Positions 1 to 52,411 of a stretch of DNA of 52,411 nucleotides are shown here, one piece after another. The notes below the pieces were generated by a model, which worked only from the letters and a program-made list of their open reading frames with translations, had not been told where the DNA came from and searched no databases. The DNA lies in contig DTZW01000473.1 of the NCBI GenBank assembly GCA_012961165.1, positions 1 to 52,411 of the forward strand, in the 5' to 3' direction. Each line of letters opens with the position of its first letter. Within the stretch, counting starts at the first letter, position 1. The position numbers were made by a program, and so were the translations under genes. The stretch is from Gammaproteobacteria bacterium. Its GTDB lineage: Bacteria > Pseudomonadota > Gammaproteobacteria > Pseudomonadales > Azotimanducaceae.

Positions 1-327
1 AATGATCACCAATGGGATAGAGTGATTCCCATCATCTTACAATTGCTTGATAGGCTAATTTAGTCATACCCACCCCGGCGCGCTCCCCCTTTTCACCAGA
101 TGGGACTCCTGCTATTAGGTAGTATTAGTAACGTGGACGGGTGATGCAGGTAAAGAGCGATCTATGCTCGTCTGCGTGGCTCAGGCACCTGCGGGCAAGA
201 TAGACTGGAGCTACCCTATGCAGAAAAGTGTCTCTTAGAATTTAGTGCCAGTGGTGCCAAATGGGCTGACGACGTACAGCATCATTATATAAACTATCCG
301 TTTAAGAGAGTCACAAAAGCGCGATGT
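1..327. other. Left-edge stretch without a recognisable gene
   Basis: No open frame here has a recognisable protein motif, and no RNA gene or clear terminator is visible. It lies beyond the 3' end of the first minus-strand gene. It may hold that gene's terminator or the end of an unrelated neighbour, but nothing specific can be supported. Confidence 0.5.
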
Positions 328-1260
328 TCATATCCTGGGAAGCTCTGACCTGAAAGCAGGCATAACCTCTTTGGCGATCATCCGTATGTTTTCATCCATG
401 TAGGATTCCGGGCAGGCGGAAGTCAGCATGAATAGCCTGCTTCCGGCATCGATGTATTGTTGTATGCGTCGCTGGCAGTCTTCAGGCGTGCCCACCAGAG
501 TGTATTTGTCTACCAGATTGTCGAAGTCCTGGGCATAGGTCTTGCCTAGCTGAACTGCCGCCATTTCCCGGGCCTTATTGCGATCGGGGTGCACGCAGGT
601 AAAGATAAATATACCCTTGTGATACTTGTCCATACCGAGTCCAGCCTCTGAACGAAATGAGCGGATAGTATCCAGGCTTTCTCGCAGCATTTCCGGTGTA
701 TACATGTAAGGTAACCAGCCATCTCCGTAAAGCGCAGCGCGGCGCATAGCTGCCTTTTTTCTACCTGCGACCCAGATGGGTGGCATTGGTTTTTGTAGCG
801 GTCGCGGGTTTAGGCCGACTCCATCGAGCGTATTAAATTTACCGCTAAAGGTGACAGAATCCTCGGTCCATAACTTGCGGATAACCTCTAAAGCTTCAGT
901 TGCTCTTGCACCCCGTTCGTTCAATGGAATACCGCAAGCTTCAAATTCTTTTGGATTTTCTCCTCCAACACCAATACCAAATTGGTATCGGCCGCCTGAA
1001 GCATTGTCCAAAGCCGCACCGAGCTTGGCTGCGAGTGCCGCTGGGTACAAAGGCAATAGAACAATCGCGCTCATCAACTTGATGTGGGTTGTCGCACCCG
1101 CCGCGACACTCAACGTAATATAAGTGTTGCCAATCGGGCCATGAAAACTGACGTGTTCACCAGCACTCAGGACATCAAACCCTAATTCTTCAATGCGACG
1201 GGCGGAAGCTGCAATATTCGTTAATGATCGGATTCCGGTCCCAAATTGTATGTCATTCAT
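328..1260 (-). CDS. LLM-class (luciferase-like) flavin-dependent oxidoreductase
   Basis: A single-domain (beta/alpha)8 luciferase-like enzyme of 310 residues. These enzymes use FMNH2 or F420 to oxidise or reduce small organic substrates in the cytoplasm. The start MNDIQFGTG, the segment GRYQFGIGVGGENPKEFEACG and the late segment TLVGTPEDCQRRIQQYIDAG are typical of the family. I placed the start at the internal ATG because family members begin at this point; an in-frame GTG lies 66 bases upstream but encodes an unconserved tail. It is followed on the same strand by a second, distinct LLM protein, so the two may serve one pathway. FMN versus F420 dependence and the substrate cannot be read from the sequence. 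Type II Baeyer-Villiger enzymes also belong to this superfamily. Confidence 0.85.
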   Translation of the reverse strand: MNDIQFGTGIRSLTNIAASARRIEELGFDVLSAGEHVSFHGPIGNTYITLSVAAGATTHIKLMSAIVLLPLYPAALAAKLGAALDNASGGRYQFGIGVGGENPKEFEACGIPLNERGARATEALEVIRKLWTEDSVTFSGKFNTLDGVGLNPRPLQKPMPPIWVAGRKKAAMRRAALYGDGWLPYMYTPEMLRESLDTIRSFRSEAGLGMDKYHKGIFIFTCVHPDRNKAREMAAVQLGKTYAQDFDNLVDKYTLVGTPEDCQRRIQQYIDAGSRLFMLTSACPESYMDENIRMIAKEVMPAFRSELPRI

Positions 1261-1593
1261 GTGAATTCCCGAGAAGCATGGGCAATTCCTATTTTGTTGC
1301 ACCTGGTAATCGCGAGAGCCAGTCACTATGAGCCGCTAAAGCGTAATCACGTCGGGCTGCCGTCACTACCTCTCATTTCCGTAGCCATCTAATCAATAGC
1401 AGAGTCTATAAGTTAGTTTATTGAGTTTGTGCTCTTTTGTGTAATCCATAGCAGCTATTCCACTTTCTTGGTCCAACTGACTCCAACCAAAAATCCGCCG
1501 TTTCGAATTGAATGAATGAAGGTAGAAATTATTTTGTCGACGGCTTGCTAAAGGAACAGCTCGTGCGGGGGAACTTGTCTGGCAGAGAATTGG
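1261..1593. other. Intergenic region between two LLM genes
   Basis: About 330 bases between two minus-strand genes. I see no convincing small gene, strong hairpin or clear dyad. It probably holds the promoter of the 328-1260 gene, but no -35/-10 pair stands out. Confidence 0.4.
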
Positions 1594-2784
1594 TCAGTCG
1601 ATCCAGTTCGGCATAATCTCAGTCGCCCAGATTTCCAGATTCTGCATCATAATATCGTGTGGAATTGGACCGGGGTACTGCCACATCAAAAAGTATTCAG
1701 GGTTGTGGGTTTTCACCAGATGCTCCATCTGTCGATTTATGTCGTCGGGGTTACCTACGAACTCAAACCCGGATTCACGTAAATAGTTGTAATCGCATTC
1801 CTTGGGAATGGGGTCGGTGTTGCCTTTTTGCCGAAATGCCTCGTTAAAACCAATCGGTGCAAACCACTCTGGCCAGACAAACCCGTTACCGCGCGAGGCA
1901 TGATAGTGAGCTTCGTTTGCATCGCGAAGCACCAGCGTGTCGCGGAAAATACCGATGTTCTGACCATACTTAAAATCATGCCCGGCTTCTGCTGCAGTCT
2001 CCTGATAAATATGGAAAAGGTCACTCAGGGTTTCATCACAAGTGGACAGCGCAAATGGCGCAATACCTTCACGGGCGCAGAACTCGAAGGTGCTAGGGCT
2101 AAAAGAGAATGGTTGAAAAAGTGGGGGGTGGGGTTTCTGGTAGGGTTTGGGTGCAATACCAATCTCCGTGATGATGCCATTTTCGTCCTGCCCCTGGCCA
2201 TACTTGTTGACTGCCTGATGATCAAACAAAAGGCCATCAGGGGGAATGCTCCAATGGGCTGACTTGTGACTGAATGTATCTTCAGTCCAGGCTTTTTTTA
2301 GAATTTCGTAGTGCTCAAGAAACAGGTCTTTGTTTTTCTTGTCCACGGTTGAACCATCGGACATGGTACCGCCTACACCGTAAGTCTGGCCAAGTACATC
2401 AGCCCACCGTCTCTGATAGCCGCGAGCGAGGCCAACGAAGGTACGCCCGGTCAGCATATGATCCAGCATAGCCAGGTCTTCAGCTAGTCTCAGCGGATTT
2501 TGAAAAGGCAGCACATTGGCCATCTGACCGATCCGAATGTTTTTCGTGTGCAGCCCAAAATAAAGCCCCAGTAAGATCGGGTTATTTGACTGCTCCAGTC
2601 CCTCGATATGGAAGTGATGCTCGGTAAATGCGGCACCCCAGTATCCCATTTCATCAGCAGCTTCAATTTGCTTTCTGACCTGCCAAAGCATGTTCTGATA
2701 ATTCTGCCGATTAATTCCCGCCATGCCTTTTTGGGTTTGATCAAAGGTGCCGACCGATGGCAGGTAAAAGAGGATAAATTTCAC
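1594..2784 (-). CDS. LLM-class flavin-dependent monooxygenase, long form
   Basis: A luciferase-like protein of 396 residues, longer than its neighbour and only distantly similar. The N-terminus VKFILFYLPSVG leads into AADEMGYWGAAFTEHHFHIEG, where the EHH segment is typical of bacterial-luciferase alpha-like proteins, and LARGYQRRWADVLGQ follows. I chose the GTG at 2784 because GGAG sits 8 bases before it; the alternative TTG six codons upstream has no such site. A role in oxygenating a small hydrophobic compound with FMNH2 is plausible, and a separate flavin reductase would be needed because none is fused here. The substrate is unknown. Confidence 0.85.
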   Translation of the reverse strand: MKFILFYLPSVGTFDQTQKGMAGINRQNYQNMLWQVRKQIEAADEMGYWGAAFTEHHFHIEGLEQSNNPILLGLYFGLHTKNIRIGQMANVLPFQNPLRLAEDLAMLDHMLTGRTFVGLARGYQRRWADVLGQTYGVGGTMSDGSTVDKKNKDLFLEHYEILKKAWTEDTFSHKSAHWSIPPDGLLFDHQAVNKYGQGQDENGIITEIGIAPKPYQKPHPPLFQPFSFSPSTFEFCAREGIAPFALSTCDETLSDLFHIYQETAAEAGHDFKYGQNIGIFRDTLVLRDANEAHYHASRGNGFVWPEWFAPIGFNEAFRQKGNTDPIPKECDYNYLRESGFEFVGNPDDINRQMEHLVKTHNPEYFLMWQYPGPIPHDIMMQNLEIWATEIMPNWID

Positions 2785-2979
2785 ATCTAGAACTCCATTC
2801 AATAGTTTTTGTCAGAGGAGCTGAGCTACCAAAAATACCATAATAGCTCGATCCAGATTATAGATTTATGGGTAACTTATCACAAAAAACAGAGGTCACA
2901 GATTTAAATTTATTAACTGCGAGGACATATTTTTCAGGATCCCTGGTAAATCTTATTTGATCTGCCGCGCAGGATTTCC

Positions 2980-4137
2980 CTAGAACGATTTTGGCATACC
3001 CAGGTCATGGGTGGCGATATGAGAGAGAATCAGATTGGTAGAAATAGGTGCCACCTGATACAGGCGCGTCTCACGAAACTTTCGTTCTATGTCGTACTCT
3101 TCTGTGAAACCGAAGCCGCCATGAGTTTGTATGCAGGTGTCACCAGCTTGCCAGGATGCTTCTGATGCCAGCATTTTTGCCATGTTGGCTTCAGAGCCAC
3201 AGGGCTCTCCGGCCTCGAACAATCCGGTCGCCTGGCGAACAATGGCAGCAGCAGCCTCCGCCTGAATGTGGGCTCTGGCAATGGGAAATTGTATGCCCTG
3301 ATTTTGACCGATAGGACGGCCAAATACTTCACGTTCTGTTGCATAGCTGGAAGCCTTTTCCACAAAATAACGCGCATCACCAATGCATTCTGCCGCGATG
3401 AGAATTCGTTCGGCATTCATACCATCGAGAATATAACGAAACCCATTGCCTTCTGTGCCAATCAAGTTTCCGATGGGTACCAGGAGGTCGTCAAAGAAAA
3501 GTTCAGTAGAGGCATGATTCATCATGGTTCTGATAGGGGTGATTGTCATGCCGTTTTCCAGTGCATCACCCATATCGACCAGTAATACCGACATGCCATC
3601 TGTGCGCTTCTGGCATTCGTCTCGAGGGGTAGTGCGGACTAAAAGCACCATGAGGTCTGAATGTTCGGTACGCGAAATAAAAACCTTTTGCCCATTAACT
3701 ACATAATTGTCGCCGTCCCGAATGGCGCGGGTGCGGATACGTGTTGTATCTGTACCACTGGTGGGTTCGGTTACCCCAAAAGCCTGGAGTCGTAGTTCAC
3801 CAGATGCAATTCCAGGCAGGTACTTCTGTTTTTGTTTTTCACTCCCGTGGCGTAGCACGGTACCCATGGTGTACATTTGTGCATGACAGGCGCCGCCGTT
3901 GCAGCCAGCGCGCTGAATTTCTTCCAGTACTGCGCAGGCAGCGCCAAGGGGTAAACCCGTGCCACCGTATTGTTCCGGAATCATCAATGCCAAATAACCG
4001 GATTTGGTTAATGCCTGTACGAATTCTGTAGGATAAGCGTGTTCTCTATCCAGCTTACGCCAGTATTTTCCGGGGAAATGGCTACATAGCTTCGAAATAG
4101 CTTCACGAATTTCGGGATAATTCTCGTACTGCTTCAT
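2980..4137 (-). CDS. Acyl-CoA dehydrogenase
   Basis: A 385-residue FAD enzyme of the acyl-CoA dehydrogenase family, catalysing alpha,beta-dehydrogenation of an acyl-CoA. Visible landmarks are IPEQYGGTG (54-61), the FAD/substrate segment GVTEPTSGTDTTRI (121-134), the EREVFGRPIGQNQGIQ segment and QTHGGFGFTEEYDIERKFRETR near the end. The usual catalytic Glu of the medium-chain type (the EGT motif) is absent: the sequence reads YQVAPIST. A Glu at residue 243 (GMNAER) lies where isovaleryl-CoA and long-chain dehydrogenases carry their base, so the enzyme is probably active with that geometry. GGAG stands 8 bases before the ATG. It is divergent from the MaoC operon and likely shares its intergenic control region. 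A branched substrate is possible. Confidence 0.88.
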   Translation of the reverse strand: MKQYENYPEIREAISKLCSHFPGKYWRKLDREHAYPTEFVQALTKSGYLALMIPEQYGGTGLPLGAACAVLEEIQRAGCNGGACHAQMYTMGTVLRHGSEKQKQKYLPGIASGELRLQAFGVTEPTSGTDTTRIRTRAIRDGDNYVVNGQKVFISRTEHSDLMVLLVRTTPRDECQKRTDGMSVLLVDMGDALENGMTITPIRTMMNHASTELFFDDLLVPIGNLIGTEGNGFRYILDGMNAERILIAAECIGDARYFVEKASSYATEREVFGRPIGQNQGIQFPIARAHIQAEAAAAIVRQATGLFEAGEPCGSEANMAKMLASEASWQAGDTCIQTHGGFGFTEEYDIERKFRETRLYQVAPISTNLILSHIATHDLGMPKSF

Positions 4138-4378
4138 GGTTTACTCCACTTTCAGGGAACATTTAAACAAGATTGGGCTGCTGCGCTGCTACCGTCAAGG
4201 CGACATCAAGAGGCGTGTTTAAACTATCGCCACTCAATGCATATTTGCAAAGTTTCTGCATGGATCTCGTATCGATTGTGTTTATTCAGGCTCGAGGTGC
4301 GGCGCGTGTGGCGGGCTATAACTCGATTTTAAGAAGTGAATGCTACACTCTTACTCGAAGGACTAATTAGGAGCGGTA

Positions 4379-4855
4379 ATGGCTGGATATTTCTTTGAAG
4401 ACTTTGAAGAGGGGCAGATATTTGATCATGAGGTGCGCCGTACCGTCACCGAATATGACAATATGATGTTCAGCTGCATGACCATGAACACGCAGCCGCT
4501 ACATATTGATGCTGAATTTGCGAGCAAAAGCCTTTACGGAGAGCGAATCGTCAATAGTATGTTTACCCTTGCGTTGGTGGTGGGCTTACAGGTGACAGAC
4601 TTAACCTTAGGAACAACACTCGGCAATCTTGCCATGACTGATATTAGTTTTCCTCGCCCGACATTTCATGGAGACACCATCCATGTGCGCACAACGGTAT
4701 TGGACAAACGGATTAGTAAATCCCGAAATGATTCCGGCATCGTCAATCTCCGTCACGAGGGGTTTAATCAGAACGATGAGCTGGTTGCTACGGTTACACG
4801 AACCGCGCTGATAGCCGTACGGCCTTCAGATAGTGAAACAAGGGTTTCAGAATGA
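4379..4855 (+). CDS. MaoC-like (hotdog) acyl-CoA hydratase
   Basis: A single hotdog-fold MaoC domain of 158 residues, expected to hydrate an enoyl-CoA or a mesaconyl/itaconyl-type CoA ester. The hydratase 2 motif region reads MTMNTQPLHIDAEFA; the usual catalytic Asp before the PLH segment is Asn here, a change also found in mesaconyl-CoA-type relatives. An AGGAG precedes the ATG. The stop overlaps the start of the CitE-like gene by four bases (ATGA), so the two are translationally coupled. The MaoC plus CitE pairing recalls itaconyl/citramalyl-CoA or methylmalyl-CoA conversion, where hydration is followed by carbon-carbon cleavage. The exact CoA ester is unknown. Confidence 0.82.
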   Translation: MAGYFFEDFEEGQIFDHEVRRTVTEYDNMMFSCMTMNTQPLHIDAEFASKSLYGERIVNSMFTLALVVGLQVTDLTLGTTLGNLAMTDISFPRPTFHGDTIHVRTTVLDKRISKSRNDSGIVNLRHEGFNQNDELVATVTRTALIAVRPSDSETRVSE

Positions 4856-5727
4856 GGTCAATGCTGTTTCTGCCCGCCGATAGCGAGAAGAAAATTGCCA
4901 AAGGTGCTGGAACCAGTGCGGACGGGCTGATCCTGGACCTTGAAGATTCGATTGCGCTCAGTCGTAAAGTAGAAGGAAGAACCCTGGCTCGAGAGTATCT
5001 GGATTCGCACCCTGTAGAGACCAGATCTCAAAAGCTCATGGTTAGAATTAACGCACTTGACGGGGAGCTGGCTCTCGATGATCTTGCGGCCGTCGTCGGA
5101 GGTTCACCGGACTATTTAATCTTACCCAAGTATCGAACCCGCGAGGATGTGATTCGGCTCGATCACTATATTTCTGCCCTGGAAGTGCGCGATGGAGTCC
5201 CATTGGGGTTTATCAAGGTTCTCGTGATAGGCACGGAAACAGGACAAAGTTTATTTAACCTTGGCGGGCTTACTGATTGTAGTAACCGACTCTCTCATGT
5301 GAGTTGGGCTGAGTTTGACCTCAGCGCTGATGTGGGTGCCCAGACTCATCGGTTGCTAGATGGCAGTTGGGACGATCTGTTCCGGACTGCGCGAAGTTTA
5401 TGTCTGGCTGCCGCAGCGTCGGCGCAAATTGAACCTTGCAACACGGTCTACACAGATTTTAATGATGATGCAGGCCTGGGCGATGCCTGCAGGGATGCCC
5501 GGCGTGCCGGTTTTACGTGCATGATGGCAATCCACCCACGCCAGGTAGACATTATCAATGAGGCGTTTTCGATTACAGAAGAGCAATTGATATGGTCCAG
5601 GCGAATTGTTAAGGCATTTGATGAAAACCCTGACGTGGGCGTAGTGGGTCTTGATGGCATTATGCTGGATCGACCCCATTACCTGCAGGCGAAACGAATG
5701 ATTGATAGAGCTGCAAACAATGAATAG
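4852..5727 (+). CDS. HpcH/HpaI/CitE-family CoA-ester lyase
   Basis: A 291-residue TIM-barrel lyase of the citrate lyase beta-subunit-like family, which cleaves or condenses malyl-, methylmalyl- or citramalyl-CoA-type esters using Mg2+. Signatures are RSMLFLPADSEKKI at the start, DGLILDLEDSI (24-34), the metal-binding Glu in IGTETGQS, the acidic segment WAEFDLSADVG and the C-terminal AIHPRQVDIINEAF. It lies between and overlaps the MaoC gene (4 bases) and the TauD gene (8 bases), which makes a tight three-gene operon. It probably splits the hydrated product of the MaoC enzyme into acetyl-CoA and an oxoacid (inference). Confidence 0.86.
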   Translation: MRSMLFLPADSEKKIAKGAGTSADGLILDLEDSIALSRKVEGRTLAREYLDSHPVETRSQKLMVRINALDGELALDDLAAVVGGSPDYLILPKYRTREDVIRLDHYISALEVRDGVPLGFIKVLVIGTETGQSLFNLGGLTDCSNRLSHVSWAEFDLSADVGAQTHRLLDGSWDDLFRTARSLCLAAAASAQIEPCNTVYTDFNDDAGLGDACRDARRAGFTCMMAIHPRQVDIINEAFSITEEQLIWSRRIVKAFDENPDVGVVGLDGIMLDRPHYLQAKRMIDRAANNE

Positions 5728-6556
5728 TCATTTCGAAGTTGCGCATCTAACACCCATCATAGGCTCTGAGATCAGCGGTCTTAATCTGAGTAAACCCATC
5801 GCACCGGACACGCTGGCACTACTACGAAACCTATGGTTAGAGCGTAAAGTGTTATTTTTTCGTGATCAGCATTTAACCCCCGATCAACAGGTTGCTTTTA
5901 CAAAGCAATTTGGGGAAGTTGAAAAATATCCCTTCCTCAAGGGACTGGAAGGTAATCCGCTGGTAGCGCCGGTGCTAAAGCTACCCGAGGAGACTGTCAA
6001 TTTCGGGGGTATCTGGCATTCTGATACGACGTATCTCGAAAAGCCGGCTGATGGTGCGAGTCTTTACGCGCTGGAGTTACCACCTATAGGTGGTGATACC
6101 ATTTTTTGCAATATGAGTACTGCCTATGAAGCTTTATCTGCGGATGTACAGAAAAGTGTTGCTGGGTTAAAAGCTGTTAACAGCTCGGCCAAGGCTGCCA
6201 TATCGATGACCCGCGTGAATCGCCTGGCTGACGCAGGTGATCAACATACCCCTGAAGCGTTCAGTAGCGTCCACCCGGTGATCCGTCTGCATCCCGAAAC
6301 GGGTGAGCCTGCGATCTATGTGAATCAGGCTCATACAGTCTGTATTGAAGGCTTACCTGAGGCTGACAGCGATAGATTACTAAATATGCTTTACCAGCAC
6401 GCCCGTAAGCCTGAGTTTCAGTGCCGATTCCGCTGGAGTGTGGGTGCTCTTGCACTGTGGGACAATCGTGCCTCCCATCATTACCCGGTCAACGATTATT
6501 ACGGTTATCGTAGATTGTTGCATCGAGTTTCTCTGCGTGGAACACAGCCGCAATAG
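5720..6556 (+). CDS. TauD/TfdA-family 2-oxoglutarate/Fe(II) dioxygenase
   Basis: A 278-residue non-heme iron oxygenase that couples 2-oxoglutarate decarboxylation to hydroxylation of a substrate. The iron triad is visible as H100 and D102 (GIWHSDTTY) and the distal H254 in WDNRASHH; conserved arginines follow in YRRLLHRVSLRG. I preferred the ATG at 5720 to a TTG 18 bases earlier. The start overlaps the CitE stop, so expression is coupled to the MaoC-CitE pair. Relatives attack taurine, aryloxyacetates, sulfate esters and carnitine-like compounds; the substrate here cannot be predicted. It ends tail-to-tail with the next minus-strand SDR gene. Confidence 0.88.
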   Translation: MNSHFEVAHLTPIIGSEISGLNLSKPIAPDTLALLRNLWLERKVLFFRDQHLTPDQQVAFTKQFGEVEKYPFLKGLEGNPLVAPVLKLPEETVNFGGIWHSDTTYLEKPADGASLYALELPPIGGDTIFCNMSTAYEALSADVQKSVAGLKAVNSSAKAAISMTRVNRLADAGDQHTPEAFSSVHPVIRLHPETGEPAIYVNQAHTVCIEGLPEADSDRLLNMLYQHARKPEFQCRFRWSVGALALWDNRASHHYPVNDYYGYRRLLHRVSLRGTQPQ

Positions 6557-6700
6557 GATAGTTGAGATGTATTGCTGATACCGTACTACCAGCTCGAAAT
6601 GTATGGGTAGCTAATATTGTCACCGACTCCAGACCAATCTCAGAGAGGTCTCACTGGTTTACCCCGGCGATGGACCGCTATGAGCAGTACACGCAACTCC

Positions 6701-7543
6701 CTATGCTCGCGAGAGATCGAAACCGTCATAAATCTGGGCATCCCTCGCTGGTTTGGCGTCATAAAGACCCGAGCCAACATTCAAACTTGCACCGCCGTCG
6801 ACTCGTAGTACCTGACCGGTAATATAGGCACCACCAGGGCTTAACAAAAAACAGACCATGGCACTCAATTCTGATTCGGTACCTGCACGGCCAATAGGCA
6901 TCCGGGTAGGATAGTGCTTAATAGCATTCGACATGCGTTCATCGGTATAGGTATCAAAGCCACTGGAGTTAATAAAGCCTGGCGCAACCGCATTAACCCG
7001 AATACCGAATTCAGCCCACTCCAGAGCGCAGGTCTGCGTTAAGCTGTGGACACCGGCTCTGGCAGCAGCGGTATGTGCCATCAACGGCATACCACCCACT
7101 TCATTAGCCGTGATGTTCACTATGGCGCCGCCGCTGGTACGCATACTGTGATCAAAGATCGTTCTGGAGACATTGAATGTCGATAAGAGGTTGTTGCGCA
7201 CGACAGCATCAAAGCCATTGGAAGACATCTCGCTGAGTAGTGCAGGGAACTGGCCGCCTGCGCAATTAACCAATGCATCTACTGGCGGTAGATCCTTAAT
7301 CACTTCTTCGAGCTGTTTGCTGTCTCTGATATCACAGACACAGGTTCGTGCCAGGCCACCTCTATCTTCGATTTCTTGTTGGACCTTGCGAAGTTTTGCA
7401 TCTGTCCTGCCTAACAGGATGACTTCTCCCCCCAGGTGGGCCAGTTCATGTGCAATGCAGCGCCCGATTCCAGACCCTCCACCCGTAATCAAAATGGTCA
7501 TGTTGTCGAACAGGTCGCTGCGCAATACAGATTGGTATGCCAA
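6701..7543 (-). CDS. SDR of the enoyl-/dienoyl-CoA reductase type
   Basis: A classical-fold short-chain dehydrogenase of about 280 residues. The NAD(P) motif TGGGSGIG and the NCAGG segment are present. The usual catalytic Tyr-x-x-x-Lys is replaced: the helix reads HTAAARAGVHSLTQ, with Thr at the Tyr position and Arg at the Lys position. This is characteristic of peroxisomal trans-2-enoyl-CoA reductase and 2,4-dienoyl-CoA reductase relatives, so reduction of an unsaturated acyl-CoA is more likely than alcohol oxidation. No ATG gives a family-length product. I chose a TTG with GAGGG six bases upstream, so the start is uncertain. It follows the crotonase at 7622 in the same direction and likely shares its transcript. 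Confidence 0.75.
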   Translation of the reverse strand: MAYQSVLRSDLFDNMTILITGGGSGIGRCIAHELAHLGGEVILLGRTDAKLRKVQQEIEDRGGLARTCVCDIRDSKQLEEVIKDLPPVDALVNCAGGQFPALLSEMSSNGFDAVVRNNLLSTFNVSRTIFDHSMRTSGGAIVNITANEVGGMPLMAHTAAARAGVHSLTQTCALEWAEFGIRVNAVAPGFINSSGFDTYTDERMSNAIKHYPTRMPIGRAGTESELSAMVCFLLSPGGAYITGQVLRVDGGASLNVGSGLYDAKPARDAQIYDGFDLSRA

Positions 7544-7621
7544 TTTCAGCCCTCGATTCCCATTGGGAGATTGCAAAGTATTAAAAAGCCCGACGTATAG
7601 CCTGAACTGACGGGCGAAGAT

Positions 7622-8440
7622 CTATGATTTGAACGCAGCTCCTTTGCTGGAAGGAAAATTCGGTTTTCGCTTTTCCCTGATAGCAGCCACGCCTTCTTTC
7701 GCATCCTCTCCGAGGAAACACAGCATTTCCATTCTGAGAGAGTTTTCAAAAATAGGTTTTGCCTGGGTCATCCAGCCATTCAGTGTTTGTTTCGTACCAC
7801 GGATTGCCGGTTGACTGCCAGCAGCAAGCTGATCGGCGATTTTCATTGCTGTTGTCAGCACTTCTTCCTGCGGTTTGCACAGGCTCACTAGACCAATTCG
7901 TTCAGCAGTAACGCCATCTATAAAATCTGCGGTCATCAAATAGTATTTTGCTTTAGCCATACCACAGAGAATGGGCCAAATGATTGCTGCATGGTCTCCA
8001 GCGCCGACACCTAATTTAACATGCCCGTCGGTTATCTTTGCAGTTTCCGACATCACGCTAATATCCGCCATTAGCGCGACAGCCAGGCCAGCGCCTACAG
8101 CGATACCATTTATGGCGGATATAACAGGCTTATCCAGCGACATTAGATTGTAGACGATATCTGACGCTTCTCTTTGGACTGCATCGATTTTTTGCGGATT
8201 GCCAACCATTTCAGAGATCCATTCCAGGTCGCCACCGGCCGAAAATGCTCGGTCACCGGCGCCAGTGACGACAACGACATTTGTTCGATCGTCGCGATCG
8301 ATGGTGTCCCAGACCTGTGTCAGTTCGTAGTGCAACGTAGCATTTGTCGCGTTCATGACTTCGGGGCGATTAAGGGTCACGAGCAGAACGCCATTGCTAT
8401 GGTGCTCAAATAACAAATATTGGTATTCTTCAAAGTTCAA
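7622..8440 (-). CDS. Crotonase-family enoyl-CoA hydratase/isomerase
   Basis: A 272-residue crotonase-fold protein acting on an acyl-CoA. The first oxyanion segment reads FSAGGDLEW and the second [18 protein letters not shown]. The two canonical hydratase glutamates are missing: the second position lies in [17 protein letters not shown], a pattern of a separate crotonase subgroup, so simple hydration is not assured and isomerase or hydrolase chemistry is possible. Translation starts at TTG with an excellent AGGAG site about nine bases before it. It is the first gene of a two-gene unit with the SDR and is divergent from the MerR gene, whose likely operator lies in the intervening region. Confidence 0.8.
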
Positions 8441-8855
8441 GGTTGTTTCTCCTTTCCTGTTTATTTTAAGTTGGCTCTTCTATTAGAGCGCAATCCTGTT
8501 TGTCCGACTGTTAAAAATCGTCGCATCACTAGCCGATCTTCGAATGTGTAAGGTCGAATATTTTGTCGAGATGACTTTTCGGGAAGTTTTTCGTTACTGA
8601 ACCAGTTTGATATTCAGGTACAAGAACGCTTTGTCTGAAAACCCTAATTCGCCCCAAAATCAATACCTGATAAAGGTTATCTAAGTGTCAATACAACTTA
8701 TTCGCGTTATTCACGTACGTAGTATAGATACACATTACGTAAATGTGTACACTTAACTCGACAAAGTGAAACTAATATTTTTGGGCGGCATTGAGCATAA
8801 CTAGTTAAATTAATATGCCGGTCGGGGCTGCAGTGTCGAGTGTGTTGAAGGCGTA
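8441..8855. other. Divergent control region between the crotonase gene and the MerR gene
   Basis: About 415 non-coding bases between diverging genes. The only clear structure is a near-perfect dyad inside a minus-strand promoter with a 19-base spacer (listed separately). The segment from 8441 to about 8715 would be a long leader of the crotonase transcript. I see no small gene or recognisable riboswitch in it. Confidence 0.5.
8721..8751 (-). promoter_or_regulatory. MerR-type promoter with dyad operator
   Basis: On the minus strand, TGTACA (8751-8746) and TATACT (8726-8721) are separated by 19 bases. The long spacer is the hallmark of promoters activated by MerR-family DNA twisting. The spacer is filled by ACACATTACGTAAATGTGT (8730-8748), an inverted repeat with one extra base. 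A MerR-family gene starts about 100 bases away. The promoter would drive the crotonase-SDR pair. Binding is inferred. Confidence 0.55.
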
Positions 8856-9611
8856 ATGGTGGATAAGATGGTCAATAAATCTGAAAGGACAGGAAAATTA
8901 ACAATGGAAGATCCGGCTACCATGAAAATGAAAGCTCTGGAGGAGCGATCGGGCGTAAGCAGGGAATCCATCCGTTTCTATATCCGGGAAGGAATTTTGC
9001 CTGAGCCTGATAGGCCAAAACCCAATATTGCGTATTACTCTGATCTGCATGTCAAACGGCTGCTGGCGATTCGATACATGAGGCAGGAACGAGAAATGTC
9101 GCTTGCCAGGATCAAGTCAATTTTGGTGAACGCAGAATTTGACTCAGTTGCCAGACCGACGACTCTGAAGGGATTAAAACAACTGCTACCGGTACTGGTC
9201 GATGGTACCGCTCCTGCTGAAGATAAGAGCATTGCTGATATAGCGATAGAAAGCGGAATTTCAGAAACTGAGATCAACGACATTGCCGATTGCGGAATCA
9301 TTGAGATTCGCGAACAAGATGGTGATCAATATGTCGGTTTCAGAGATGTCATTATTTTGAAGCAGTGGGGTCTGATGAAGGCTACCGGATTCACTCAGGA
9401 CAAGGGTTACGATCTTGATTTACTAAGGCTTTATCAGCAAACCATGATGGATTTGGCAAAATTCGAGATTGCTCAGTTTTTTGCGGGTTTCGGCTCCGAT
9501 GCTATTTCTGATGAAGTTGTAGGTAAGGCTGCGAAGGGTATTGATTGTGTAAATACAATTATTCACCAGATACATACGAAGCTTCTTTTAAAGGGGATCA
9601 AAAGAGACTAG
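8856..9611 (+). CDS. MerR-family transcriptional regulator
   Basis: A 251-residue regulator. A MerR winged helix-turn-helix lies at about residues 25-95 (LEERSGVSRESIRFYIREGILPEP and AYYSDLHVKRLLAIRYMRQ). A C-terminal part of about 150 residues holds a second helical segment (IADIAIESGISETEINDIADCGII) and no Cys-rich metal-binding motif, so it probably senses an organic ligand or acyl-CoA. It diverges from the crotonase-SDR pair and lies just before badI-aliB-badH in the same direction. It may therefore control both sides, and the 19-base-spacer promoter at 8721-8751 is its best candidate target. A later in-frame ATG at 8904 is a possible alternative start. Confidence 0.85.
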   Translation: MVDKMVNKSERTGKLTMEDPATMKMKALEERSGVSRESIRFYIREGILPEPDRPKPNIAYYSDLHVKRLLAIRYMRQEREMSLARIKSILVNAEFDSVARPTTLKGLKQLLPVLVDGTAPAEDKSIADIAIESGISETEINDIADCGIIEIREQDGDQYVGFRDVIILKQWGLMKATGFTQDKGYDLDLLRLYQQTMMDLAKFEIAQFFAGFGSDAISDEVVGKAAKGIDCVNTIIHQIHTKLLLKGIKRD

Positions 9612-9750
9612 CAGATCAGCTTATAACAAACTGAGATTGAGTCGCTATTAGCGCTGTTTATCGCAGCTCCCGTGGAGGATGAGGCGAATGAGAATGTGGT
9701 CTGGTAGTTTTGCTCCGAATAACAATTAACCGAGAGGGTAAAGAGGAAAA

Positions 9751-10533
9751 ATGAAATACGAAGATATTCTGTATGAAGAACGAGATGGCGCAGCCTGGAT
9801 AACCATTAACCGCCCTGATGTTTACAACGCGTTTCGCGGTACAACCTGCGAAGAATTGATCCATGCGTTTAACAAAGCGGGTTACGACACCAATATTGGC
9901 GTTATTGTTCTGACCGGAGCTGGTGAAAAGGCTTTTTGCACAGGTGGTGATCAGTCATCTCATGATGGTAACTATGATGGTCGCGGGCTGATCGGGTTGC
10001 CGGTTGAAGATCTTCATTCAGTGATCCGCGATGTTCCGAAGCCGGTGATCGCTCGAGTGCAGGGGTATGCGATTGGCGGTGGAAATGTCTTCGCGACGAT
10101 CTGCGATATGACGATTTGCTCCGAAAGCGCTATTTTTGGCCAGGTTGGGCCGAAGATGGGCTCCGTTGACCCTGGCTACGGTACAGCTTATCTGGCGCGG
10201 GTTGTCGGCGAGAAAAAAGCCCGGGAAATTTGGTACATGTGTCGCCGTTATTCTGGACGGGAGGCCGAACAGATGGGTCTGGCAAATATATGTGTGCCAG
10301 ATGACCAACTCGATGCTGAAGTGGATAAGTGGTGTGCGGAAATTATGGAGAAGAGCCCGACAGCGCTGATGATTGCCAAGCGAAGTTTCAATGCCGATAG
10401 CGAGCACATCAGGGGTATTGCCAATCAGGGTCTTGTGTCTCTCAAAATGTACTACGACTCCGATGAGTCAAGAGAGGGGGTGAGTGCGTTGATGGAAAAA
10501 AGAAAACCCGATTTTCGAAAATTCATTAATTAA
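9751..10533 (+). CDS. badI: 2-ketocyclohexanecarboxyl-CoA hydrolase (BadI-like)
   Basis: A 260-residue crotonase-family protein, the same length as BadI of Rhodopseudomonas palustris. BadI opens the alicyclic ring of 2-oxocyclohexanecarboxyl-CoA hydrolytically to give pimelyl-CoA. The resemblance, from memory, is close along the whole length: NAFRGTTCEELI, CTGGDQSSHDGNYDGRG, ARVQGYAIGGGN, FGQVGPKMGSVDPGYGTAYL and ARVVGEKKAREIWYMCRRY. MenB (naphthoate synthase) is the nearest alternative, but the lack of other menaquinone genes and the aliB and badH neighbours argue for BadI. A GAGG site precedes the ATG. It leads a plus-strand set with aliB 22 bases downstream. A second, broken BadI-like gene lies at 38591-39343. 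Confidence 0.86.
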   Translation: MKYEDILYEERDGAAWITINRPDVYNAFRGTTCEELIHAFNKAGYDTNIGVIVLTGAGEKAFCTGGDQSSHDGNYDGRGLIGLPVEDLHSVIRDVPKPVIARVQGYAIGGGNVFATICDMTICSESAIFGQVGPKMGSVDPGYGTAYLARVVGEKKAREIWYMCRRYSGREAEQMGLANICVPDDQLDAEVDKWCAEIMEKSPTALMIAKRSFNADSEHIRGIANQGLVSLKMYYDSDESREGVSALMEKRKPDFRKFIN

Positions 10534-10555
10534 ATTAATCCCGGAGGAGGTGGCT

Positions 10556-11707
10556 ATGGACTTTTCCTTTACCCCTGAACAAAAGTTGTTCAAAGAGACA
10601 GTAACCCGATTTGGCGCTGATAAGTTGGCTCCGTATTATCAGCAACGAGAGCAAGATGGCATCATTGGCCGAGATTTGTGCCTTGAGATGGGTGAGTTGG
10701 GTTTAATTGGGTGCGAGTTACCTGAAAAATATGGAGGCATGGGGTTGGACTCTGTGACGGCAGGGATCGTTGTCGAAGGGGTGGCGAATGCAGATTTTAA
10801 TGTTTCCTATATTCAGTTAATCGGGTCGCTAATGGGGTCATTGATCGCGCAGCATGCTCAGGAAGAAATCGCACACCGCGTGGTAAGTGACATTTGTGCG
10901 GGGAGGAGCATCGTTGCCTTGGGATTAACCGAACCTCGCGGAGGTTCCGACGCTGCCCATCTCATTTTGAAAGGGACCAGGTCCGGCGATCACTTTGTTT
11001 TAAATGGCGAAAAGACCTCTATATCTCTGGCTGATCAGGCAGATGAAATTGTAGTTTTTGCTCGCACTGGTGACAGTGATGGTGCAGGTGGCGTCAGTGC
11101 ATTTTTAGTCCCGCTTAATGCGCCAGGGATTAGTACAACAAGATTCGCGGACCTGGGTTCAGGCGCAGTAGGTCGTGGTTCGGTATTCTTCGATGATGTA
11201 GAGGTATCTGCCGCTGCAATGATTGGTCCAGAGAACAAAGGCTTTCGTGTTGTCATGCAAGGCTTCGATTACAGCCGCGCGCTGATTGGGCTTCAGTGCA
11301 TTGCCTGTGCTGAAGCTTCAATTGCGGAAGCGTGGGAATACGTGAAGGAAAGAGAGGCCTTTGGTGGTCCGATTGCACGATTTCAAGGCGTTACCGAGCC
11401 ATTGGCCGAAGCTGAAACGCTGCTCTATGCGGCTAAGTTACTTTGTTATAAAACCCTTTGGTTGAGGGATCAGGGTGAAAATCACACGGCTGAAGCGGCC
11501 ATGTGTAAATGGTGGGCACCCAGGGTAGCGTTTGATGCGATACACAGTGCGCTTTTAACGCATGGACATTACGGCTATAGCAGCGAGTTACCGCATCAGC
11601 AAAGACTACGCGATGTGCTGGGATTGCAGATTGGAGATGGCACTCAGCAAATCCAGAAAATGATCATCTCCAGGGAAAAGATTGGTGCAGTAGCTGTACC
11701 TTATTAA
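10556..11707 (+). CDS. aliB: Cyclohexanecarboxyl-CoA dehydrogenase-like acyl-CoA dehydrogenase (AliB-like)
   Basis: A 383-residue acyl-CoA dehydrogenase next to badI and badH, the position expected for the enzyme that makes cyclohex-1-ene-1-carboxyl-CoA from cyclohexanecarboxyl-CoA. Family segments include LPEKYGGMGLDS, GLTEPRGGSDAAHL and REAFGGPIARFQGVTEPLAEAE. The catalytic loop reads QIGDGTQQIQ, so Asp stands where most family members have Glu. An ATG at 10556 follows the strong GGAGGAGG site; a GTG two codons earlier is less likely. The AliB assignment rests on context plus the general match; another cyclic or branched acyl-CoA is possible. Confidence 0.75.
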   Translation: MDFSFTPEQKLFKETVTRFGADKLAPYYQQREQDGIIGRDLCLEMGELGLIGCELPEKYGGMGLDSVTAGIVVEGVANADFNVSYIQLIGSLMGSLIAQHAQEEIAHRVVSDICAGRSIVALGLTEPRGGSDAAHLILKGTRSGDHFVLNGEKTSISLADQADEIVVFARTGDSDGAGGVSAFLVPLNAPGISTTRFADLGSGAVGRGSVFFDDVEVSAAAMIGPENKGFRVVMQGFDYSRALIGLQCIACAEASIAEAWEYVKEREAFGGPIARFQGVTEPLAEAETLLYAAKLLCYKTLWLRDQGENHTAEAAMCKWWAPRVAFDAIHSALLTHGHYGYSSELPHQQRLRDVLGLQIGDGTQQIQKMIISREKIGAVAVPY

Positions 11708-11854
11708 AGACATTGGCTACTAATCATTGAAAATAAAAGTAGTAAATACGAGTGGGCGACAATGGGGGGTGAAACCATTGTTGTTTCAAGTAACAAATAT
11801 ACGCCGGTGGTGACACACATAATAGGTGTAGAAGAATAATGACAGGAGTAAATA

Positions 11855-12649
11855 ATGGATCTTGAACTGGGAAATAAATCGGTCATCGTTACGGGTGGGG
11901 CTTCCAATATTGGACGCGCGATTACATTAGCCTTTGCTCGCGAAGGCGCGAATATTACCCTTGCCGATCTCGATGTCGACCAGGGCGAGAAAGTTGCTGC
12001 ACAGGCGATGGAGTTAGGAGCCGCTGCTGTTGAGGTGGTGAAGACAGATGTAACTGACATGACGCAGGTGCAAACCATGGTTAACGTGGCCATAGAAAAA
12101 TTCGGTGGGATTGATGTATTGGTCAATAATGTTGGCTGGGACGATTTGATGTTTTTTATGGATACGACGCCCGACTTTTGGGAAAAGATTATCAAGATTA
12201 ACTTCGTGGGAATGCTCAACTGCACGCATACGGTTCTGGGCCATATGGTAAAAACAGGTGGATCTATTGTTTCTATCAGTTCAGATGCCAGCCGGCAGGG
12301 TGAGCCCCGGGAAGCGGTTTATGGGGGTATGAAAGCGGGAATCAACAGCTTCATGAAGACCATCGCTAAAGAAAATGGACGCTATGGTGTTCGTTGTAAT
12401 GTTGTCTGTCCCGGAGTTACTGTGCCGCAGGATGATGAAGAGGTCGGGGACGGTAGTATGTGGGCAGATCGCAATGCAATGTTTACAGAAGAGCAATTTG
12501 CAAAAATTGCTGCTTCGTTACCGTTAAAAAAGGTGGGCCGACCCCGGGACCTGGCAAATGCTGTACTTTTTATGGCATCGAATGCCGCTGCCGGACATGT
12601 CACAGGACAGGTTCTCAGCGTCAGTGGTGGCTACAGTATGATTGGGTAG
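11855..12649 (+). CDS. badH: 2-hydroxycyclohexanecarboxyl-CoA dehydrogenase-like SDR (BadH-like)
   Basis: A 264-residue classical short-chain dehydrogenase. The cofactor motif TGGASNIG, the NNVG segment, the catalytic Ser in SISSDASRQG and the YGGMK Tyr/Lys pair are all present. The segments NNVGWDDLMFF, SSDASRQGEPREAVYGGMKAG, CNVVCPG and the ending GQVLSVSGGYSMIG parallel BadH of R. palustris, which oxidises 2-hydroxycyclohexanecarboxyl-CoA to the keto substrate of BadI. An AGGAG precedes the ATG. With badI and aliB it covers three of the steps from cyclohexanecarboxyl-CoA to pimelyl-CoA; the hydratase step (BadK) is not in this operon but may be supplied by the gene at 40505-41266. Confidence 0.82.
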   Translation: MDLELGNKSVIVTGGASNIGRAITLAFAREGANITLADLDVDQGEKVAAQAMELGAAAVEVVKTDVTDMTQVQTMVNVAIEKFGGIDVLVNNVGWDDLMFFMDTTPDFWEKIIKINFVGMLNCTHTVLGHMVKTGGSIVSISSDASRQGEPREAVYGGMKAGINSFMKTIAKENGRYGVRCNVVCPGVTVPQDDEEVGDGSMWADRNAMFTEEQFAKIAASLPLKKVGRPRDLANAVLFMASNAAAGHVTGQVLSVSGGYSMIG

Positions 12650-12736
12650 GCTAGCTGGTTTCCCCGGATTGTAAGATTTAAGGAAAACATGGTGTTCAGG
12701 TCATCTCGTAAGAGGTAGAAGGTAGGAGAGTTAAAA

Positions 12737-13876
12737 GTGCACAAACAAAAACAGATTCAAATAGCCAAACACCTACTCGAGCTTAAGGACGCCAGGACAA
12801 CCGATCTGGCGGGCAACATTTTTCGTCAGAAGAAGTCTGATTATGTTTCGCAGGATGTCGCGCAGCGTGAGAAGGACATACTATTCAGGAACTATCCATT
12901 ACTGATCTGCTTGAGCTGCGAAATTGTTAATCCTGGCGACTATTTCTGTGACGATTTTTCGGGTGTACCGATAATTGTTATCAGAACCAGTGAAGGAGAA
13001 GTCTCTGCGTTTCGAAATATTTGCAGGCACAGGGGTGCCCGGCTCGCATGCGATAAGGGCTCTCATCTCAGGAAATTCAGCTGCCCCTATCACGCTTGGA
13101 GTTATGCTACCGACACCGGTGATCTGATCAGTATACCGTTCAACCAAGGTTTTGACGAAATTGATAAACAGGAATATGGCCTGGTTAAGTTACCCGTTAT
13201 TGAGCAATATGGGATGGTTTTCGTTCAGCCTACCCCAGGGGATGAAATTGAACTTGATGATTATTTAGATGGTTTTGCCGAAGACCTGGCAGGATTTAAC
13301 CTGACTGCGTATCATCATTTTGAAACCCGTGTGTTGGAAGCACCTCTCAACTGGAAGCTAGTGGTAGATACCTTCATGGAGACTTACCATCTCAGCACTC
13401 TTCACGGAAATACTGTATCAGCCTACTTACATAATAATCTTTGCCACTTCGATGCACTCGGTCCGCATTTGCGTATGACGGGTGCCAGGAAGACAATCGA
13501 TCAACTGCGTGATTCAGCAGAAGAAGATTGGGACCTTCTGGCTCACACAGCGCTAGTCTACGTGTTGTTTCCCAACACTGTTTTTATCATGCAAGGCGAC
13601 CACCTTGAAACCTGGCGTGTATACCCAGGGGTGAATCCCAACGAATCACGTATGTATGTTTCCCTATACACACCTGAACTCTCAACTACTGAATCTACGC
13701 GCAGGCACTGGAATAACAATATGGATCTGCTAATGGCGACAGTTCTGGATGAAGATTTCCCTTTAGCCAGTAACATCCAGAAGGATTTTGCCGTTTGTGA
13801 CAACCTGTTATTATTTGGTCGAAATGAACCTGCTTTGCAACATTTCCACAAAACGTTGGCAGACAGGTTGGCCTGA
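12737..13876 (+). CDS. Rieske non-heme iron oxygenase, large (alpha) subunit
   Basis: A 379-residue ring-hydroxylating-type oxygenase. The Rieske [2Fe-2S] ligands are C96-x-H98 and C116-x2-H119 (NICRHRG and SCPYHAW). The mononuclear iron site shows H218 and H223 in DTFMETYHLSTLHG, with acidic residues in VLDEDFP near the C-terminus for the third ligand. A GTG start follows GGAG. No small subunit, ferredoxin or reductase is encoded nearby, so electrons must come from elsewhere. This is common for single-component-type oxygenases of the demethylase, carnitine or steroid groups. It comes 87 bases after badH and may act on a ring-substituted acid; the substrate is unknown. Confidence 0.87.
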   Translation: MHKQKQIQIAKHLLELKDARTTDLAGNIFRQKKSDYVSQDVAQREKDILFRNYPLLICLSCEIVNPGDYFCDDFSGVPIIVIRTSEGEVSAFRNICRHRGARLACDKGSHLRKFSCPYHAWSYATDTGDLISIPFNQGFDEIDKQEYGLVKLPVIEQYGMVFVQPTPGDEIELDDYLDGFAEDLAGFNLTAYHHFETRVLEAPLNWKLVVDTFMETYHLSTLHGNTVSAYLHNNLCHFDALGPHLRMTGARKTIDQLRDSAEEDWDLLAHTALVYVLFPNTVFIMQGDHLETWRVYPGVNPNESRMYVSLYTPELSTTESTRRHWNNNMDLLMATVLDEDFPLASNIQKDFAVCDNLLLFGRNEPALQHFHKTLADRLA

Positions 13877-14002
13877 CATCACTGCAGACAAGCTAAATTC
13901 AAGTTTCGATTCGCGGCGAAGGACGCCGACAATGTTCGTGACCAGGTAGGCGTGCTGAGTTTCAAAAAATAGAGCTTGTTTATGTGGCCTTTCTCAGAAG
14001 AT

Positions 14003-14032
14003 GACTAAATCAACCTTACTAATGATTTAGTC
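14003..14032. promoter_or_regulatory. Perfect 10-bp inverted repeat, operator candidate
   Basis: GACTAAATCA (14003-14012) and TGATTTAGTC (14023-14032) are exact reverse complements with a 10-base spacer, so their centres are two helical turns apart. It lies 78 bases before the DUF1329 gene and 127 bases after the Rieske gene. No T-run follows, so an operator is more likely than a terminator. The regulator is unknown. Confidence 0.5.
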
Positions 14033-14109
14033 TACGGTATTGATTGCGGTACAGGCCAAGATAGGACAACAGCTTAATAGACTGAAACCACAAAGGGGGT
14101 CTCAGACCG

Positions 14110-15489
14110 ATGATTAGAATTAAGCGTTATGATAGAAACTACAGTCGTCGCAAATTCATGCAGCAAGCAGCTGCTGGTTTTGTCACAACAGGCGTACTCA
14201 TGCCGCTCTGGCCGGAGATCGCGCGTTCTGGAGATATATCAGCTGTATATCCGGACGAACTGCTTTCTATTGAGTCCTATACTAATGGACGATTGAGTAA
14301 CGGTGATGTTATCGATGCAGATAATGTAGACCTGGTCAAAGACCTTCTTGATCCAATAAAGTATATCCAGATCTCGCAGATGGGGCGCAAGTTAACCCTG
14401 AAGGCGACGACCACTGACATCATGAAGTTAAACCCCTGGGATTACATTGAGGCGACGCTACGCCACCAAGGGCAGGCCCGATTTGATGACACCGGGAACG
14501 TGGTTACGAAAAAAGGAAACCCCTGGATTGGCGGTAACCCTTTTCCCGATGCGAATTCTGCTGTGGAAATTTTTGCCAATGCAACTCTAAGCTGGGGTAG
14601 GCACGACGTTTCGTTTTATGCGATTAAAGAGGTCGATTTGAACCCGAAGGGGAGCGTCGCCTATAAGTATGACGCCTGCTGGGTAGAATATGCGCCTGTA
14701 GGACGCATTACCCTGGACCCAAAACCCTATGACCCTGGGCGAGAGGACAAGCTACGCTATCAGAGTATTTTCTGGGTCAAGCCTCAAGATATCGGTGGTA
14801 CATCTTTCCTGAATGTCTGGCCGTACGACCAACGTCAGTTTCCTGATCTGTGGGGGTACATTCCTGCGTTCAAGCGGGTGAGGCGCTTCCCGACCAATCA
14901 AAGATTCGAACCCCTGATCGCAGGCAATACACTTTATCTTTCAGATGCCTGGGCCGCGGGCGACCCATTCATGACCTGGGGTAATTTTAAAATCGTCGGT
15001 CGCGGGCCATATCTGGCGGCGGTTTCCGGTAACTGGAATGGTCAAAATTCTAACTGGGAACACACCACGCATGGCGGAAAGAAGGATCAAACATTTTGGG
15101 ATACAGAGGTAGAGTTGGTACCGGAAGTCATTGTGGTTGAAGCCGAGCCCATAAAATTTCCCCGGGCACCGGTGAGCAGAAAACGAGTATGGTTTGATGC
15201 ACGAACATTGTCCCCCATAGGGATGGTGACATTTGATCGACGCGGGCAGGTATTCAAATCTTTCGATGGGGCCTATTCAACCTATGAAGATGGAACAAAC
15301 AAGTTTATGGATGGTGAACATCCATACTGGTCGTGGACTCGCGTTCATGCTTTTGATGTACAGACCAATCGCATGACACGGCTGGAACAGGTAAAAGAAG
15401 TTAGTGGCGGCTATAAAACTGAGGTCAATAACCCCGACCATTACAATCAGTATCTGACTTTGTCTGCAATAAGAAGATTAGGGCATTAG
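14110..15489 (+). CDS. Tat-exported DUF1329 protein (copy 1)
   Basis: A 459-residue DUF1329 protein. The N-terminus has a twin-arginine signal (SRRKFM at 12-17, then a hydrophobic stretch), so it should be folded in the cytoplasm before export to the periplasm. Many DUF1329 proteins I know of use a Sec signal. The family is thought to share the LolA/LolB-like fold that shields hydrophobic molecules, and it often accompanies DUF1302 and MMPL genes. A paralogue is encoded at 21881-23266; both share the VYPDE segment and DNVDLVKDLLDPIKY or its equivalent. It is 11 bases upstream of an MddA-like gene and has a dyad in its upstream region. Binding of a hydrophobic substrate or intermediate is an inference. 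Confidence 0.85.
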   Translation: MIRIKRYDRNYSRRKFMQQAAAGFVTTGVLMPLWPEIARSGDISAVYPDELLSIESYTNGRLSNGDVIDADNVDLVKDLLDPIKYIQISQMGRKLTLKATTTDIMKLNPWDYIEATLRHQGQARFDDTGNVVTKKGNPWIGGNPFPDANSAVEIFANATLSWGRHDVSFYAIKEVDLNPKGSVAYKYDACWVEYAPVGRITLDPKPYDPGREDKLRYQSIFWVKPQDIGGTSFLNVWPYDQRQFPDLWGYIPAFKRVRRFPTNQRFEPLIAGNTLYLSDAWAAGDPFMTWGNFKIVGRGPYLAAVSGNWNGQNSNWEHTTHGGKKDQTFWDTEVELVPEVIVVEAEPIKFPRAPVSRKRVWFDARTLSPIGMVTFDRRGQVFKSFDGAYSTYEDGTNKFMDGEHPYWSWTRVHAFDVQTNRMTRLEQVKEVSGGYKTEVNNPDHYNQYLTLSAIRRLGH

Positions 15490-15500
15490 GAGACGTTGTT

Positions 15501-16223
15501 TTGAGAGTCATATCGCTATTGTACGGGGTAGTCTCTTATATCTCGTTTCTGGGAGTGTTCTGTTACTTTATCGCCTTCGATGCAGGTATATTTGTCCCAA
15601 AATCGCTTAACTCCGCTGCTTCTACAGGTGTCGGGGTTGCACTGGCGGTAAATTGTGGACTGATGATGCTATTTGGCGTCCAGCATAGCGTGATGGCGCG
15701 AAGCGGATTTAAGGCATCCATAGAGAAGCTTATTCCCCATCACCTGGAGAGGAGCACTTACGTGCTCGCGACCAACATTGTCCTCGTATTTTTCATGCTT
15801 TGGTGGCAACCCATTGATGGCAACGTATGGTCTGTGGAAAACCCTATCGCCCAAAAGCTTATGTGGGGCATATTTTCTGCTGGATGGGTTCTGGTTTTGA
15901 TTTCGACTTTTCTAACCGATCATTTTGATCTATTTGGTTTAAGACAAGTCTGGCTGAATTTTCTTGAACGCACCTACACCGAAGTACGGTTCACGGAACG
16001 GTTTATCTATCATTGGATACGTCATCCTATGATGCTGGGTCTGCTAATTGCATTTTGGGTCGTGCCTGTGATGACTATGGGACACCTTCTTTTTTCAGCG
16101 GGCATGTCGCTTTATATTTTTGTTGGGATCTATCTTGAAGAAAAAAGCCTGCTCAATTCGATCGGTGACCACTATGCGGTCTACCAAAAAAAGACAGCAA
16201 GGGTCATTCCTGGCATATATTAG
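15501..16223 (+). CDS. mddA: MddA/NnrU-type integral membrane methyltransferase
   Basis: A 240-residue membrane protein with about six hydrophobic segments, related to methanethiol S-methyltransferase MddA and to isoprenylcysteine carboxyl methyltransferases. The conserved C-terminal half is clear: FGLRQVWLNF, YHWIRHPMMLGLLIAFWVVP and a late GIYLEEKSLLNSIGDHYAVYQ. The RHP motif and late Glu are typical of the SAM-binding region. MddA makes dimethyl sulfide from methanethiol, but related proteins may methylate other thiols, and the operon with DUF1329 suggests a different local role. The TTG start has AGGAGA eight bases upstream, overlapping the end of the DUF1329 gene. Confidence 0.75.
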   Translation: MRVISLLYGVVSYISFLGVFCYFIAFDAGIFVPKSLNSAASTGVGVALAVNCGLMMLFGVQHSVMARSGFKASIEKLIPHHLERSTYVLATNIVLVFFMLWWQPIDGNVWSVENPIAQKLMWGIFSAGWVLVLISTFLTDHFDLFGLRQVWLNFLERTYTEVRFTERFIYHWIRHPMMLGLLIAFWVVPVMTMGHLLFSAGMSLYIFVGIYLEEKSLLNSIGDHYAVYQKKTARVIPGIY

Positions 16224-16407
16224 AACATAAGTATCAGGGCTGAATGAATTGAAGCAGACAGGGTTCCAGGTACCGGCCTCCACCGGTTTCAGTATGGTAC
16301 CTGCTCATGTCGCCTCTATTTCGACTATGATAAGTACGTTGGTCAACTCCTCACACACAAGGTACAACCATATCGACCGGGTGAGGTTTGTTCTGCGTAC
16401 TCTTGCT

Positions 16408-18039
16408 TTATTGGGAAGTGAAACCCTCGTATTCTCCATCGGCAACATCATGAAGCACCTGTCTATAGCTACCCAGGCCAGCCATATAGAACATCACTTT
16501 ATTGGGTTTTCCTGGAATGTTGGCGCCGAAAATCCATGATTCCGCTTGTGGAAACAGTGTGAAATTCGCGATCTCTTCACATGTCTCGGTCCAGGTTGCT
16601 TCAGCATCTGATGTCGCTTCAATACAGGCCATGCCTGTATCCTGCATATGGGAGATCAAATCAGAGACCCACTCGACCTGTGTTTCGATACTGGGTGGCA
16701 GATTAGTGAAAGGACCATTGGGACCGAGAATCATGAACATGTTAGGGAAATCCGAATTTGCCATGCCGAGGTAGCTGCTGGGACCATCAGCCCACTTGTC
16801 TTTGATCTGGATGCCGTTTCTGCCACGGATGTCGATTTTTGTATAGCTGCCGTCCACAGCATCGAAACCTGTTGCAAAAATCAGGATATCAAGCTCGTGC
16901 ATGTCTTGAGTTGTTTGCACGCCCGTTGATGTTATCTCTTCAATTGGGTCCTTTTTGATATCTACCAGCGTGACATTTTCGCGGTTATAGGTTTCGTAAT
17001 AGCCGGCATCACAAAGTGGTCGCTTGGCATAGAGATCTGTAGGCGTCAGCATTTTTGCTGTTGCTGGATCTTTAACTATCTGGCTAATCTTACTGCGAAT
17101 AAACTGCGCCGCCTCTTCATTTGATTGGCGATCAGTCACAATATCGTTGAAGGTGCCAAACATGAAGCGAAAGCCGCCACCTTTCTGCCATGCTTGTTCG
17201 AACACCTTTTCCCGTGAGATTTCTGTTGCTTCGGTACATGGAATCTGGCTTTCCTCAAACCCGAATGCTACCCCCGAGTTACGCACGTCAGTCCAAACCT
17301 GCTCATAGTTAGCTTTAACTCCTGCTATGAAATCCTTTGGCATGGCGCCATGTCTGGCTGGAACACTATACTGCGGCGAGCGCTGGAAGACAGTGAGGTG
17401 CTTTGCCTCAGGACCGATGGCAGTGACGCATTGGACGCCGGTGGAGCCAGTGCCAATGACACCGACCCGTTTCCCCTCTAAACTCACGCCTTGAGTCGGC
17501 CACGCGCCAGTGTGATATTGCTCTCCGACAAAATTCTCAAGGCCCTTGATGTCGGGAACATTAGTGACGGAAAGCAAGCCAAGCGCTGTCACAAAATATT
17601 TAGCCGTCAAATTTTTACCGGTATCAGTGGTAACAGACCAGAGATTTGTGTCTTCATTAAAGTGAGCGGCTATTACACCGCAATTGAATTGAATGTCCCG
17701 GCGAAGTTCAAGACGATCAGCGACATATTCCAGATAGGAAAGGACTTCTGGCTGCAAAGGATAACGGTCGCTCCAGACCCAGTCTTGTAACATCTCACTA
17801 TCGAAGGAATAGCAATATACGAAGCTTTCGGTGTCAGATCGAGCGCCGGGATAGCGGTTCCAATACCATGTGCCGCCGACATCACCTGCCCGATCAAACA
17901 CGCAGACCTTCAATCCTAGTTCATCGCGTAATTTATGAAGCATGTAAAGGCCGCCGAAGCCGGCGCCTACAACAATCGCATCGAAGTCAGCGTTTGCGGT
18001 AGTGGCGACTGATGGAATTTCTCTGGTCATAATCGGCAT
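16408..18039 (-). CDS. Type I Baeyer-Villiger monooxygenase, cyclohexanone/cyclopentanone type
   Basis: A 543-residue FAD- and NADPH-dependent monooxygenase, exactly the length of the Acinetobacter cyclohexanone monooxygenase. An FAD Rossmann motif (GAGFGG, 25-30) is followed by GGTWYWNRYPGARSDTES, the Baeyer-Villiger fingerprint FVGEQYHTGAWP (170-181) and the NADP motif GTGSTG (196-201). It would insert oxygen into a cyclic ketone to form a lactone. I moved the start to the ATG at 18039 because AGGAAAA precedes it; the longer frame adds 20 unconserved residues. It lies 79 bases downstream of a CpnA-like alcohol dehydrogenase, which reinforces the cyclic-ketone assignment. Ring size and substituents cannot be told from the sequence. 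Confidence 0.9.
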   Translation of the reverse strand: MPIMTREIPSVATTANADFDAIVVGAGFGGLYMLHKLRDELGLKVCVFDRAGDVGGTWYWNRYPGARSDTESFVYCYSFDSEMLQDWVWSDRYPLQPEVLSYLEYVADRLELRRDIQFNCGVIAAHFNEDTNLWSVTTDTGKNLTAKYFVTALGLLSVTNVPDIKGLENFVGEQYHTGAWPTQGVSLEGKRVGVIGTGSTGVQCVTAIGPEAKHLTVFQRSPQYSVPARHGAMPKDFIAGVKANYEQVWTDVRNSGVAFGFEESQIPCTEATEISREKVFEQAWQKGGGFRFMFGTFNDIVTDRQSNEEAAQFIRSKISQIVKDPATAKMLTPTDLYAKRPLCDAGYYETYNRENVTLVDIKKDPIEEITSTGVQTTQDMHELDILIFATGFDAVDGSYTKIDIRGRNGIQIKDKWADGPSSYLGMANSDFPNMFMILGPNGPFTNLPPSIETQVEWVSDLISHMQDTGMACIEATSDAEATWTETCEEIANFTLFPQAESWIFGANIPGKPNKVMFYMAGLGSYRQVLHDVADGEYEGFTSQ

Positions 18040-18118
18040 GGCTTTTCCTACTATTTTCGTTACTGGCTTTAACGATCGTGGCAAGAACAAAAGCCACATG
18101 ATGATTGTTCAACAGTAG

Positions 18119-18871
18119 CTACATGGCTGTATAACCACCATCAACCACCATTTCTGATCCGGTCATAAAGGAAGACTCATCAGATGCCAGGAACAGTACA
18201 GCATATGAAACTTCTTTTGGTTGGGCAGGGCGGCCCAGTATCGTTGTGCCCAATATCGCCTGGCGACTTTCTTCATCAGCTAAAAGGTCTTTGGTCATGG
18301 CGGTATCGATCACGCCAGGATGTACGGAGTTAACCCGAATGTTGTATTGAGCCAGATCAACGGCGGAGGATTTTGTCAGTAGCCTGAGAGCGCCCTTGGT
18401 TGACTGATAAGCTGCGGCCTGGGGTGCGCCGACCAGGCCGTAAATGGAAGAAATATTGATGATCGAGCCACCTCCTGCTTTTTGCATGGCGGGAAGAACA
18501 GCCTTGGTGCCCAAGAATGGCCCCTTGGCATTGATATTAAAGATCAGATCCCATTCTTCATTCGTCGTTTCATCTACGGGTTTTAATATCAGCAGACCGG
18601 CATTGTTTACCAGGACATCAATCTTGCCTTCACTGCCAATAACACTCGCAACAACTGCTTGCCATTGGGATTCATCAGTGACATCGAGCGGATAAAATGT
18701 GGCAGTACCGCCGCTGGCATTGATTTCATCTGCGACCTTTTGTCCTTCAACTTCATTGACGTCAGTTACGATCACTTTGGCACCTTCTTCTGCCAGTAAC
18801 TGTGAGTGGGTCATGCCCATGCCCATTGCGCCACCTGTTACCAGGGCGACTTTGCCTTCTACTCTATTCAT
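18119..18871 (-). CDS. cpnA: Cyclic alcohol dehydrogenase (CpnA/ChnA-like SDR)
   Basis: A 250-residue classical short-chain dehydrogenase that closely resembles cyclopentanol dehydrogenase CpnA of Comamonas as I remember it. Matching segments include the cofactor motif TGGAMGMGMTH, LKPVDETTNEEWD, ISSIYGLVGAPQAAAYQSTKGA with the Ser, Tyr and Lys of the active site, and IRVNSVHPGVIDTAMT. The expected reaction is NAD+-dependent oxidation of cyclohexanol or cyclopentanol to the ketone, the substrate of the Baeyer-Villiger enzyme encoded just downstream. The two genes form a unit separated from the DUF1302 cluster by a hairpin at 19002-19031. Confidence 0.85.
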   Translation of the reverse strand: MNRVEGKVALVTGGAMGMGMTHSQLLAEEGAKVIVTDVNEVEGQKVADEINASGGTATFYPLDVTDESQWQAVVASVIGSEGKIDVLVNNAGLLILKPVDETTNEEWDLIFNINAKGPFLGTKAVLPAMQKAGGGSIINISSIYGLVGAPQAAAYQSTKGALRLLTKSSAVDLAQYNIRVNSVHPGVIDTAMTKDLLADEESRQAILGTTILGRPAQPKEVSYAVLFLASDESSFMTGSEMVVDGGYTAM

Positions 18872-19001
18872 AATTTTCTCTCTTAATCATACTGTCAGGT
18901 GAACTGACACGGGAAAAAGCCCAAAAAAACTTGCGAGTTGTTCTCCTATGCAAAGCGGTTTAACTTTGCGGAAGATTCTGAGGTACTGTAGGGCTTGTGA
19001 T

Positions 19002-19031
19002 GCCAGCCAGTGGTTTACACCACTGACTGGC
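19002..19031. terminator. Strong hairpin between the DUF1302 and cpnA-like genes
   Basis: GCCAGCCAGTGG (19002-19013) pairs with CCACTGACTGGC (19020-19031) with one mismatch in 12 positions around the 6-base loop TTTACA. It lies 25 bases beyond the DUF1302 stop on the minus strand. No long U-run follows in that direction, so it may be a Rho-assisted terminator, a processing site or a 3'-end stabiliser. Confidence 0.5.
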
Positions 19032-19055
19032 CTTGGCTATGTTTTCTCGTAAGGT

Positions 19056-20843
19056 CTAGAAAAACCAGGTAGCTCGTGCAAATACCTCATCCTGATCTTC
19101 GAAGGTTTCCATCGCGTCATCATTGTCACCATCTGAGCCGATGATATTGGCATAAAGATCCAGCTGAAATTTGCCACTAGGGCGCCATTTGACACCTGGT
19201 TGGAACAGAAAACCGCCCTCTTTCTCGTACAGCACTGTAAAGTCAGCACGCCAGACGAGGTTTGGGAACGGTTGCTGGAAGGCAAACACAAATGCGTCGT
19301 AACTGTCCTGGCCTTTGGGGATACCATCATTATCAAAACCACTTACGTGCCTGCCGAGAAAGTCGCTCTCTGTCTTATGCATCCACTCAAGAATAAAGTA
19401 GGTGGCAGGAAACGAGTCTGAAAAGCGGTGATACTTTTCAATCGTTACATTGGTGATGAGTTCATTTTCTACAATAAAATCGCGAGTTAGTGTTGGACTC
19501 GTAAAGTACCGGTCCATTGCATAGCTCGCTTCGACCTTCAGGATCAATTGATCAAACAGGGTGTCAGGTTCAGCGGTGAAGACATAGCTGAGTCCAAAAC
19601 CCAGTATATCTTCATCTTTGTATTCTCTGGCGACGTGGCCTTTGAGAGGGCCCAGCGCGGCGAAGAAAGTATCCAGCGTAATAGCAGCGAATTGCCTGTT
19701 TGGTACTACCGCGGCACCTAGCAGCGCTGTCGCCGGGAACTCATCAATAGATCTGTTAAGTGCTTCCATGCCATCTAATCGGGAACGTCCTGCAAAATGA
19801 AACCACTCGTTCGAACTGTAGGAGCCATCCTGGCTGGGCTCGAATGCAGTCTCCGATAGCAGGGCGCCAAGCCCCTCAAGAGCAGGGACACCGCTACCCG
19901 CAAAAACATTAATATTTGACTTAGTCCAGCGGAATACACCGTCCGGATTGTAGCGATGTACAGCCATAAAGCTAAGTTCAAAGTCGCCTGCTGTACCATT
20001 CAGGCGAAAGCCATAACTCAGCTTATCTTCCACATCTTCGTAGAATTCGTCCTGTTGAATAGTGAATGAATTGGTAATTAGACTGTATGGGCTATTTGTC
20101 GTTGGAAAAATTGTTGGCCTGAATTCTTGTACCCACCCTTCCAGTTCCCAGTCGTTCTGGAACCGATAAGAACCTCGTATCCCAAGACTGGGTACTCGTA
20201 GGTCTGCATACTCTTCTGCAGCAACGCTTAGGATACTGTGCCGACGAAGGTCCAGTCCGTTGGCGACGTCGAAAACCCTGAAGAAAAGCGATTCGCCCCA
20301 GGCAATATTTTGATTACCGAATCGAAACCACCAGGGCCCCTTACTGTAGTCAAGATATGCCAGCGGAATATCCAGCATGTAGTTCTCGCCGTTGGCTTCC
20401 AGCACCGACCCCTTGCCTCCGTCAAAACCTGTGTCAAACAGATCAATATCATCAAATTCATCATCCAGGGCGTATTCGTAAAACCCACGTAATTTAATAG
20501 TGGCTGACCAGTCATCGGTAAACTTGACTTTAATATCGACTTCAGCCCGGGTTGCGAAGAGGTTGATGTCATTTTCGTTGCCTACCCCTACAGTGGGTAG
20601 GCGAGTGACAGTTGAAAGAAATACTTCGCCGGTTCCCAGATTGAGTGCAGGGTTGGTAAGAGTCTGGCCATTATATGGGTTACCGTATTGATTAAATTCA
20701 TTGGCATCGCCGGTTACATAAGCAGTCTCCTGCCGAATAAATCCGGTAACACTTATATCAGCTGCGTAGGCGTTACCAGCGAGAGCCAGTACAGCAATCA
20801 CCCCAACATGTAACATGTTCTTGATACAATTTTTTAACTTCAT
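19056..20843 (-). CDS. DUF1302 outer-membrane beta-barrel protein
   Basis: A 595-residue exported protein. A Sec signal peptide ends near GNAYAAD (about residue 28). The rest is rich in alternating aromatic and polar beta-strands (WWFRFGNQNIAWGESLFF, LELEGWVQEFRP-like segments) and ends in Phe-Phe, as outer-membrane barrels do. The DUF1302 family co-occurs with DUF1329 and MMPL transporters. A porin-like or docking role for hydrophobic compounds at the outer membrane is inferred. GAGG precedes the ATG. It ends the likely transcript MMPL, DUF1329, YCF48, DUF1302 on the minus strand. Confidence 0.83.
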   Translation of the reverse strand: MKLKNCIKNMLHVGVIAVLALAGNAYAADISVTGFIRQETAYVTGDANEFNQYGNPYNGQTLTNPALNLGTGEVFLSTVTRLPTVGVGNENDINLFATRAEVDIKVKFTDDWSATIKLRGFYEYALDDEFDDIDLFDTGFDGGKGSVLEANGENYMLDIPLAYLDYSKGPWWFRFGNQNIAWGESLFFRVFDVANGLDLRRHSILSVAAEEYADLRVPSLGIRGSYRFQNDWELEGWVQEFRPTIFPTTNSPYSLITNSFTIQQDEFYEDVEDKLSYGFRLNGTAGDFELSFMAVHRYNPDGVFRWTKSNINVFAGSGVPALEGLGALLSETAFEPSQDGSYSSNEWFHFAGRSRLDGMEALNRSIDEFPATALLGAAVVPNRQFAAITLDTFFAALGPLKGHVAREYKDEDILGFGLSYVFTAEPDTLFDQLILKVEASYAMDRYFTSPTLTRDFIVENELITNVTIEKYHRFSDSFPATYFILEWMHKTESDFLGRHVSGFDNDGIPKGQDSYDAFVFAFQQPFPNLVWRADFTVLYEKEGGFLFQPGVKWRPSGKFQLDLYANIIGSDGDNDDAMETFEDQDEVFARATWFF

Positions 20844-20882
20844 GACGACCTCGTTTTATTATTTGGTGTTCTCATCAAACGA

Positions 20883-21872
20883 TTACCTGAGCACCAGGGC
20901 GATGCTTCCACCATAGCCTGCGGTATAAATCTTTTGCTCAATTATTTTGTTACCTTCGCTCTTGTGTTCTACTTCTACTGCTGCCAGATCCTGAAACCAT
21001 GTGCGGCTGATACTTGGATGTTGATTATCTTCCCAGGTGTCTCCTCCATCACTGCTACGCAAAAAGCTTCGCACTCCTGTGACAACTATCTCTCCGTGTT
21101 TGGATGCCCATACGCCAAGGAGGTTAGCATTACCGTCGATTTCGACTGATTGCCAGGAATTACCTTGATCATTGGTTTTCAATATTGTTCCGTCCTGACC
21201 GACTGCAAATCCCAGATCCGGAGTAGGGAAAGACATGGAGAAGAGTGAAGCATCACCTCTATGTCTGACTTCCCAGCTTCCACCGGCATTATCAGAGGAG
21301 AGCACCAGTCCGAACTCGCCAGAAATAAGGAACCTGGTGGGGCTGATCATTTCAATATCATATAGATGAGGCTCGTACCCATCAGCAGTGATCGTCTCCC
21401 AATCCAGTTGAATTCGGTTCCAGGTGTGGCCCCAATCCAATGATTTGAGGATTAGTCCAAACCCCCCCACAGCAACTGACTCGCCACTCGGAGCTAGAGC
21501 CACTGACATAAATCGGTCTTCAACCCCGCTTTCTGTTTTCTGCCAACTCTTGCCTGAATCATCAGAGACGAAGATAATTCCGGATTGGCCAACGGCAATG
21601 GCGCGCTCGCTGCTCATGGCTACAGAAGTCAGTGTTGCATCACCAAGGGGTTTACCCACCATCCAGGTGAGACCGCCATCCGAACTCGTCAGGATTAGAC
21701 CATAGCTGCCGACAGCCAGCCCCGTTTCTCCCTGAAACTCGATGTCGAATAGAGCGTCGTGTGGCGTGCCGTGAAATACGATATTCACTGGCGGATCGCT
21801 ATCGGCTATGGCCGATACCGATCCGCATAACATCATCAACCATAGGCTCGCTTTAAACAGTCTATATTTCAT
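20883..21872 (-). CDS. Periplasmic YCF48/BNR-repeat beta-propeller protein
   Basis: A 329-residue exported protein with a Sec signal (hydrophobic to about residue 23, then AIADSDPP). Repeats of the form S.DGG.TW, S.DSGKSWQ and DQGNSWQ recur about every 40-45 residues (for example SSDGGLTW, SDDSGKSW, TNDQGNSW, SSDGGDTW). These are the signatures of YCF48/BNR beta-propellers such as the photosystem II assembly factor HCF136. Its start is eight bases from the DUF1329 stop, so it is co-translated with that gene. In such clusters it may assist assembly or act as a scaffold for the envelope complex; it is unlikely to be a sialidase because catalytic residues are not evident. Confidence 0.82.
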   Translation of the reverse strand: MKYRLFKASLWLMMLCGSVSAIADSDPPVNIVFHGTPHDALFDIEFQGETGLAVGSYGLILTSSDGGLTWMVGKPLGDATLTSVAMSSERAIAVGQSGIIFVSDDSGKSWQKTESGVEDRFMSVALAPSGESVAVGGFGLILKSLDWGHTWNRIQLDWETITADGYEPHLYDIEMISPTRFLISGEFGLVLSSDNAGGSWEVRHRGDASLFSMSFPTPDLGFAVGQDGTILKTNDQGNSWQSVEIDGNANLLGVWASKHGEIVVTGVRSFLRSSDGGDTWEDNQHPSISRTWFQDLAAVEVEHKSEGNKIIEQKIYTAGYGGSIALVLR

Positions 21873-21880
21873 GATGGGTA

Positions 21881-23266
21881 CTAGCTGCCTAACCGACGCA
21901 TCGCAGAGACTGTCAAGAAGCGATCATAATCTTCCGGGTTATTGTAATGCGTTTTGTGACCACCTTTAACTTCGTCAACAAGTTGAATGAGAGATATCCG
22001 GTTTGTCTGGATGTCATGAGAAATAACATGATTCCAAGTCCACAATGGGCTCTTTCCGTTGAGTGCATTAACTGCAACCCCATCTTTGCCGATTGACATG
22101 CCATTACCCTGCTCGAAGCTCCGATAGGCTTCTCCCCGGCGATCATAATTGATGCCATTCCAGCCCTGCATCGATCGAGCGTCAATATAGACTCGACGTT
22201 TACTGATGGGTGCACGAGGATACTTGATGGGCTCGGCATCCAGCACGATAACGTCAGGAATGAGCTCATAGCTGGTGCGGAAAAACGATTTGCCTTCCGC
22301 TCCGCCAACTTTTGGTCGTTCCCAGTTGGGATGGTCACCGCCGAAATTACCCGTGGCGCCGGTGCCCAACATTGGACCCCGATAAACCAGTTTAAAGTTC
22401 CCCCAGGTTAAAAAGGGATCACCCGCAGCCCAGGCATCAGAGATATACCAGGTGGGCCCAGGTATCAGAGGTTCAAATCGTTGGTTGGTAGGGAATCGTC
22501 TGACGCGTTTAAAAGCAGGCAGATAACCGTTCAATGAAGGGAATTCGTTCTGGTCATACGGCCAGACACTCAGAAAGGCCGTTCCCTTGATGTCCTGCGG
22601 TCTCGTGAAAAATATTGACTGGTAACGGAGGGTGTCAGTTTTACCACGGAAATTTCGATCTTCCATGGTGATTCGACCGGTGCCCTGCATCTCTGCCCAG
22701 ACAAAATCATAGTCGTAGGCAACGCTTCCGTTTGGATTCAGGTCCTGCTCTCGAATAGCGTAGTAGGTATGATCGTACCGCCCCCAGCTTAATGTCAGAT
22801 TTGCCAGGGCTTCGGTCGCCGATTTGGCATCGGGGAATGGGTTACCTCCAATCCAGGGTGTGCCATCATCAGTTCGCACGTTACCTGTTGCGTCAAAAAT
22901 GCCGCGCCCCGAGTTTCTTATACTGGCAGCCATATAATCTGTTGGCGCCAGCCATTCCGGGTTTGTGGTAGTGGGTATGGTATCTATCTCGCGTCCCTGC
23001 TGCGATACCTCCAAGTAGGCAATGGGGTCCAGCAGGTCTTTGACGTGCTCGACATTAGCTGCGGAGATTACGTCTCCTGTATTGATTTTGCCTTTTGTGA
23101 TCATCTCCAGAGACGAAATCTCGTCGGGATATACCTTTTCGAGTGTATTCCCCTTTGCGATGGTCGCCCATAGTGGTGCCAGTACGCCGGTGCTTATAAC
23201 GCCAGTAGCCATTTGTTTCATAAAATGACGTCGGCTGAAATCAAAATCGAATTTTCTTATGTGCAT
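21881..23266 (-). CDS. Tat-exported DUF1329 protein (copy 2)
   Basis: A 461-residue paralogue of the protein at 14110-15489. The Tat motif SRRHFM is at residues 11-16. Shared stretches include GTPWIGGNPFPDA (NPWIGGNPFPDA in copy 1), FKRVRRFPTNQRFEPLI and LSDAWAAGDP or its equivalent, while the middle diverges. It sits between the MMPL transporter and the YCF48 protein, the usual arrangement for this family. It could be a periplasmic hydrophobic carrier working with the MMPL pump, in the way LppX-like proteins accompany mycobacterial MmpL proteins (inference from fold family). GAGGG precedes the ATG, and a 15-base palindrome lies just upstream. Confidence 0.85.
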   Translation of the reverse strand: MHIRKFDFDFSRRHFMKQMATGVISTGVLAPLWATIAKGNTLEKVYPDEISSLEMITKGKINTGDVISAANVEHVKDLLDPIAYLEVSQQGREIDTIPTTTNPEWLAPTDYMAASIRNSGRGIFDATGNVRTDDGTPWIGGNPFPDAKSATEALANLTLSWGRYDHTYYAIREQDLNPNGSVAYDYDFVWAEMQGTGRITMEDRNFRGKTDTLRYQSIFFTRPQDIKGTAFLSVWPYDQNEFPSLNGYLPAFKRVRRFPTNQRFEPLIPGPTWYISDAWAAGDPFLTWGNFKLVYRGPMLGTGATGNFGGDHPNWERPKVGGAEGKSFFRTSYELIPDVIVLDAEPIKYPRAPISKRRVYIDARSMQGWNGINYDRRGEAYRSFEQGNGMSIGKDGVAVNALNGKSPLWTWNHVISHDIQTNRISLIQLVDEVKGGHKTHYNNPEDYDRFLTVSAMRRLGS

Positions 23267-23290
23267 TGAATTACCCTCGTTTACATAAAA

Positions 23291-23305
23291 TAGTTAGGCT
23301 AACTA
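23291..23305. promoter_or_regulatory. Perfect 15-bp palindrome upstream of DUF1329 copy 2
   Basis: TAGTTAGGCTAACTA is a perfect palindrome with one central base. It lies 25 bases before the DUF1329 start and 66 bases after the MMPL stop. It may be an operator for an internal promoter or a short processing hairpin. No regulator is assigned. Confidence 0.4.
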
Positions 23306-23370
23306 CCACTAAGCCACTTTGTAATTTATGTGGTTCCTAATTGTTGAACTAGAAAACCGTTACTGCATTA

Positions 23371-25839
23371 CTACCTCACTACTTGCTTACCTTGTGCTGT
23401 TACTACGGTTGTTTCTACTACAAGTTGACTGGGCTCGGTAGAAAACTGTAATGATTCCAGAAGCCCAGCATCTGAATTCAGCATATGTTCTTTGCTGACA
23501 AAATCTGGCTTGAACAGATAAACCAGCAGCGGGACTACGATTAGTGCAATGATCATATTGATGAGCATAACCATGACCAGGAGCAGGCCCATGTCAGCCA
23601 GAAATTTTAGTCCGGAAAGTGCATACCACGGCAGGATACCTAGAAGAACGATGCTGGCGGTGAAGAAAATCGCTTTCCCGCTGGTGGTGATAGACGCCTG
23701 GATTGCATTACCATAATGGTTGGCATCCCGGTATTCCTCACAAATACGACTGAGTAGATAAATCCCGTAATCGATTCCCACGCCGATTCCAATGGAGGCG
23801 ATGGGCAAAGTATTTACATCCAGCCCGATACCCATAAGTACCATGACTGACCCCAGTAGAATGTTAGATAAATTGACCGGCACAAGTAACAAAATACCCG
23901 CCCATATAGATCGATAGGCAAAACTACATGTCAACAAGATGACAATATTTAGTGCGATCAGGATGACATATTGGTATTCATCGACTGTATCGTTAACGGA
24001 TTGTTGTAGCGCAATGGCACCGGTACCCAGGCGTATTCGAAATTTTTCGTGGTTGATGCCTACTTCTTCCAGCGCGGCACGAGTTTGAGCGAGCGCTGTG
24101 TCTACGGTTGATTGTTTATTGTCTTTGTACCATAGAGAAACTGTACTGTTGCGCAATTCGAAATCAGTGACGTGGCTATATGCTTTGGTGCTGGCACCCA
24201 GGAGAAGAGCGCTCGCAGCGGCGTTAACTGCTTCATCCGAATTATCAAGCGGCCCCCATTTTGGATTACCACCACTAAATAGGCGGTTGGCCTCGGGTAG
24301 GTAGTCAGCGAAAGAAAGTGTCGCTTCCGGCGGGTTCGGTTGGCTTTCCAGAATACGCTGCAATTTGGCCATGGTAAGAGCTGTGTCAGCCTTTTTAGTT
24401 ACCCGCTCATCAACAATACCCTCAAAGACGATTTCAAGAGTCATCAAACCAGGGAAATGGCGATTGATTTGGCGGACCGCATAATTATATTCGGAATCAT
24501 CCCAGAGAAGATTACTGCCTTCGACAGGATTACCGACTTTCAACTGCGATACCAATGCCAGTGAGCCTAAGGTTAGAAAGACCAAAATGCCTGCAGTCTT
24601 ACGGGCGTTATGACCGTGGCTCAGGCGGCCAATGTACCTGAGAATATTGATAATAGAATCGTGACCACTGCCCTTATTTGAAGAATTTTTGCCAAGTATT
24701 TTCTCTACGTTCTTAGGGGCAGGTAAGTAGGAAAGCAAAATGGGTGTCAGGAACAAATTCGTAGGTACCAGTATCAATGCCCAGAAACCGCAGAACAGGG
24801 CAAATCTTTCCATGACTGGAATGGGCGCGAATGCGATGAGGAACAGACCTGTTGCATCCGTGATGATGCCGAGCGTTCCAGGCGCCATCATCACCCTGAG
24901 TGCGTGCTCAGAGGCTAGTTTCTTATCCGGCACCAGATTGTAATTTTCATAATAGCGTTCAATAAACTGCACGCAGTGACTAAATGCTCGTGCGACCAAT
25001 AGCAAGGGCACAACCATGATTAACGGTTCGATGGGATCGCCTATCCAGCCGACGAATCCGAACCCCCAGATGGCAGAAACAATACTGACTACGATCGGGG
25101 TAATCACACCCGGCAGATTCCGCATATAAACGATAAGGGAGAAAATCAGGGCTATAGCCGTTATTCCGAATATCCCCAGCATTTGAGTCTCAAAGGTGTA
25201 AACCCACCCTGTCAACATGGGAGCGCCAGCCACATAGACTTCGTGATTCGCATCCCGCTCTCTTTCTACCATCGTCTGGATGAACTCGAATGTTTCTCCA
25301 TAGTCCAGCAACCTTTCAATGAAAGTTGCTGTAATCATGGTTGCGGTTTCATCTTCAGAGATAAGGAACTTCTGCACGCCCGGCGCTTTGTTTACATAAC
25401 TCCGAAAAAGGTCTACCTCTGCTTCTGTATTCGGCGCATGGTCTCCCATGATTGGCTGCGAATTGATACCAAAAGGTGTTGCCTCGGAGAAACGCGATTT
25501 TTCGGTCGCGATAGACAGTATTTGATCGTGATCTACCGCTGGCGCGAGATCGATGTCTCTGCTCATCCTCCAGATTTTTTCAAGTGTCTCAGGGTTATAA
25601 ATATCTCCCTGTTTTCGCTTAACCATAACCGTCACGGTTAGCGGATTTCCGAAATTTGGGTGATCCTTGAAGGTTTTTACAAATTCGTGGTTTTTCGGGA
25701 ATAGGTCGGAAAAAATGGTCCGAATTTCAACCTGTTTCAGGCCAAAGGCGAAGAAGATTGTAATGCCTGTGAGAACCAGCAACGACAATGCACGATTGCG
25801 CATCGTCCAACTTGCCAGTCTATGTCGGAATAAAGCCAT
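23371..25839 (-). CDS. MMPL/RND-superfamily inner-membrane transporter
   Basis: An 822-residue RND-type transporter with the MMPL layout: a first membrane helix near the N-terminus (LSLLVLTGITIFFAFGL), a large periplasmic loop, a block of five helices from about residue 230 to 370 (FGITAIALIFSLIVYM onward), a second periplasmic loop and a second block of helices from about 630 to 785 (including IASIGIGVGIDYGIYLLSRI). The GIDYGI segment carries the acidic residue typical of proton coupling. Its neighbours suggest it moves a lipid or hydrophobic hydrocarbon-derived compound across the inner membrane or periplasm. No Shine-Dalgarno sequence is obvious at the ATG. Direction and substrate are unknown. 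Confidence 0.88.
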   Translation of the reverse strand: MALFRHRLASWTMRNRALSLLVLTGITIFFAFGLKQVEIRTIFSDLFPKNHEFVKTFKDHPNFGNPLTVTVMVKRKQGDIYNPETLEKIWRMSRDIDLAPAVDHDQILSIATEKSRFSEATPFGINSQPIMGDHAPNTEAEVDLFRSYVNKAPGVQKFLISEDETATMITATFIERLLDYGETFEFIQTMVERERDANHEVYVAGAPMLTGWVYTFETQMLGIFGITAIALIFSLIVYMRNLPGVITPIVVSIVSAIWGFGFVGWIGDPIEPLIMVVPLLLVARAFSHCVQFIERYYENYNLVPDKKLASEHALRVMMAPGTLGIITDATGLFLIAFAPIPVMERFALFCGFWALILVPTNLFLTPILLSYLPAPKNVEKILGKNSSNKGSGHDSIINILRYIGRLSHGHNARKTAGILVFLTLGSLALVSQLKVGNPVEGSNLLWDDSEYNYAVRQINRHFPGLMTLEIVFEGIVDERVTKKADTALTMAKLQRILESQPNPPEATLSFADYLPEANRLFSGGNPKWGPLDNSDEAVNAAASALLLGASTKAYSHVTDFELRNSTVSLWYKDNKQSTVDTALAQTRAALEEVGINHEKFRIRLGTGAIALQQSVNDTVDEYQYVILIALNIVILLTCSFAYRSIWAGILLLVPVNLSNILLGSVMVLMGIGLDVNTLPIASIGIGVGIDYGIYLLSRICEEYRDANHYGNAIQASITTSGKAIFFTASIVLLGILPWYALSGLKFLADMGLLLVMVMLINMIIALIVVPLLVYLFKPDFVSKEHMLNSDAGLLESLQFSTEPSQLVVETTVVTAQGKQVVR

Positions 25840-26148
25840 AGTAGATTATTGTTAGATCAAAATTTTTATTCTGACGACCAATATTATTACCGGCCACCGT
25901 AAAGCGTAATAAGAATACAGGAGCAAACGGCTGTTTAAGGGGTCATTTTCAGACACATTCAAGGCAAGTCGAGACTATCTTGCGGATTATTCATCCGACT
26001 TTTTTCATTCTCAACTATTGGGGCAGGATTATGCTGTTGTGCGTGGGAGTTCCACCGTAATGCTCACAAGTGGTTCGTAAATTGACAACTATAGAGTGGT
26101 GAACAAGATTTTTAAGTTGGTGGAGTGAAATTAACGATGGATGCCAAG
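25840..26148. other. Control region of the MMPL-DUF1302 transcript
   Basis: About 310 non-coding bases between the AraC gene and the MMPL gene, both on the minus strand. A 7-base inverted repeat, TTATTAC (25884-25890) and GTAATAA (25906-25912), lies 45-73 bases before the MMPL start and is a possible operator. I see nothing else that can be supported. Confidence 0.4.
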
Positions 26149-27192
26149 TCAGATCGAACTTCGAAATTCGTTGGGCGATCTTTTTGTCCATTGCTTAAAC
26201 GCGCGCCTGAAATTGGATGGATCACTGTAACCCAACAACGAGGCGATTGTATCGCAACTGAAGTTCGTTTCATTGAGATATTCAATAGCGAGGCTCTTTC
26301 TTACGACGTTTAAAATAGAGGTGTAGGTTGTGCCATGCGATTTCAATTTTCGGTGCAGTGTTCGTGGTGTCATATGAAAGTGACTAGCAGCTTCCAGAAT
26401 ATTTGCTTGCTCTATCGGGTTTCGGATTATCAGACTATGAACGTCCGCCACCAGGGATTGCTTGATGGAGATCTTGTCCATACTTTTGTCACACAGCTCG
26501 TCACACATTTGAGCGGTTATTGCGTTGCGATTGGTTAGAGGTGCACTTAACAGTTCCTCATTTATCACCAGGGCATTCCGTTCGCTGCCAAATTCTATAT
26601 CGCAGTTAAATATTTCTTTGTAAATGTGGGCGTGGTCCGTTCGTTCCAGGGTGGTTTGTAATTTGACTAACTCATACTGTTTACCGGTAATATCTTTGAG
26701 GATAGTGAATATAAGACTGAGTTGGAATTCACAGATGAAACGGAATATTTTCGGATCTGGGATTGACATAAGAGGGTGCATTTGGAAATAACATAAGCCA
26801 TCTTCACAAGATAGCGTATGTTCGAAAAATCGCATTGTTATTTGATGATATTTGATCGAAAACCGTAATGCTGATTCCAGATCATTATGGCTCATCAACG
26901 CATACCCAAAGATGCCGTAGTGTGAGGGTATGATCTTTTGTCCGGCGTTGAGCGCAATTGCAGAGCTGGGTGAATACTCAAGAATATTTTCTACGACAGT
27001 AAAAAGCTGTTGGTAAGAAGTGTGGGTTTCCAGATTCCCAAGATCAGATTCAAGCAATCCTGTTCCTTTGAGCACTTTTTGAGGGCTAACACCATGATCT
27101 TTGCTAACTTGAGTTAGCAGCCCGATTTTATACGCGGGATGAGATTTCTCATCGATATCTATGTGCGCCTGTTTGGGATGAACTTGATCCAT
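26149..27192 (-). CDS. AraC-family regulator with arabinose-binding-like N-terminal domain (1)
   Basis: A 347-residue regulator. The N-terminal 220 residues look like the effector-binding domain of the OruR/ArgR-like AraC group (segments such as YGIFGYALMSHNDLESALRFSIKYHQI). The C-terminal 90 residues hold two helix-turn-helix motifs (EAASHFHMTPRTLHRKLKSH, then IASLLGYSDPSNFRRAFKQW). It lies between the MMPL cluster and the AliA-like ligase and may control either. A short inverted repeat lies upstream of its own start. A second protein of the same type is encoded at 29343-30398; they are clearly divergent copies. Confidence 0.88.
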   Translation of the reverse strand: MDQVHPKQAHIDIDEKSHPAYKIGLLTQVSKDHGVSPQKVLKGTGLLESDLGNLETHTSYQQLFTVVENILEYSPSSAIALNAGQKIIPSHYGIFGYALMSHNDLESALRFSIKYHQITMRFFEHTLSCEDGLCYFQMHPLMSIPDPKIFRFICEFQLSLIFTILKDITGKQYELVKLQTTLERTDHAHIYKEIFNCDIEFGSERNALVINEELLSAPLTNRNAITAQMCDELCDKSMDKISIKQSLVADVHSLIIRNPIEQANILEAASHFHMTPRTLHRKLKSHGTTYTSILNVVRKSLAIEYLNETNFSCDTIASLLGYSDPSNFRRAFKQWTKRSPNEFRSSI

Positions 27193-27210
27193 TCACTTGT
27201 TGTCCTGGCC

Positions 27211-27245
27211 GTGTTGCAACTCAGAGTATTGTTGTCTGGCAACAC
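27211..27245. promoter_or_regulatory. 7-bp inverted repeat upstream of AraC gene 1
   Basis: GTGTTGC (27211-27217) and GCAACAC (27239-27245) are exact reverse complements separated by 21 bases, 19-53 bases before the start of the AraC gene at 27192. A possible autoregulatory site; chance is not excluded. Confidence 0.3.
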
Positions 27246-27425
27246 AAAAAAATATCGATGCGATCCCTGCGCCGACATGGATCACATCACGTTCCCTTGT
27301 AGCAGATTTCAATTATGGAAAATTGCCACATGTACATCAAATTGTAACAAATTCAAAGGATAAAGCGAAGTAACGGAGACTCAACTTGAGGCTTTATCGA
27401 CTCGAACCAATTGACTGTCAGTTCA

Positions 27426-29072
27426 TCAATCGGTCACGCGGCCGATCGATTCTGCCAAAATGCGTAACTCGTACTTTTGTATTTTGCCGCTGGCGGTTCG
27501 CGGCATTTCAGTGACCACTTCCAGGTGTTCGGGCCAGTAGTTTCTTGCCATGCCACCATCGCGCAAAAAATCAATCATATCGTCGAATGAGAAAGCGGAG
27601 CCTTGTTCTATAGTGGCGAAACAACATCCCAGTTCCCCTAACCGGTCGTTTGGCATGGCGACTACTGCGCAGTCAATGATTTTAGGGTGTTTGTACAGAA
27701 GATTTTCAATCTCTACAACGGGTATGTTTTCTCCACCGCGAATAATAATGTCCTTTGATCGACCTGTGATTCTGATGAAACCATCGTGGTCCATTGTTGC
27801 GAGATCTCCGGTGTCGAAATAACCTTCATTGTCAACACCATAATCCTCAGGGCGTTTCAGATATCCGATGAACGTAGATGGCCCGTTTTCCAATAGTCGA
27901 CCCTCCACACCACTGGCTACGGGTTGTCCTTGCTGATCGACAATTTTCACTGTGCAGCCAGGTATGGCGATCCCATCGGTGCCAAATATTTTTTCTTTCG
28001 GGTCTCCCAGCCTGGTGGACGTCACCACTCCGCACTCGGTCATACCCCAGAGTGCGAGCAGATGGATATCCAGCTTTTCTACAGCTGACTTGGCCAGCAC
28101 TCGCGGTATGGGAGCACCTCCGCACGCAAACAAACGGAAGCGGTCAGTATTACACTCGAGGGCTCGCTCAGAATTCGTTAAGTCGGCAAGAAAAGGTGTC
28201 GCACCCATGGCAAAGGAAGCTCCTTCTTCGGCAATAAGCTGCCAGGCGTCGTTGACATTCCAGGCATCCAGAAAAATCATCTTGGCTTTTAAAATAATCG
28301 GCATCCACATGCCGTACATAAACCCGGTGAGATGCGCCACTGGAGACCCCATGAATACAGTATCTTGCGAATCCAGTGCCCAACGCTCGCTCATCTGCTT
28401 TATGTTATAGGTGAAGGTATTGGCGCAATGCATGACTCCCTTGGGCATGCCCGTCGTGCCTGAGGTATACATCAACATAATGACATCGAGCGGGTTGAGC
28501 TGTCGCTCTTGAAACAATACTTCCGATGTGTCTGGTAGATCGTGATTCAGCAAGTTGTCCTCGAAACTGGTATCTCCCCGCCCCCCCACTGCAAACAAGT
28601 GTTTCAAATGAGGTAGCTGGCCTCGCAGCCCGTCGATCATTTCTTCATGGTCGAAACCTCGAAATAGTTTAGGTACGATCAGAACTTTGGATTCAGCGTA
28701 ATCGACCATAAAGGCCAATTCTCTCTGCCGAAAAATTGGCATTAAAGGATTGCACACGGCACCAATTCGCAAGCAGGCCAGATTTGTGGCCACAAATTCC
28801 CACCAGTTAGGTAGTTGAACGGAGACAACATCTTGCTTCTCTATGCCATAGTGAGCGAGCGCGAGGGCGATTCGAGTCGCTTTGTCATTGAGTTGACGAT
28901 ATGTGACAGATGTTTTCTCCCCTGTTTCAACACGAAAATCGACAACCGCAACCTCATCGGGTTTCTCGGTCAGTGCTGCATCGAATAAAGCCAGCAAATT
29001 TTCATCTTGCCACCATCCGGCACTACGCATCGCGTCAGTTCTTTCCTGGGGTAATATGGGGTCGAGATTCAC
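27426..29072 (-). CDS. aliA: AMP-forming acyl-CoA ligase, cyclohexanecarboxylate-CoA ligase-like (AliA-like)
   Basis: A 548-residue ANL-superfamily ligase that activates a carboxylic acid with ATP and CoA. The P-loop-like motif TSGTTGMPKG (203-212), the hinge region GYFDTGDLATMDHDGFIRITGR and the catalytic Lys in TASGKIQKYELR are present. The early segment QLPNWWEFVATNLACLRIGAVCNPLMP and RQRELAFM resembles annotated cyclohexanecarboxylate-CoA ligases, the AliA step that would feed aliB, badH and badI in this window. The GTG start has a strong GGAGG seven bases upstream. It is flanked by two AraC genes, and a perfect dyad lies in its promoter region. Other medium or aromatic acids remain possible substrates. 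Confidence 0.78.
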   Translation of the reverse strand: MNLDPILPQERTDAMRSAGWWQDENLLALFDAALTEKPDEVAVVDFRVETGEKTSVTYRQLNDKATRIALALAHYGIEKQDVVSVQLPNWWEFVATNLACLRIGAVCNPLMPIFRQRELAFMVDYAESKVLIVPKLFRGFDHEEMIDGLRGQLPHLKHLFAVGGRGDTSFEDNLLNHDLPDTSEVLFQERQLNPLDVIMLMYTSGTTGMPKGVMHCANTFTYNIKQMSERWALDSQDTVFMGSPVAHLTGFMYGMWMPIILKAKMIFLDAWNVNDAWQLIAEEGASFAMGATPFLADLTNSERALECNTDRFRLFACGGAPIPRVLAKSAVEKLDIHLLALWGMTECGVVTSTRLGDPKEKIFGTDGIAIPGCTVKIVDQQGQPVASGVEGRLLENGPSTFIGYLKRPEDYGVDNEGYFDTGDLATMDHDGFIRITGRSKDIIIRGGENIPVVEIENLLYKHPKIIDCAVVAMPNDRLGELGCCFATIEQGSAFSFDDMIDFLRDGGMARNYWPEHLEVVTEMPRTASGKIQKYELRILAESIGRVTD

Positions 29073-29118
29073 GTTTATCCTCCTATCGTGCGGTTCGATC
29101 TATGAGTGAATATTGCAA

Positions 29119-29158
29119 TTTATGCTGATAGAAAACTTTTACTCAGTGACAGCATAAA
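29119..29158. promoter_or_regulatory. 9-bp perfect dyad upstream of the CoA ligase gene
   Basis: TTTATGCTG (29119-29127) and CAGCATAAA (29150-29158) are exact reverse complements with a 22-base spacer, so their centres are about three helical turns apart. They lie 47-86 bases before the ligase start. A second pair, GTGAGTGTCAA (29185-29195) and TTGACGCTCAC (29248-29258), matches with one mismatch. Both are operator candidates. Confidence 0.45.
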
Positions 29159-29342
29159 GCCTGGAGTCATAAAAATCACATAGGGTGAGTGTCAATAGCT
29201 TTACCTATCTAAGCCTATTGTTCTGCTATTTTTCCATCGTGGTGATTTTGACGCTCACTAGATAGCACAAGTATTCACTGGGTTTTTCAATAGCAGGTGA
29301 GCTACCGGAGCTGACAACCGTGGTTGGAACCTCTCGGTTATC

Positions 29343-30398
29343 TTAGGCGATTTTAGTTCTGAACTGCGAAGGTGTGTAACCGCACCATTGCTTGAATGCG
29401 CGGCGAAAATTATTAACATCTTTATAGCCGAGTTGAAGCGCGATTGACTCGACTGACATTTGAGTTGAGCCGAGTTTGTGAATGGCTTCTTTTTTGAGCA
29501 CGGCATTTTTCAATGCCCGGTAGCTGGTATCGTGAACTCGAAGTTGCCTCATCAGGGTCCGCGTAGAAATATTTAGCGCCTGGGCTATGTCGGCTTCTGT
29601 TGGAATATAATCCCCTGTCAGGGATGTTTGCATTAAATTCACTATTTGCCGGATTTGTTCATTAGGTTTCCCCATAATGGCTAACTGTTGATCACACTCA
29701 TCAAGTGCGATTCTTAACATTCGTTGGTTAGCTGTGATACAGGGGTTTAACAAAAGAGACGCAGGAATTGTCAGGGCATTGCGAGAAGCATTAAACGTTG
29801 TCGTGCCGCTAAAAAAATCGGCGTATTGTTTTGCATAGCCCGGTGGTTGATGCGCAAATTCCCAGTGCGCCTGGTAGATAGATTGGCCGAGCACAAATTC
29901 AATGGCATTTTGCAGAAAAAGTAGCGCCACCTCTGAAACGATGTTGTCCATGTCCTGTATTTTGTGTGACGTTGTCAGGGTTATCGTGCAATCGTCACTG
30001 TCTTCAGCTACGTCGAATTTCAGGAAACCAATGCGAATACTCAGGTATTTGCGCATAGCGCTCAGTGCTTCTTTGAGATTTGGGCTGCTGAATGTGGCAA
30101 TTCCCATGGGGCCATGGGTCGAGAGGTGGAATTTTGACCCCATAATCAACCCCATATTAGGGATGTCTTTTTCTTCAATAACATCCAGAATGGCTTTTGC
30201 AAATGGAAGAAATTCAATGTTGATGCTCCCCATGCTGGACAACTGCCGGGGTCCGAGACCGTGCCTGGCGAATATCCGTTCAACGACCTTATCTCCGCCA
30301 AATATCTGGAATACCAGCCAAACATAGCTCACAGACAGAGAGGGCTCAGTGTCTTCAGGGATTAACCCGAATAGAGATTGTTCCTTCGCGGGTGTCAT
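29343..30398 (-). CDS. AraC-family regulator with arabinose-binding-like N-terminal domain (2), divergent from pmoC
   Basis: A 351-residue regulator of the same architecture as the AraC protein at 26149. The N-terminal ligand domain is followed by a C-terminal double helix-turn-helix (DIAQALNISTRTLMRQLRVH and IALQLGYKDVNNFRRAFKQWCGYTPSQF). It diverges from the copper monooxygenase operon across a 165-base control region that contains a tandem 10-base repeat. This makes it the best candidate for an activator of the pmo-like genes, possibly sensing the hydrocarbon, an alcohol or an acid product (inference). Confidence 0.88.
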   Translation of the reverse strand: MTPAKEQSLFGLIPEDTEPSLSVSYVWLVFQIFGGDKVVERIFARHGLGPRQLSSMGSINIEFLPFAKAILDVIEEKDIPNMGLIMGSKFHLSTHGPMGIATFSSPNLKEALSAMRKYLSIRIGFLKFDVAEDSDDCTITLTTSHKIQDMDNIVSEVALLFLQNAIEFVLGQSIYQAHWEFAHQPPGYAKQYADFFSGTTTFNASRNALTIPASLLLNPCITANQRMLRIALDECDQQLAIMGKPNEQIRQIVNLMQTSLTGDYIPTEADIAQALNISTRTLMRQLRVHDTSYRALKNAVLKKEAIHKLGSTQMSVESIALQLGYKDVNNFRRAFKQWCGYTPSQFRTKIA

Positions 30399-30428
30399 AA
30401 GATGACTTCCTATTGTCGCAAATGAACC

Positions 30429-30457
30429 TTGTGAGAGGTTGTCCTGTATTTTATTAT
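30429..30457 (+). promoter_or_regulatory. Candidate sigma-70 promoter of the pmo-like operon
   Basis: TTGTGA (30429-30434) and TATTAT (30452-30457) are separated by 17 bases, matching consensus at four and five of six positions. The start would lie near 30464, giving a leader of about 100 bases. Unverified. Confidence 0.4.
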
Positions 30458-30514
30458 CATATCTCGTTGAGGCGTACTATTACGACTCCCATATTCTGCT
30501 ACGTGATGAGATTT

Positions 30515-30534
30515 GTTCCCGCACGTTCCCGCAC
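30515..30534 (+). repeat. Perfect tandem 10-bp repeat in the pmoC leader
   Basis: GTTCCCGCAC occurs twice in direct succession (30515-30524 and 30525-30534), 30-49 bases before pmoC. Direct repeats with helical-turn spacing are typical of AraC-family half-sites, and an AraC gene diverges here. Confidence 0.55.
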
Positions 30535-30563
30535 ATAGGGCCGATTGACTGAAGGGTGAGAAA

Positions 30564-31370
30564 ATGACTGAGATAACAAACGACAACGAAATGATAGCAG
30601 GAAATGAGCTCCAGCCTGAACAAGAGACCAATATATTCAAATGGCTCCTCGAGCCAAAAAGGTTCTTGGGCATGCTAACAATATCACTGATTGCTCTGGC
30701 ATTAGGGTTACGAATGGTTTTTGAAAATCTGGCTTTCACTGTGGGCCTTGATTTTTATGAGCCTGAATTCCAACAAACATGGATGCCGATCCTTTATGCG
30801 GAACTCGCATTTGTGGCCTCAATCGGTGCTATATCCACGCTTTATATTTGGGTGACCAGAGAAAAAGATGCTTCTGCCATTACACCGAAGGTAGAGCTCG
30901 ATCGCTATTTCATTTTGCTTGGAACGCTTGCGATTATAGCTGTATGGGCCGCCCCGGTGGCTTTTCTTTCTATCGAGTCAGATGCCGCCTGGCATCAGGT
31001 TACGATTAGAGATACAGATTTCACCCCGAGTCATATCACTATATTCTATTTTGCCATACCGCTGTTGACAGCACTGCTCGTGGCAACATTTGCGTGGGCA
31101 CATACCCGGTTACCGATGTACATGAATCGTATTTCGATACCCTTCGTGATTGTAATCACCGGGATATTCATGATTATGCCAAATTATGGCTTTAACGAGT
31201 GGGGTCATACCTTCTTCTATATGGAAGAGCTGTTTGCTGCACCTATTCACTATGGCTTTGTGTTGATGGGGTGGGCTTTCTTTGCCCTGGTGCCTTTGCT
31301 TGTGCAGATGCTGGATAGAATGGGAACGCTTATTCCCATTGTGGCAGCGGAAAATGTCAAGAATGGTTGA
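30564..31370 (+). CDS. pmoC: Copper membrane monooxygenase subunit C (PmoC/AmoC family)
   Basis: A 268-residue integral membrane protein of the PmoC/AmoC/HmoC family. Both metal sites known from methane monooxygenase are intact: the Asp-His-His site as D140, H144 and H157 (SDAAWHQ and TPSHI), and the Asn-His-His site as N211, H215 and H229 (NEWGH and APIHY), with the spacings seen in Methylococcus. It is the first gene of a C-A-B order, which is usual for the family. The 132-base gap before pmoA has no clear hairpin. The enzyme is probably a hydrocarbon monooxygenase rather than a true methane or ammonia enzyme, given the catabolic surroundings, but this is inference. Confidence 0.93.
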   Translation: MTEITNDNEMIAGNELQPEQETNIFKWLLEPKRFLGMLTISLIALALGLRMVFENLAFTVGLDFYEPEFQQTWMPILYAELAFVASIGAISTLYIWVTREKDASAITPKVELDRYFILLGTLAIIAVWAAPVAFLSIESDAAWHQVTIRDTDFTPSHITIFYFAIPLLTALLVATFAWAHTRLPMYMNRISIPFVIVITGIFMIMPNYGFNEWGHTFFYMEELFAAPIHYGFVLMGWAFFALVPLLVQMLDRMGTLIPIVAAENVKNG

Positions 31371-31502
31371 TGGGCAGGTGAGCTGATTCCTGTCTTCTAA
31401 CTTTCAAGGTTACATATTAAGTAGAATCTCTTCGCTTTGTGGGGAATATCAGACTACCTGAAGCTCATGTGAGTGTTTATCTCTAGTTCTAGAGGAAGTG
31501 TT

Positions 31503-32237
31503 ATGAAGACAGATTTATCCAGAGAACTTGGTCGATATTATCGACTCGCAGATGGGCTTATCATATTCGCGCTTTTCAGTTTCATCGGGCTGGCGGTAAT
31601 GCTCCATTTTTCTCTCACTGCCGGTGACTGGGACTATTGGATTGACTGGAGGGATCGTCGCTGGTGGCCACTTGTCACGCCGATATCCCTGTTGATGTTG
31701 ATGGGGGCATTCACCTATAGCGTCTGGACCAGATTCAGGCTCCCTGTCATTGGAACAACGATAACCTTCATGCTGGCACTATTTTCCTTGTTGAGCCGAC
31801 ATTACAATTTTGTTGAGTTTGCGAACTTTCCCTTTTCATTTACGTTTCCCTCCACCTACATTGGGCTGGGCATCCTGTTGGATGCAACGCTCCTGATGAG
31901 TCGAAGTCTTCTACTGGCGACTGTTTTTGGGGCCTATCTGGTGGGCGTGATGATGTATCCGCTGAACTGGCCAATCATCGCGGCTTATAAAGTTCCTATT
32001 GAGTACGCGGGCACTTTGCATTCTGTTTCCGACATCATGGGGTTTCAGTATATTCGTACCACCACACCGGAGTATGTCAGGATCATCGAAGAGTCTACGC
32101 TGAGGACATTCGGTGGCTCGGTGACACCCCTGACAGCGGTATTTGCAGGTTTTGTTGGTATCCTGGTATTTGGTGTCTTTTTGTTTCTGGGCATCGCGCT
32201 GGATAAGGCAGCAGTATTTGCCAAAAGATTAATATAA
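31503..32237 (+). CDS. pmoA: Copper membrane monooxygenase subunit A (PmoA/AmoA family)
   Basis: A 244-residue polytopic membrane subunit. The diagnostic segment GDWDYWIDWRDRRWWPLVTP (41-60) is the region used for pmoA/amoA identification, and several membrane helices follow. I chose the ATG at 31503 because AGAGGA precedes it; an in-frame GTG 30 bases upstream has no such site. Its stop overlaps the pmoB start by one base (TAATG), so translation is coupled. The divergence from methanotroph sequences cannot be measured here; a phylogeny of this protein would place it among methane, ammonia, ethane/butane or ethylene monooxygenases. Confidence 0.94.
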   Translation: MKTDLSRELGRYYRLADGLIIFALFSFIGLAVMLHFSLTAGDWDYWIDWRDRRWWPLVTPISLLMLMGAFTYSVWTRFRLPVIGTTITFMLALFSLLSRHYNFVEFANFPFSFTFPSTYIGLGILLDATLLMSRSLLLATVFGAYLVGVMMYPLNWPIIAAYKVPIEYAGTLHSVSDIMGFQYIRTTTPEYVRIIEESTLRTFGGSVTPLTAVFAGFVGILVFGVFLFLGIALDKAAVFAKRLI

Positions 32238-33520
32238 TGAGCAGTTCAGGAAGAACAATTCGATATGACCACTCGGCGCTGCGATGGGTGAGTCATCTTG
32301 TTGTGACCTGCCTTCTTTGGTTAACTTTTGTAAGCGATGTGTCAGCTCACGGTGAACGAGCCCAGCTCGCCAGTATGCGTATGCGAACAATTCACTGGTT
32401 TGACATCCAGGTCCACAAGACTGAGATGAAGGTTGGGGAACTCGTTACGATTACCGGCAAGTTTATTCCGTCCGAACATTGGCCCAAGCATCTTGGTGGC
32501 GTCGAAGACGCCGTTTACTTAAATGTTGGCGTGCCCGGTCCTACGTTCATTCGACTTGAATCCAGCATTAATGGCGTACCCATGATTCGTTCTACCTCGC
32601 TGGAGAAAGGGAAACTTTACGAATTTGAAATGCAGCTACGGGCCCGAATCCCCGGTAACTATCACCTGCACCCGTTACTTAACGTGAGAGACGTCGGAAC
32701 GCTCGTCGGCAAGGGAGCCTGGGTTCGGGTCGAGGATATCGATGAACCTGTAACATTTGTCAATGAGGTGGAAACCATGCAAGGCGAGGTTATAGATCTC
32801 GAGACTTACGGGGTGGAAACTGTAAAAATATGGCACGCCATATGGATAGTGCTTGGCCTGGCATACCTGGTTTTCTGGCTGATACGCAGGGAAATGTTTA
32901 TCCCAAGATACATGCAGACCAAACAAGCGATTGAATCCGGCGAGAACCCGAATGATATCATTACCCGTCGCGACTTTATGGTGACGGCTGGTTTTTTCAC
33001 CGTGACGCTGACGCTAATCTTAACAGGGTATTTGTATACAGATTATAAATACCCGCTCACCATTCCGTTGCAGACAGGTAACGTTTCAGTAACAGGGATT
33101 GATATACCTGCTGGTCCTTTGAGAGTTGACCTCAATAGGGCATCCTATGAGCTCGGCGGAAGGAGCCTGACGCTCGAGATGCAGATGACAAACAGTGGTC
33201 TATTGCCTATTCAACTGACTGAGTTCGCGACGGCGAACATCCGGTTCATGAATCCCGAGGCGCCAGCGACTATGCCTGTTTATCCTGATGAAGAGATGGT
33301 TGCCGCTAACGGTCTGGAAATCGCAAATGGTGTGATTGAACCCGGACAGACTATCGATGTTAAGTTGGTTGCCTCGGATTCGCTGTGGGAGACGCAGCGG
33401 ATGACTGGGCTGATACACGCACCAGACAGTCGTTTTGCAGGGTTATTATTTTATCAGGATACTAATGGCGAACAGTACTTTCAGGAAGTAGGCGGTACTA
33501 TTGTACCGAGCTTCTTCTGA
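32237..33520 (+). CDS. pmoB: Copper membrane monooxygenase subunit B (PmoB/AmoB family)
   Basis: A 427-residue periplasmic subunit with two membrane helices (about 197-217 and 245-266) between two cupredoxin domains, the PmoB layout. A signal peptide ends before HGERAQ, so mature residue 1 would be H38. With H143 and H145 (YHLHP) it supplies the three CuB ligands at nearly the spacing of Methylococcus (H33, H137, H139). H53 in TIHWFD matches the first bis-His ligand; the second is not certain, with H81 as a candidate. All essential copper ligands for activity appear conserved. Confidence 0.93.
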   Translation: MSSSGRTIRYDHSALRWVSHLVVTCLLWLTFVSDVSAHGERAQLASMRMRTIHWFDIQVHKTEMKVGELVTITGKFIPSEHWPKHLGGVEDAVYLNVGVPGPTFIRLESSINGVPMIRSTSLEKGKLYEFEMQLRARIPGNYHLHPLLNVRDVGTLVGKGAWVRVEDIDEPVTFVNEVETMQGEVIDLETYGVETVKIWHAIWIVLGLAYLVFWLIRREMFIPRYMQTKQAIESGENPNDIITRRDFMVTAGFFTVTLTLILTGYLYTDYKYPLTIPLQTGNVSVTGIDIPAGPLRVDLNRASYELGGRSLTLEMQMTNSGLLPIQLTEFATANIRFMNPEAPATMPVYPDEEMVAANGLEIANGVIEPGQTIDVKLVASDSLWETQRMTGLIHAPDSRFAGLLFYQDTNGEQYFQEVGGTIVPSFF

Positions 33521-33551
33521 ATTTCTGTCGCGTTATGTAGAATCAGGTCGC

Positions 33552-34148
33552 GTGGTTAATCTAACAAAAGCATTGATACTGTTGGTACTGCTGGCAGGTT
33601 CGACAACCTGCTACAGCCATGGCGGCGTGTCCATTCAGGACGACGTTTGTATCATAAAAATTGGCCGTTACAAGGCACACTTCACCGGATACCTGCCACA
33701 AGAACGTGCGACACAGGAATTCTGTGAAGATATTCCAGCGGTCTCTGAGAGCGTTTTTGTGCTGGATTTTATGAACGATGAGTTGAGGAGCCTGGACGTA
33801 GACTTCCGTATTATTCGTGATGTAAACAACCTGGGAGTCAACGCTACTGTATCTGACCTGGGTGGTAAAGAAGCGATTCGGCAAGCCACGGTGTACTACT
33901 CCGACCCGAAAATTCATGCTAACGGTGTGTTCACCACCCGATATCGTTTTAACAACGGGGGAGGATATATCGGCATTGTCAATGCGACTAACCCCTTGTC
34001 AGGCAAAACACACCAGGCAATTTTCCCTTTTAGTGTAGGCCAGCCGGATTATGTCCGCTATTTTGTTTACTATGGCTTGCTGTTTGGATTTTGCGGATTG
34101 GCTGTATTTTTGTCGGGCCGGAATCGTTTTTTTGCCTTCGAAAAATAG
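33552..34148 (+). CDS. Membrane-anchored periplasmic protein with predicted N-terminal His, pmo-associated
   Basis: A 198-residue protein that I cannot assign to a named family. A signal peptide ends in TTCYS, so the mature protein is predicted to begin HGG, and H43 lies in YKAHFTGY. A C-terminal helix (YFVYYGLLFGFCGLAVFL) would anchor it with the soluble part in the periplasm. An exposed N-terminal His with other histidines is the pattern of histidine-brace copper proteins such as CopC, PmoB or PmoF-like proteins, so copper delivery to the monooxygenase is a reasonable guess. The position after pmoB matches that of PmoD in methanotrophs, but I see no sequence match to it. The GTG start overlaps no gene; a TTG 51 bases earlier is an alternative. 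Confidence 0.75.
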   Translation: MVNLTKALILLVLLAGSTTCYSHGGVSIQDDVCIIKIGRYKAHFTGYLPQERATQEFCEDIPAVSESVFVLDFMNDELRSLDVDFRIIRDVNNLGVNATVSDLGGKEAIRQATVYYSDPKIHANGVFTTRYRFNNGGGYIGIVNATNPLSGKTHQAIFPFSVGQPDYVRYFVYYGLLFGFCGLAVFLSGRNRFFAFEK

Positions 34149-34151
34149 TCA

Positions 34152-35849
34152 GTGAGTATTCGAAGCCAGGTCTTGCTTCTGGGTGGCGTTGTTTTGTTAA
34201 TCCTGATGCTGGTCCCGTTTCAATGGTACCCCAAAAGCTGGCGGTTGATTTATGATCAGTGGTTTGGTGCCGTCGAATACATCTCGCCCTCTGACTCTTT
34301 GGAACTGGATTCCGTCAAAGTCGCAGAAGATTTTTGTCCACCTGATACAAAAGGCTGGCGCCAGGCTCAAACAATTGCCGGAATCCAAATTGATTCCTCT
34401 CCGGTTTGTTCTCCTGATAATCCCTATGCCGTTGCTGCATTTGTGCGAGGCACAGATAAAATGTCAGCTGAACTGCTGATGCAAGCGCGATTGGCGTCGG
34501 ATGCGGTGGTTAAGGGCAGAGATCTTGACGGCGACGGTGACCCTGACGAAATCCATATTCGCCTCGAGGTTATAGAGCTAAACGGTGCTTCACCCGATAC
34601 CGAAGAGTTGATGACTCAGTTCGAAATGGCACCGGGGGTCAAGCCTGGCATATGGGTGTTTGCACCTAAATCTGTCGGTATGTCGACAGAAAACTTTGTC
34701 TCGAATGTGGCGCACTCGGCTCTGCGGTTGCCATCCCCCGTTATCAGAATTGAGCAGGGCGACGTCGTGTCCATAACACTCGAGAATTCCCATTACATGC
34801 CCCACACGATCCACTTCCATGGGGTAGATCATCCTTTTTTAGATGCAGATGGGGAAGGCAACGATGGTGTTCCTGCTACGAGTGAGTTACCGGTAATGCC
34901 CGGTTCTTCCAGGACCTATGAAATGCAACCAAGGCACCCGGGTACGATGTTCTACCACTGCCACGTTCAACCGCAAGTTCATGTGATGATGGGATTACAG
35001 GGGATGTTTGTTATTGAGGAAAATCGCCCTAACAATCAGGTTCAAACATTCAATATTGGCGCGGGTCTGGTGCGCCACCGCTCAAAAGCTAGCACGGAAA
35101 GTTACGATAGAGAATATGACCTCCATTACCAGACACTCCATAGAGAGCTGAGCGAACATGTTCAGTCAAGTAATGATCCACGAGTCGTTTCAAAGTTAAT
35201 GCATCGGGAGTTCAACCCGGCAACCAGTGACCCGGACTATTTCACACTCAATGGATTGTCTTTCCCTCTCACATTGAGAGAGGCATTGATCGTTACCAGA
35301 CCGAATGAAAAAGTGAAACTTAGAGTTCTAAATGGCGGCAGCGAAGATATTGCATTGCACACACACGGGCACAAGGTGACGATTTCACATTACGATGGGG
35401 TAGAACAAACAGTACAGGCGCGTATCACCCGTGATGTGGTTTCGATTGCGCCCGCTCAACGTCTGGATCTAGTGCTTGATACAACTAATGACGGCCTGCA
35501 TTCATATGGTGAAGGGGTCTGGCTGATGCATGATCATTATCCGAGAGGGGTCACCACTGACGGTATTGGTCCTGGTGGAAACGTCAGTGCCATCGTTTAT
35601 GAAAACTTCCTCAGGGAAGACGGTTGGCCGAAAGTTAGCGGCGCTGATCTGGCACCTTATTTTGATGAGAATTTTTATAAAAAGAAAATTCCGGTGTGGC
35701 GCGGATATGATCCGGACCTTCGCTTCGCCGAAATGAACAACTCTTTTTTAGTCAAAATGAAACTGGCATCAGCCGCGGCTCTTGGCGGGTTTGCGATGGG
35801 GTTACTACTGAATATTCTATTCATACTAGCTGGTCGGCTGCGTGACTGA
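34152..35849 (+). CDS. Membrane-anchored two-domain multicopper oxidase
   Basis: A 565-residue protein with an N-terminal helix (VLLLGGVVLLILMLVPF) and a C-terminal helix (ALGGFAMGLLLNILFILAG) and a periplasmic body. Copper motifs are HTIHFHG (H218, H221, H223), FYHCHVQPQVH (H269, C270, H271, H277), HTHGH (H403, H405, H407) and HDH (H460, H462). The Cys lies in the first cupredoxin domain, as in two-domain laccase-like oxidases. A calcium-like loop DLDGDGDPDE (124-133) is inserted before it. It begins three bases after the previous gene and overlaps the next, so it is part of the pmo operon. Oxidation of Cu(I), protection of the monooxygenase or electron handling are possible roles. Confidence 0.88.
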   Translation: MSIRSQVLLLGGVVLLILMLVPFQWYPKSWRLIYDQWFGAVEYISPSDSLELDSVKVAEDFCPPDTKGWRQAQTIAGIQIDSSPVCSPDNPYAVAAFVRGTDKMSAELLMQARLASDAVVKGRDLDGDGDPDEIHIRLEVIELNGASPDTEELMTQFEMAPGVKPGIWVFAPKSVGMSTENFVSNVAHSALRLPSPVIRIEQGDVVSITLENSHYMPHTIHFHGVDHPFLDADGEGNDGVPATSELPVMPGSSRTYEMQPRHPGTMFYHCHVQPQVHVMMGLQGMFVIEENRPNNQVQTFNIGAGLVRHRSKASTESYDREYDLHYQTLHRELSEHVQSSNDPRVVSKLMHREFNPATSDPDYFTLNGLSFPLTLREALIVTRPNEKVKLRVLNGGSEDIALHTHGHKVTISHYDGVEQTVQARITRDVVSIAPAQRLDLVLDTTNDGLHSYGEGVWLMHDHYPRGVTTDGIGPGGNVSAIVYENFLREDGWPKVSGADLAPYFDENFYKKKIPVWRGYDPDLRFAEMNNSFLVKMKLASAAALGGFAMGLLLNILFILAGRLRD

Positions 35850-36657
35850 AATGTCTCACTTGTGCAGGAAGCGACGGTTCTCTCTATTCACGATCTTGCT
35901 TCTGTTCGCCAATAGTTTGGTGACATTTGGCCAGGATGGCCCAGACTCCGAGCATCGCGATCATCAGATGTCAAAATCGGGTCAAATGGATACGCCAGAA
36001 CAAAACCGGATGGATCACCAAAACAATGAGAATGAGTCGATGAACCATGAGATGGACCATAATATGAATGGTGCCATGAACATGGATCATGGCGCGCATC
36101 AGCATTCGATGATGGGTATGGTGATGAATGCAAATACGGATCGCCTGCCGGAGGATTGTAGCAGTATCAGCCGAGATTATGAGTTTACGGTTGAAGCTGG
36201 AACAGAATTTGCCTTACCGTATTGGGACAATATTTTTGGGATGAGCCAGCACGAATGGCAGGTAGAGCCTTGTAGCAGGGTAACCGTAGTCTTTAAGAAT
36301 CAGGATCAAATACGTCATCAATGGATGGTTCATGGACTACCTAGGTATATCTATGATCAGGGTATGTTTCATATAGAAGCTATGGGTGGCCAAACATTGA
36401 AAGGTACTTTTATTGTGCCTAGCGATGACCGTACATATCTCGTGCACTGTGATGTCGCGCAACACATGGAAAAAGGAATGAAGGGTCAGCTTGTGGTCGG
36501 TGCAGGAGACGGTGACTTGTGGAGTATCCCTGGCTTGTCATCACCTTTCGAAAACCACTTACGATTGGACCTGGTATTCATGATATTTGTCATGGCTACG
36601 TCTCTGACGTTGACGATATTGCTATTTGGACGACTGCGATCCTGGCATGGGTTTTAG
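35842..36657 (+). CDS. Met/His-rich cupredoxin with C-terminal membrane anchor
   Basis: A 271-residue exported protein. After a signal peptide (to about residue 30), residues 38-95 are packed with Met and His (repeated MDH, MNHEMDH, MDHGAHQHSMMGM), a metal-scavenging sequence. A cupredoxin domain follows, with a type 1 copper site visible as H159 or H164 (RHQWMVHG) and C203, H208 and M213 (CDVAQHMEKGM). A C-terminal helix (LDLVFMIFVMATSLTLTILLF) anchors it. It overlaps the multicopper oxidase stop by eight bases. It may pass electrons to or from the monooxygenase or the oxidase, and store copper (inference). An ATG at 35851 is an alternative start. Confidence 0.85.
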   Translation: MTEMSHLCRKRRFSLFTILLLFANSLVTFGQDGPDSEHRDHQMSKSGQMDTPEQNRMDHQNNENESMNHEMDHNMNGAMNMDHGAHQHSMMGMVMNANTDRLPEDCSSISRDYEFTVEAGTEFALPYWDNIFGMSQHEWQVEPCSRVTVVFKNQDQIRHQWMVHGLPRYIYDQGMFHIEAMGGQTLKGTFIVPSDDRTYLVHCDVAQHMEKGMKGQLVVGAGDGDLWSIPGLSSPFENHLRLDLVFMIFVMATSLTLTILLFGRLRSWHGF

Positions 36658-36735
36658 AATAGCCATTAACCATTTTATTTTGATGCTCCTGGGGGCTACC
36701 CGGGAACCGAAACATTGTTTACTCAAGGCAAACTG

Positions 36736-37638
36736 ATGCCACAACGAACCGGGTTTCTGCAACGGGTGAGTATACCGGTGATGGTCTATCTCACAATTGC
36801 CTTCGCCATCGTTGGGGTCCTGACATATCTGTACCTGGCTTATACATTTAGCGATGAAACGATTGCTGCTGTGGATTTTGTCTATCCATCGACGTACGTT
36901 TCTTCCTGTGATTCGTCTCCGGGTATGCCAGTGAATCACAGTCTTCAAAATATCGACGGTACAGTTTCTTATAACGTCACCACTCCCCTGAATTACCGGC
37001 GCGATTTTGCGCACCCCCTGCTTATGGTGTGGGCACCTAACGGCTTTAGCGCCTTCATGTCGGAGCGATACACCGGCTTGACGCGCGATGCGACTGAACA
37101 GGGATTTGTTGTGGTGCACGCCAGTAGCATCCGACTCGGTTTAAAAAGCATAGAGGTTCTGGGTCAAATACCACTGGCGGTAATGGCGCAATGGTGTATT
37201 GATCCTGCACTGGTTTTTTATACGGGCCATTCCGATGGAGGTACCGTTTCCACTGCCCTGACTGTGATGGACGACTTGAGTGTTCATCCGCGAGCGATAG
37301 CACCAAGTGCCATGGGAATGCGAGGTCAGGACATGGAGGCATTTAGTTGCCCTGTGCCGACCAGCATTATGCTGATGCATAATCAGGATGACGGCCACTT
37401 CCCTGGATTTGGCGCAGATGTGATTAAATGGTGGGCAAAATGTAATCAATGCGCTGCCGGGACAGTACCCACAGTCTTAGGAAACTGTAAGGAATTTGTG
37501 GGGTGCGCTGATGGCTCGGTAACCCTCTTATGTGAGCCAGAGGGAAGTCATATGTACTGGCCAGGGCACGAGCTTGATCCCGTCGCATTTTTTGCAGAGA
37601 TCGTTAACTCATCGCAGCCGGTATCCGCTGAACATTGA
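36736..37638 (+). CDS. PHB depolymerase/feruloyl esterase-like alpha/beta hydrolase, membrane-anchored
   Basis: A 300-residue serine hydrolase with an N-terminal membrane helix (IPVMVYLTIAFAIVGVLTYLYL, about 13-34) and a periplasmic catalytic domain. The nucleophile elbow is GHSDGG (164-169, S166) and the late GSHMYWPG gives the likely catalytic His. Several Cys pairs suggest disulfides. An AAGG site precedes the ATG; the longer frame adds seven residues. It lies 78 bases after the cupredoxin in the same direction, so it may belong to the pmo transcript. It could hydrolyse esters or lactones in the periplasm; the substrate is unknown. Confidence 0.8.
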   Translation: MPQRTGFLQRVSIPVMVYLTIAFAIVGVLTYLYLAYTFSDETIAAVDFVYPSTYVSSCDSSPGMPVNHSLQNIDGTVSYNVTTPLNYRRDFAHPLLMVWAPNGFSAFMSERYTGLTRDATEQGFVVVHASSIRLGLKSIEVLGQIPLAVMAQWCIDPALVFYTGHSDGGTVSTALTVMDDLSVHPRAIAPSAMGMRGQDMEAFSCPVPTSIMLMHNQDDGHFPGFGADVIKWWAKCNQCAAGTVPTVLGNCKEFVGCADGSVTLLCEPEGSHMYWPGHELDPVAFFAEIVNSSQPVSAEH

Positions 37639-37692
37639 AAAGTATCGTATAAAGAAGTAAACCAATGACTAAAAGGAAAAGGAGACAAGACG

Positions 37693-38598
37693 ATGGCTAG
37701 TATGCAATCAGATTCAATCAAGGTTTTGTATCGTGGGTGGGTTGAAGCAATGGGGGCTAACCCTGAAATGACCCTCGATGAGATGAGGACATTATTCGAT
37801 CACTGGGGTGATGTTACCGGAGAACCAGGAGGAGTGGACTATATAGAAGTAGACGCTGGCGGGGTACCGGCGATGTGGGCAATACCCAAGGATTGCAATG
37901 AAGATAGAGTGGTGATTTGTACGCATGGTGGTGGCTATGTGGTTGGCTCAATGTACAGCCACCGGAAGGTGTTTGGACATTTAGCGAAAGCAATTGGTTG
38001 TCGTGCGTTGATCCTGAACTATCGATGTGCACCTGAATATCCACATCCAGCACCGGTGGAAGACGCAGTTTTGAGTTATCGCTGGTTGCTTGATGATGGC
38101 ATGAAGCCCGAACATATTTGCACCGCCGGTGATTCAGCAGGTGGTGGTCTTTGCACTACTGTACTTCTAGCGATACGCGACGCAGGCCTGCCAATGCCCG
38201 CAGCAGCTATGCCGATGTCTCCCTGGTATGACATGGAGTTGTCCGGCGGTTCACTGATAACAAATGCAGCAAAAGATGAGCTTGTGCAGGAGGGGATACT
38301 TGCATCTATGGCCGAGATGTTCCTTGGTAGCGCCTCACCGCAAGACCCCCTTGCAAATCCGCTGTACAACGATTTAGCAGGTTTGCCACCTGTTTACATC
38401 CAGGTGGGCGGTGACGAAACATTATTGGATGATGCTGTCCGATTTCTGGATATGGCAAAGGAAGCAGGCGTCGAGGCGAAACTGGAAGTGTTCCCTGAGA
38501 TGCAGCATGTGTTCCACTTTCTGGCAGGTGCGGCACCAGAAGGTGATGATGCGATTGCTAAATTCGCTGAGTGGGTACGACCAAAATTAGGACTTTGA
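37693..38598 (+). CDS. HSL-family esterase/lactone hydrolase
   Basis: A 301-residue cytoplasmic alpha/beta hydrolase of the hormone-sensitive lipase group. The oxyanion motif HGGG (78-81), the elbow GDSAG (146-150, S148), the acidic residue at D241 (GGDETL) and H272 (MQHVFHF) complete the triad. The monoterpene lactone hydrolase and caprolactone hydrolase groups include HSL-type enzymes, so it is the best candidate in the window for opening the lactone made by the Baeyer-Villiger enzyme. A strong AAGGAGA lies about ten bases before the ATG. Its stop overlaps the remnant of the next crotonase frame. Confidence 0.85.
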   Translation: MASMQSDSIKVLYRGWVEAMGANPEMTLDEMRTLFDHWGDVTGEPGGVDYIEVDAGGVPAMWAIPKDCNEDRVVICTHGGGYVVGSMYSHRKVFGHLAKAIGCRALILNYRCAPEYPHPAPVEDAVLSYRWLLDDGMKPEHICTAGDSAGGGLCTTVLLAIRDAGLPMPAAAMPMSPWYDMELSGGSLITNAAKDELVQEGILASMAEMFLGSASPQDPLANPLYNDLAGLPPVYIQVGGDETLLDDAVRFLDMAKEAGVEAKLEVFPEMQHVFHFLAGAAPEGDDAIAKFAEWVRPKLGL

Positions 38599-39343
38599 AG
38601 TTAAGAATCTGGTTTGCACGATATCCATTAATCGGCCGGAATCATTGAATGCCTTCACCGGTGAAACCATTAAGGAACTGGAAGACGCAATTCTTGCTAC
38701 TTATGATGACAGTAGTATTGGCGTAATCGTGCTCACCGGAGTAGGTGAGAGGGCATTCAGTGCGGGTGGCGATGTCAGATGGGAATCATCGGGAGGTCTT
38801 GAAGACATAGAATGGCATGTTGGCCGTCATATTGTTGACTGTCCGAAACCGATTATTGCTCGGGTACCAGGTTATGCAATAGGCGGTGGAAATCATCTCG
38901 CATATCTCTGCGATTTTACCATTGCAGCAGAACATGCGCGATTCGGTCAAACTGGCCCGCGGGTAGGTTCTCCCGCAACAGGATACCCTGTGTCTCATTC
39001 CGCGAACATCCTGGGTCATAAACGTGCACGTGAGATGTGGATGTTATGCCGTCAGTACACTGCGCTACAGATGCTGGAATGGGGGCTTGTGAACGCCGTG
39101 GTACCAATGGAAAAGCTGGATTAAGGGGTTGCGAAGTGGTGCGAAGAATTATTGTCATTGAGCCCTTCTTGCCTTCAGGTCGTGAAAAAAGCTTTCCGAC
39201 TTCAGACGGAACCAATTATGCAAGATTCAATGGCGGACATTGTGAATAGAGAAATCCCAGGTTATCACGAAAGCGGAGAGCAGCAGGAAAGTGCTACGGC
39301 GTTTCTGGAAAAACGCCGACCTGATTTCAGCGGATGGCGGTGA
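38591..39343 (+). pseudogene. BadI-like crotonase, broken by an in-frame stop and lacking a start
   Basis: One continuous frame encodes a crotonase closely resembling BadI (NRPESLNAFTGETIKEL, FSAGGDVRWE, ARVPGYAIGGGNHLAYLCDFTIA, GHKRAREMWMLCRQYT, then EKRRPDFSGWR at the end). A TAA codon at 39122-39124 interrupts it at the position of the BadI segment LDAEV. Homology runs upstream to 38591, but there is no plausible ATG, GTG or TTG near the family start; the only internal start, TTG 38645, would lose about 18 residues. It overlaps the end of the esterase gene by eight bases, which hints at a deletion that removed the start. It is a probable decayed duplicate of the gene at 9751. Confidence 0.78.
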
Positions 39344-39535
39344 GGGTAGAATTTCTCAGCCCCGATGTTGGTTAACTCCTGTTGTGTCGTTATTTGCGGT
39401 ATTTCAGGGTGCACATTGCGTGTGCATGCCAGGACGAGATTGGCTCAAGTGGCATGCAGATGACCAGGGTCAAGGTTGTATTAAAGTGATCGGTTTATAG
39501 TCACTGGCATAGCAGCTACAGCAGGTAGTCATCGA

Positions 39536-40408
39536 ATGCCCAGAATCCTGGTCGTGATAGATCCGTCAGAGAAAGCACACTCTGCCCTTGAACGCTGTCG
39601 ATCGATACCTCAGTCTGAGGATTTGTTGATACGGGTATGTCTGTTTATTGAAAACGACAGCACTAATTCCCTAATTAAAGAATTCAAGGAGAAATCCGCC
39701 TGATGGAAGCAGGAGGTCCAGCCATACCTTGATGAAGGATACGATATCGGTATCGAGGTAGTGGAGTTCGCACGACTCTACGAAACCATAATTGAGACTG
39801 CTGAAAATTTCAGGGCAGACTTTGTGATAAAACCGATGCGGTAACATTCCCTTTTTAGCACTGTGGTCCGTACATCAACAGACTGGAATCTAATTCGCCA
39901 TTGCCCTTTGCCTCTGTTACTCGTCAACCACACAGTCGCCGATATAAGTAGGAAGCCGATGTTGGCAGCAGTCGATTTGCTGACCGAAGATGCGCGCCAC
40001 AAGAAATTGAACGACGTAGTTTTACAGCAGGCTGACACGGTGGCTAAGCTTGTTGGTACCGATTTTAGTATCGTTAGTGCATATCAGTTAACTCGTCACA
40101 TAAAAACACCGGGTTCGCTCAGTGATAGTTCATGCGTGGCACGAGAGCGAATAAAGAAAAGCCGGACTGTAGTTCAAGCCCTGGTTGAACCCTACGACGT
40201 TCCTGATAGCGGAATCAATATAGAGCAAGGGGTTGCTGCTGATGTTATCAACGAGGTTGCCAACAGATCAGGCGCAGGAATGATCGTTATCGGTACCGTC
40301 GCTCGGACGGGGATTGGTGGCAGCTTGTTCGGTAACACAGCGGAAGGTGTGCTGGAGGGCGCTTCTGCTAACGTTTTAATCGTCAAATTACCGAATTTTG
40401 ACGACTAA
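39536..40408 (+). pseudogene. UspE-like tandem universal stress protein, two in-frame stops
   Basis: A single frame of about 290 codons has two universal stress protein domains, as in UspE. The first begins MPRILVVIDPSEKAHSAL. In-frame stops at TGA 39701-39703 and TAA 39842-39844 cut it. The second domain is intact and ends with the ATP-binding pattern GTVARTGIGGSLFGNTAEGVLEG. Both stops are single codons in an otherwise readable sequence, so it is either a young pseudogene or has sequence errors. The downstream part (from GTG 39863) could still be translated as a one-domain protein of 181 residues. It lies right after the broken BadI-like gene. Confidence 0.8.
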
Positions 40409-40504
40409 TAGTGCCGCAGGGCCTATCCGGAATTTATAAGCAGATGAACGCATGTCTAACTGTTCTAAATGGGTGAGTGAGATCTTATATTCTTTCTACA
40501 ATGC

Positions 40505-41266
40505 CTATTTAAATCTTGGTGGGCGTTTTTCCCGAAAAGCATTCACTCCTTCCTGAGCATCATCATCAAGAAACAAAAATGGCATCACGTCCTTGGCGTA
40601 GGTGATATCTGCTCCCCCAAGCTCGCGGTTATAGACCGACTTTGCGTAGCGGATCGCCATTTGTGGTTTGCTGGATAGCTTGTCTGCCAGATCAAATGCC
40701 TGCTTCAGTAGTTGATCGTGCGGTACGACCTTGAGAACCAAACCGAGTTCTTTGGCTTCCTGTGCAGATATGGGTTCTCCTAGCATACTCAGGTATTTTG
40801 CCATCTGACGGCCCACCAGTTCAGCTAACCGGACGATAGCAAAACCAGGGAGCAGCCCAAGCTTAATTTCAGGTACACCGAATTTCGCTTTCTCAGACGC
40901 AATAATGAAATCAGAAGCAATAGATATCTCGAACCCGCCACCAAATGCATAACCATTAACGGCCGCAATGACTGGTTTTGTGACTTGTTCAGGCATTGCG
41001 AGTACGTCGAGCACCTTGTCGATAAATGACTTTACAAAAGTGGTGTTGAATTCGAAGCCGCTGATATCTGCTCCTGCACAGAATGACTTATCACCAGCCC
41101 CTGTAATTACAATGACTCGTACGTTCGGGTCGTCTTCTGCCTGTTGGAGTGCCGTGATAAAGCCACTACGAATACCTGGGCTCAGGGCATTGAGTTTTTC
41201 TGGCTCATCCAGGGTTACCAGTGCGGTATTGTCTATGACTTCGTATTCAACACTATCGAAACGCAT
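40505..41266 (-). CDS. Enoyl-CoA hydratase with both catalytic glutamates (BadK candidate)
   Basis: A 253-residue crotonase that keeps the two catalytic Glu residues at the canonical 20-residue spacing: E113 in GYAFGGGFEIS and E133 in FGVPEIKLG. It is therefore a genuine hydratase candidate, unlike the crotonases at 7622 and 9751. It could supply the beta-oxidation hydration step, or the cyclohex-1-ene-1-carboxyl-CoA hydratase (BadK) step missing from the badI-aliB-badH set. The chosen ATG at 41266 has GAGG seven to ten bases upstream. It is divergent from the ExbB gene. Confidence 0.85.
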   Translation of the reverse strand: MRFDSVEYEVIDNTALVTLDEPEKLNALSPGIRSGFITALQQAEDDPNVRVIVITGAGDKSFCAGADISGFEFNTTFVKSFIDKVLDVLAMPEQVTKPVIAAVNGYAFGGGFEISIASDFIIASEKAKFGVPEIKLGLLPGFAIVRLAELVGRQMAKYLSMLGEPISAQEAKELGLVLKVVPHDQLLKQAFDLADKLSSKPQMAIRYAKSVYNRELGGADITYAKDVMPFLFLDDDAQEGVNAFREKRPPRFK

Positions 41267-41345
41267 AATTAAATCCTCATCAACATGCCCGACATTATAT
41301 CTCAACAGATATACCTAAGAAAACGTCGAAAGGTTTGTTGTTTTG

Positions 41346-42014
41346 ATGATCGTTCAAGCTATCATCGGAACAAGTTCTGGTGTAGAAAATAATATGAATT
41401 TGATTGCTCAAGGCGGACCTGTTGTGCTTGTCCTTATTGGACTTTCCGTCATCGGTTTAACCATCGTGCTATACAAATTATTGCAGTATCGAAGCTATTT
41501 TGGGAACTGGGCGAAGGACATTGACCTGGCCATTGATGATTGGGCGAATGGGGAAGTCCAATCTGCACTAACGGCCCTTAAAAAGAACCAATCTGCCTAT
41601 GCGGCGATATTTTACAATGGTGTCTTGTGGCTATCTGAAAACAAGGATAGCGAACCTAAAATTAGGGAAGAGCTTTCGCGGCAGGGTCAAAAACTTATAA
41701 GCCGTATTAATAGCCTCAATACTTTCATTGAACTGATAGCTTATCTTTCGCCGATGCTGGGTTTGTTGGGCACTGTTCTGGGGATGATTGATGTATTTCG
41801 TGGCTTGTCGAATGGCACTGGTGGCGCCGATGCTGGCATGCTCGCTGGAGGGATCTGGATAGCACTGCTGACCACCGCCGTGGGATTGACCGTTGCGATA
41901 CCATTCGCAATGATTCATGCCGTGCTGGAAAGCAAAGCTGCCGGTATTCGATTGAGTCTTGAAGATCAGTTGACACGTCTGTTTACTGCCAGATTGACCG
42001 TCAACGTCCACTAA
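41346..42014 (+). CDS. ExbB/TolQ-family proton-channel subunit
   Basis: A 222-residue inner-membrane protein of the MotA/TolQ/ExbB family. A first helix ([23 protein letters not shown]) precedes a cytoplasmic loop, and the signature helices [25 protein letters not shown] and [25 protein letters not shown] follow. It would form the pentameric channel that uses the proton gradient to move a partner in the envelope. It is the first gene of ExbB-ExbD-ExbD-VWA-TPR, tightly packed in one direction. The start is uncertain (ATG at 41346 or 41394), because neither has a clear ribosome-binding site. Confidence 0.87.
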
Positions 42015-42031
42015 TAACCTGATTACAATAC

Positions 42032-42442
42032 GTGAAAATCGATTCTCAACGGAAGAAATTTGTAAGGAGAATAAGCCTTACCCCACTGGCTGACCTGGTT
42101 TTTATTCTGCTTGTTTTCTTTATTCTTGAAACCAGTTTCTTACGGTACCGAGAAATAAGTCTTAATCCGGTAACATCGGAGAGCGCCGGTGACAGCGCAG
42201 GGAATCTTCTGTCGATTGAGTTGTTTGCGCAAGGTAGCCTGTGGGTTCAGGGAGAGGTTGTTAACCTGAATAATTTCAACCGGTATCTTGATGACAAGCA
42301 CTTTAATGAGAGTATGGCAGTGAGTATAGCCCTGCAAGAGAAAGTTACTTTGCAATTACTGGTCGACGTCATGGATCAGCTGAAGTCTCATGGTTTGGTA
42401 AGAATACAAATTTCGTCCTTGATCGATGAGGATGCTCATTAG
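42032..42442 (+). CDS. ExbD/TolR-family subunit with the channel Asp
   Basis: A 136-residue protein with one N-terminal helix and a periplasmic domain. D21 in TPLADLVFILLVFFI is the conserved proton-path residue of ExbD and TolR. It starts with GTG 17 bases after the ExbB gene. The paralogue encoded next lacks this Asp, so this copy probably carries the proton-coupling function. Partner: the VWA protein encoded two genes later (inference). Confidence 0.85.
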   Translation: MKIDSQRKKFVRRISLTPLADLVFILLVFFILETSFLRYREISLNPVTSESAGDSAGNLLSIELFAQGSLWVQGEVVNLNNFNRYLDDKHFNESMAVSIALQEKVTLQLLVDVMDQLKSHGLVRIQISSLIDEDAH

Positions 42443-42466
42443 ATTAGATCGCGCGGATGTCTGTTA

Positions 42467-42883
42467 ATGTTCAATTTTGGTGAAAATGATAAACCGGTGG
42501 TACGCCTTGAAGGCAATATGATTCCAGTTGTCAGTATGACTTTTCTGTTGTTGTTGTTCTTCATTGTCGCAGGGAGTTTATCGAACGATCTGAGCCAGGA
42601 TATTCATCCGCCGCGCTCGATCAGTGAAGAGCAAATGCAGGTAGATGATGTTGAGCTGATATTGACCCTGGACGGAATCATTATTTGGGAAAATAAGAAA
42701 ACATCAATTTCTTCGTGGGCGGCAGGGTTTCGCGCCGATGGTTTAACAATCCCTGCCAGAGTGCGGTTGCGGGCCGATAGTGCGACTTCTGCAACGCTTT
42801 TTATGCCAATACTTGAAGACTTGAAGAATGTGAATGTTGATGAGGTTGTGCTGGTTACGATTGACAGTGATGACCTGTTGTAA
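42467..42883 (+). CDS. ExbD-like subunit lacking the channel Asp
   Basis: A 138-residue second ExbD-type protein. Its helix IPVVSMTFLLLLFFI (19-33) aligns without gaps with the helix of the first copy, but residue 23 is Ser where the first copy has Asp 21. The rest looks like a normal periplasmic ExbD domain (the VELILTLDGIIIW segment). Loss of the proton-binding residue in only one of two tandem copies suggests a heterodimer with one active arm. No recognisable Shine-Dalgarno sequence precedes the ATG, so translation may depend on coupling to the upstream gene. Confidence 0.8.
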   Translation: MFNFGENDKPVVRLEGNMIPVVSMTFLLLLFFIVAGSLSNDLSQDIHPPRSISEEQMQVDDVELILTLDGIIIWENKKTSISSWAAGFRADGLTIPARVRLRADSATSATLFMPILEDLKNVNVDEVVLVTIDSDDLL

Positions 42884-42895
42884 CACGGACCTAAA

Positions 42896-43999
42896 GTGAT
42901 TTTTCGTCAAAACAAGTTGAGGTCAATAATAATCTGGTGCAGCCTGTTAACGGTTTCGATTGTTATCCATTTTATCTTGTCCTGGTATGCCTCTCCGGCA
43001 ATTCTGCGCCCCGATACTTTGGTCTCGCAGGATGAAATCGAAACCCTGTTACAACTAGTAGAGAAGCCAGAACGGGAGTCGCTGCTATTTGAAGAAAGCA
43101 TTGATTTTGAACCACCCCCGGTGCTTGTCCCTACATCAGCAGTGGCACCGCCTCCCCCGAATGTAAACCTGGCGATGCAAGCTGCAGCGGGTGGGAACTC
43201 GCCTGGAAGAATACTTGTGCCCGTTCTAGCCGATGTACCCGTAACGGCGGGGAAAGGTGCTGCTGGTTTCGGCAGTGGCACGGGATTGGGATCGAGCAAT
43301 TCTGCTAACCAATTCGCAGCGTACGTCGAGAGTCTTCGCGAAACTGGTCTGGATGTGGTCTTTGTGGTCGATACGACTGGCTCCATGGACTGGGTTCTCT
43401 CAGAAGTTAACACAAGAATTGTGGATATAGTCGATACCGTGAGAATGCTGGTTCCGGTGGCAAGGTTTGGTGTGGTCGCCTATCGAGACCAGGGTGAACC
43501 GGAATATGTCACCAGGTTGCAAACGCTCACTTTTAGTCTCGGCAAATTGTCCACTTTCCTTTCGATGCTTACGGCCCGAGGAGGTGGTAGTTACCAGGAG
43601 GCTGTGTATGAAGGGGTTCTACTAGCCGTTGAAAAAGGCGGTTGGCGACTCGGTGCGAAGAAAGTAATCGTTGTTATTGGCGACGGCCCACCACACAAAA
43701 ATTCGTTCGCCCGACTGCTGGCAGTTAGCCGGAAATTCGCACAGGATCATGGCCAGATATCGGTTCTTGACGTAGGTTCTGATGCAAATCCTGCGGTCAT
43801 AGAAGCCAGGCTCGGCCGAACCGTTAATCGAGCGCTTTACACTGAAAAACCGATGCTGGACTATCAGCTACTTGCCGAGGCAGGAGGTGGAGTTGCGTCA
43901 ACCCTCGATGGTGATGTTGAAATAACCAGGCAATTAGTTTCGCTGATCATGGGAGGCCAGTTCTCCCAGGAAATGGCGCTACTGATGGAGGGTCTATAG
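42896..43999 (+). CDS. TonB-like-positioned VWA-domain protein
   Basis: A 367-residue protein with an N-terminal membrane helix (IIIWCSLLTVSIVIHFILSW), a Pro-rich stretch (72-90: EPPPVLVPTSAVAPPPP), a Gly/Ala-rich linker (100-135) and a von Willebrand factor A domain from about 150 to the end. The metal site motif is DTTGS (D159, T161, S163), followed by the later segment VIVVIGDGPPHKN. The membrane helix plus Pro-rich neck is how TonB and TolA begin, and it stands where those proteins would be encoded after ExbB-ExbD. It therefore may be an ExbBD-driven effector whose head is a VWA domain rather than a TonB domain. GTG start. Confidence 0.82.
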   Translation: MIFRQNKLRSIIIWCSLLTVSIVIHFILSWYASPAILRPDTLVSQDEIETLLQLVEKPERESLLFEESIDFEPPPVLVPTSAVAPPPPNVNLAMQAAAGGNSPGRILVPVLADVPVTAGKGAAGFGSGTGLGSSNSANQFAAYVESLRETGLDVVFVVDTTGSMDWVLSEVNTRIVDIVDTVRMLVPVARFGVVAYRDQGEPEYVTRLQTLTFSLGKLSTFLSMLTARGGGSYQEAVYEGVLLAVEKGGWRLGAKKVIVVIGDGPPHKNSFARLLAVSRKFAQDHGQISVLDVGSDANPAVIEARLGRTVNRALYTEKPMLDYQLLAEAGGGVASTLDGDVEITRQLVSLIMGGQFSQEMALLMEGL

Positions 44000-44001
44000 T
44001 A

Positions 44002-46224
44002 GTGCGATACATTTTCGGAATTTTATTGCTGCAGGCCATCAGTATGCAGGCCTTGTGCGATGAAACTGTACAGACCGGAATCGAATCTCTGCAGCAGTAT
44101 GCAGCAAGAGATATCGGTGACCTGAGTGTCGATGATTTCGTACAGATTGCCGACTATTTTGGGGACATGGTGGTGCAAACAAGGGAGCTTGAAGACAGCG
44201 TTGCTGTTTTGTTTCAGTTGCTGGATTCTGCCGAAGACTTTCGTCGTCTGTGCCGTAGTAAAATTCGTGCGCTAGAGCGGGCCACAATGGATGATGAAAC
44301 CCGGCTTGAAAAATTATACCGCTCGGATCTTTGGCACGATATTAACTATTCGTTGTCAGCCTTTGGTTACTGGGAATCGTGGGTTCTATTAGGTATCGCT
44401 GGAAATAAATCGGGCAATGATGACCAGGCTGGTTGGCTGAACCGGGCTGAGAGTGGTTTTCAGTCGTCGTCCGTGCACATTTTATATCCTGGTGTCGTTT
44501 ATGGAAGCTGGCTTGGGATGGGCTATGTTGCGCGTAAGCGAGGTGACGAAGAATTGGCCAGTCAGCGTTTCGAGCGACTCGTGCAGGCGCTGGTTAATGA
44601 TCCGTCGAATCCAGCCAGAGAGGTCGCTGAAACAGAGTTGTCATTGATGGCAATTCGACGTGGCGAACGGGAAATAGATGAAACAGGGCAGGCGCCGCCG
44701 CTGACAAGATTAAATTCCGTCATATACATAGAAGAGGCGTTTATGTTGCTGCAGCAGCAGCGAGAAACCGGAACCGGTGGCATTGCCGCAGCGACAAGGC
44801 TCAAACAGCTGATAGCCGGTGGCTACCTTGATGACAGCCTGGTTACCAGAATTCTCTCCTATCTCGGAGAAATTGTGGGTCATGATCTGGGGTTGTTCTC
44901 GCTGTGTGTCGATGCCGAGTACGCATATGGTTATGAGCGTTATAACACCACTGTGCTCAAGTATCGGGAATTTGAAGAGAAAGGTGGACCGCACAAACTG
45001 ATTTCCGTGCCGATATTGCAATATCACTACACGGTGGCGTTGCTGAAAATTGGTCAGTTTCGTGCAGCTCAGGAAGAATTGGAAAAGCTGGCCAACAAAA
45101 GTCAAATGCCTGACCAGGTAGTGGCAGCGCTGCCTGGGCTTTCTCTGCGGGTAGCGCAGGCTTTGTATGATCAGCGGGATGATGTACCAAATCGTGCGCG
45201 TTTGCTTGATGCAGCGACAAATCTTATTGACCTGAACCCTGGTGACCCTGCAACGAGCATTGCCCATCTGCTTTTAAGCAGACTGACGCTCGATCCTGTT
45301 CGCGCACGGCATCACCTTGACCAGGCTAGATTGGATTCCAAGCTGAAAAAATCTATAGCGTTATCCCAGGTCAATAAGGCCATTGCTGGCTTTAATCTTT
45401 CTCTGACAGCAAGAGATGTCGCTGCGCAAAGGCAGTATGCCCAAGAAACATTGCAAAACCTGGATGAGCTCTCTCGTCAGATTCGAACTGAACAATGGGC
45501 CCGCGCTGTGTCTATTCAGATGCAGACAGTGCTCGGGAAGGATTTACTCATAGTACTGGCTGAGATTGAAGAATTGTATCTGGAACAGGACCTTGATCCG
45601 CCCGTGCAACTGCAACCAGATGTTCTACGATTGCTAATGTGGTCGAAACTCCGGCTACTTGATAAATTGGACCGGAAGCAATTGTTGCTTTTTATTGAAC
45701 AAATTTCAGTGCCGGGCGTCGAAGGGTTTGTGCAACGCCTGATATATCAATTTTTACTTGAAAAAGAAGAGCTTGGTCAATTGTTGTTACTTCCAGAGAT
45801 GCTGGAAGCATTCTATCCTGCTCTTGCCGGAAAAACCCAGGACCAGCGTCAACTTCGTTTGTTGGAAATTCGAGTCAGGGCTGCGAGCGATCAACCTGAG
45901 AAGGCTTTCCTGCTGGCTAAGAAAATGACCCAGGAGTTTGCGGGTTCTGGTGATGCATGGATAGCATATGCGTCTTCTGCCGAGGCCGTGGGTGAGCTAC
46001 TAACAGCTGAACGGGCTTGGGGCAAGATAGAGGATTCTGTGCCCATTGGGGCACCGCGCTGGCGGAGCGCGGTTTTTCGCAGGATCATTCTGCTCGCTGT
46101 ACTCGGGGATAGAAATACAGAATTGTGTGATCTAGTGCACACCGCCCAACAGTATCGCCATCTGGTCACCGCTCAGGAACGCAGCGACCTGGAAAATCGA
46201 GCTACACAGCACCATTGCCTATGA
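44002..46224 (+). CDS. Exported TPR-like helical-repeat protein
   Basis: A 740-residue protein with a signal peptide (MRYIFGILLLQAISMQALC), followed by a largely alpha-helical sequence with TPR-like pairs, for example ARLLDAATNLIDLNPGDPATSIAHLLLSR and AEEELEKL-type segments. It starts two bases after the VWA stop with GTG. It is probably a periplasmic scaffold that binds the VWA head or a substrate protein. No enzymatic motif is visible. It ends 16 bases from the convergent PQQ dehydrogenase gene, with no room for a strong terminator. Confidence 0.75.
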   Translation: MRYIFGILLLQAISMQALCDETVQTGIESLQQYAARDIGDLSVDDFVQIADYFGDMVVQTRELEDSVAVLFQLLDSAEDFRRLCRSKIRALERATMDDETRLEKLYRSDLWHDINYSLSAFGYWESWVLLGIAGNKSGNDDQAGWLNRAESGFQSSSVHILYPGVVYGSWLGMGYVARKRGDEELASQRFERLVQALVNDPSNPAREVAETELSLMAIRRGEREIDETGQAPPLTRLNSVIYIEEAFMLLQQQRETGTGGIAAATRLKQLIAGGYLDDSLVTRILSYLGEIVGHDLGLFSLCVDAEYAYGYERYNTTVLKYREFEEKGGPHKLISVPILQYHYTVALLKIGQFRAAQEELEKLANKSQMPDQVVAALPGLSLRVAQALYDQRDDVPNRARLLDAATNLIDLNPGDPATSIAHLLLSRLTLDPVRARHHLDQARLDSKLKKSIALSQVNKAIAGFNLSLTARDVAAQRQYAQETLQNLDELSRQIRTEQWARAVSIQMQTVLGKDLLIVLAEIEELYLEQDLDPPVQLQPDVLRLLMWSKLRLLDKLDRKQLLLFIEQISVPGVEGFVQRLIYQFLLEKEELGQLLLLPEMLEAFYPALAGKTQDQRQLRLLEIRVRAASDQPEKAFLLAKKMTQEFAGSGDAWIAYASSAEAVGELLTAERAWGKIEDSVPIGAPRWRSAVFRRIILLAVLGDRNTELCDLVHTAQQYRHLVTAQERSDLENRATQHHCL

Positions 46225-46240
46225 AGCTCTTGTTCGTGGC

Positions 46241-48361
46241 TCACTCGGCTGTTGCGACCCGCGCTCTCTCAATAACGTATTGACGAATATCTTCAACCTT
46301 TTCCGGTGTGAGTACTGAGGAAAAACCGGGCATACCTGAAGCTGAAAGCGCACCATTGAGGACTATCTCGTTCCAGGCTTCTGGAACATCGCGACTTGCA
46401 GCAGCTCTCAAGTCAGGAAGGAGCCCCGCCTTAGCACCGTCGGCATGGCACATAAAGCACCGCTGGTGAAATTGCTGGCGCCCGTCGGCGATTTGCTCAG
46501 CGCTCGCACTTGAAGCCTTAGGGGCTGGAATAACCAGTGCTGCCTGCACTACACCCGGTAACGATTCATCACCGTTTAATTTAAAAGTTAGAACGCGGCT
46601 TACGGGGGGACGTTTTTCGACAACCAGCCCGTAGATTGTGCCCCAGCCGACGGTTACAGAAACGTATTGCTCTCCATCAATAGCATAACTGACAGGTCCT
46701 GCCACTACCCCAGTTTGTGATTGCATACTCCAAAGCTGGTCTCCATTGTCTGCACGATAAGCGACAAACTCCCCTTTGATATTTCCCTGGAATATGAGGT
46801 TCCCCGCCGTAGACAGAATGCCGCCATTCCATGGGCCCGGATGCTCAATGGCAAAAACACGCTTGTTCGTTACGGGATCCCAAGCCAGCAGTCGGCCTTT
46901 GATCAGTTCATCGACTTGTTTTGCAGCCGCAGGGTCATCTGGAGTTGCCGATAAAGAGAAATCGATGGCCAGATTCCACTCACCTGGGGAGTATTTGTAA
47001 TTTATGTCTTTACCATAGATAAAAGGTAGTTCTTGAGCGGACACATAAGCCAGGCCGGTTTGTGGGCTATAGGACATTGGATGCCAATTGTGGCCGCCAA
47101 AAGGACCAGGAAACTGCAGAAAGGGCTGTTCGGGATCCGGGTATCGGGCACCTTCGGCTTCGATGGGCCGTCCGGACGCAATATCCACCCCAGTGGACCA
47201 GGTGACTGGAACGTAGTTGTCCGCTGAAATTAGTTTTCCTGTTTTCCTGTCCAGAACGTAGAAATAGCCATTTTTTGGCGCCTGCATGAGAACCTTACGT
47301 TGGCTACCCTCTATTTCAATGTCAGCAAGAATGATCGATTGGGTTGCTGTGAAGTCCCAGGTATCACCAGGTGTCGTCTGATAGTGCCATACGTATTTAC
47401 CGGTATCGGGATTGAGCGCTACAATTGACGAGAGAAACAGATTGTCACCGCCACCTGGACTGCGTTTATCACGATCCCAGGGTGAACCGTTGCCGACCCC
47501 TATATACAACAAGTTAAGCTCTGGATCATACGCCATGGCATCCCAGGGTGTGCCACCACCACCCGCTAGCCACCATTGTCCGTTCCAGGTTTCTGCGGCC
47601 ATTTCCTGCGTATCATCCTCAAAACCATCGGCAGGGTTACCCGGCACAGTGTAAAAGCGCCATAGTTGCTCGCCGTTCACTGCATCATAAGCGGTTACAT
47701 ATCCTCGTACGCCATATTCAGCACCACCATTTCCGATTATCACTTTACCATTGACCACTCTCGGTGCACCGGTAATTGTGTACGGTTTGGATCGGTCTAT
47801 GGTGCTAACAGACCAGGATTCTTCACCTGTTGCCGCGTCTATTGCTATTAAGCGGCCATCAATAGTTCCCACATAGACCATGTTCCCCCAGGCAGCGACC
47901 CCGCGGTTAACAACATCACAGCACGCGTAGCGGCCCCAGGCCCTTGGAACTTCAGGATCATACACCCAGAGCTCTTCCCCTGACTTGGCGTCAATCGCAT
48001 ACACGATGGACCAGCCTGAGGTGGTATACATGCGGCCATCGATAACTATTGAAGTTGCCTCCATACCGCGTCTTATAGGGATGTCGTAATACCAGGCGAG
48101 CCCGAGTTTGGAAACATTGTCATCATTAATTTGATCGAGAGGACTGAATCTTTGTTCTGAATAAGTGCGTCCGTGCGAGAGCCAGTTTTGTGGCTCATCA
48201 TCGGCATTGATAATACGTTCCGCAGTAATGAGCGACGGATTGGTTGACACCTCGCTTGTCATCGAGTCGTCTTCATCCACCGGTGTTTCATTTTCGGGCG
48301 AGCATCCGATGAGGCATAACAAAACTAGAAATTTAGGGAGATTGTTTAAGATGGACATCAT
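46241..48361 (-). CDS. PQQ-dependent quinohemoprotein alcohol dehydrogenase, lipoprotein
   Basis: A 706-residue periplasmic enzyme that oxidises alcohols to aldehydes with PQQ and passes electrons to a fused cytochrome c. A lipobox (LIGC, Cys 20) predicts lipid anchoring. The eight-bladed propeller carries the vicinal Cys pair in RYACCDVVNRG, W-rich repeats and the PGDTWDFT segment with the catalytic Asp. The extra Asp two residues later that marks lanthanide enzymes is absent (Thr), so a calcium enzyme is likely. The heme site is CFMCH (635-639) and M677 may be the axial ligand. ATG 48361 follows GAGG. It is 29 bases downstream of the aldehyde dehydrogenase, so the two form an alcohol-to-acid pair. 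Confidence 0.92.
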   Translation of the reverse strand: MMSILNNLPKFLVLLCLIGCSPENETPVDEDDSMTSEVSTNPSLITAERIINADDEPQNWLSHGRTYSEQRFSPLDQINDDNVSKLGLAWYYDIPIRRGMEATSIVIDGRMYTTSGWSIVYAIDAKSGEELWVYDPEVPRAWGRYACCDVVNRGVAAWGNMVYVGTIDGRLIAIDAATGEESWSVSTIDRSKPYTITGAPRVVNGKVIIGNGGAEYGVRGYVTAYDAVNGEQLWRFYTVPGNPADGFEDDTQEMAAETWNGQWWLAGGGGTPWDAMAYDPELNLLYIGVGNGSPWDRDKRSPGGGDNLFLSSIVALNPDTGKYVWHYQTTPGDTWDFTATQSIILADIEIEGSQRKVLMQAPKNGYFYVLDRKTGKLISADNYVPVTWSTGVDIASGRPIEAEGARYPDPEQPFLQFPGPFGGHNWHPMSYSPQTGLAYVSAQELPFIYGKDINYKYSPGEWNLAIDFSLSATPDDPAAAKQVDELIKGRLLAWDPVTNKRVFAIEHPGPWNGGILSTAGNLIFQGNIKGEFVAYRADNGDQLWSMQSQTGVVAGPVSYAIDGEQYVSVTVGWGTIYGLVVEKRPPVSRVLTFKLNGDESLPGVVQAALVIPAPKASSASAEQIADGRQQFHQRCFMCHADGAKAGLLPDLRAAASRDVPEAWNEIVLNGALSASGMPGFSSVLTPEKVEDIRQYVIERARVATAE

Positions 48362-48390
48362 GGGTTTCCTCAAAGGATTTATCCTTATGG

Positions 48391-49794
48391 CTATTTGGCC
48401 TGGTTGATTATCTGAACCTGGGTGAATTCGTGCAGACCTTCCTGAGCGAACTCGACACCTATACCGGATTGCTTTGCACCACCAAATGGGACATTGGGGC
48501 CAAAGTCCAGGTGGGTATTGATCCAGACTGTTCCGCTTTCAACCTGCATGGCAATTTCTTTGGCTCTATCCAGGTCGTCAGACCAGACAGAAGCACCCAA
48601 GCCAAACTCTAATCCATTAGCACTGCCAACAATATCGTCATTATCTGCATACTTGATAACGGGCATAATCGGGCCGAACTGTTCTTCATCAACAATTTCG
48701 TCCCCATCTTTTACGTCACGGACAATGGTTGGGTTTATAAAATACCCTTTTGTGTCCGGAACATCGCCGCCTGCAATCACAGTTCCCGCAGTTTTTGCGT
48801 TCTCCAAAAATCCTTTTACCTTTTCGTATTGCATCTTGTTATTAAGGGGGCCTATTTCAGTACCCTGGTTTGAGCCATCACCAACTACCGCCGCATTTGC
48901 CAGAGTGGCTAGCTCATCACACATTTCGTCATAGATGCTCTCGTGCACATAAGTTCTCTTCAGTGCCAAACACACCTGTCCGCAGTTCATAAATGCGGCG
49001 CCGTATAATTTCGCGGCAGTTTCCTTAACATTAACGTCGGGAAGCACGATCCCTGGATCGTTACCCCCTAACTCCAGTGTTAAACGCTTCAGGGTATTTG
49101 ACGCGCTAGCCATAACTTTCTTGCCGGTGGCCGAGGAACCTGTAAATGAAACTTTCGCGATATTGGGGTGGCTGGTTAAATAGTCGCCCAGTTCATTTTC
49201 GTCATTGACTGTATTTACCACTCCCGCCGGTAAAACACTCGCGCAGATTTCAGCGAACTTGGCAGTTGAAATGGGTGTAGTAGGAGATGCCTTAATCACA
49301 ACTGCATTCCCCGCCAGAATTGCAAGGGGTGCCTTAAAAGCAATGATCAATAATGGAAAGTTCCATGGGATTATGCATGCAACAACACCTAGTGGTTTTC
49401 GATGTAGTTCGACTCGTTTAGATTCGTCATCCTGCAAGACCTCCATTGGTAGATCCATGGTGGCAAAATGTCGGATAAAGGCTTCGGTATACATCACCTC
49501 GGCTGCGGCTTCTGTGGATGGCTTTCCCTGTTCCTGGGTTAGCGTACGGGCAATATCATCGGCGTTTTCGTTGAGCCCGTCTGCGATTTTGCTTAATGCT
49601 GCCTGGCGCTCGGAAATTGAAGTTTTTGCCCAAAGTAATTGCGCCGCTTTAGCGGAGTCAATGGCCGCATCTACCTGGGCCTTATCTGATTTTGCGATGG
49701 TTGCAAATACTTCTTCAGTTGCCGGATTGATGACGTCCATTTCTGAGGCGCCATCCACTGCATTTCCATCGATCCATAATTTAAAGTCTGACAT
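48391..49794 (-). CDS. Aldehyde dehydrogenase, NAD(P)-dependent
   Basis: A 467-residue aldehyde dehydrogenase. N143 (PWNF), E241 (LELGGNDP) and C275 (NCGQVCLALKR) are the catalytic residues. I placed the start at 49794 because GGAG lies right before this ATG and the product then begins MSDFKLWIDG, as family members do; the open frame runs 33 residues further. It is cotranscribed with the PQQ dehydrogenase and would oxidise its aldehyde product, or the 6-oxohexanoate type intermediate from lactone degradation. It belongs to the general ALDH superfamily; the substrate is not defined. Confidence 0.9.
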   Translation of the reverse strand: MSDFKLWIDGNAVDGASEMDVINPATEEVFATIAKSDKAQVDAAIDSAKAAQLLWAKTSISERQAALSKIADGLNENADDIARTLTQEQGKPSTEAAAEVMYTEAFIRHFATMDLPMEVLQDDESKRVELHRKPLGVVACIIPWNFPLLIIAFKAPLAILAGNAVVIKASPTTPISTAKFAEICASVLPAGVVNTVNDENELGDYLTSHPNIAKVSFTGSSATGKKVMASASNTLKRLTLELGGNDPGIVLPDVNVKETAAKLYGAAFMNCGQVCLALKRTYVHESIYDEMCDELATLANAAVVGDGSNQGTEIGPLNNKMQYEKVKGFLENAKTAGTVIAGGDVPDTKGYFINPTIVRDVKDGDEIVDEEQFGPIMPVIKYADNDDIVGSANGLEFGLGASVWSDDLDRAKEIAMQVESGTVWINTHLDFGPNVPFGGAKQSGIGVEFAQEGLHEFTQVQIINQAK

Positions 49795-50275
49795 TTTCAC
49801 TCCTGATGTTCGGTGTAGTTGCGTGTTCAGAGACCCGATGCGGTTGTGATTGCCCTGGTTTGAACCGGGTTCCATTGGTGAAGGCTCATGCATTCTTCCA
49901 GGAGACTTGTAACTCGACCCTGGCCACGAGATGGTCTTATGTCTTTAAAACGGGCATTGATAATGTAGCATGAATTCTGCGCTTGTTGTTGGCGTATTTA
50001 GGAGGCAACTTGCTGGTACTGCAACAACAATGAACGACGCACTACATTTTCCGGAGGCGTTTTCCTATGGCAGATTAGAGCGCACAGATCTGTGTCGTCG
50101 AGTTTTGTAGCTGTGCCGTTGTTGTCCACAATGCAATGCGAAACGGTCGCTCATGTTGCATCGACCGCTCGCTGCCCGGTCGGCTTCTCCACATTCAAAC
50201 CGCGGAGGTTGCATGCAGAACCACAGGTTCTACGACCATCGCAAGAAAGTCGCTAAAGTTGTCCCTTAGTAAACT
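49795..50275. other. Intergenic region upstream of the aldehyde dehydrogenase gene
   Basis: About 480 bases with no convincing gene. It holds TTGTTGTTG (49983-49991) and CAACAACAA (50022-50030), an inverted repeat with a 30-base spacer. It also holds CGGTCG (50144-50149) and CGACCG (50162-50167), with a 12-base spacer. Both are weak operator candidates. It should contain the promoter of the ALDH-PQQ dehydrogenase unit. Confidence 0.4.
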
Positions 50276-51022
50276 TTAACCAGGAGTCTCTGGCGTGATT
50301 TCTGTCCCCTTTGCAAGTGAAGTCCTGCGGGTCATGGGAATGAGGTCTCCGGCCAGTCGCATTGCGCCGACTTGCATAATAGTTTCATTTACTGCTTTCG
50401 AATGGGGTCGTTCCGAAATCGCATCAAACCACTGTTTGATTCTGGGGTGCTGTTGCCAGTCCGCATCAACCAGAATGTCACCAGCGACATGGGAAACGAA
50501 CTCATGGTAGCCTTGCAAATCTGCAAAGCTAATCTCGTTCGCACAAAGATAATTGTGTTTAGTGAGCCAGACTTCCAGAAGTGCCATTGACTCATAAAGA
50601 GTATATTTTCCTTTTTCTATCTCTTTGGAATAGTCCCGTTTCCCCCAAATACATTCAGCAAAGTGTGTGTAAAAAAACGCCCCGGCACCGCGGCGAAGAA
50701 AAGTGGAATGCCAGTGTAAATACTGTTGCACACTAGCTCTTTGCTGCACGGTGGCCCCGAACCAATGGTCGGGTATATTATATTTTTCGCTTAGGTAGAA
50801 GCCTATAGCGGCACTTTCCCAAACAACAAAATCTCCGTCGCAGAGAATCGGCACCTGGCCCGTTGGGTTGTATTTTTCTTTGAAACTCTGTTGCTCGTTG
50901 TCCCCATCCATGAGGTTTACGACTTCTTCTTCAAATGGGATGCCGGTTTCGAGTAAAAGCTGGAGAACAGCCCTGCATGGTTGAGAAGTGGGGTGGTGAA
51001 GAAAACGAATTGTTGAACTCAT
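50276..51022 (-). CDS. Theta-class-like glutathione S-transferase
   Basis: A 248-residue GST. The N-terminal thioredoxin-like domain has SQPCRAV with the likely catalytic Ser at residue 13, as in theta-class enzymes, then NPTGQVPILCDGDFVVWESAAIGFYLSEKY (the VPI cis-Pro and ES glutathione contacts). The segment IPDHWFGATVQQRASVQQYLHWHSTFLRRG parallels human GSTT1. Theta GSTs act on epoxides, dihaloalkanes and peroxides, which suits detoxification of reactive oxygenation products. ATG 51022 follows GGAGAG. It is divergent from the phosphotransferase gene. Confidence 0.88.
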   Translation of the reverse strand: MSSTIRFLHHPTSQPCRAVLQLLLETGIPFEEEVVNLMDGDNEQQSFKEKYNPTGQVPILCDGDFVVWESAAIGFYLSEKYNIPDHWFGATVQQRASVQQYLHWHSTFLRRGAGAFFYTHFAECIWGKRDYSKEIEKGKYTLYESMALLEVWLTKHNYLCANEISFADLQGYHEFVSHVAGDILVDADWQQHPRIKQWFDAISERPHSKAVNETIMQVGAMRLAGDLIPMTRRTSLAKGTEITPETPG

Positions 51023-51212
51023 AAAATCTCTCCATTTCACATAAGAACTAGTCTTCTACAATGCTTTATTCTCGTCAAGTGCGGTCAAATATTATCTAAT
51101 TTGGTGAAAGAGAAAGGCACAAGGTCACTCACCCTGAGTTTTTGATTTTGTAGTGAATGTCATTTTTATTGTGGGTGCCAGCTATGTCAAAGGTACAATC
51201 TTGTAGCGGCGA

Positions 51213-52334
51213 TTGGTGAGGAAGGTGTATAGTCTTGCCGAAACTTCAGAGCCTGTTGTCATGCATTTACCAATGAATCGGTCGGAAGTGACAGAAACCT
51301 GGCTTCTGGACACTCTTTCTGTCCTGCAGGAATTCTTGGCAGATCCAGTAGATTCAATCCGCCTCGAACCTATGAACGACGGCATTGGTCAGCTCAGCAT
51401 AATGGTTATCGCAGACCTCGTCCTTGTTTCCGGCAAGAAACTTCAGCTCATCATCAAACTACAGACTGATGTTCCCAGTATGCATGACATAGGTCTGCGC
51501 TACGGGTACTACGAAAATGAAGTGAATTTCTACAGGTTTTTTTCCGATAAAGTGCCAATGCGGACACCTACAGTGTTCGTTGCAGAGTTTGATCGAGCAG
51601 CCGGACGCGTTCTTCTCATTATGGAAAGTTTTTCAGGGTGGCACTCGCAAGATCAGGTAAAAGGGGCCTCTCTTGAACAGATCACAACGGCTACAAGATC
51701 GCTTGCTGGCCTGACAGCGGCTTTCTGGAATACTCCGTTGCAAGAAGAACACTCGTGGATTCATAGCCTGACATCAGAGGTTTTTAGCAATATTGCAAAT
51801 GACTACCGCGAATCGGTAGAGGAAGCGTTAAACAGGCTGAATGGGTCGTTACCAGAGAGTGCAGCTGCAAATGCTCGCAAAATTGGCGGTTGTTTCGATG
51901 ACCTGATCATTCGATTAAGCGAAGGCAACCAGGCGCTTGCGCATTGGGATTATCGCGTTGAAAATTTCTTCTACGGTCCAAATAGTGAATTTGTTGTTAT
52001 CGACTGGCAATTGATGATGATGACCCGTCCCGCGGCTGACCTGGCGTATCTTTTAGGTACTAATATTGACCCTGAGTTGCGACGTAGCTCTGAAAACGAA
52101 TTAATGGAAATCTACCTTGAGGAACTTGCCAGACATGGCGTCACGGACTATTCCAGGATGCAGCTTGAGCAGGATTACAGGCTGGGAATGTTGGGTGCCA
52201 GTGGTATTCCAATTATCGGTGGGGCTGGTGTTGACAGGACAAACGCGCGAAGTAGTTCGCTTTTTCAGGCAATGGGCGGCAGGTTGTTCCAGGCTATCGA
52301 AGACTGGGATGCGATGGCGTTGTTGACTGATTAA
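51213..52334 (+). CDS. Aminoglycoside phosphotransferase/CHK-kinase-like protein
   Basis: A 373-residue protein of the kinase-like phosphotransferase superfamily. The catalytic loop ALAHWDYRVENFFYG (H-x-D-x4-N) and the metal motif FVVIDWQ are intact, and LLIMESFSGWHSQ gives the hinge. Such proteins phosphorylate hydroxyl groups of small molecules such as choline, ecdysteroids and aminoglycosides; many bacterial members sit in acyl-CoA catabolic loci with unknown substrates. The start is uncertain: TTG 51213, GTG 51216 or ATG 51261. Confidence 0.83.
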   Translation: MVRKVYSLAETSEPVVMHLPMNRSEVTETWLLDTLSVLQEFLADPVDSIRLEPMNDGIGQLSIMVIADLVLVSGKKLQLIIKLQTDVPSMHDIGLRYGYYENEVNFYRFFSDKVPMRTPTVFVAEFDRAAGRVLLIMESFSGWHSQDQVKGASLEQITTATRSLAGLTAAFWNTPLQEEHSWIHSLTSEVFSNIANDYRESVEEALNRLNGSLPESAAANARKIGGCFDDLIIRLSEGNQALAHWDYRVENFFYGPNSEFVVIDWQLMMMTRPAADLAYLLGTNIDPELRRSSENELMEIYLEELARHGVTDYSRMQLEQDYRLGMLGASGIPIIGGAGVDRTNARSSSLFQAMGGRLFQAIEDWDAMALLTD

Positions 52335-52411
52335 AATTTGAGGTTTTTGTCGCGGGTAATCCTACGGGTACGCATTGACTGAAACAAGGCTGGCGATCAT
52401 AAGCTAACAGG

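Follow-up and report, generated by a model that had tools for sequence, protein, structure and literature searches.

Cycloalkanes make up a large share of petroleum, and to our knowledge the enzymes that make the first attack on them in nature are poorly known. The locus analysed here raises the question of whether a copper monooxygenase (CuMMO) can serve as their point of entry. Methylated cycloalkanes are reportedly the fuel of a Porticoccaceae genus, Ca. Reddybacter (Arrington et al. 2023), and a pmo clade is said to have been named there as the likely entry enzyme, so that copper-enzyme entry for cyclic alkanes, new to the initial annotation of this DNA, is not new to the field. The window is an entire 52,411-base contig from a metagenome-assembled genome (MAG), and all the cycloalkane-pathway parts which that annotation had named, the label CpnA-like aside, are present at 8856-49893. 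From gene identities, order, phylogeny, and co-occurrence, we infer with a probability of roughly 0.57 that this island serves to catabolise ring alkanes of the cyclohexane type, most likely including methylcyclohexane, through copper-enzyme entry. The position of a copper oxygenase beside near-complete ring-opening gene sets suggests that such an enzyme can begin ring-alkane breakdown. The link between CuMMO and cycloalkanes has reportedly been proposed for Porticoccaceae already; the window is a distinct case of it, branching deeply and with its genes packed more tightly. With ring-ketone and ring-acid genes gathered around a second such CuMMO lineage, the link can be tested by comparison.

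The proposed entry enzyme is encoded within the following gene run, with a divergent regulator:

29343..30398, minus strand: AraC-type regulator, divergent from xmoC (PF12625, PF12833)
30564..31370, plus strand: XmoC, copper monooxygenase subunit C (PF04896), CuC and CuD ligands kept
31473..32237, plus strand: XmoA, copper monooxygenase subunit A (PF02461)
32237..33520, plus strand: XmoB, copper monooxygenase subunit B (PF04744), CuB histidines kept
33501..34148, plus strand: XmoD-like protein, no Pfam match
34152..35849, plus strand: multicopper oxidase (PF07732, PF07731, PF00394) with a predicted membrane anchor
35842..36657, plus strand: cupredoxin-like His/Met-rich protein, weak PF07731 match 0.2 bits under the cut-off
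36715..37638, plus strand: putative serine hydrolase (GHSDGG), no Pfam match
37693..38598, plus strand: HSL-type hydrolase (PF07859), proposed lactone hydrolase (ChnC/CpnC role)
38594..39331, plus strand: BadI/MenB-like relic, 43% to BadI, with a TAA inside the match

XmoCABD and HSL lie in one plus-strand gene run with no gap above 102 bp, the CuMMO subunits standing in the order C-A-B with intergenic gaps of 102 and -1 bp. Six plus-strand terminator-like sites fall inside the run, every one within coding sequence, and we therefore treat it only as a putative single transcript; such sites were more frequent in the window than in shuffled sequence (19 versus 10.6), and a promoter scan returned fewer sites than shuffles (14 versus 17.7). 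The positions that we take to be the CuB, CuC, and CuD ligands are kept in all rows compared (CuB 3/3 across 46 XmoB rows, CuC and CuD 6/6 across 43 XmoC rows). Against the NCBIfam methane and ammonia monooxygenase equivalogs, subunits A (233.0/290 and 223.3/318.15) and C (239.7/319 and 207.5/280.6) score below the cut-offs, while subunit B passes the AmoB model (453.2/336) and falls below the other (378.9/394.9).

Phylogenies from XmoA alone and from XmoABC both recovered the window CuMMO as monophyletic with Porticoccaceae CuMMOs (100/100). XmoA groups with 14 Porticoccaceae-type loci as a lone deep branch of their clade (56-62% XmoA identity), and the other 14 hydrocarbon CuMMO loci (Polaromonas, Rhodoferax, Hydrogenophaga, Acidovorax, Solimonas, Nevskia, and two Pseudomonadales) form a sister clade at 48-53%. 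XmoB is followed by a homologue of the XmoD-like protein (34-58%) in 13 of the 14 loci of Porticoccaceae type and in most of the rest of the 28; the multicopper oxidase has homologues in 11 of the 14 (60-67%), followed by a cupredoxin-like homologue in 10 (54-66%). The window shares with Porticoccaceae-type loci the XmoCABD-oxidase-cupredoxin order, the company of an MMPL transporter, and BadI in the genome. It differs in coming from another family, in an xmo run that also includes HSL and a BadI relic, and in carrying BVMO-SDR and ali/bad genes on the xmo contig. Homologues of the serine hydrolase (40%) also stand beside Xmo in two other loci, its PDB match to a feruloyl esterase being weak (E 0.043), and the divergent regulator is 32-35% identical to one beside Xmo in four loci. 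XmoC Tyr208, three positions before the CuD asparagine, occurs in 15/15 clade rows and 0/28 other rows.

The CuMMO (XmoCAB), assisted by XmoD and by the two proteins encoded after it, the multicopper oxidase and the cupredoxin-like one, would hydroxylate either the ring or a methyl side chain. The initial annotation's view of it as the entry step finds indirect support in the gene run shared with HSL, the clade shared with Porticoccaceae enzymes, and the co-occurrence with BadI described below, its activity on ring substrates being a prediction. Tentatively, and with rather less confidence than in the reading as a whole, XmoCABD could be a dedicated cycloalkane hydroxylase outside Porticoccaceae, in one gene run with a lactone hydrolase and feeding both a lactone and a cyclohexanecarboxyl-CoA route, with clade-specific residues such as Tyr208 shaping a ring pocket. 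The AraC-flanked xmo run with HSL is a candidate for expression and assay.

An alternative that we consider unlikely is that the CuMMO oxidises C2-C5 alkanes and that the ali/bad block separately serves naphthenic acids. On the model of the AcmA/AcmB route for propane/acetone in Gordonia TY-5, the SDR product would then be a methyl ketone, which the BVMO would turn into an acetate ester for HSL to cleave, with PQQ-ADH and ALDH burning the primary alcohol. In its favour, the substrates demonstrated for characterised hydrocarbon CuMMO clades run from ethane to butane, with pentane hypothesised (PMC12510462). The identity of the BVMO, encoded with the SDR on the opposite strand, bears directly on this alternative:

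16408..18099, minus strand: cyclohexanone-monooxygenase-type BVMO
18119..18871, minus strand: SDR, proposed cyclic alcohol dehydrogenase (ChnA/CpnA role)

Across 531 columns the BVMO shares 61.6% identity with the cyclohexanone monooxygenase of Thermocrispum (TmCHMO); it is 68% identical to a gene on a Polaromonas JS666 plasmid, and it carries FVGEQYHTGAWP, matching FxGxxxHxxxWP, which we take to be the type I BVMO fingerprint. Among solved relatives it scores 711-770 bits against cyclohexanone monooxygenases, about 525-536 against phenylacetone monooxygenases, and 501 against steroid monooxygenases, with chains named 'putative flavin-binding monooxygenase' reaching 706; within a comparison covering these enzyme types, this ranking argues against the short-alkane route. 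Homologues of all three proteins (BVMO 61-68%, SDR 60-67%, HSL 46-50%) occur together as HSL-BVMO-SDR sets in CuMMO genomes and on four named plasmids. On the plasmids, an alcohol dehydrogenase lies downstream of the set in three of four cases, followed in two by an SSADH-type ALDH, which in the third, from Sulfitobacter, lies 3.4 kb upstream of the esterase. Such dehydrogenases are those expected for hydroxy acids and likewise speak against short alkanes as the substrate.

Under the cycloalkane reading, the SDR would convert the ring alcohol to a cyclic ketone, the BVMO would convert this to a lactone, and HSL would open the lactone to a hydroxy acid. The best NCBIfam and PDB matches of the SDR are other SDRs, the best solved ones being R-specific alcohol and hydroxysteroid dehydrogenases (top score 204.4 bits, against 148.8 for 4ure, an entry named cyclohexanol dehydrogenase); those of HSL in the PDB are general esterases. 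Assignment of the SDR to ChcB1 or ChcB2, 4-hydroxycyclohexanecarboxylate dehydrogenases, was rejected on scores under the NCBIfam cut-offs (254.8/400 and 206.5/350). The window resembles the chnA-E-type cyclohexanol genes of Polaromonas JS666 plasmid 2 in its HSL, CHMO, and SDR homologues, but its genes are split, with HSL beside xmo and BVMO-SDR 19 kb away on the opposite strand, and it lacks their alcohol and SSADH-type aldehyde dehydrogenases. ChnD and ChnE orthologues were not found in the window, the ALDH alone among the window proteins listed matching at 32-34% to SSADH-type ALDH, and no zinc-type alcohol dehydrogenase was present among the Pfam-scanned window proteins. BVMO homologues of at least 63% identity occur in 3/28 CuMMO genomes and 0/55 relatives without CuMMO (Fisher p 0.036), and a plasmid search returned 25 records with a BVMO at 60-80%; given that the gene is widespread on plasmids, we rejected it as a CuMMO marker and regard it as part of a cyclohexanol-type module.

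The second branch would begin with oxidation of a side-chain alcohol and proceed through genes on both sides of the BVMO:

7622..8440, minus strand: crotonase-family protein, possible ring enoyl-CoA hydratase (NF005595, 386 bits, cut-off 292)
8856..9611, plus strand: MerR-type regulator upstream of the ali/bad block (NCBIfam MerR-family matches below cut-offs)
9751..10533, plus strand: BadI, 2-ketocyclohexanecarboxyl-CoA hydrolase (TIGR03210, 485.5 bits, above the cut-off of 467.6)
10550..11707, plus strand: AliB-like acyl-CoA dehydrogenase (TIGR03207, 520.9 bits, below the cut-off of 575.35)
11855..12649, plus strand: BadH-like SDR (TIGR03206, 216.7 bits, below the cut-off of 431.2)
12737..13876, plus strand: Rieske oxygenase alpha subunit (PF00848, PF00355)
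14110..15489, plus strand: DUF1329 protein (PF07044)
27426..29072, minus strand: AliA-like CoA ligase (TIGR03208, 655.1 bits, below the cut-off of 792.3)
46241..48373, minus strand: PQQ alcohol dehydrogenase with C-terminal cytochrome c (TIGR03075, 661.3 bits, cut-off 480.05; PF13442)
48391..49893, minus strand: aldehyde dehydrogenase (PF00171); an inner Met gives an alternative end at 49794

PQQ-ADH and ALDH would produce cyclohexanecarboxylate, AliA its CoA ester, and AliB, a crotonase, and BadH 2-ketocyclohexanecarboxyl-CoA, which BadI would open to pimelyl-CoA. BadI is 73-78% identical to full or nearly full Porticoccaceae copies and 89% to that of genome G035; the AliB-like protein is 84% identical to its G035 counterpart and 53-61% to AliB-like genes adjoining BadI elsewhere, and the BadH-like SDR 64-71% to the BadI-adjoining gene in Porticoccaceae. 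The AliA-like ligase matches ligases adjoining AliB/BadI in G074 and G055 at 47-48%. Compared with the AliA/AliB/BadK/BadH/BadI pathway, BadI passes its model, and AliA, AliB, and BadH have their own NCBIfam models as top-ranked match despite scores below cut-off; the window differs in these three scores, in having no crotonase assigned as BadK, and in the Rieske gene that follows, whose homologue (62-63%) is also found in the G035 BadI block. The crotonase that adjoins BadH in G035 is absent here, just 87 bases separating BadH from the Rieske gene. Since both window crotonases (7622-8440 and 40505-41305) gave generic NCBIfam matches only, neither is called BadK; homologues of the former lie beside the G083 Xmo operon (77%) and on Xmo contigs of G058 (76%) and G079 (68%). 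The broken BadI paralogue comes right after HSL in the CuMMO run and has a further stop ahead of its first matched residues. Of the two complementary routes that the initial annotation had proposed, the ketone-to-lactone branch is backed by genes orthologous to those of the HSL-CHMO-SDR sets. For the cyclohexanecarboxyl-CoA branch, support comes from BadI and from the AliB/BadH genes conserved around it. No window gene was assigned to the BadK or ChnD/ChnE steps.

The PQQ-ADH is of the quinohaemoprotein type, combining a PQQ propeller with its cytochrome c. Its homologues (46-55%) lie directly after XmoD in 7/8 Burkholderiales loci, an arrangement that favours the short-alkane alternative; in the window the gene is 12 kb off on the opposite strand. 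The other 14 hydrocarbon CuMMO loci otherwise resemble the window in mostly having XmoD and in BadI, present in 10/14 of their genomes. A further set of genes lies between those for the SDR and the AliA-like ligase:

19056..20843, minus strand: DUF1302 protein (PF06980), putative outer-membrane barrel
20883..21872, minus strand: YCF48-like protein (PF14870)
21881..23266, minus strand: DUF1329 protein (PF07044)
23371..25839, minus strand: MMPL/HAE3 transporter (PF03176)
26149..27192, minus strand: AraC-type regulator (PF12625, PF12833)

The MMPL, DUF1329, YCF48, and DUF1302 proteins may handle hydrophobic substrate or products. The initial annotation had named neither this set (19056-25839) nor the XmoD-like protein, the cupredoxin-like protein, the multicopper oxidase, and the BadI-like relic. 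The transporter is 64-67% identical to MMPL proteins downstream of Porticoccaceae-type Xmo operons, near which YCF48-like (five loci) and DUF1329 (three loci) genes also occur; DUF1302 homologues (38-42%) are found on Xmo contigs of G058, G066, and G068.

It is improbable, in our judgement more so than the short-alkane alternative, that the contig is a mixture of independent modules (CuMMO, cyclohexanol, cyclohexanecarboxylate, and terpenoid- or steroid-like Rieske/DUF1329/MMPL genes) that form no one pathway and were brought together by binning or lateral transfer. Such a mixture would fit the occurrence of XmoA in 1/206 genomes of the host's own family, the MAG contamination of 8.02%, and the luciferase-like monooxygenases and further catabolic genes on the contig. 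Protein o44002 has a homologue in 0/57 relatives, a distribution that also fits a mixture and makes it uninformative as a contig-membership marker; Rfam and tRNA scans of the window gave no match. Against a mixture stand the placement of HSL within the xmo run and the recurrence of MMPL, DUF1329, and YCF48 genes after Xmo in Porticoccaceae-type loci. Tetranucleotide profiles also place the window within its bin (0.836-0.887 for six window pieces, 0.794-0.924 for 18 bin pieces) and gave a median of 0.723 and a top of 0.853 for 22 Porticoccaceae pieces; but binning itself uses composition, and two pieces of G055, from a different family, reach a median of 0.878, so the contig could still be a contaminant.

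Co-occurrence of CuMMO and BadI likewise speaks against a chance mixture. The initial annotation had called for a search for the same gene set in related genomes. BadI at 63% identity or more is present in 24/28 CuMMO genomes, not being found in the other four, and in 5/55 CuMMO-less relatives, as raw counts that ignore kinship. Within Porticoccaceae, 16/112 genomes have BadI and 13 of these 16 are known CuMMO carriers, the CuMMO state of the BadI-positive G627, G678, and G679 and of the 96 BadI-negative genomes coming from a pattern scan. In a class-wide sample of 369 genomes, CuMMO occurs in 11, BadI (E 1e-90) in 12, and both in two, the window's own genome and G466, so that the gathering of parts in the window exceeds background; the remaining CuMMO genomes may be methanotrophs or nitrifiers. 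The AliB-crotonase-BadI-BadH block is complete in 11/13 BadI loci from CuMMO-bearing Porticoccaceae, the other two being cut by contig ends. The ORF filter used for the neighbourhood comparison overlooked known genes (in G627 and G678 even BadI), and little weight attaches to absences there. BadI and Xmo lie on separate contigs in 23/24 genomes having both, which counts against the cycloalkane reading and in favour of the short-alkane alternative, though most of these genomes are fragmented MAGs. In Polaromonas AER18D-145 (G079), a single 122-kb contig holds XmoCAB, BadI-BadH, and the homologue of the 7622 crotonase.

Every part that the initial annotation had assigned to a cycloalkane pathway (a copper monooxygenase, a cyclic alcohol dehydrogenase, a Baeyer-Villiger monooxygenase [BVMO], an HSL hydrolase, PQQ and aldehyde dehydrogenases, and AliA, AliB, BadH and BadI homologues) was found, all within positions 8856-49893. 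BadI passed its curated cut-off; the AliA-, AliB- and BadH-like genes had the AliA, AliB and BadH models as best hits, yet scored under the cut-offs. Beyond that list, the window carries an XmoD-like gene, a multicopper oxidase, a cupredoxin-like gene, an MMPL/DUF1329/YCF48/DUF1302 set and a broken BadI-like gene after the HSL. We consider cycloalkane use, with the copper membrane monooxygenase (CuMMO) as the entry enzyme, the most likely reading, at a probability of a little under 0.6; a mixed island without one common substrate is possible. The features discussed are:

9751-10533, + strand: BadI
15501-16223, + strand: MddA-type methanethiol S-methyltransferase (274.5 bits against a cut-off of 270)
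16408-18099, - strand: BVMO
18119-18871, - strand: short-chain dehydrogenase (SDR)
37693-38598, + strand: HSL
38594-39331, + strand: second BadI/MenB-like gene, with in-frame stops, directly after HSL
41343-46224, + strand: ExbB, two ExbD, a VWA protein and a 740-aa protein

The CuMMO genes lie in the order XmoC-A-B-D-oxidase-cupredoxin-hydrolase-HSL-BadI relic, all on one strand (30564-39331); four neighbours overlap and no gap exceeds 102 bp, but transcription of this run as a single unit is putative, given the terminator-like patterns that a scan found inside it. The nine copper ligands known from pMMO are intact in the window enzyme, as they are in every one of the 46 XmoB and 43 XmoC rows of the comparison. 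XmoA and XmoC fall below the methane and ammonia monooxygenase cut-offs, and XmoB lies above the AmoB cut-off and below the other B cut-off. Two XmoC residues (30564-31370) are unique to the clade: Ile160, three after the CuC histidine, and Tyr208, three before the CuD asparagine.

In phylogenies of XmoA (45 rows) and XmoABC (42 rows), for both of which the tree tool flags long branches, the window enzyme formed a clade, with 100/100 support and on a long stem, with enzymes of the Porticoccaceae type (14 rows for XmoA, 13 for XmoABC). The window CuMMO is likely, though not certainly, sister to the other Porticoccaceae-type enzymes, since these group together without it at only 87/76 (XmoA) and 73/37 (XmoABC). 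A pattern scan detected 28 CuMMO loci in named genomes, 14 of them Porticoccaceae-type, and the titles of these 14 records read Porticoccaceae (3), Cellvibrionales (2), Pseudomonadales (2) and Gammaproteobacteria (7). Among the matches listed, 13 of the 14 source genomes belong to the family of genome G066, the other being G062; we infer that this family is Porticoccaceae because three members (L006, L009 and L012) are so titled.

The window is one complete contig of 52,411 bases. Its metagenome-assembled genome (G000; 5.34 Mb, 480 contigs, 95.65% complete, 8.02% contaminated) carries BadI yet is absent among the matches listed for the G066 family, so the two families differ. Only one of 206 genomes in the window's family has XmoA. 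Lateral gain and a misplaced contig both fit, and the composition of the window, which agrees with its bin, is consistent with either origin.

Neighbouring genes were compared across the 14 Porticoccaceae-type loci, many of which end at contig ends, so that the counts are of genes seen: XmoD-like in 13, multicopper oxidase in 11, cupredoxin-like and MMPL in 10 each, YCF48 in 5 and DUF1329 in 3. One locus (L007) has MMPL without the multicopper oxidase, and DUF1302 homologues (38-42%) are encoded on the Xmo-bearing contigs in G058, G066 and G068. Thus the transporter set adjoining the window BVMO goes with Xmo elsewhere. Four of the 14 loci (L006, L007, L010 and L011) carry a related AraC gene upstream, together with SDRs that are 45-46% identical. 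In Burkholderiales, 7 of 8 loci have a PQQ-ADH (46-55% identity) after XmoD, and the remaining one (L020) ends before that point.

In the main rival to cycloalkane use, short n-alkanes would be oxidised subterminally via a methyl ketone, a scheme that needs no ring to explain the CuMMO, SDR, BVMO, HSL, PQQ-ADH and ALDH. Weighing somewhat against it are the affinity of the BVMO to cyclohexanone monooxygenases, as judged against phenylacetone and steroid monooxygenases, and the dehydrogenases of the BVMO's gene-set kin. The window BVMO has 61.6% identity to the Thermocrispum cyclohexanone monooxygenase and 68% to a gene on plasmid 2 of Polaromonas JS666, presumably the one cloned from that strain. 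Cloning and screening of a JS666 cyclohexanone monooxygenase are credited to Alexander 2012, as cited in PMC3915288. HSL-BVMO-SDR is the gene order of JS666, Actibacterium, genome G074 and a Pseudomonas. On a Sulfitobacter plasmid the set consists of an esterase, a BVMO that carries the cyclohexanone monooxygenase annotation, and a hypothetical protein sharing 60% identity with the window SDR; in G081, HSL and BVMO are adjacent and the SDR lies on the contig bearing its XmoA. An alcohol dehydrogenase comes next in the JS666, Actibacterium and Pseudomonas sets, joined in the latter two by an SSADH-type ALDH; the two dehydrogenases would fill the ChnD and ChnE roles, and no close partner of either was found in the window. 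Identities to these sets are 60-67% for SDR and 61-68% for BVMO, HSL being more distant (46-50%). By solved structures alone, SDR (best matches R-specific alcohol or hydroxysteroid dehydrogenases) and HSL (general esterases) are not specific. Each of the 14 CuMMO-bearing Porticoccaceae-type genomes (G058-G071) has between 5 and 16 genes for BVMOs at E 1e-60.

BadI at no less than 63% identity was present in 24 of 28 CuMMO genomes (in G062 and G063 as partial genes cut by contig ends; not found in G072, G078, G080 and G082) versus 5 of 55 relatives without CuMMO (G017, G019, G020, G035 and G055). Within the G066 family, 16 of 112 genomes have BadI (E 1e-90), 13 of them known CuMMO carriers. Fisher tests gave p = 1.6e-14, or 2.2e-13 with G062 as a miss, numbers that overstate the case because related genomes were taken as independent and CuMMO absence came from the pattern scan. 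AliB-crotonase-BadI-BadH was complete in 11 of 13 BadI loci fetched from CuMMO-bearing Porticoccaceae. The window order BadI-AliB-BadH-Rieske most resembles that of G035, which belongs to the window's family (identities 89, 84, 84 and 62%) and has a crotonase between the last two genes; G035 likewise keeps the Rieske oxygenase (12737-13876, + strand) near BadI-AliB-BadH, at 62-63%.

Only 1 of the 24 genomes having both BadI and Xmo carries them on one contig. In this genome, Polaromonas AER18D-145 (G079), 37 kb separate the two, and a homologue (68%) of the window crotonase 7622-8440 lies a further 11 kb on. This crotonase is a candidate for the missing hydratase, because homologues (76-77%) stand beside the Xmo operon in G083 and on the Xmo contig in G058. 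Several CuMMO genomes have paralogues like the BadI/MenB-like relic (44-50% to BadI), which may formerly have acted on rings of a different size.

Arrington and colleagues reportedly proposed that the entry enzyme is likely a member of a new pmo clade. Copper-dependent entry for cyclic alkanes, initially regarded as new, is probably not so, given Arrington et al. 2023, listed in the references of PMC13390413 as describing a Porticoccaceae genus fuelled by methylated cycloalkanes, and the Cycloclasticus study PMC12510462, which offers the hypothesis that CuMMO acts on n-pentane and refers to an 'unknown' CuMMO clade. In the open-access titles and passages covered, apart from the review PMC8784404, which contains both terms, we found no paper proposing a CuMMO as the cycloalkane entry step. 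What the window adds is a separate deep CuMMO branch, an HSL within the xmo run and the grouping of these genes on a single contig.

At 328-8440, two luciferase-like monooxygenases, an acyl-CoA dehydrogenase, a MaoC hydratase, a CitE-like lyase and a crotonase form a further catabolic set. The 740-aa protein had a homologue in 0 of 57 relatives at E 1e-20. The MddA-type gene has a 52% homologue in G074 (L082:17416-18249), about 7 kb from BadI.
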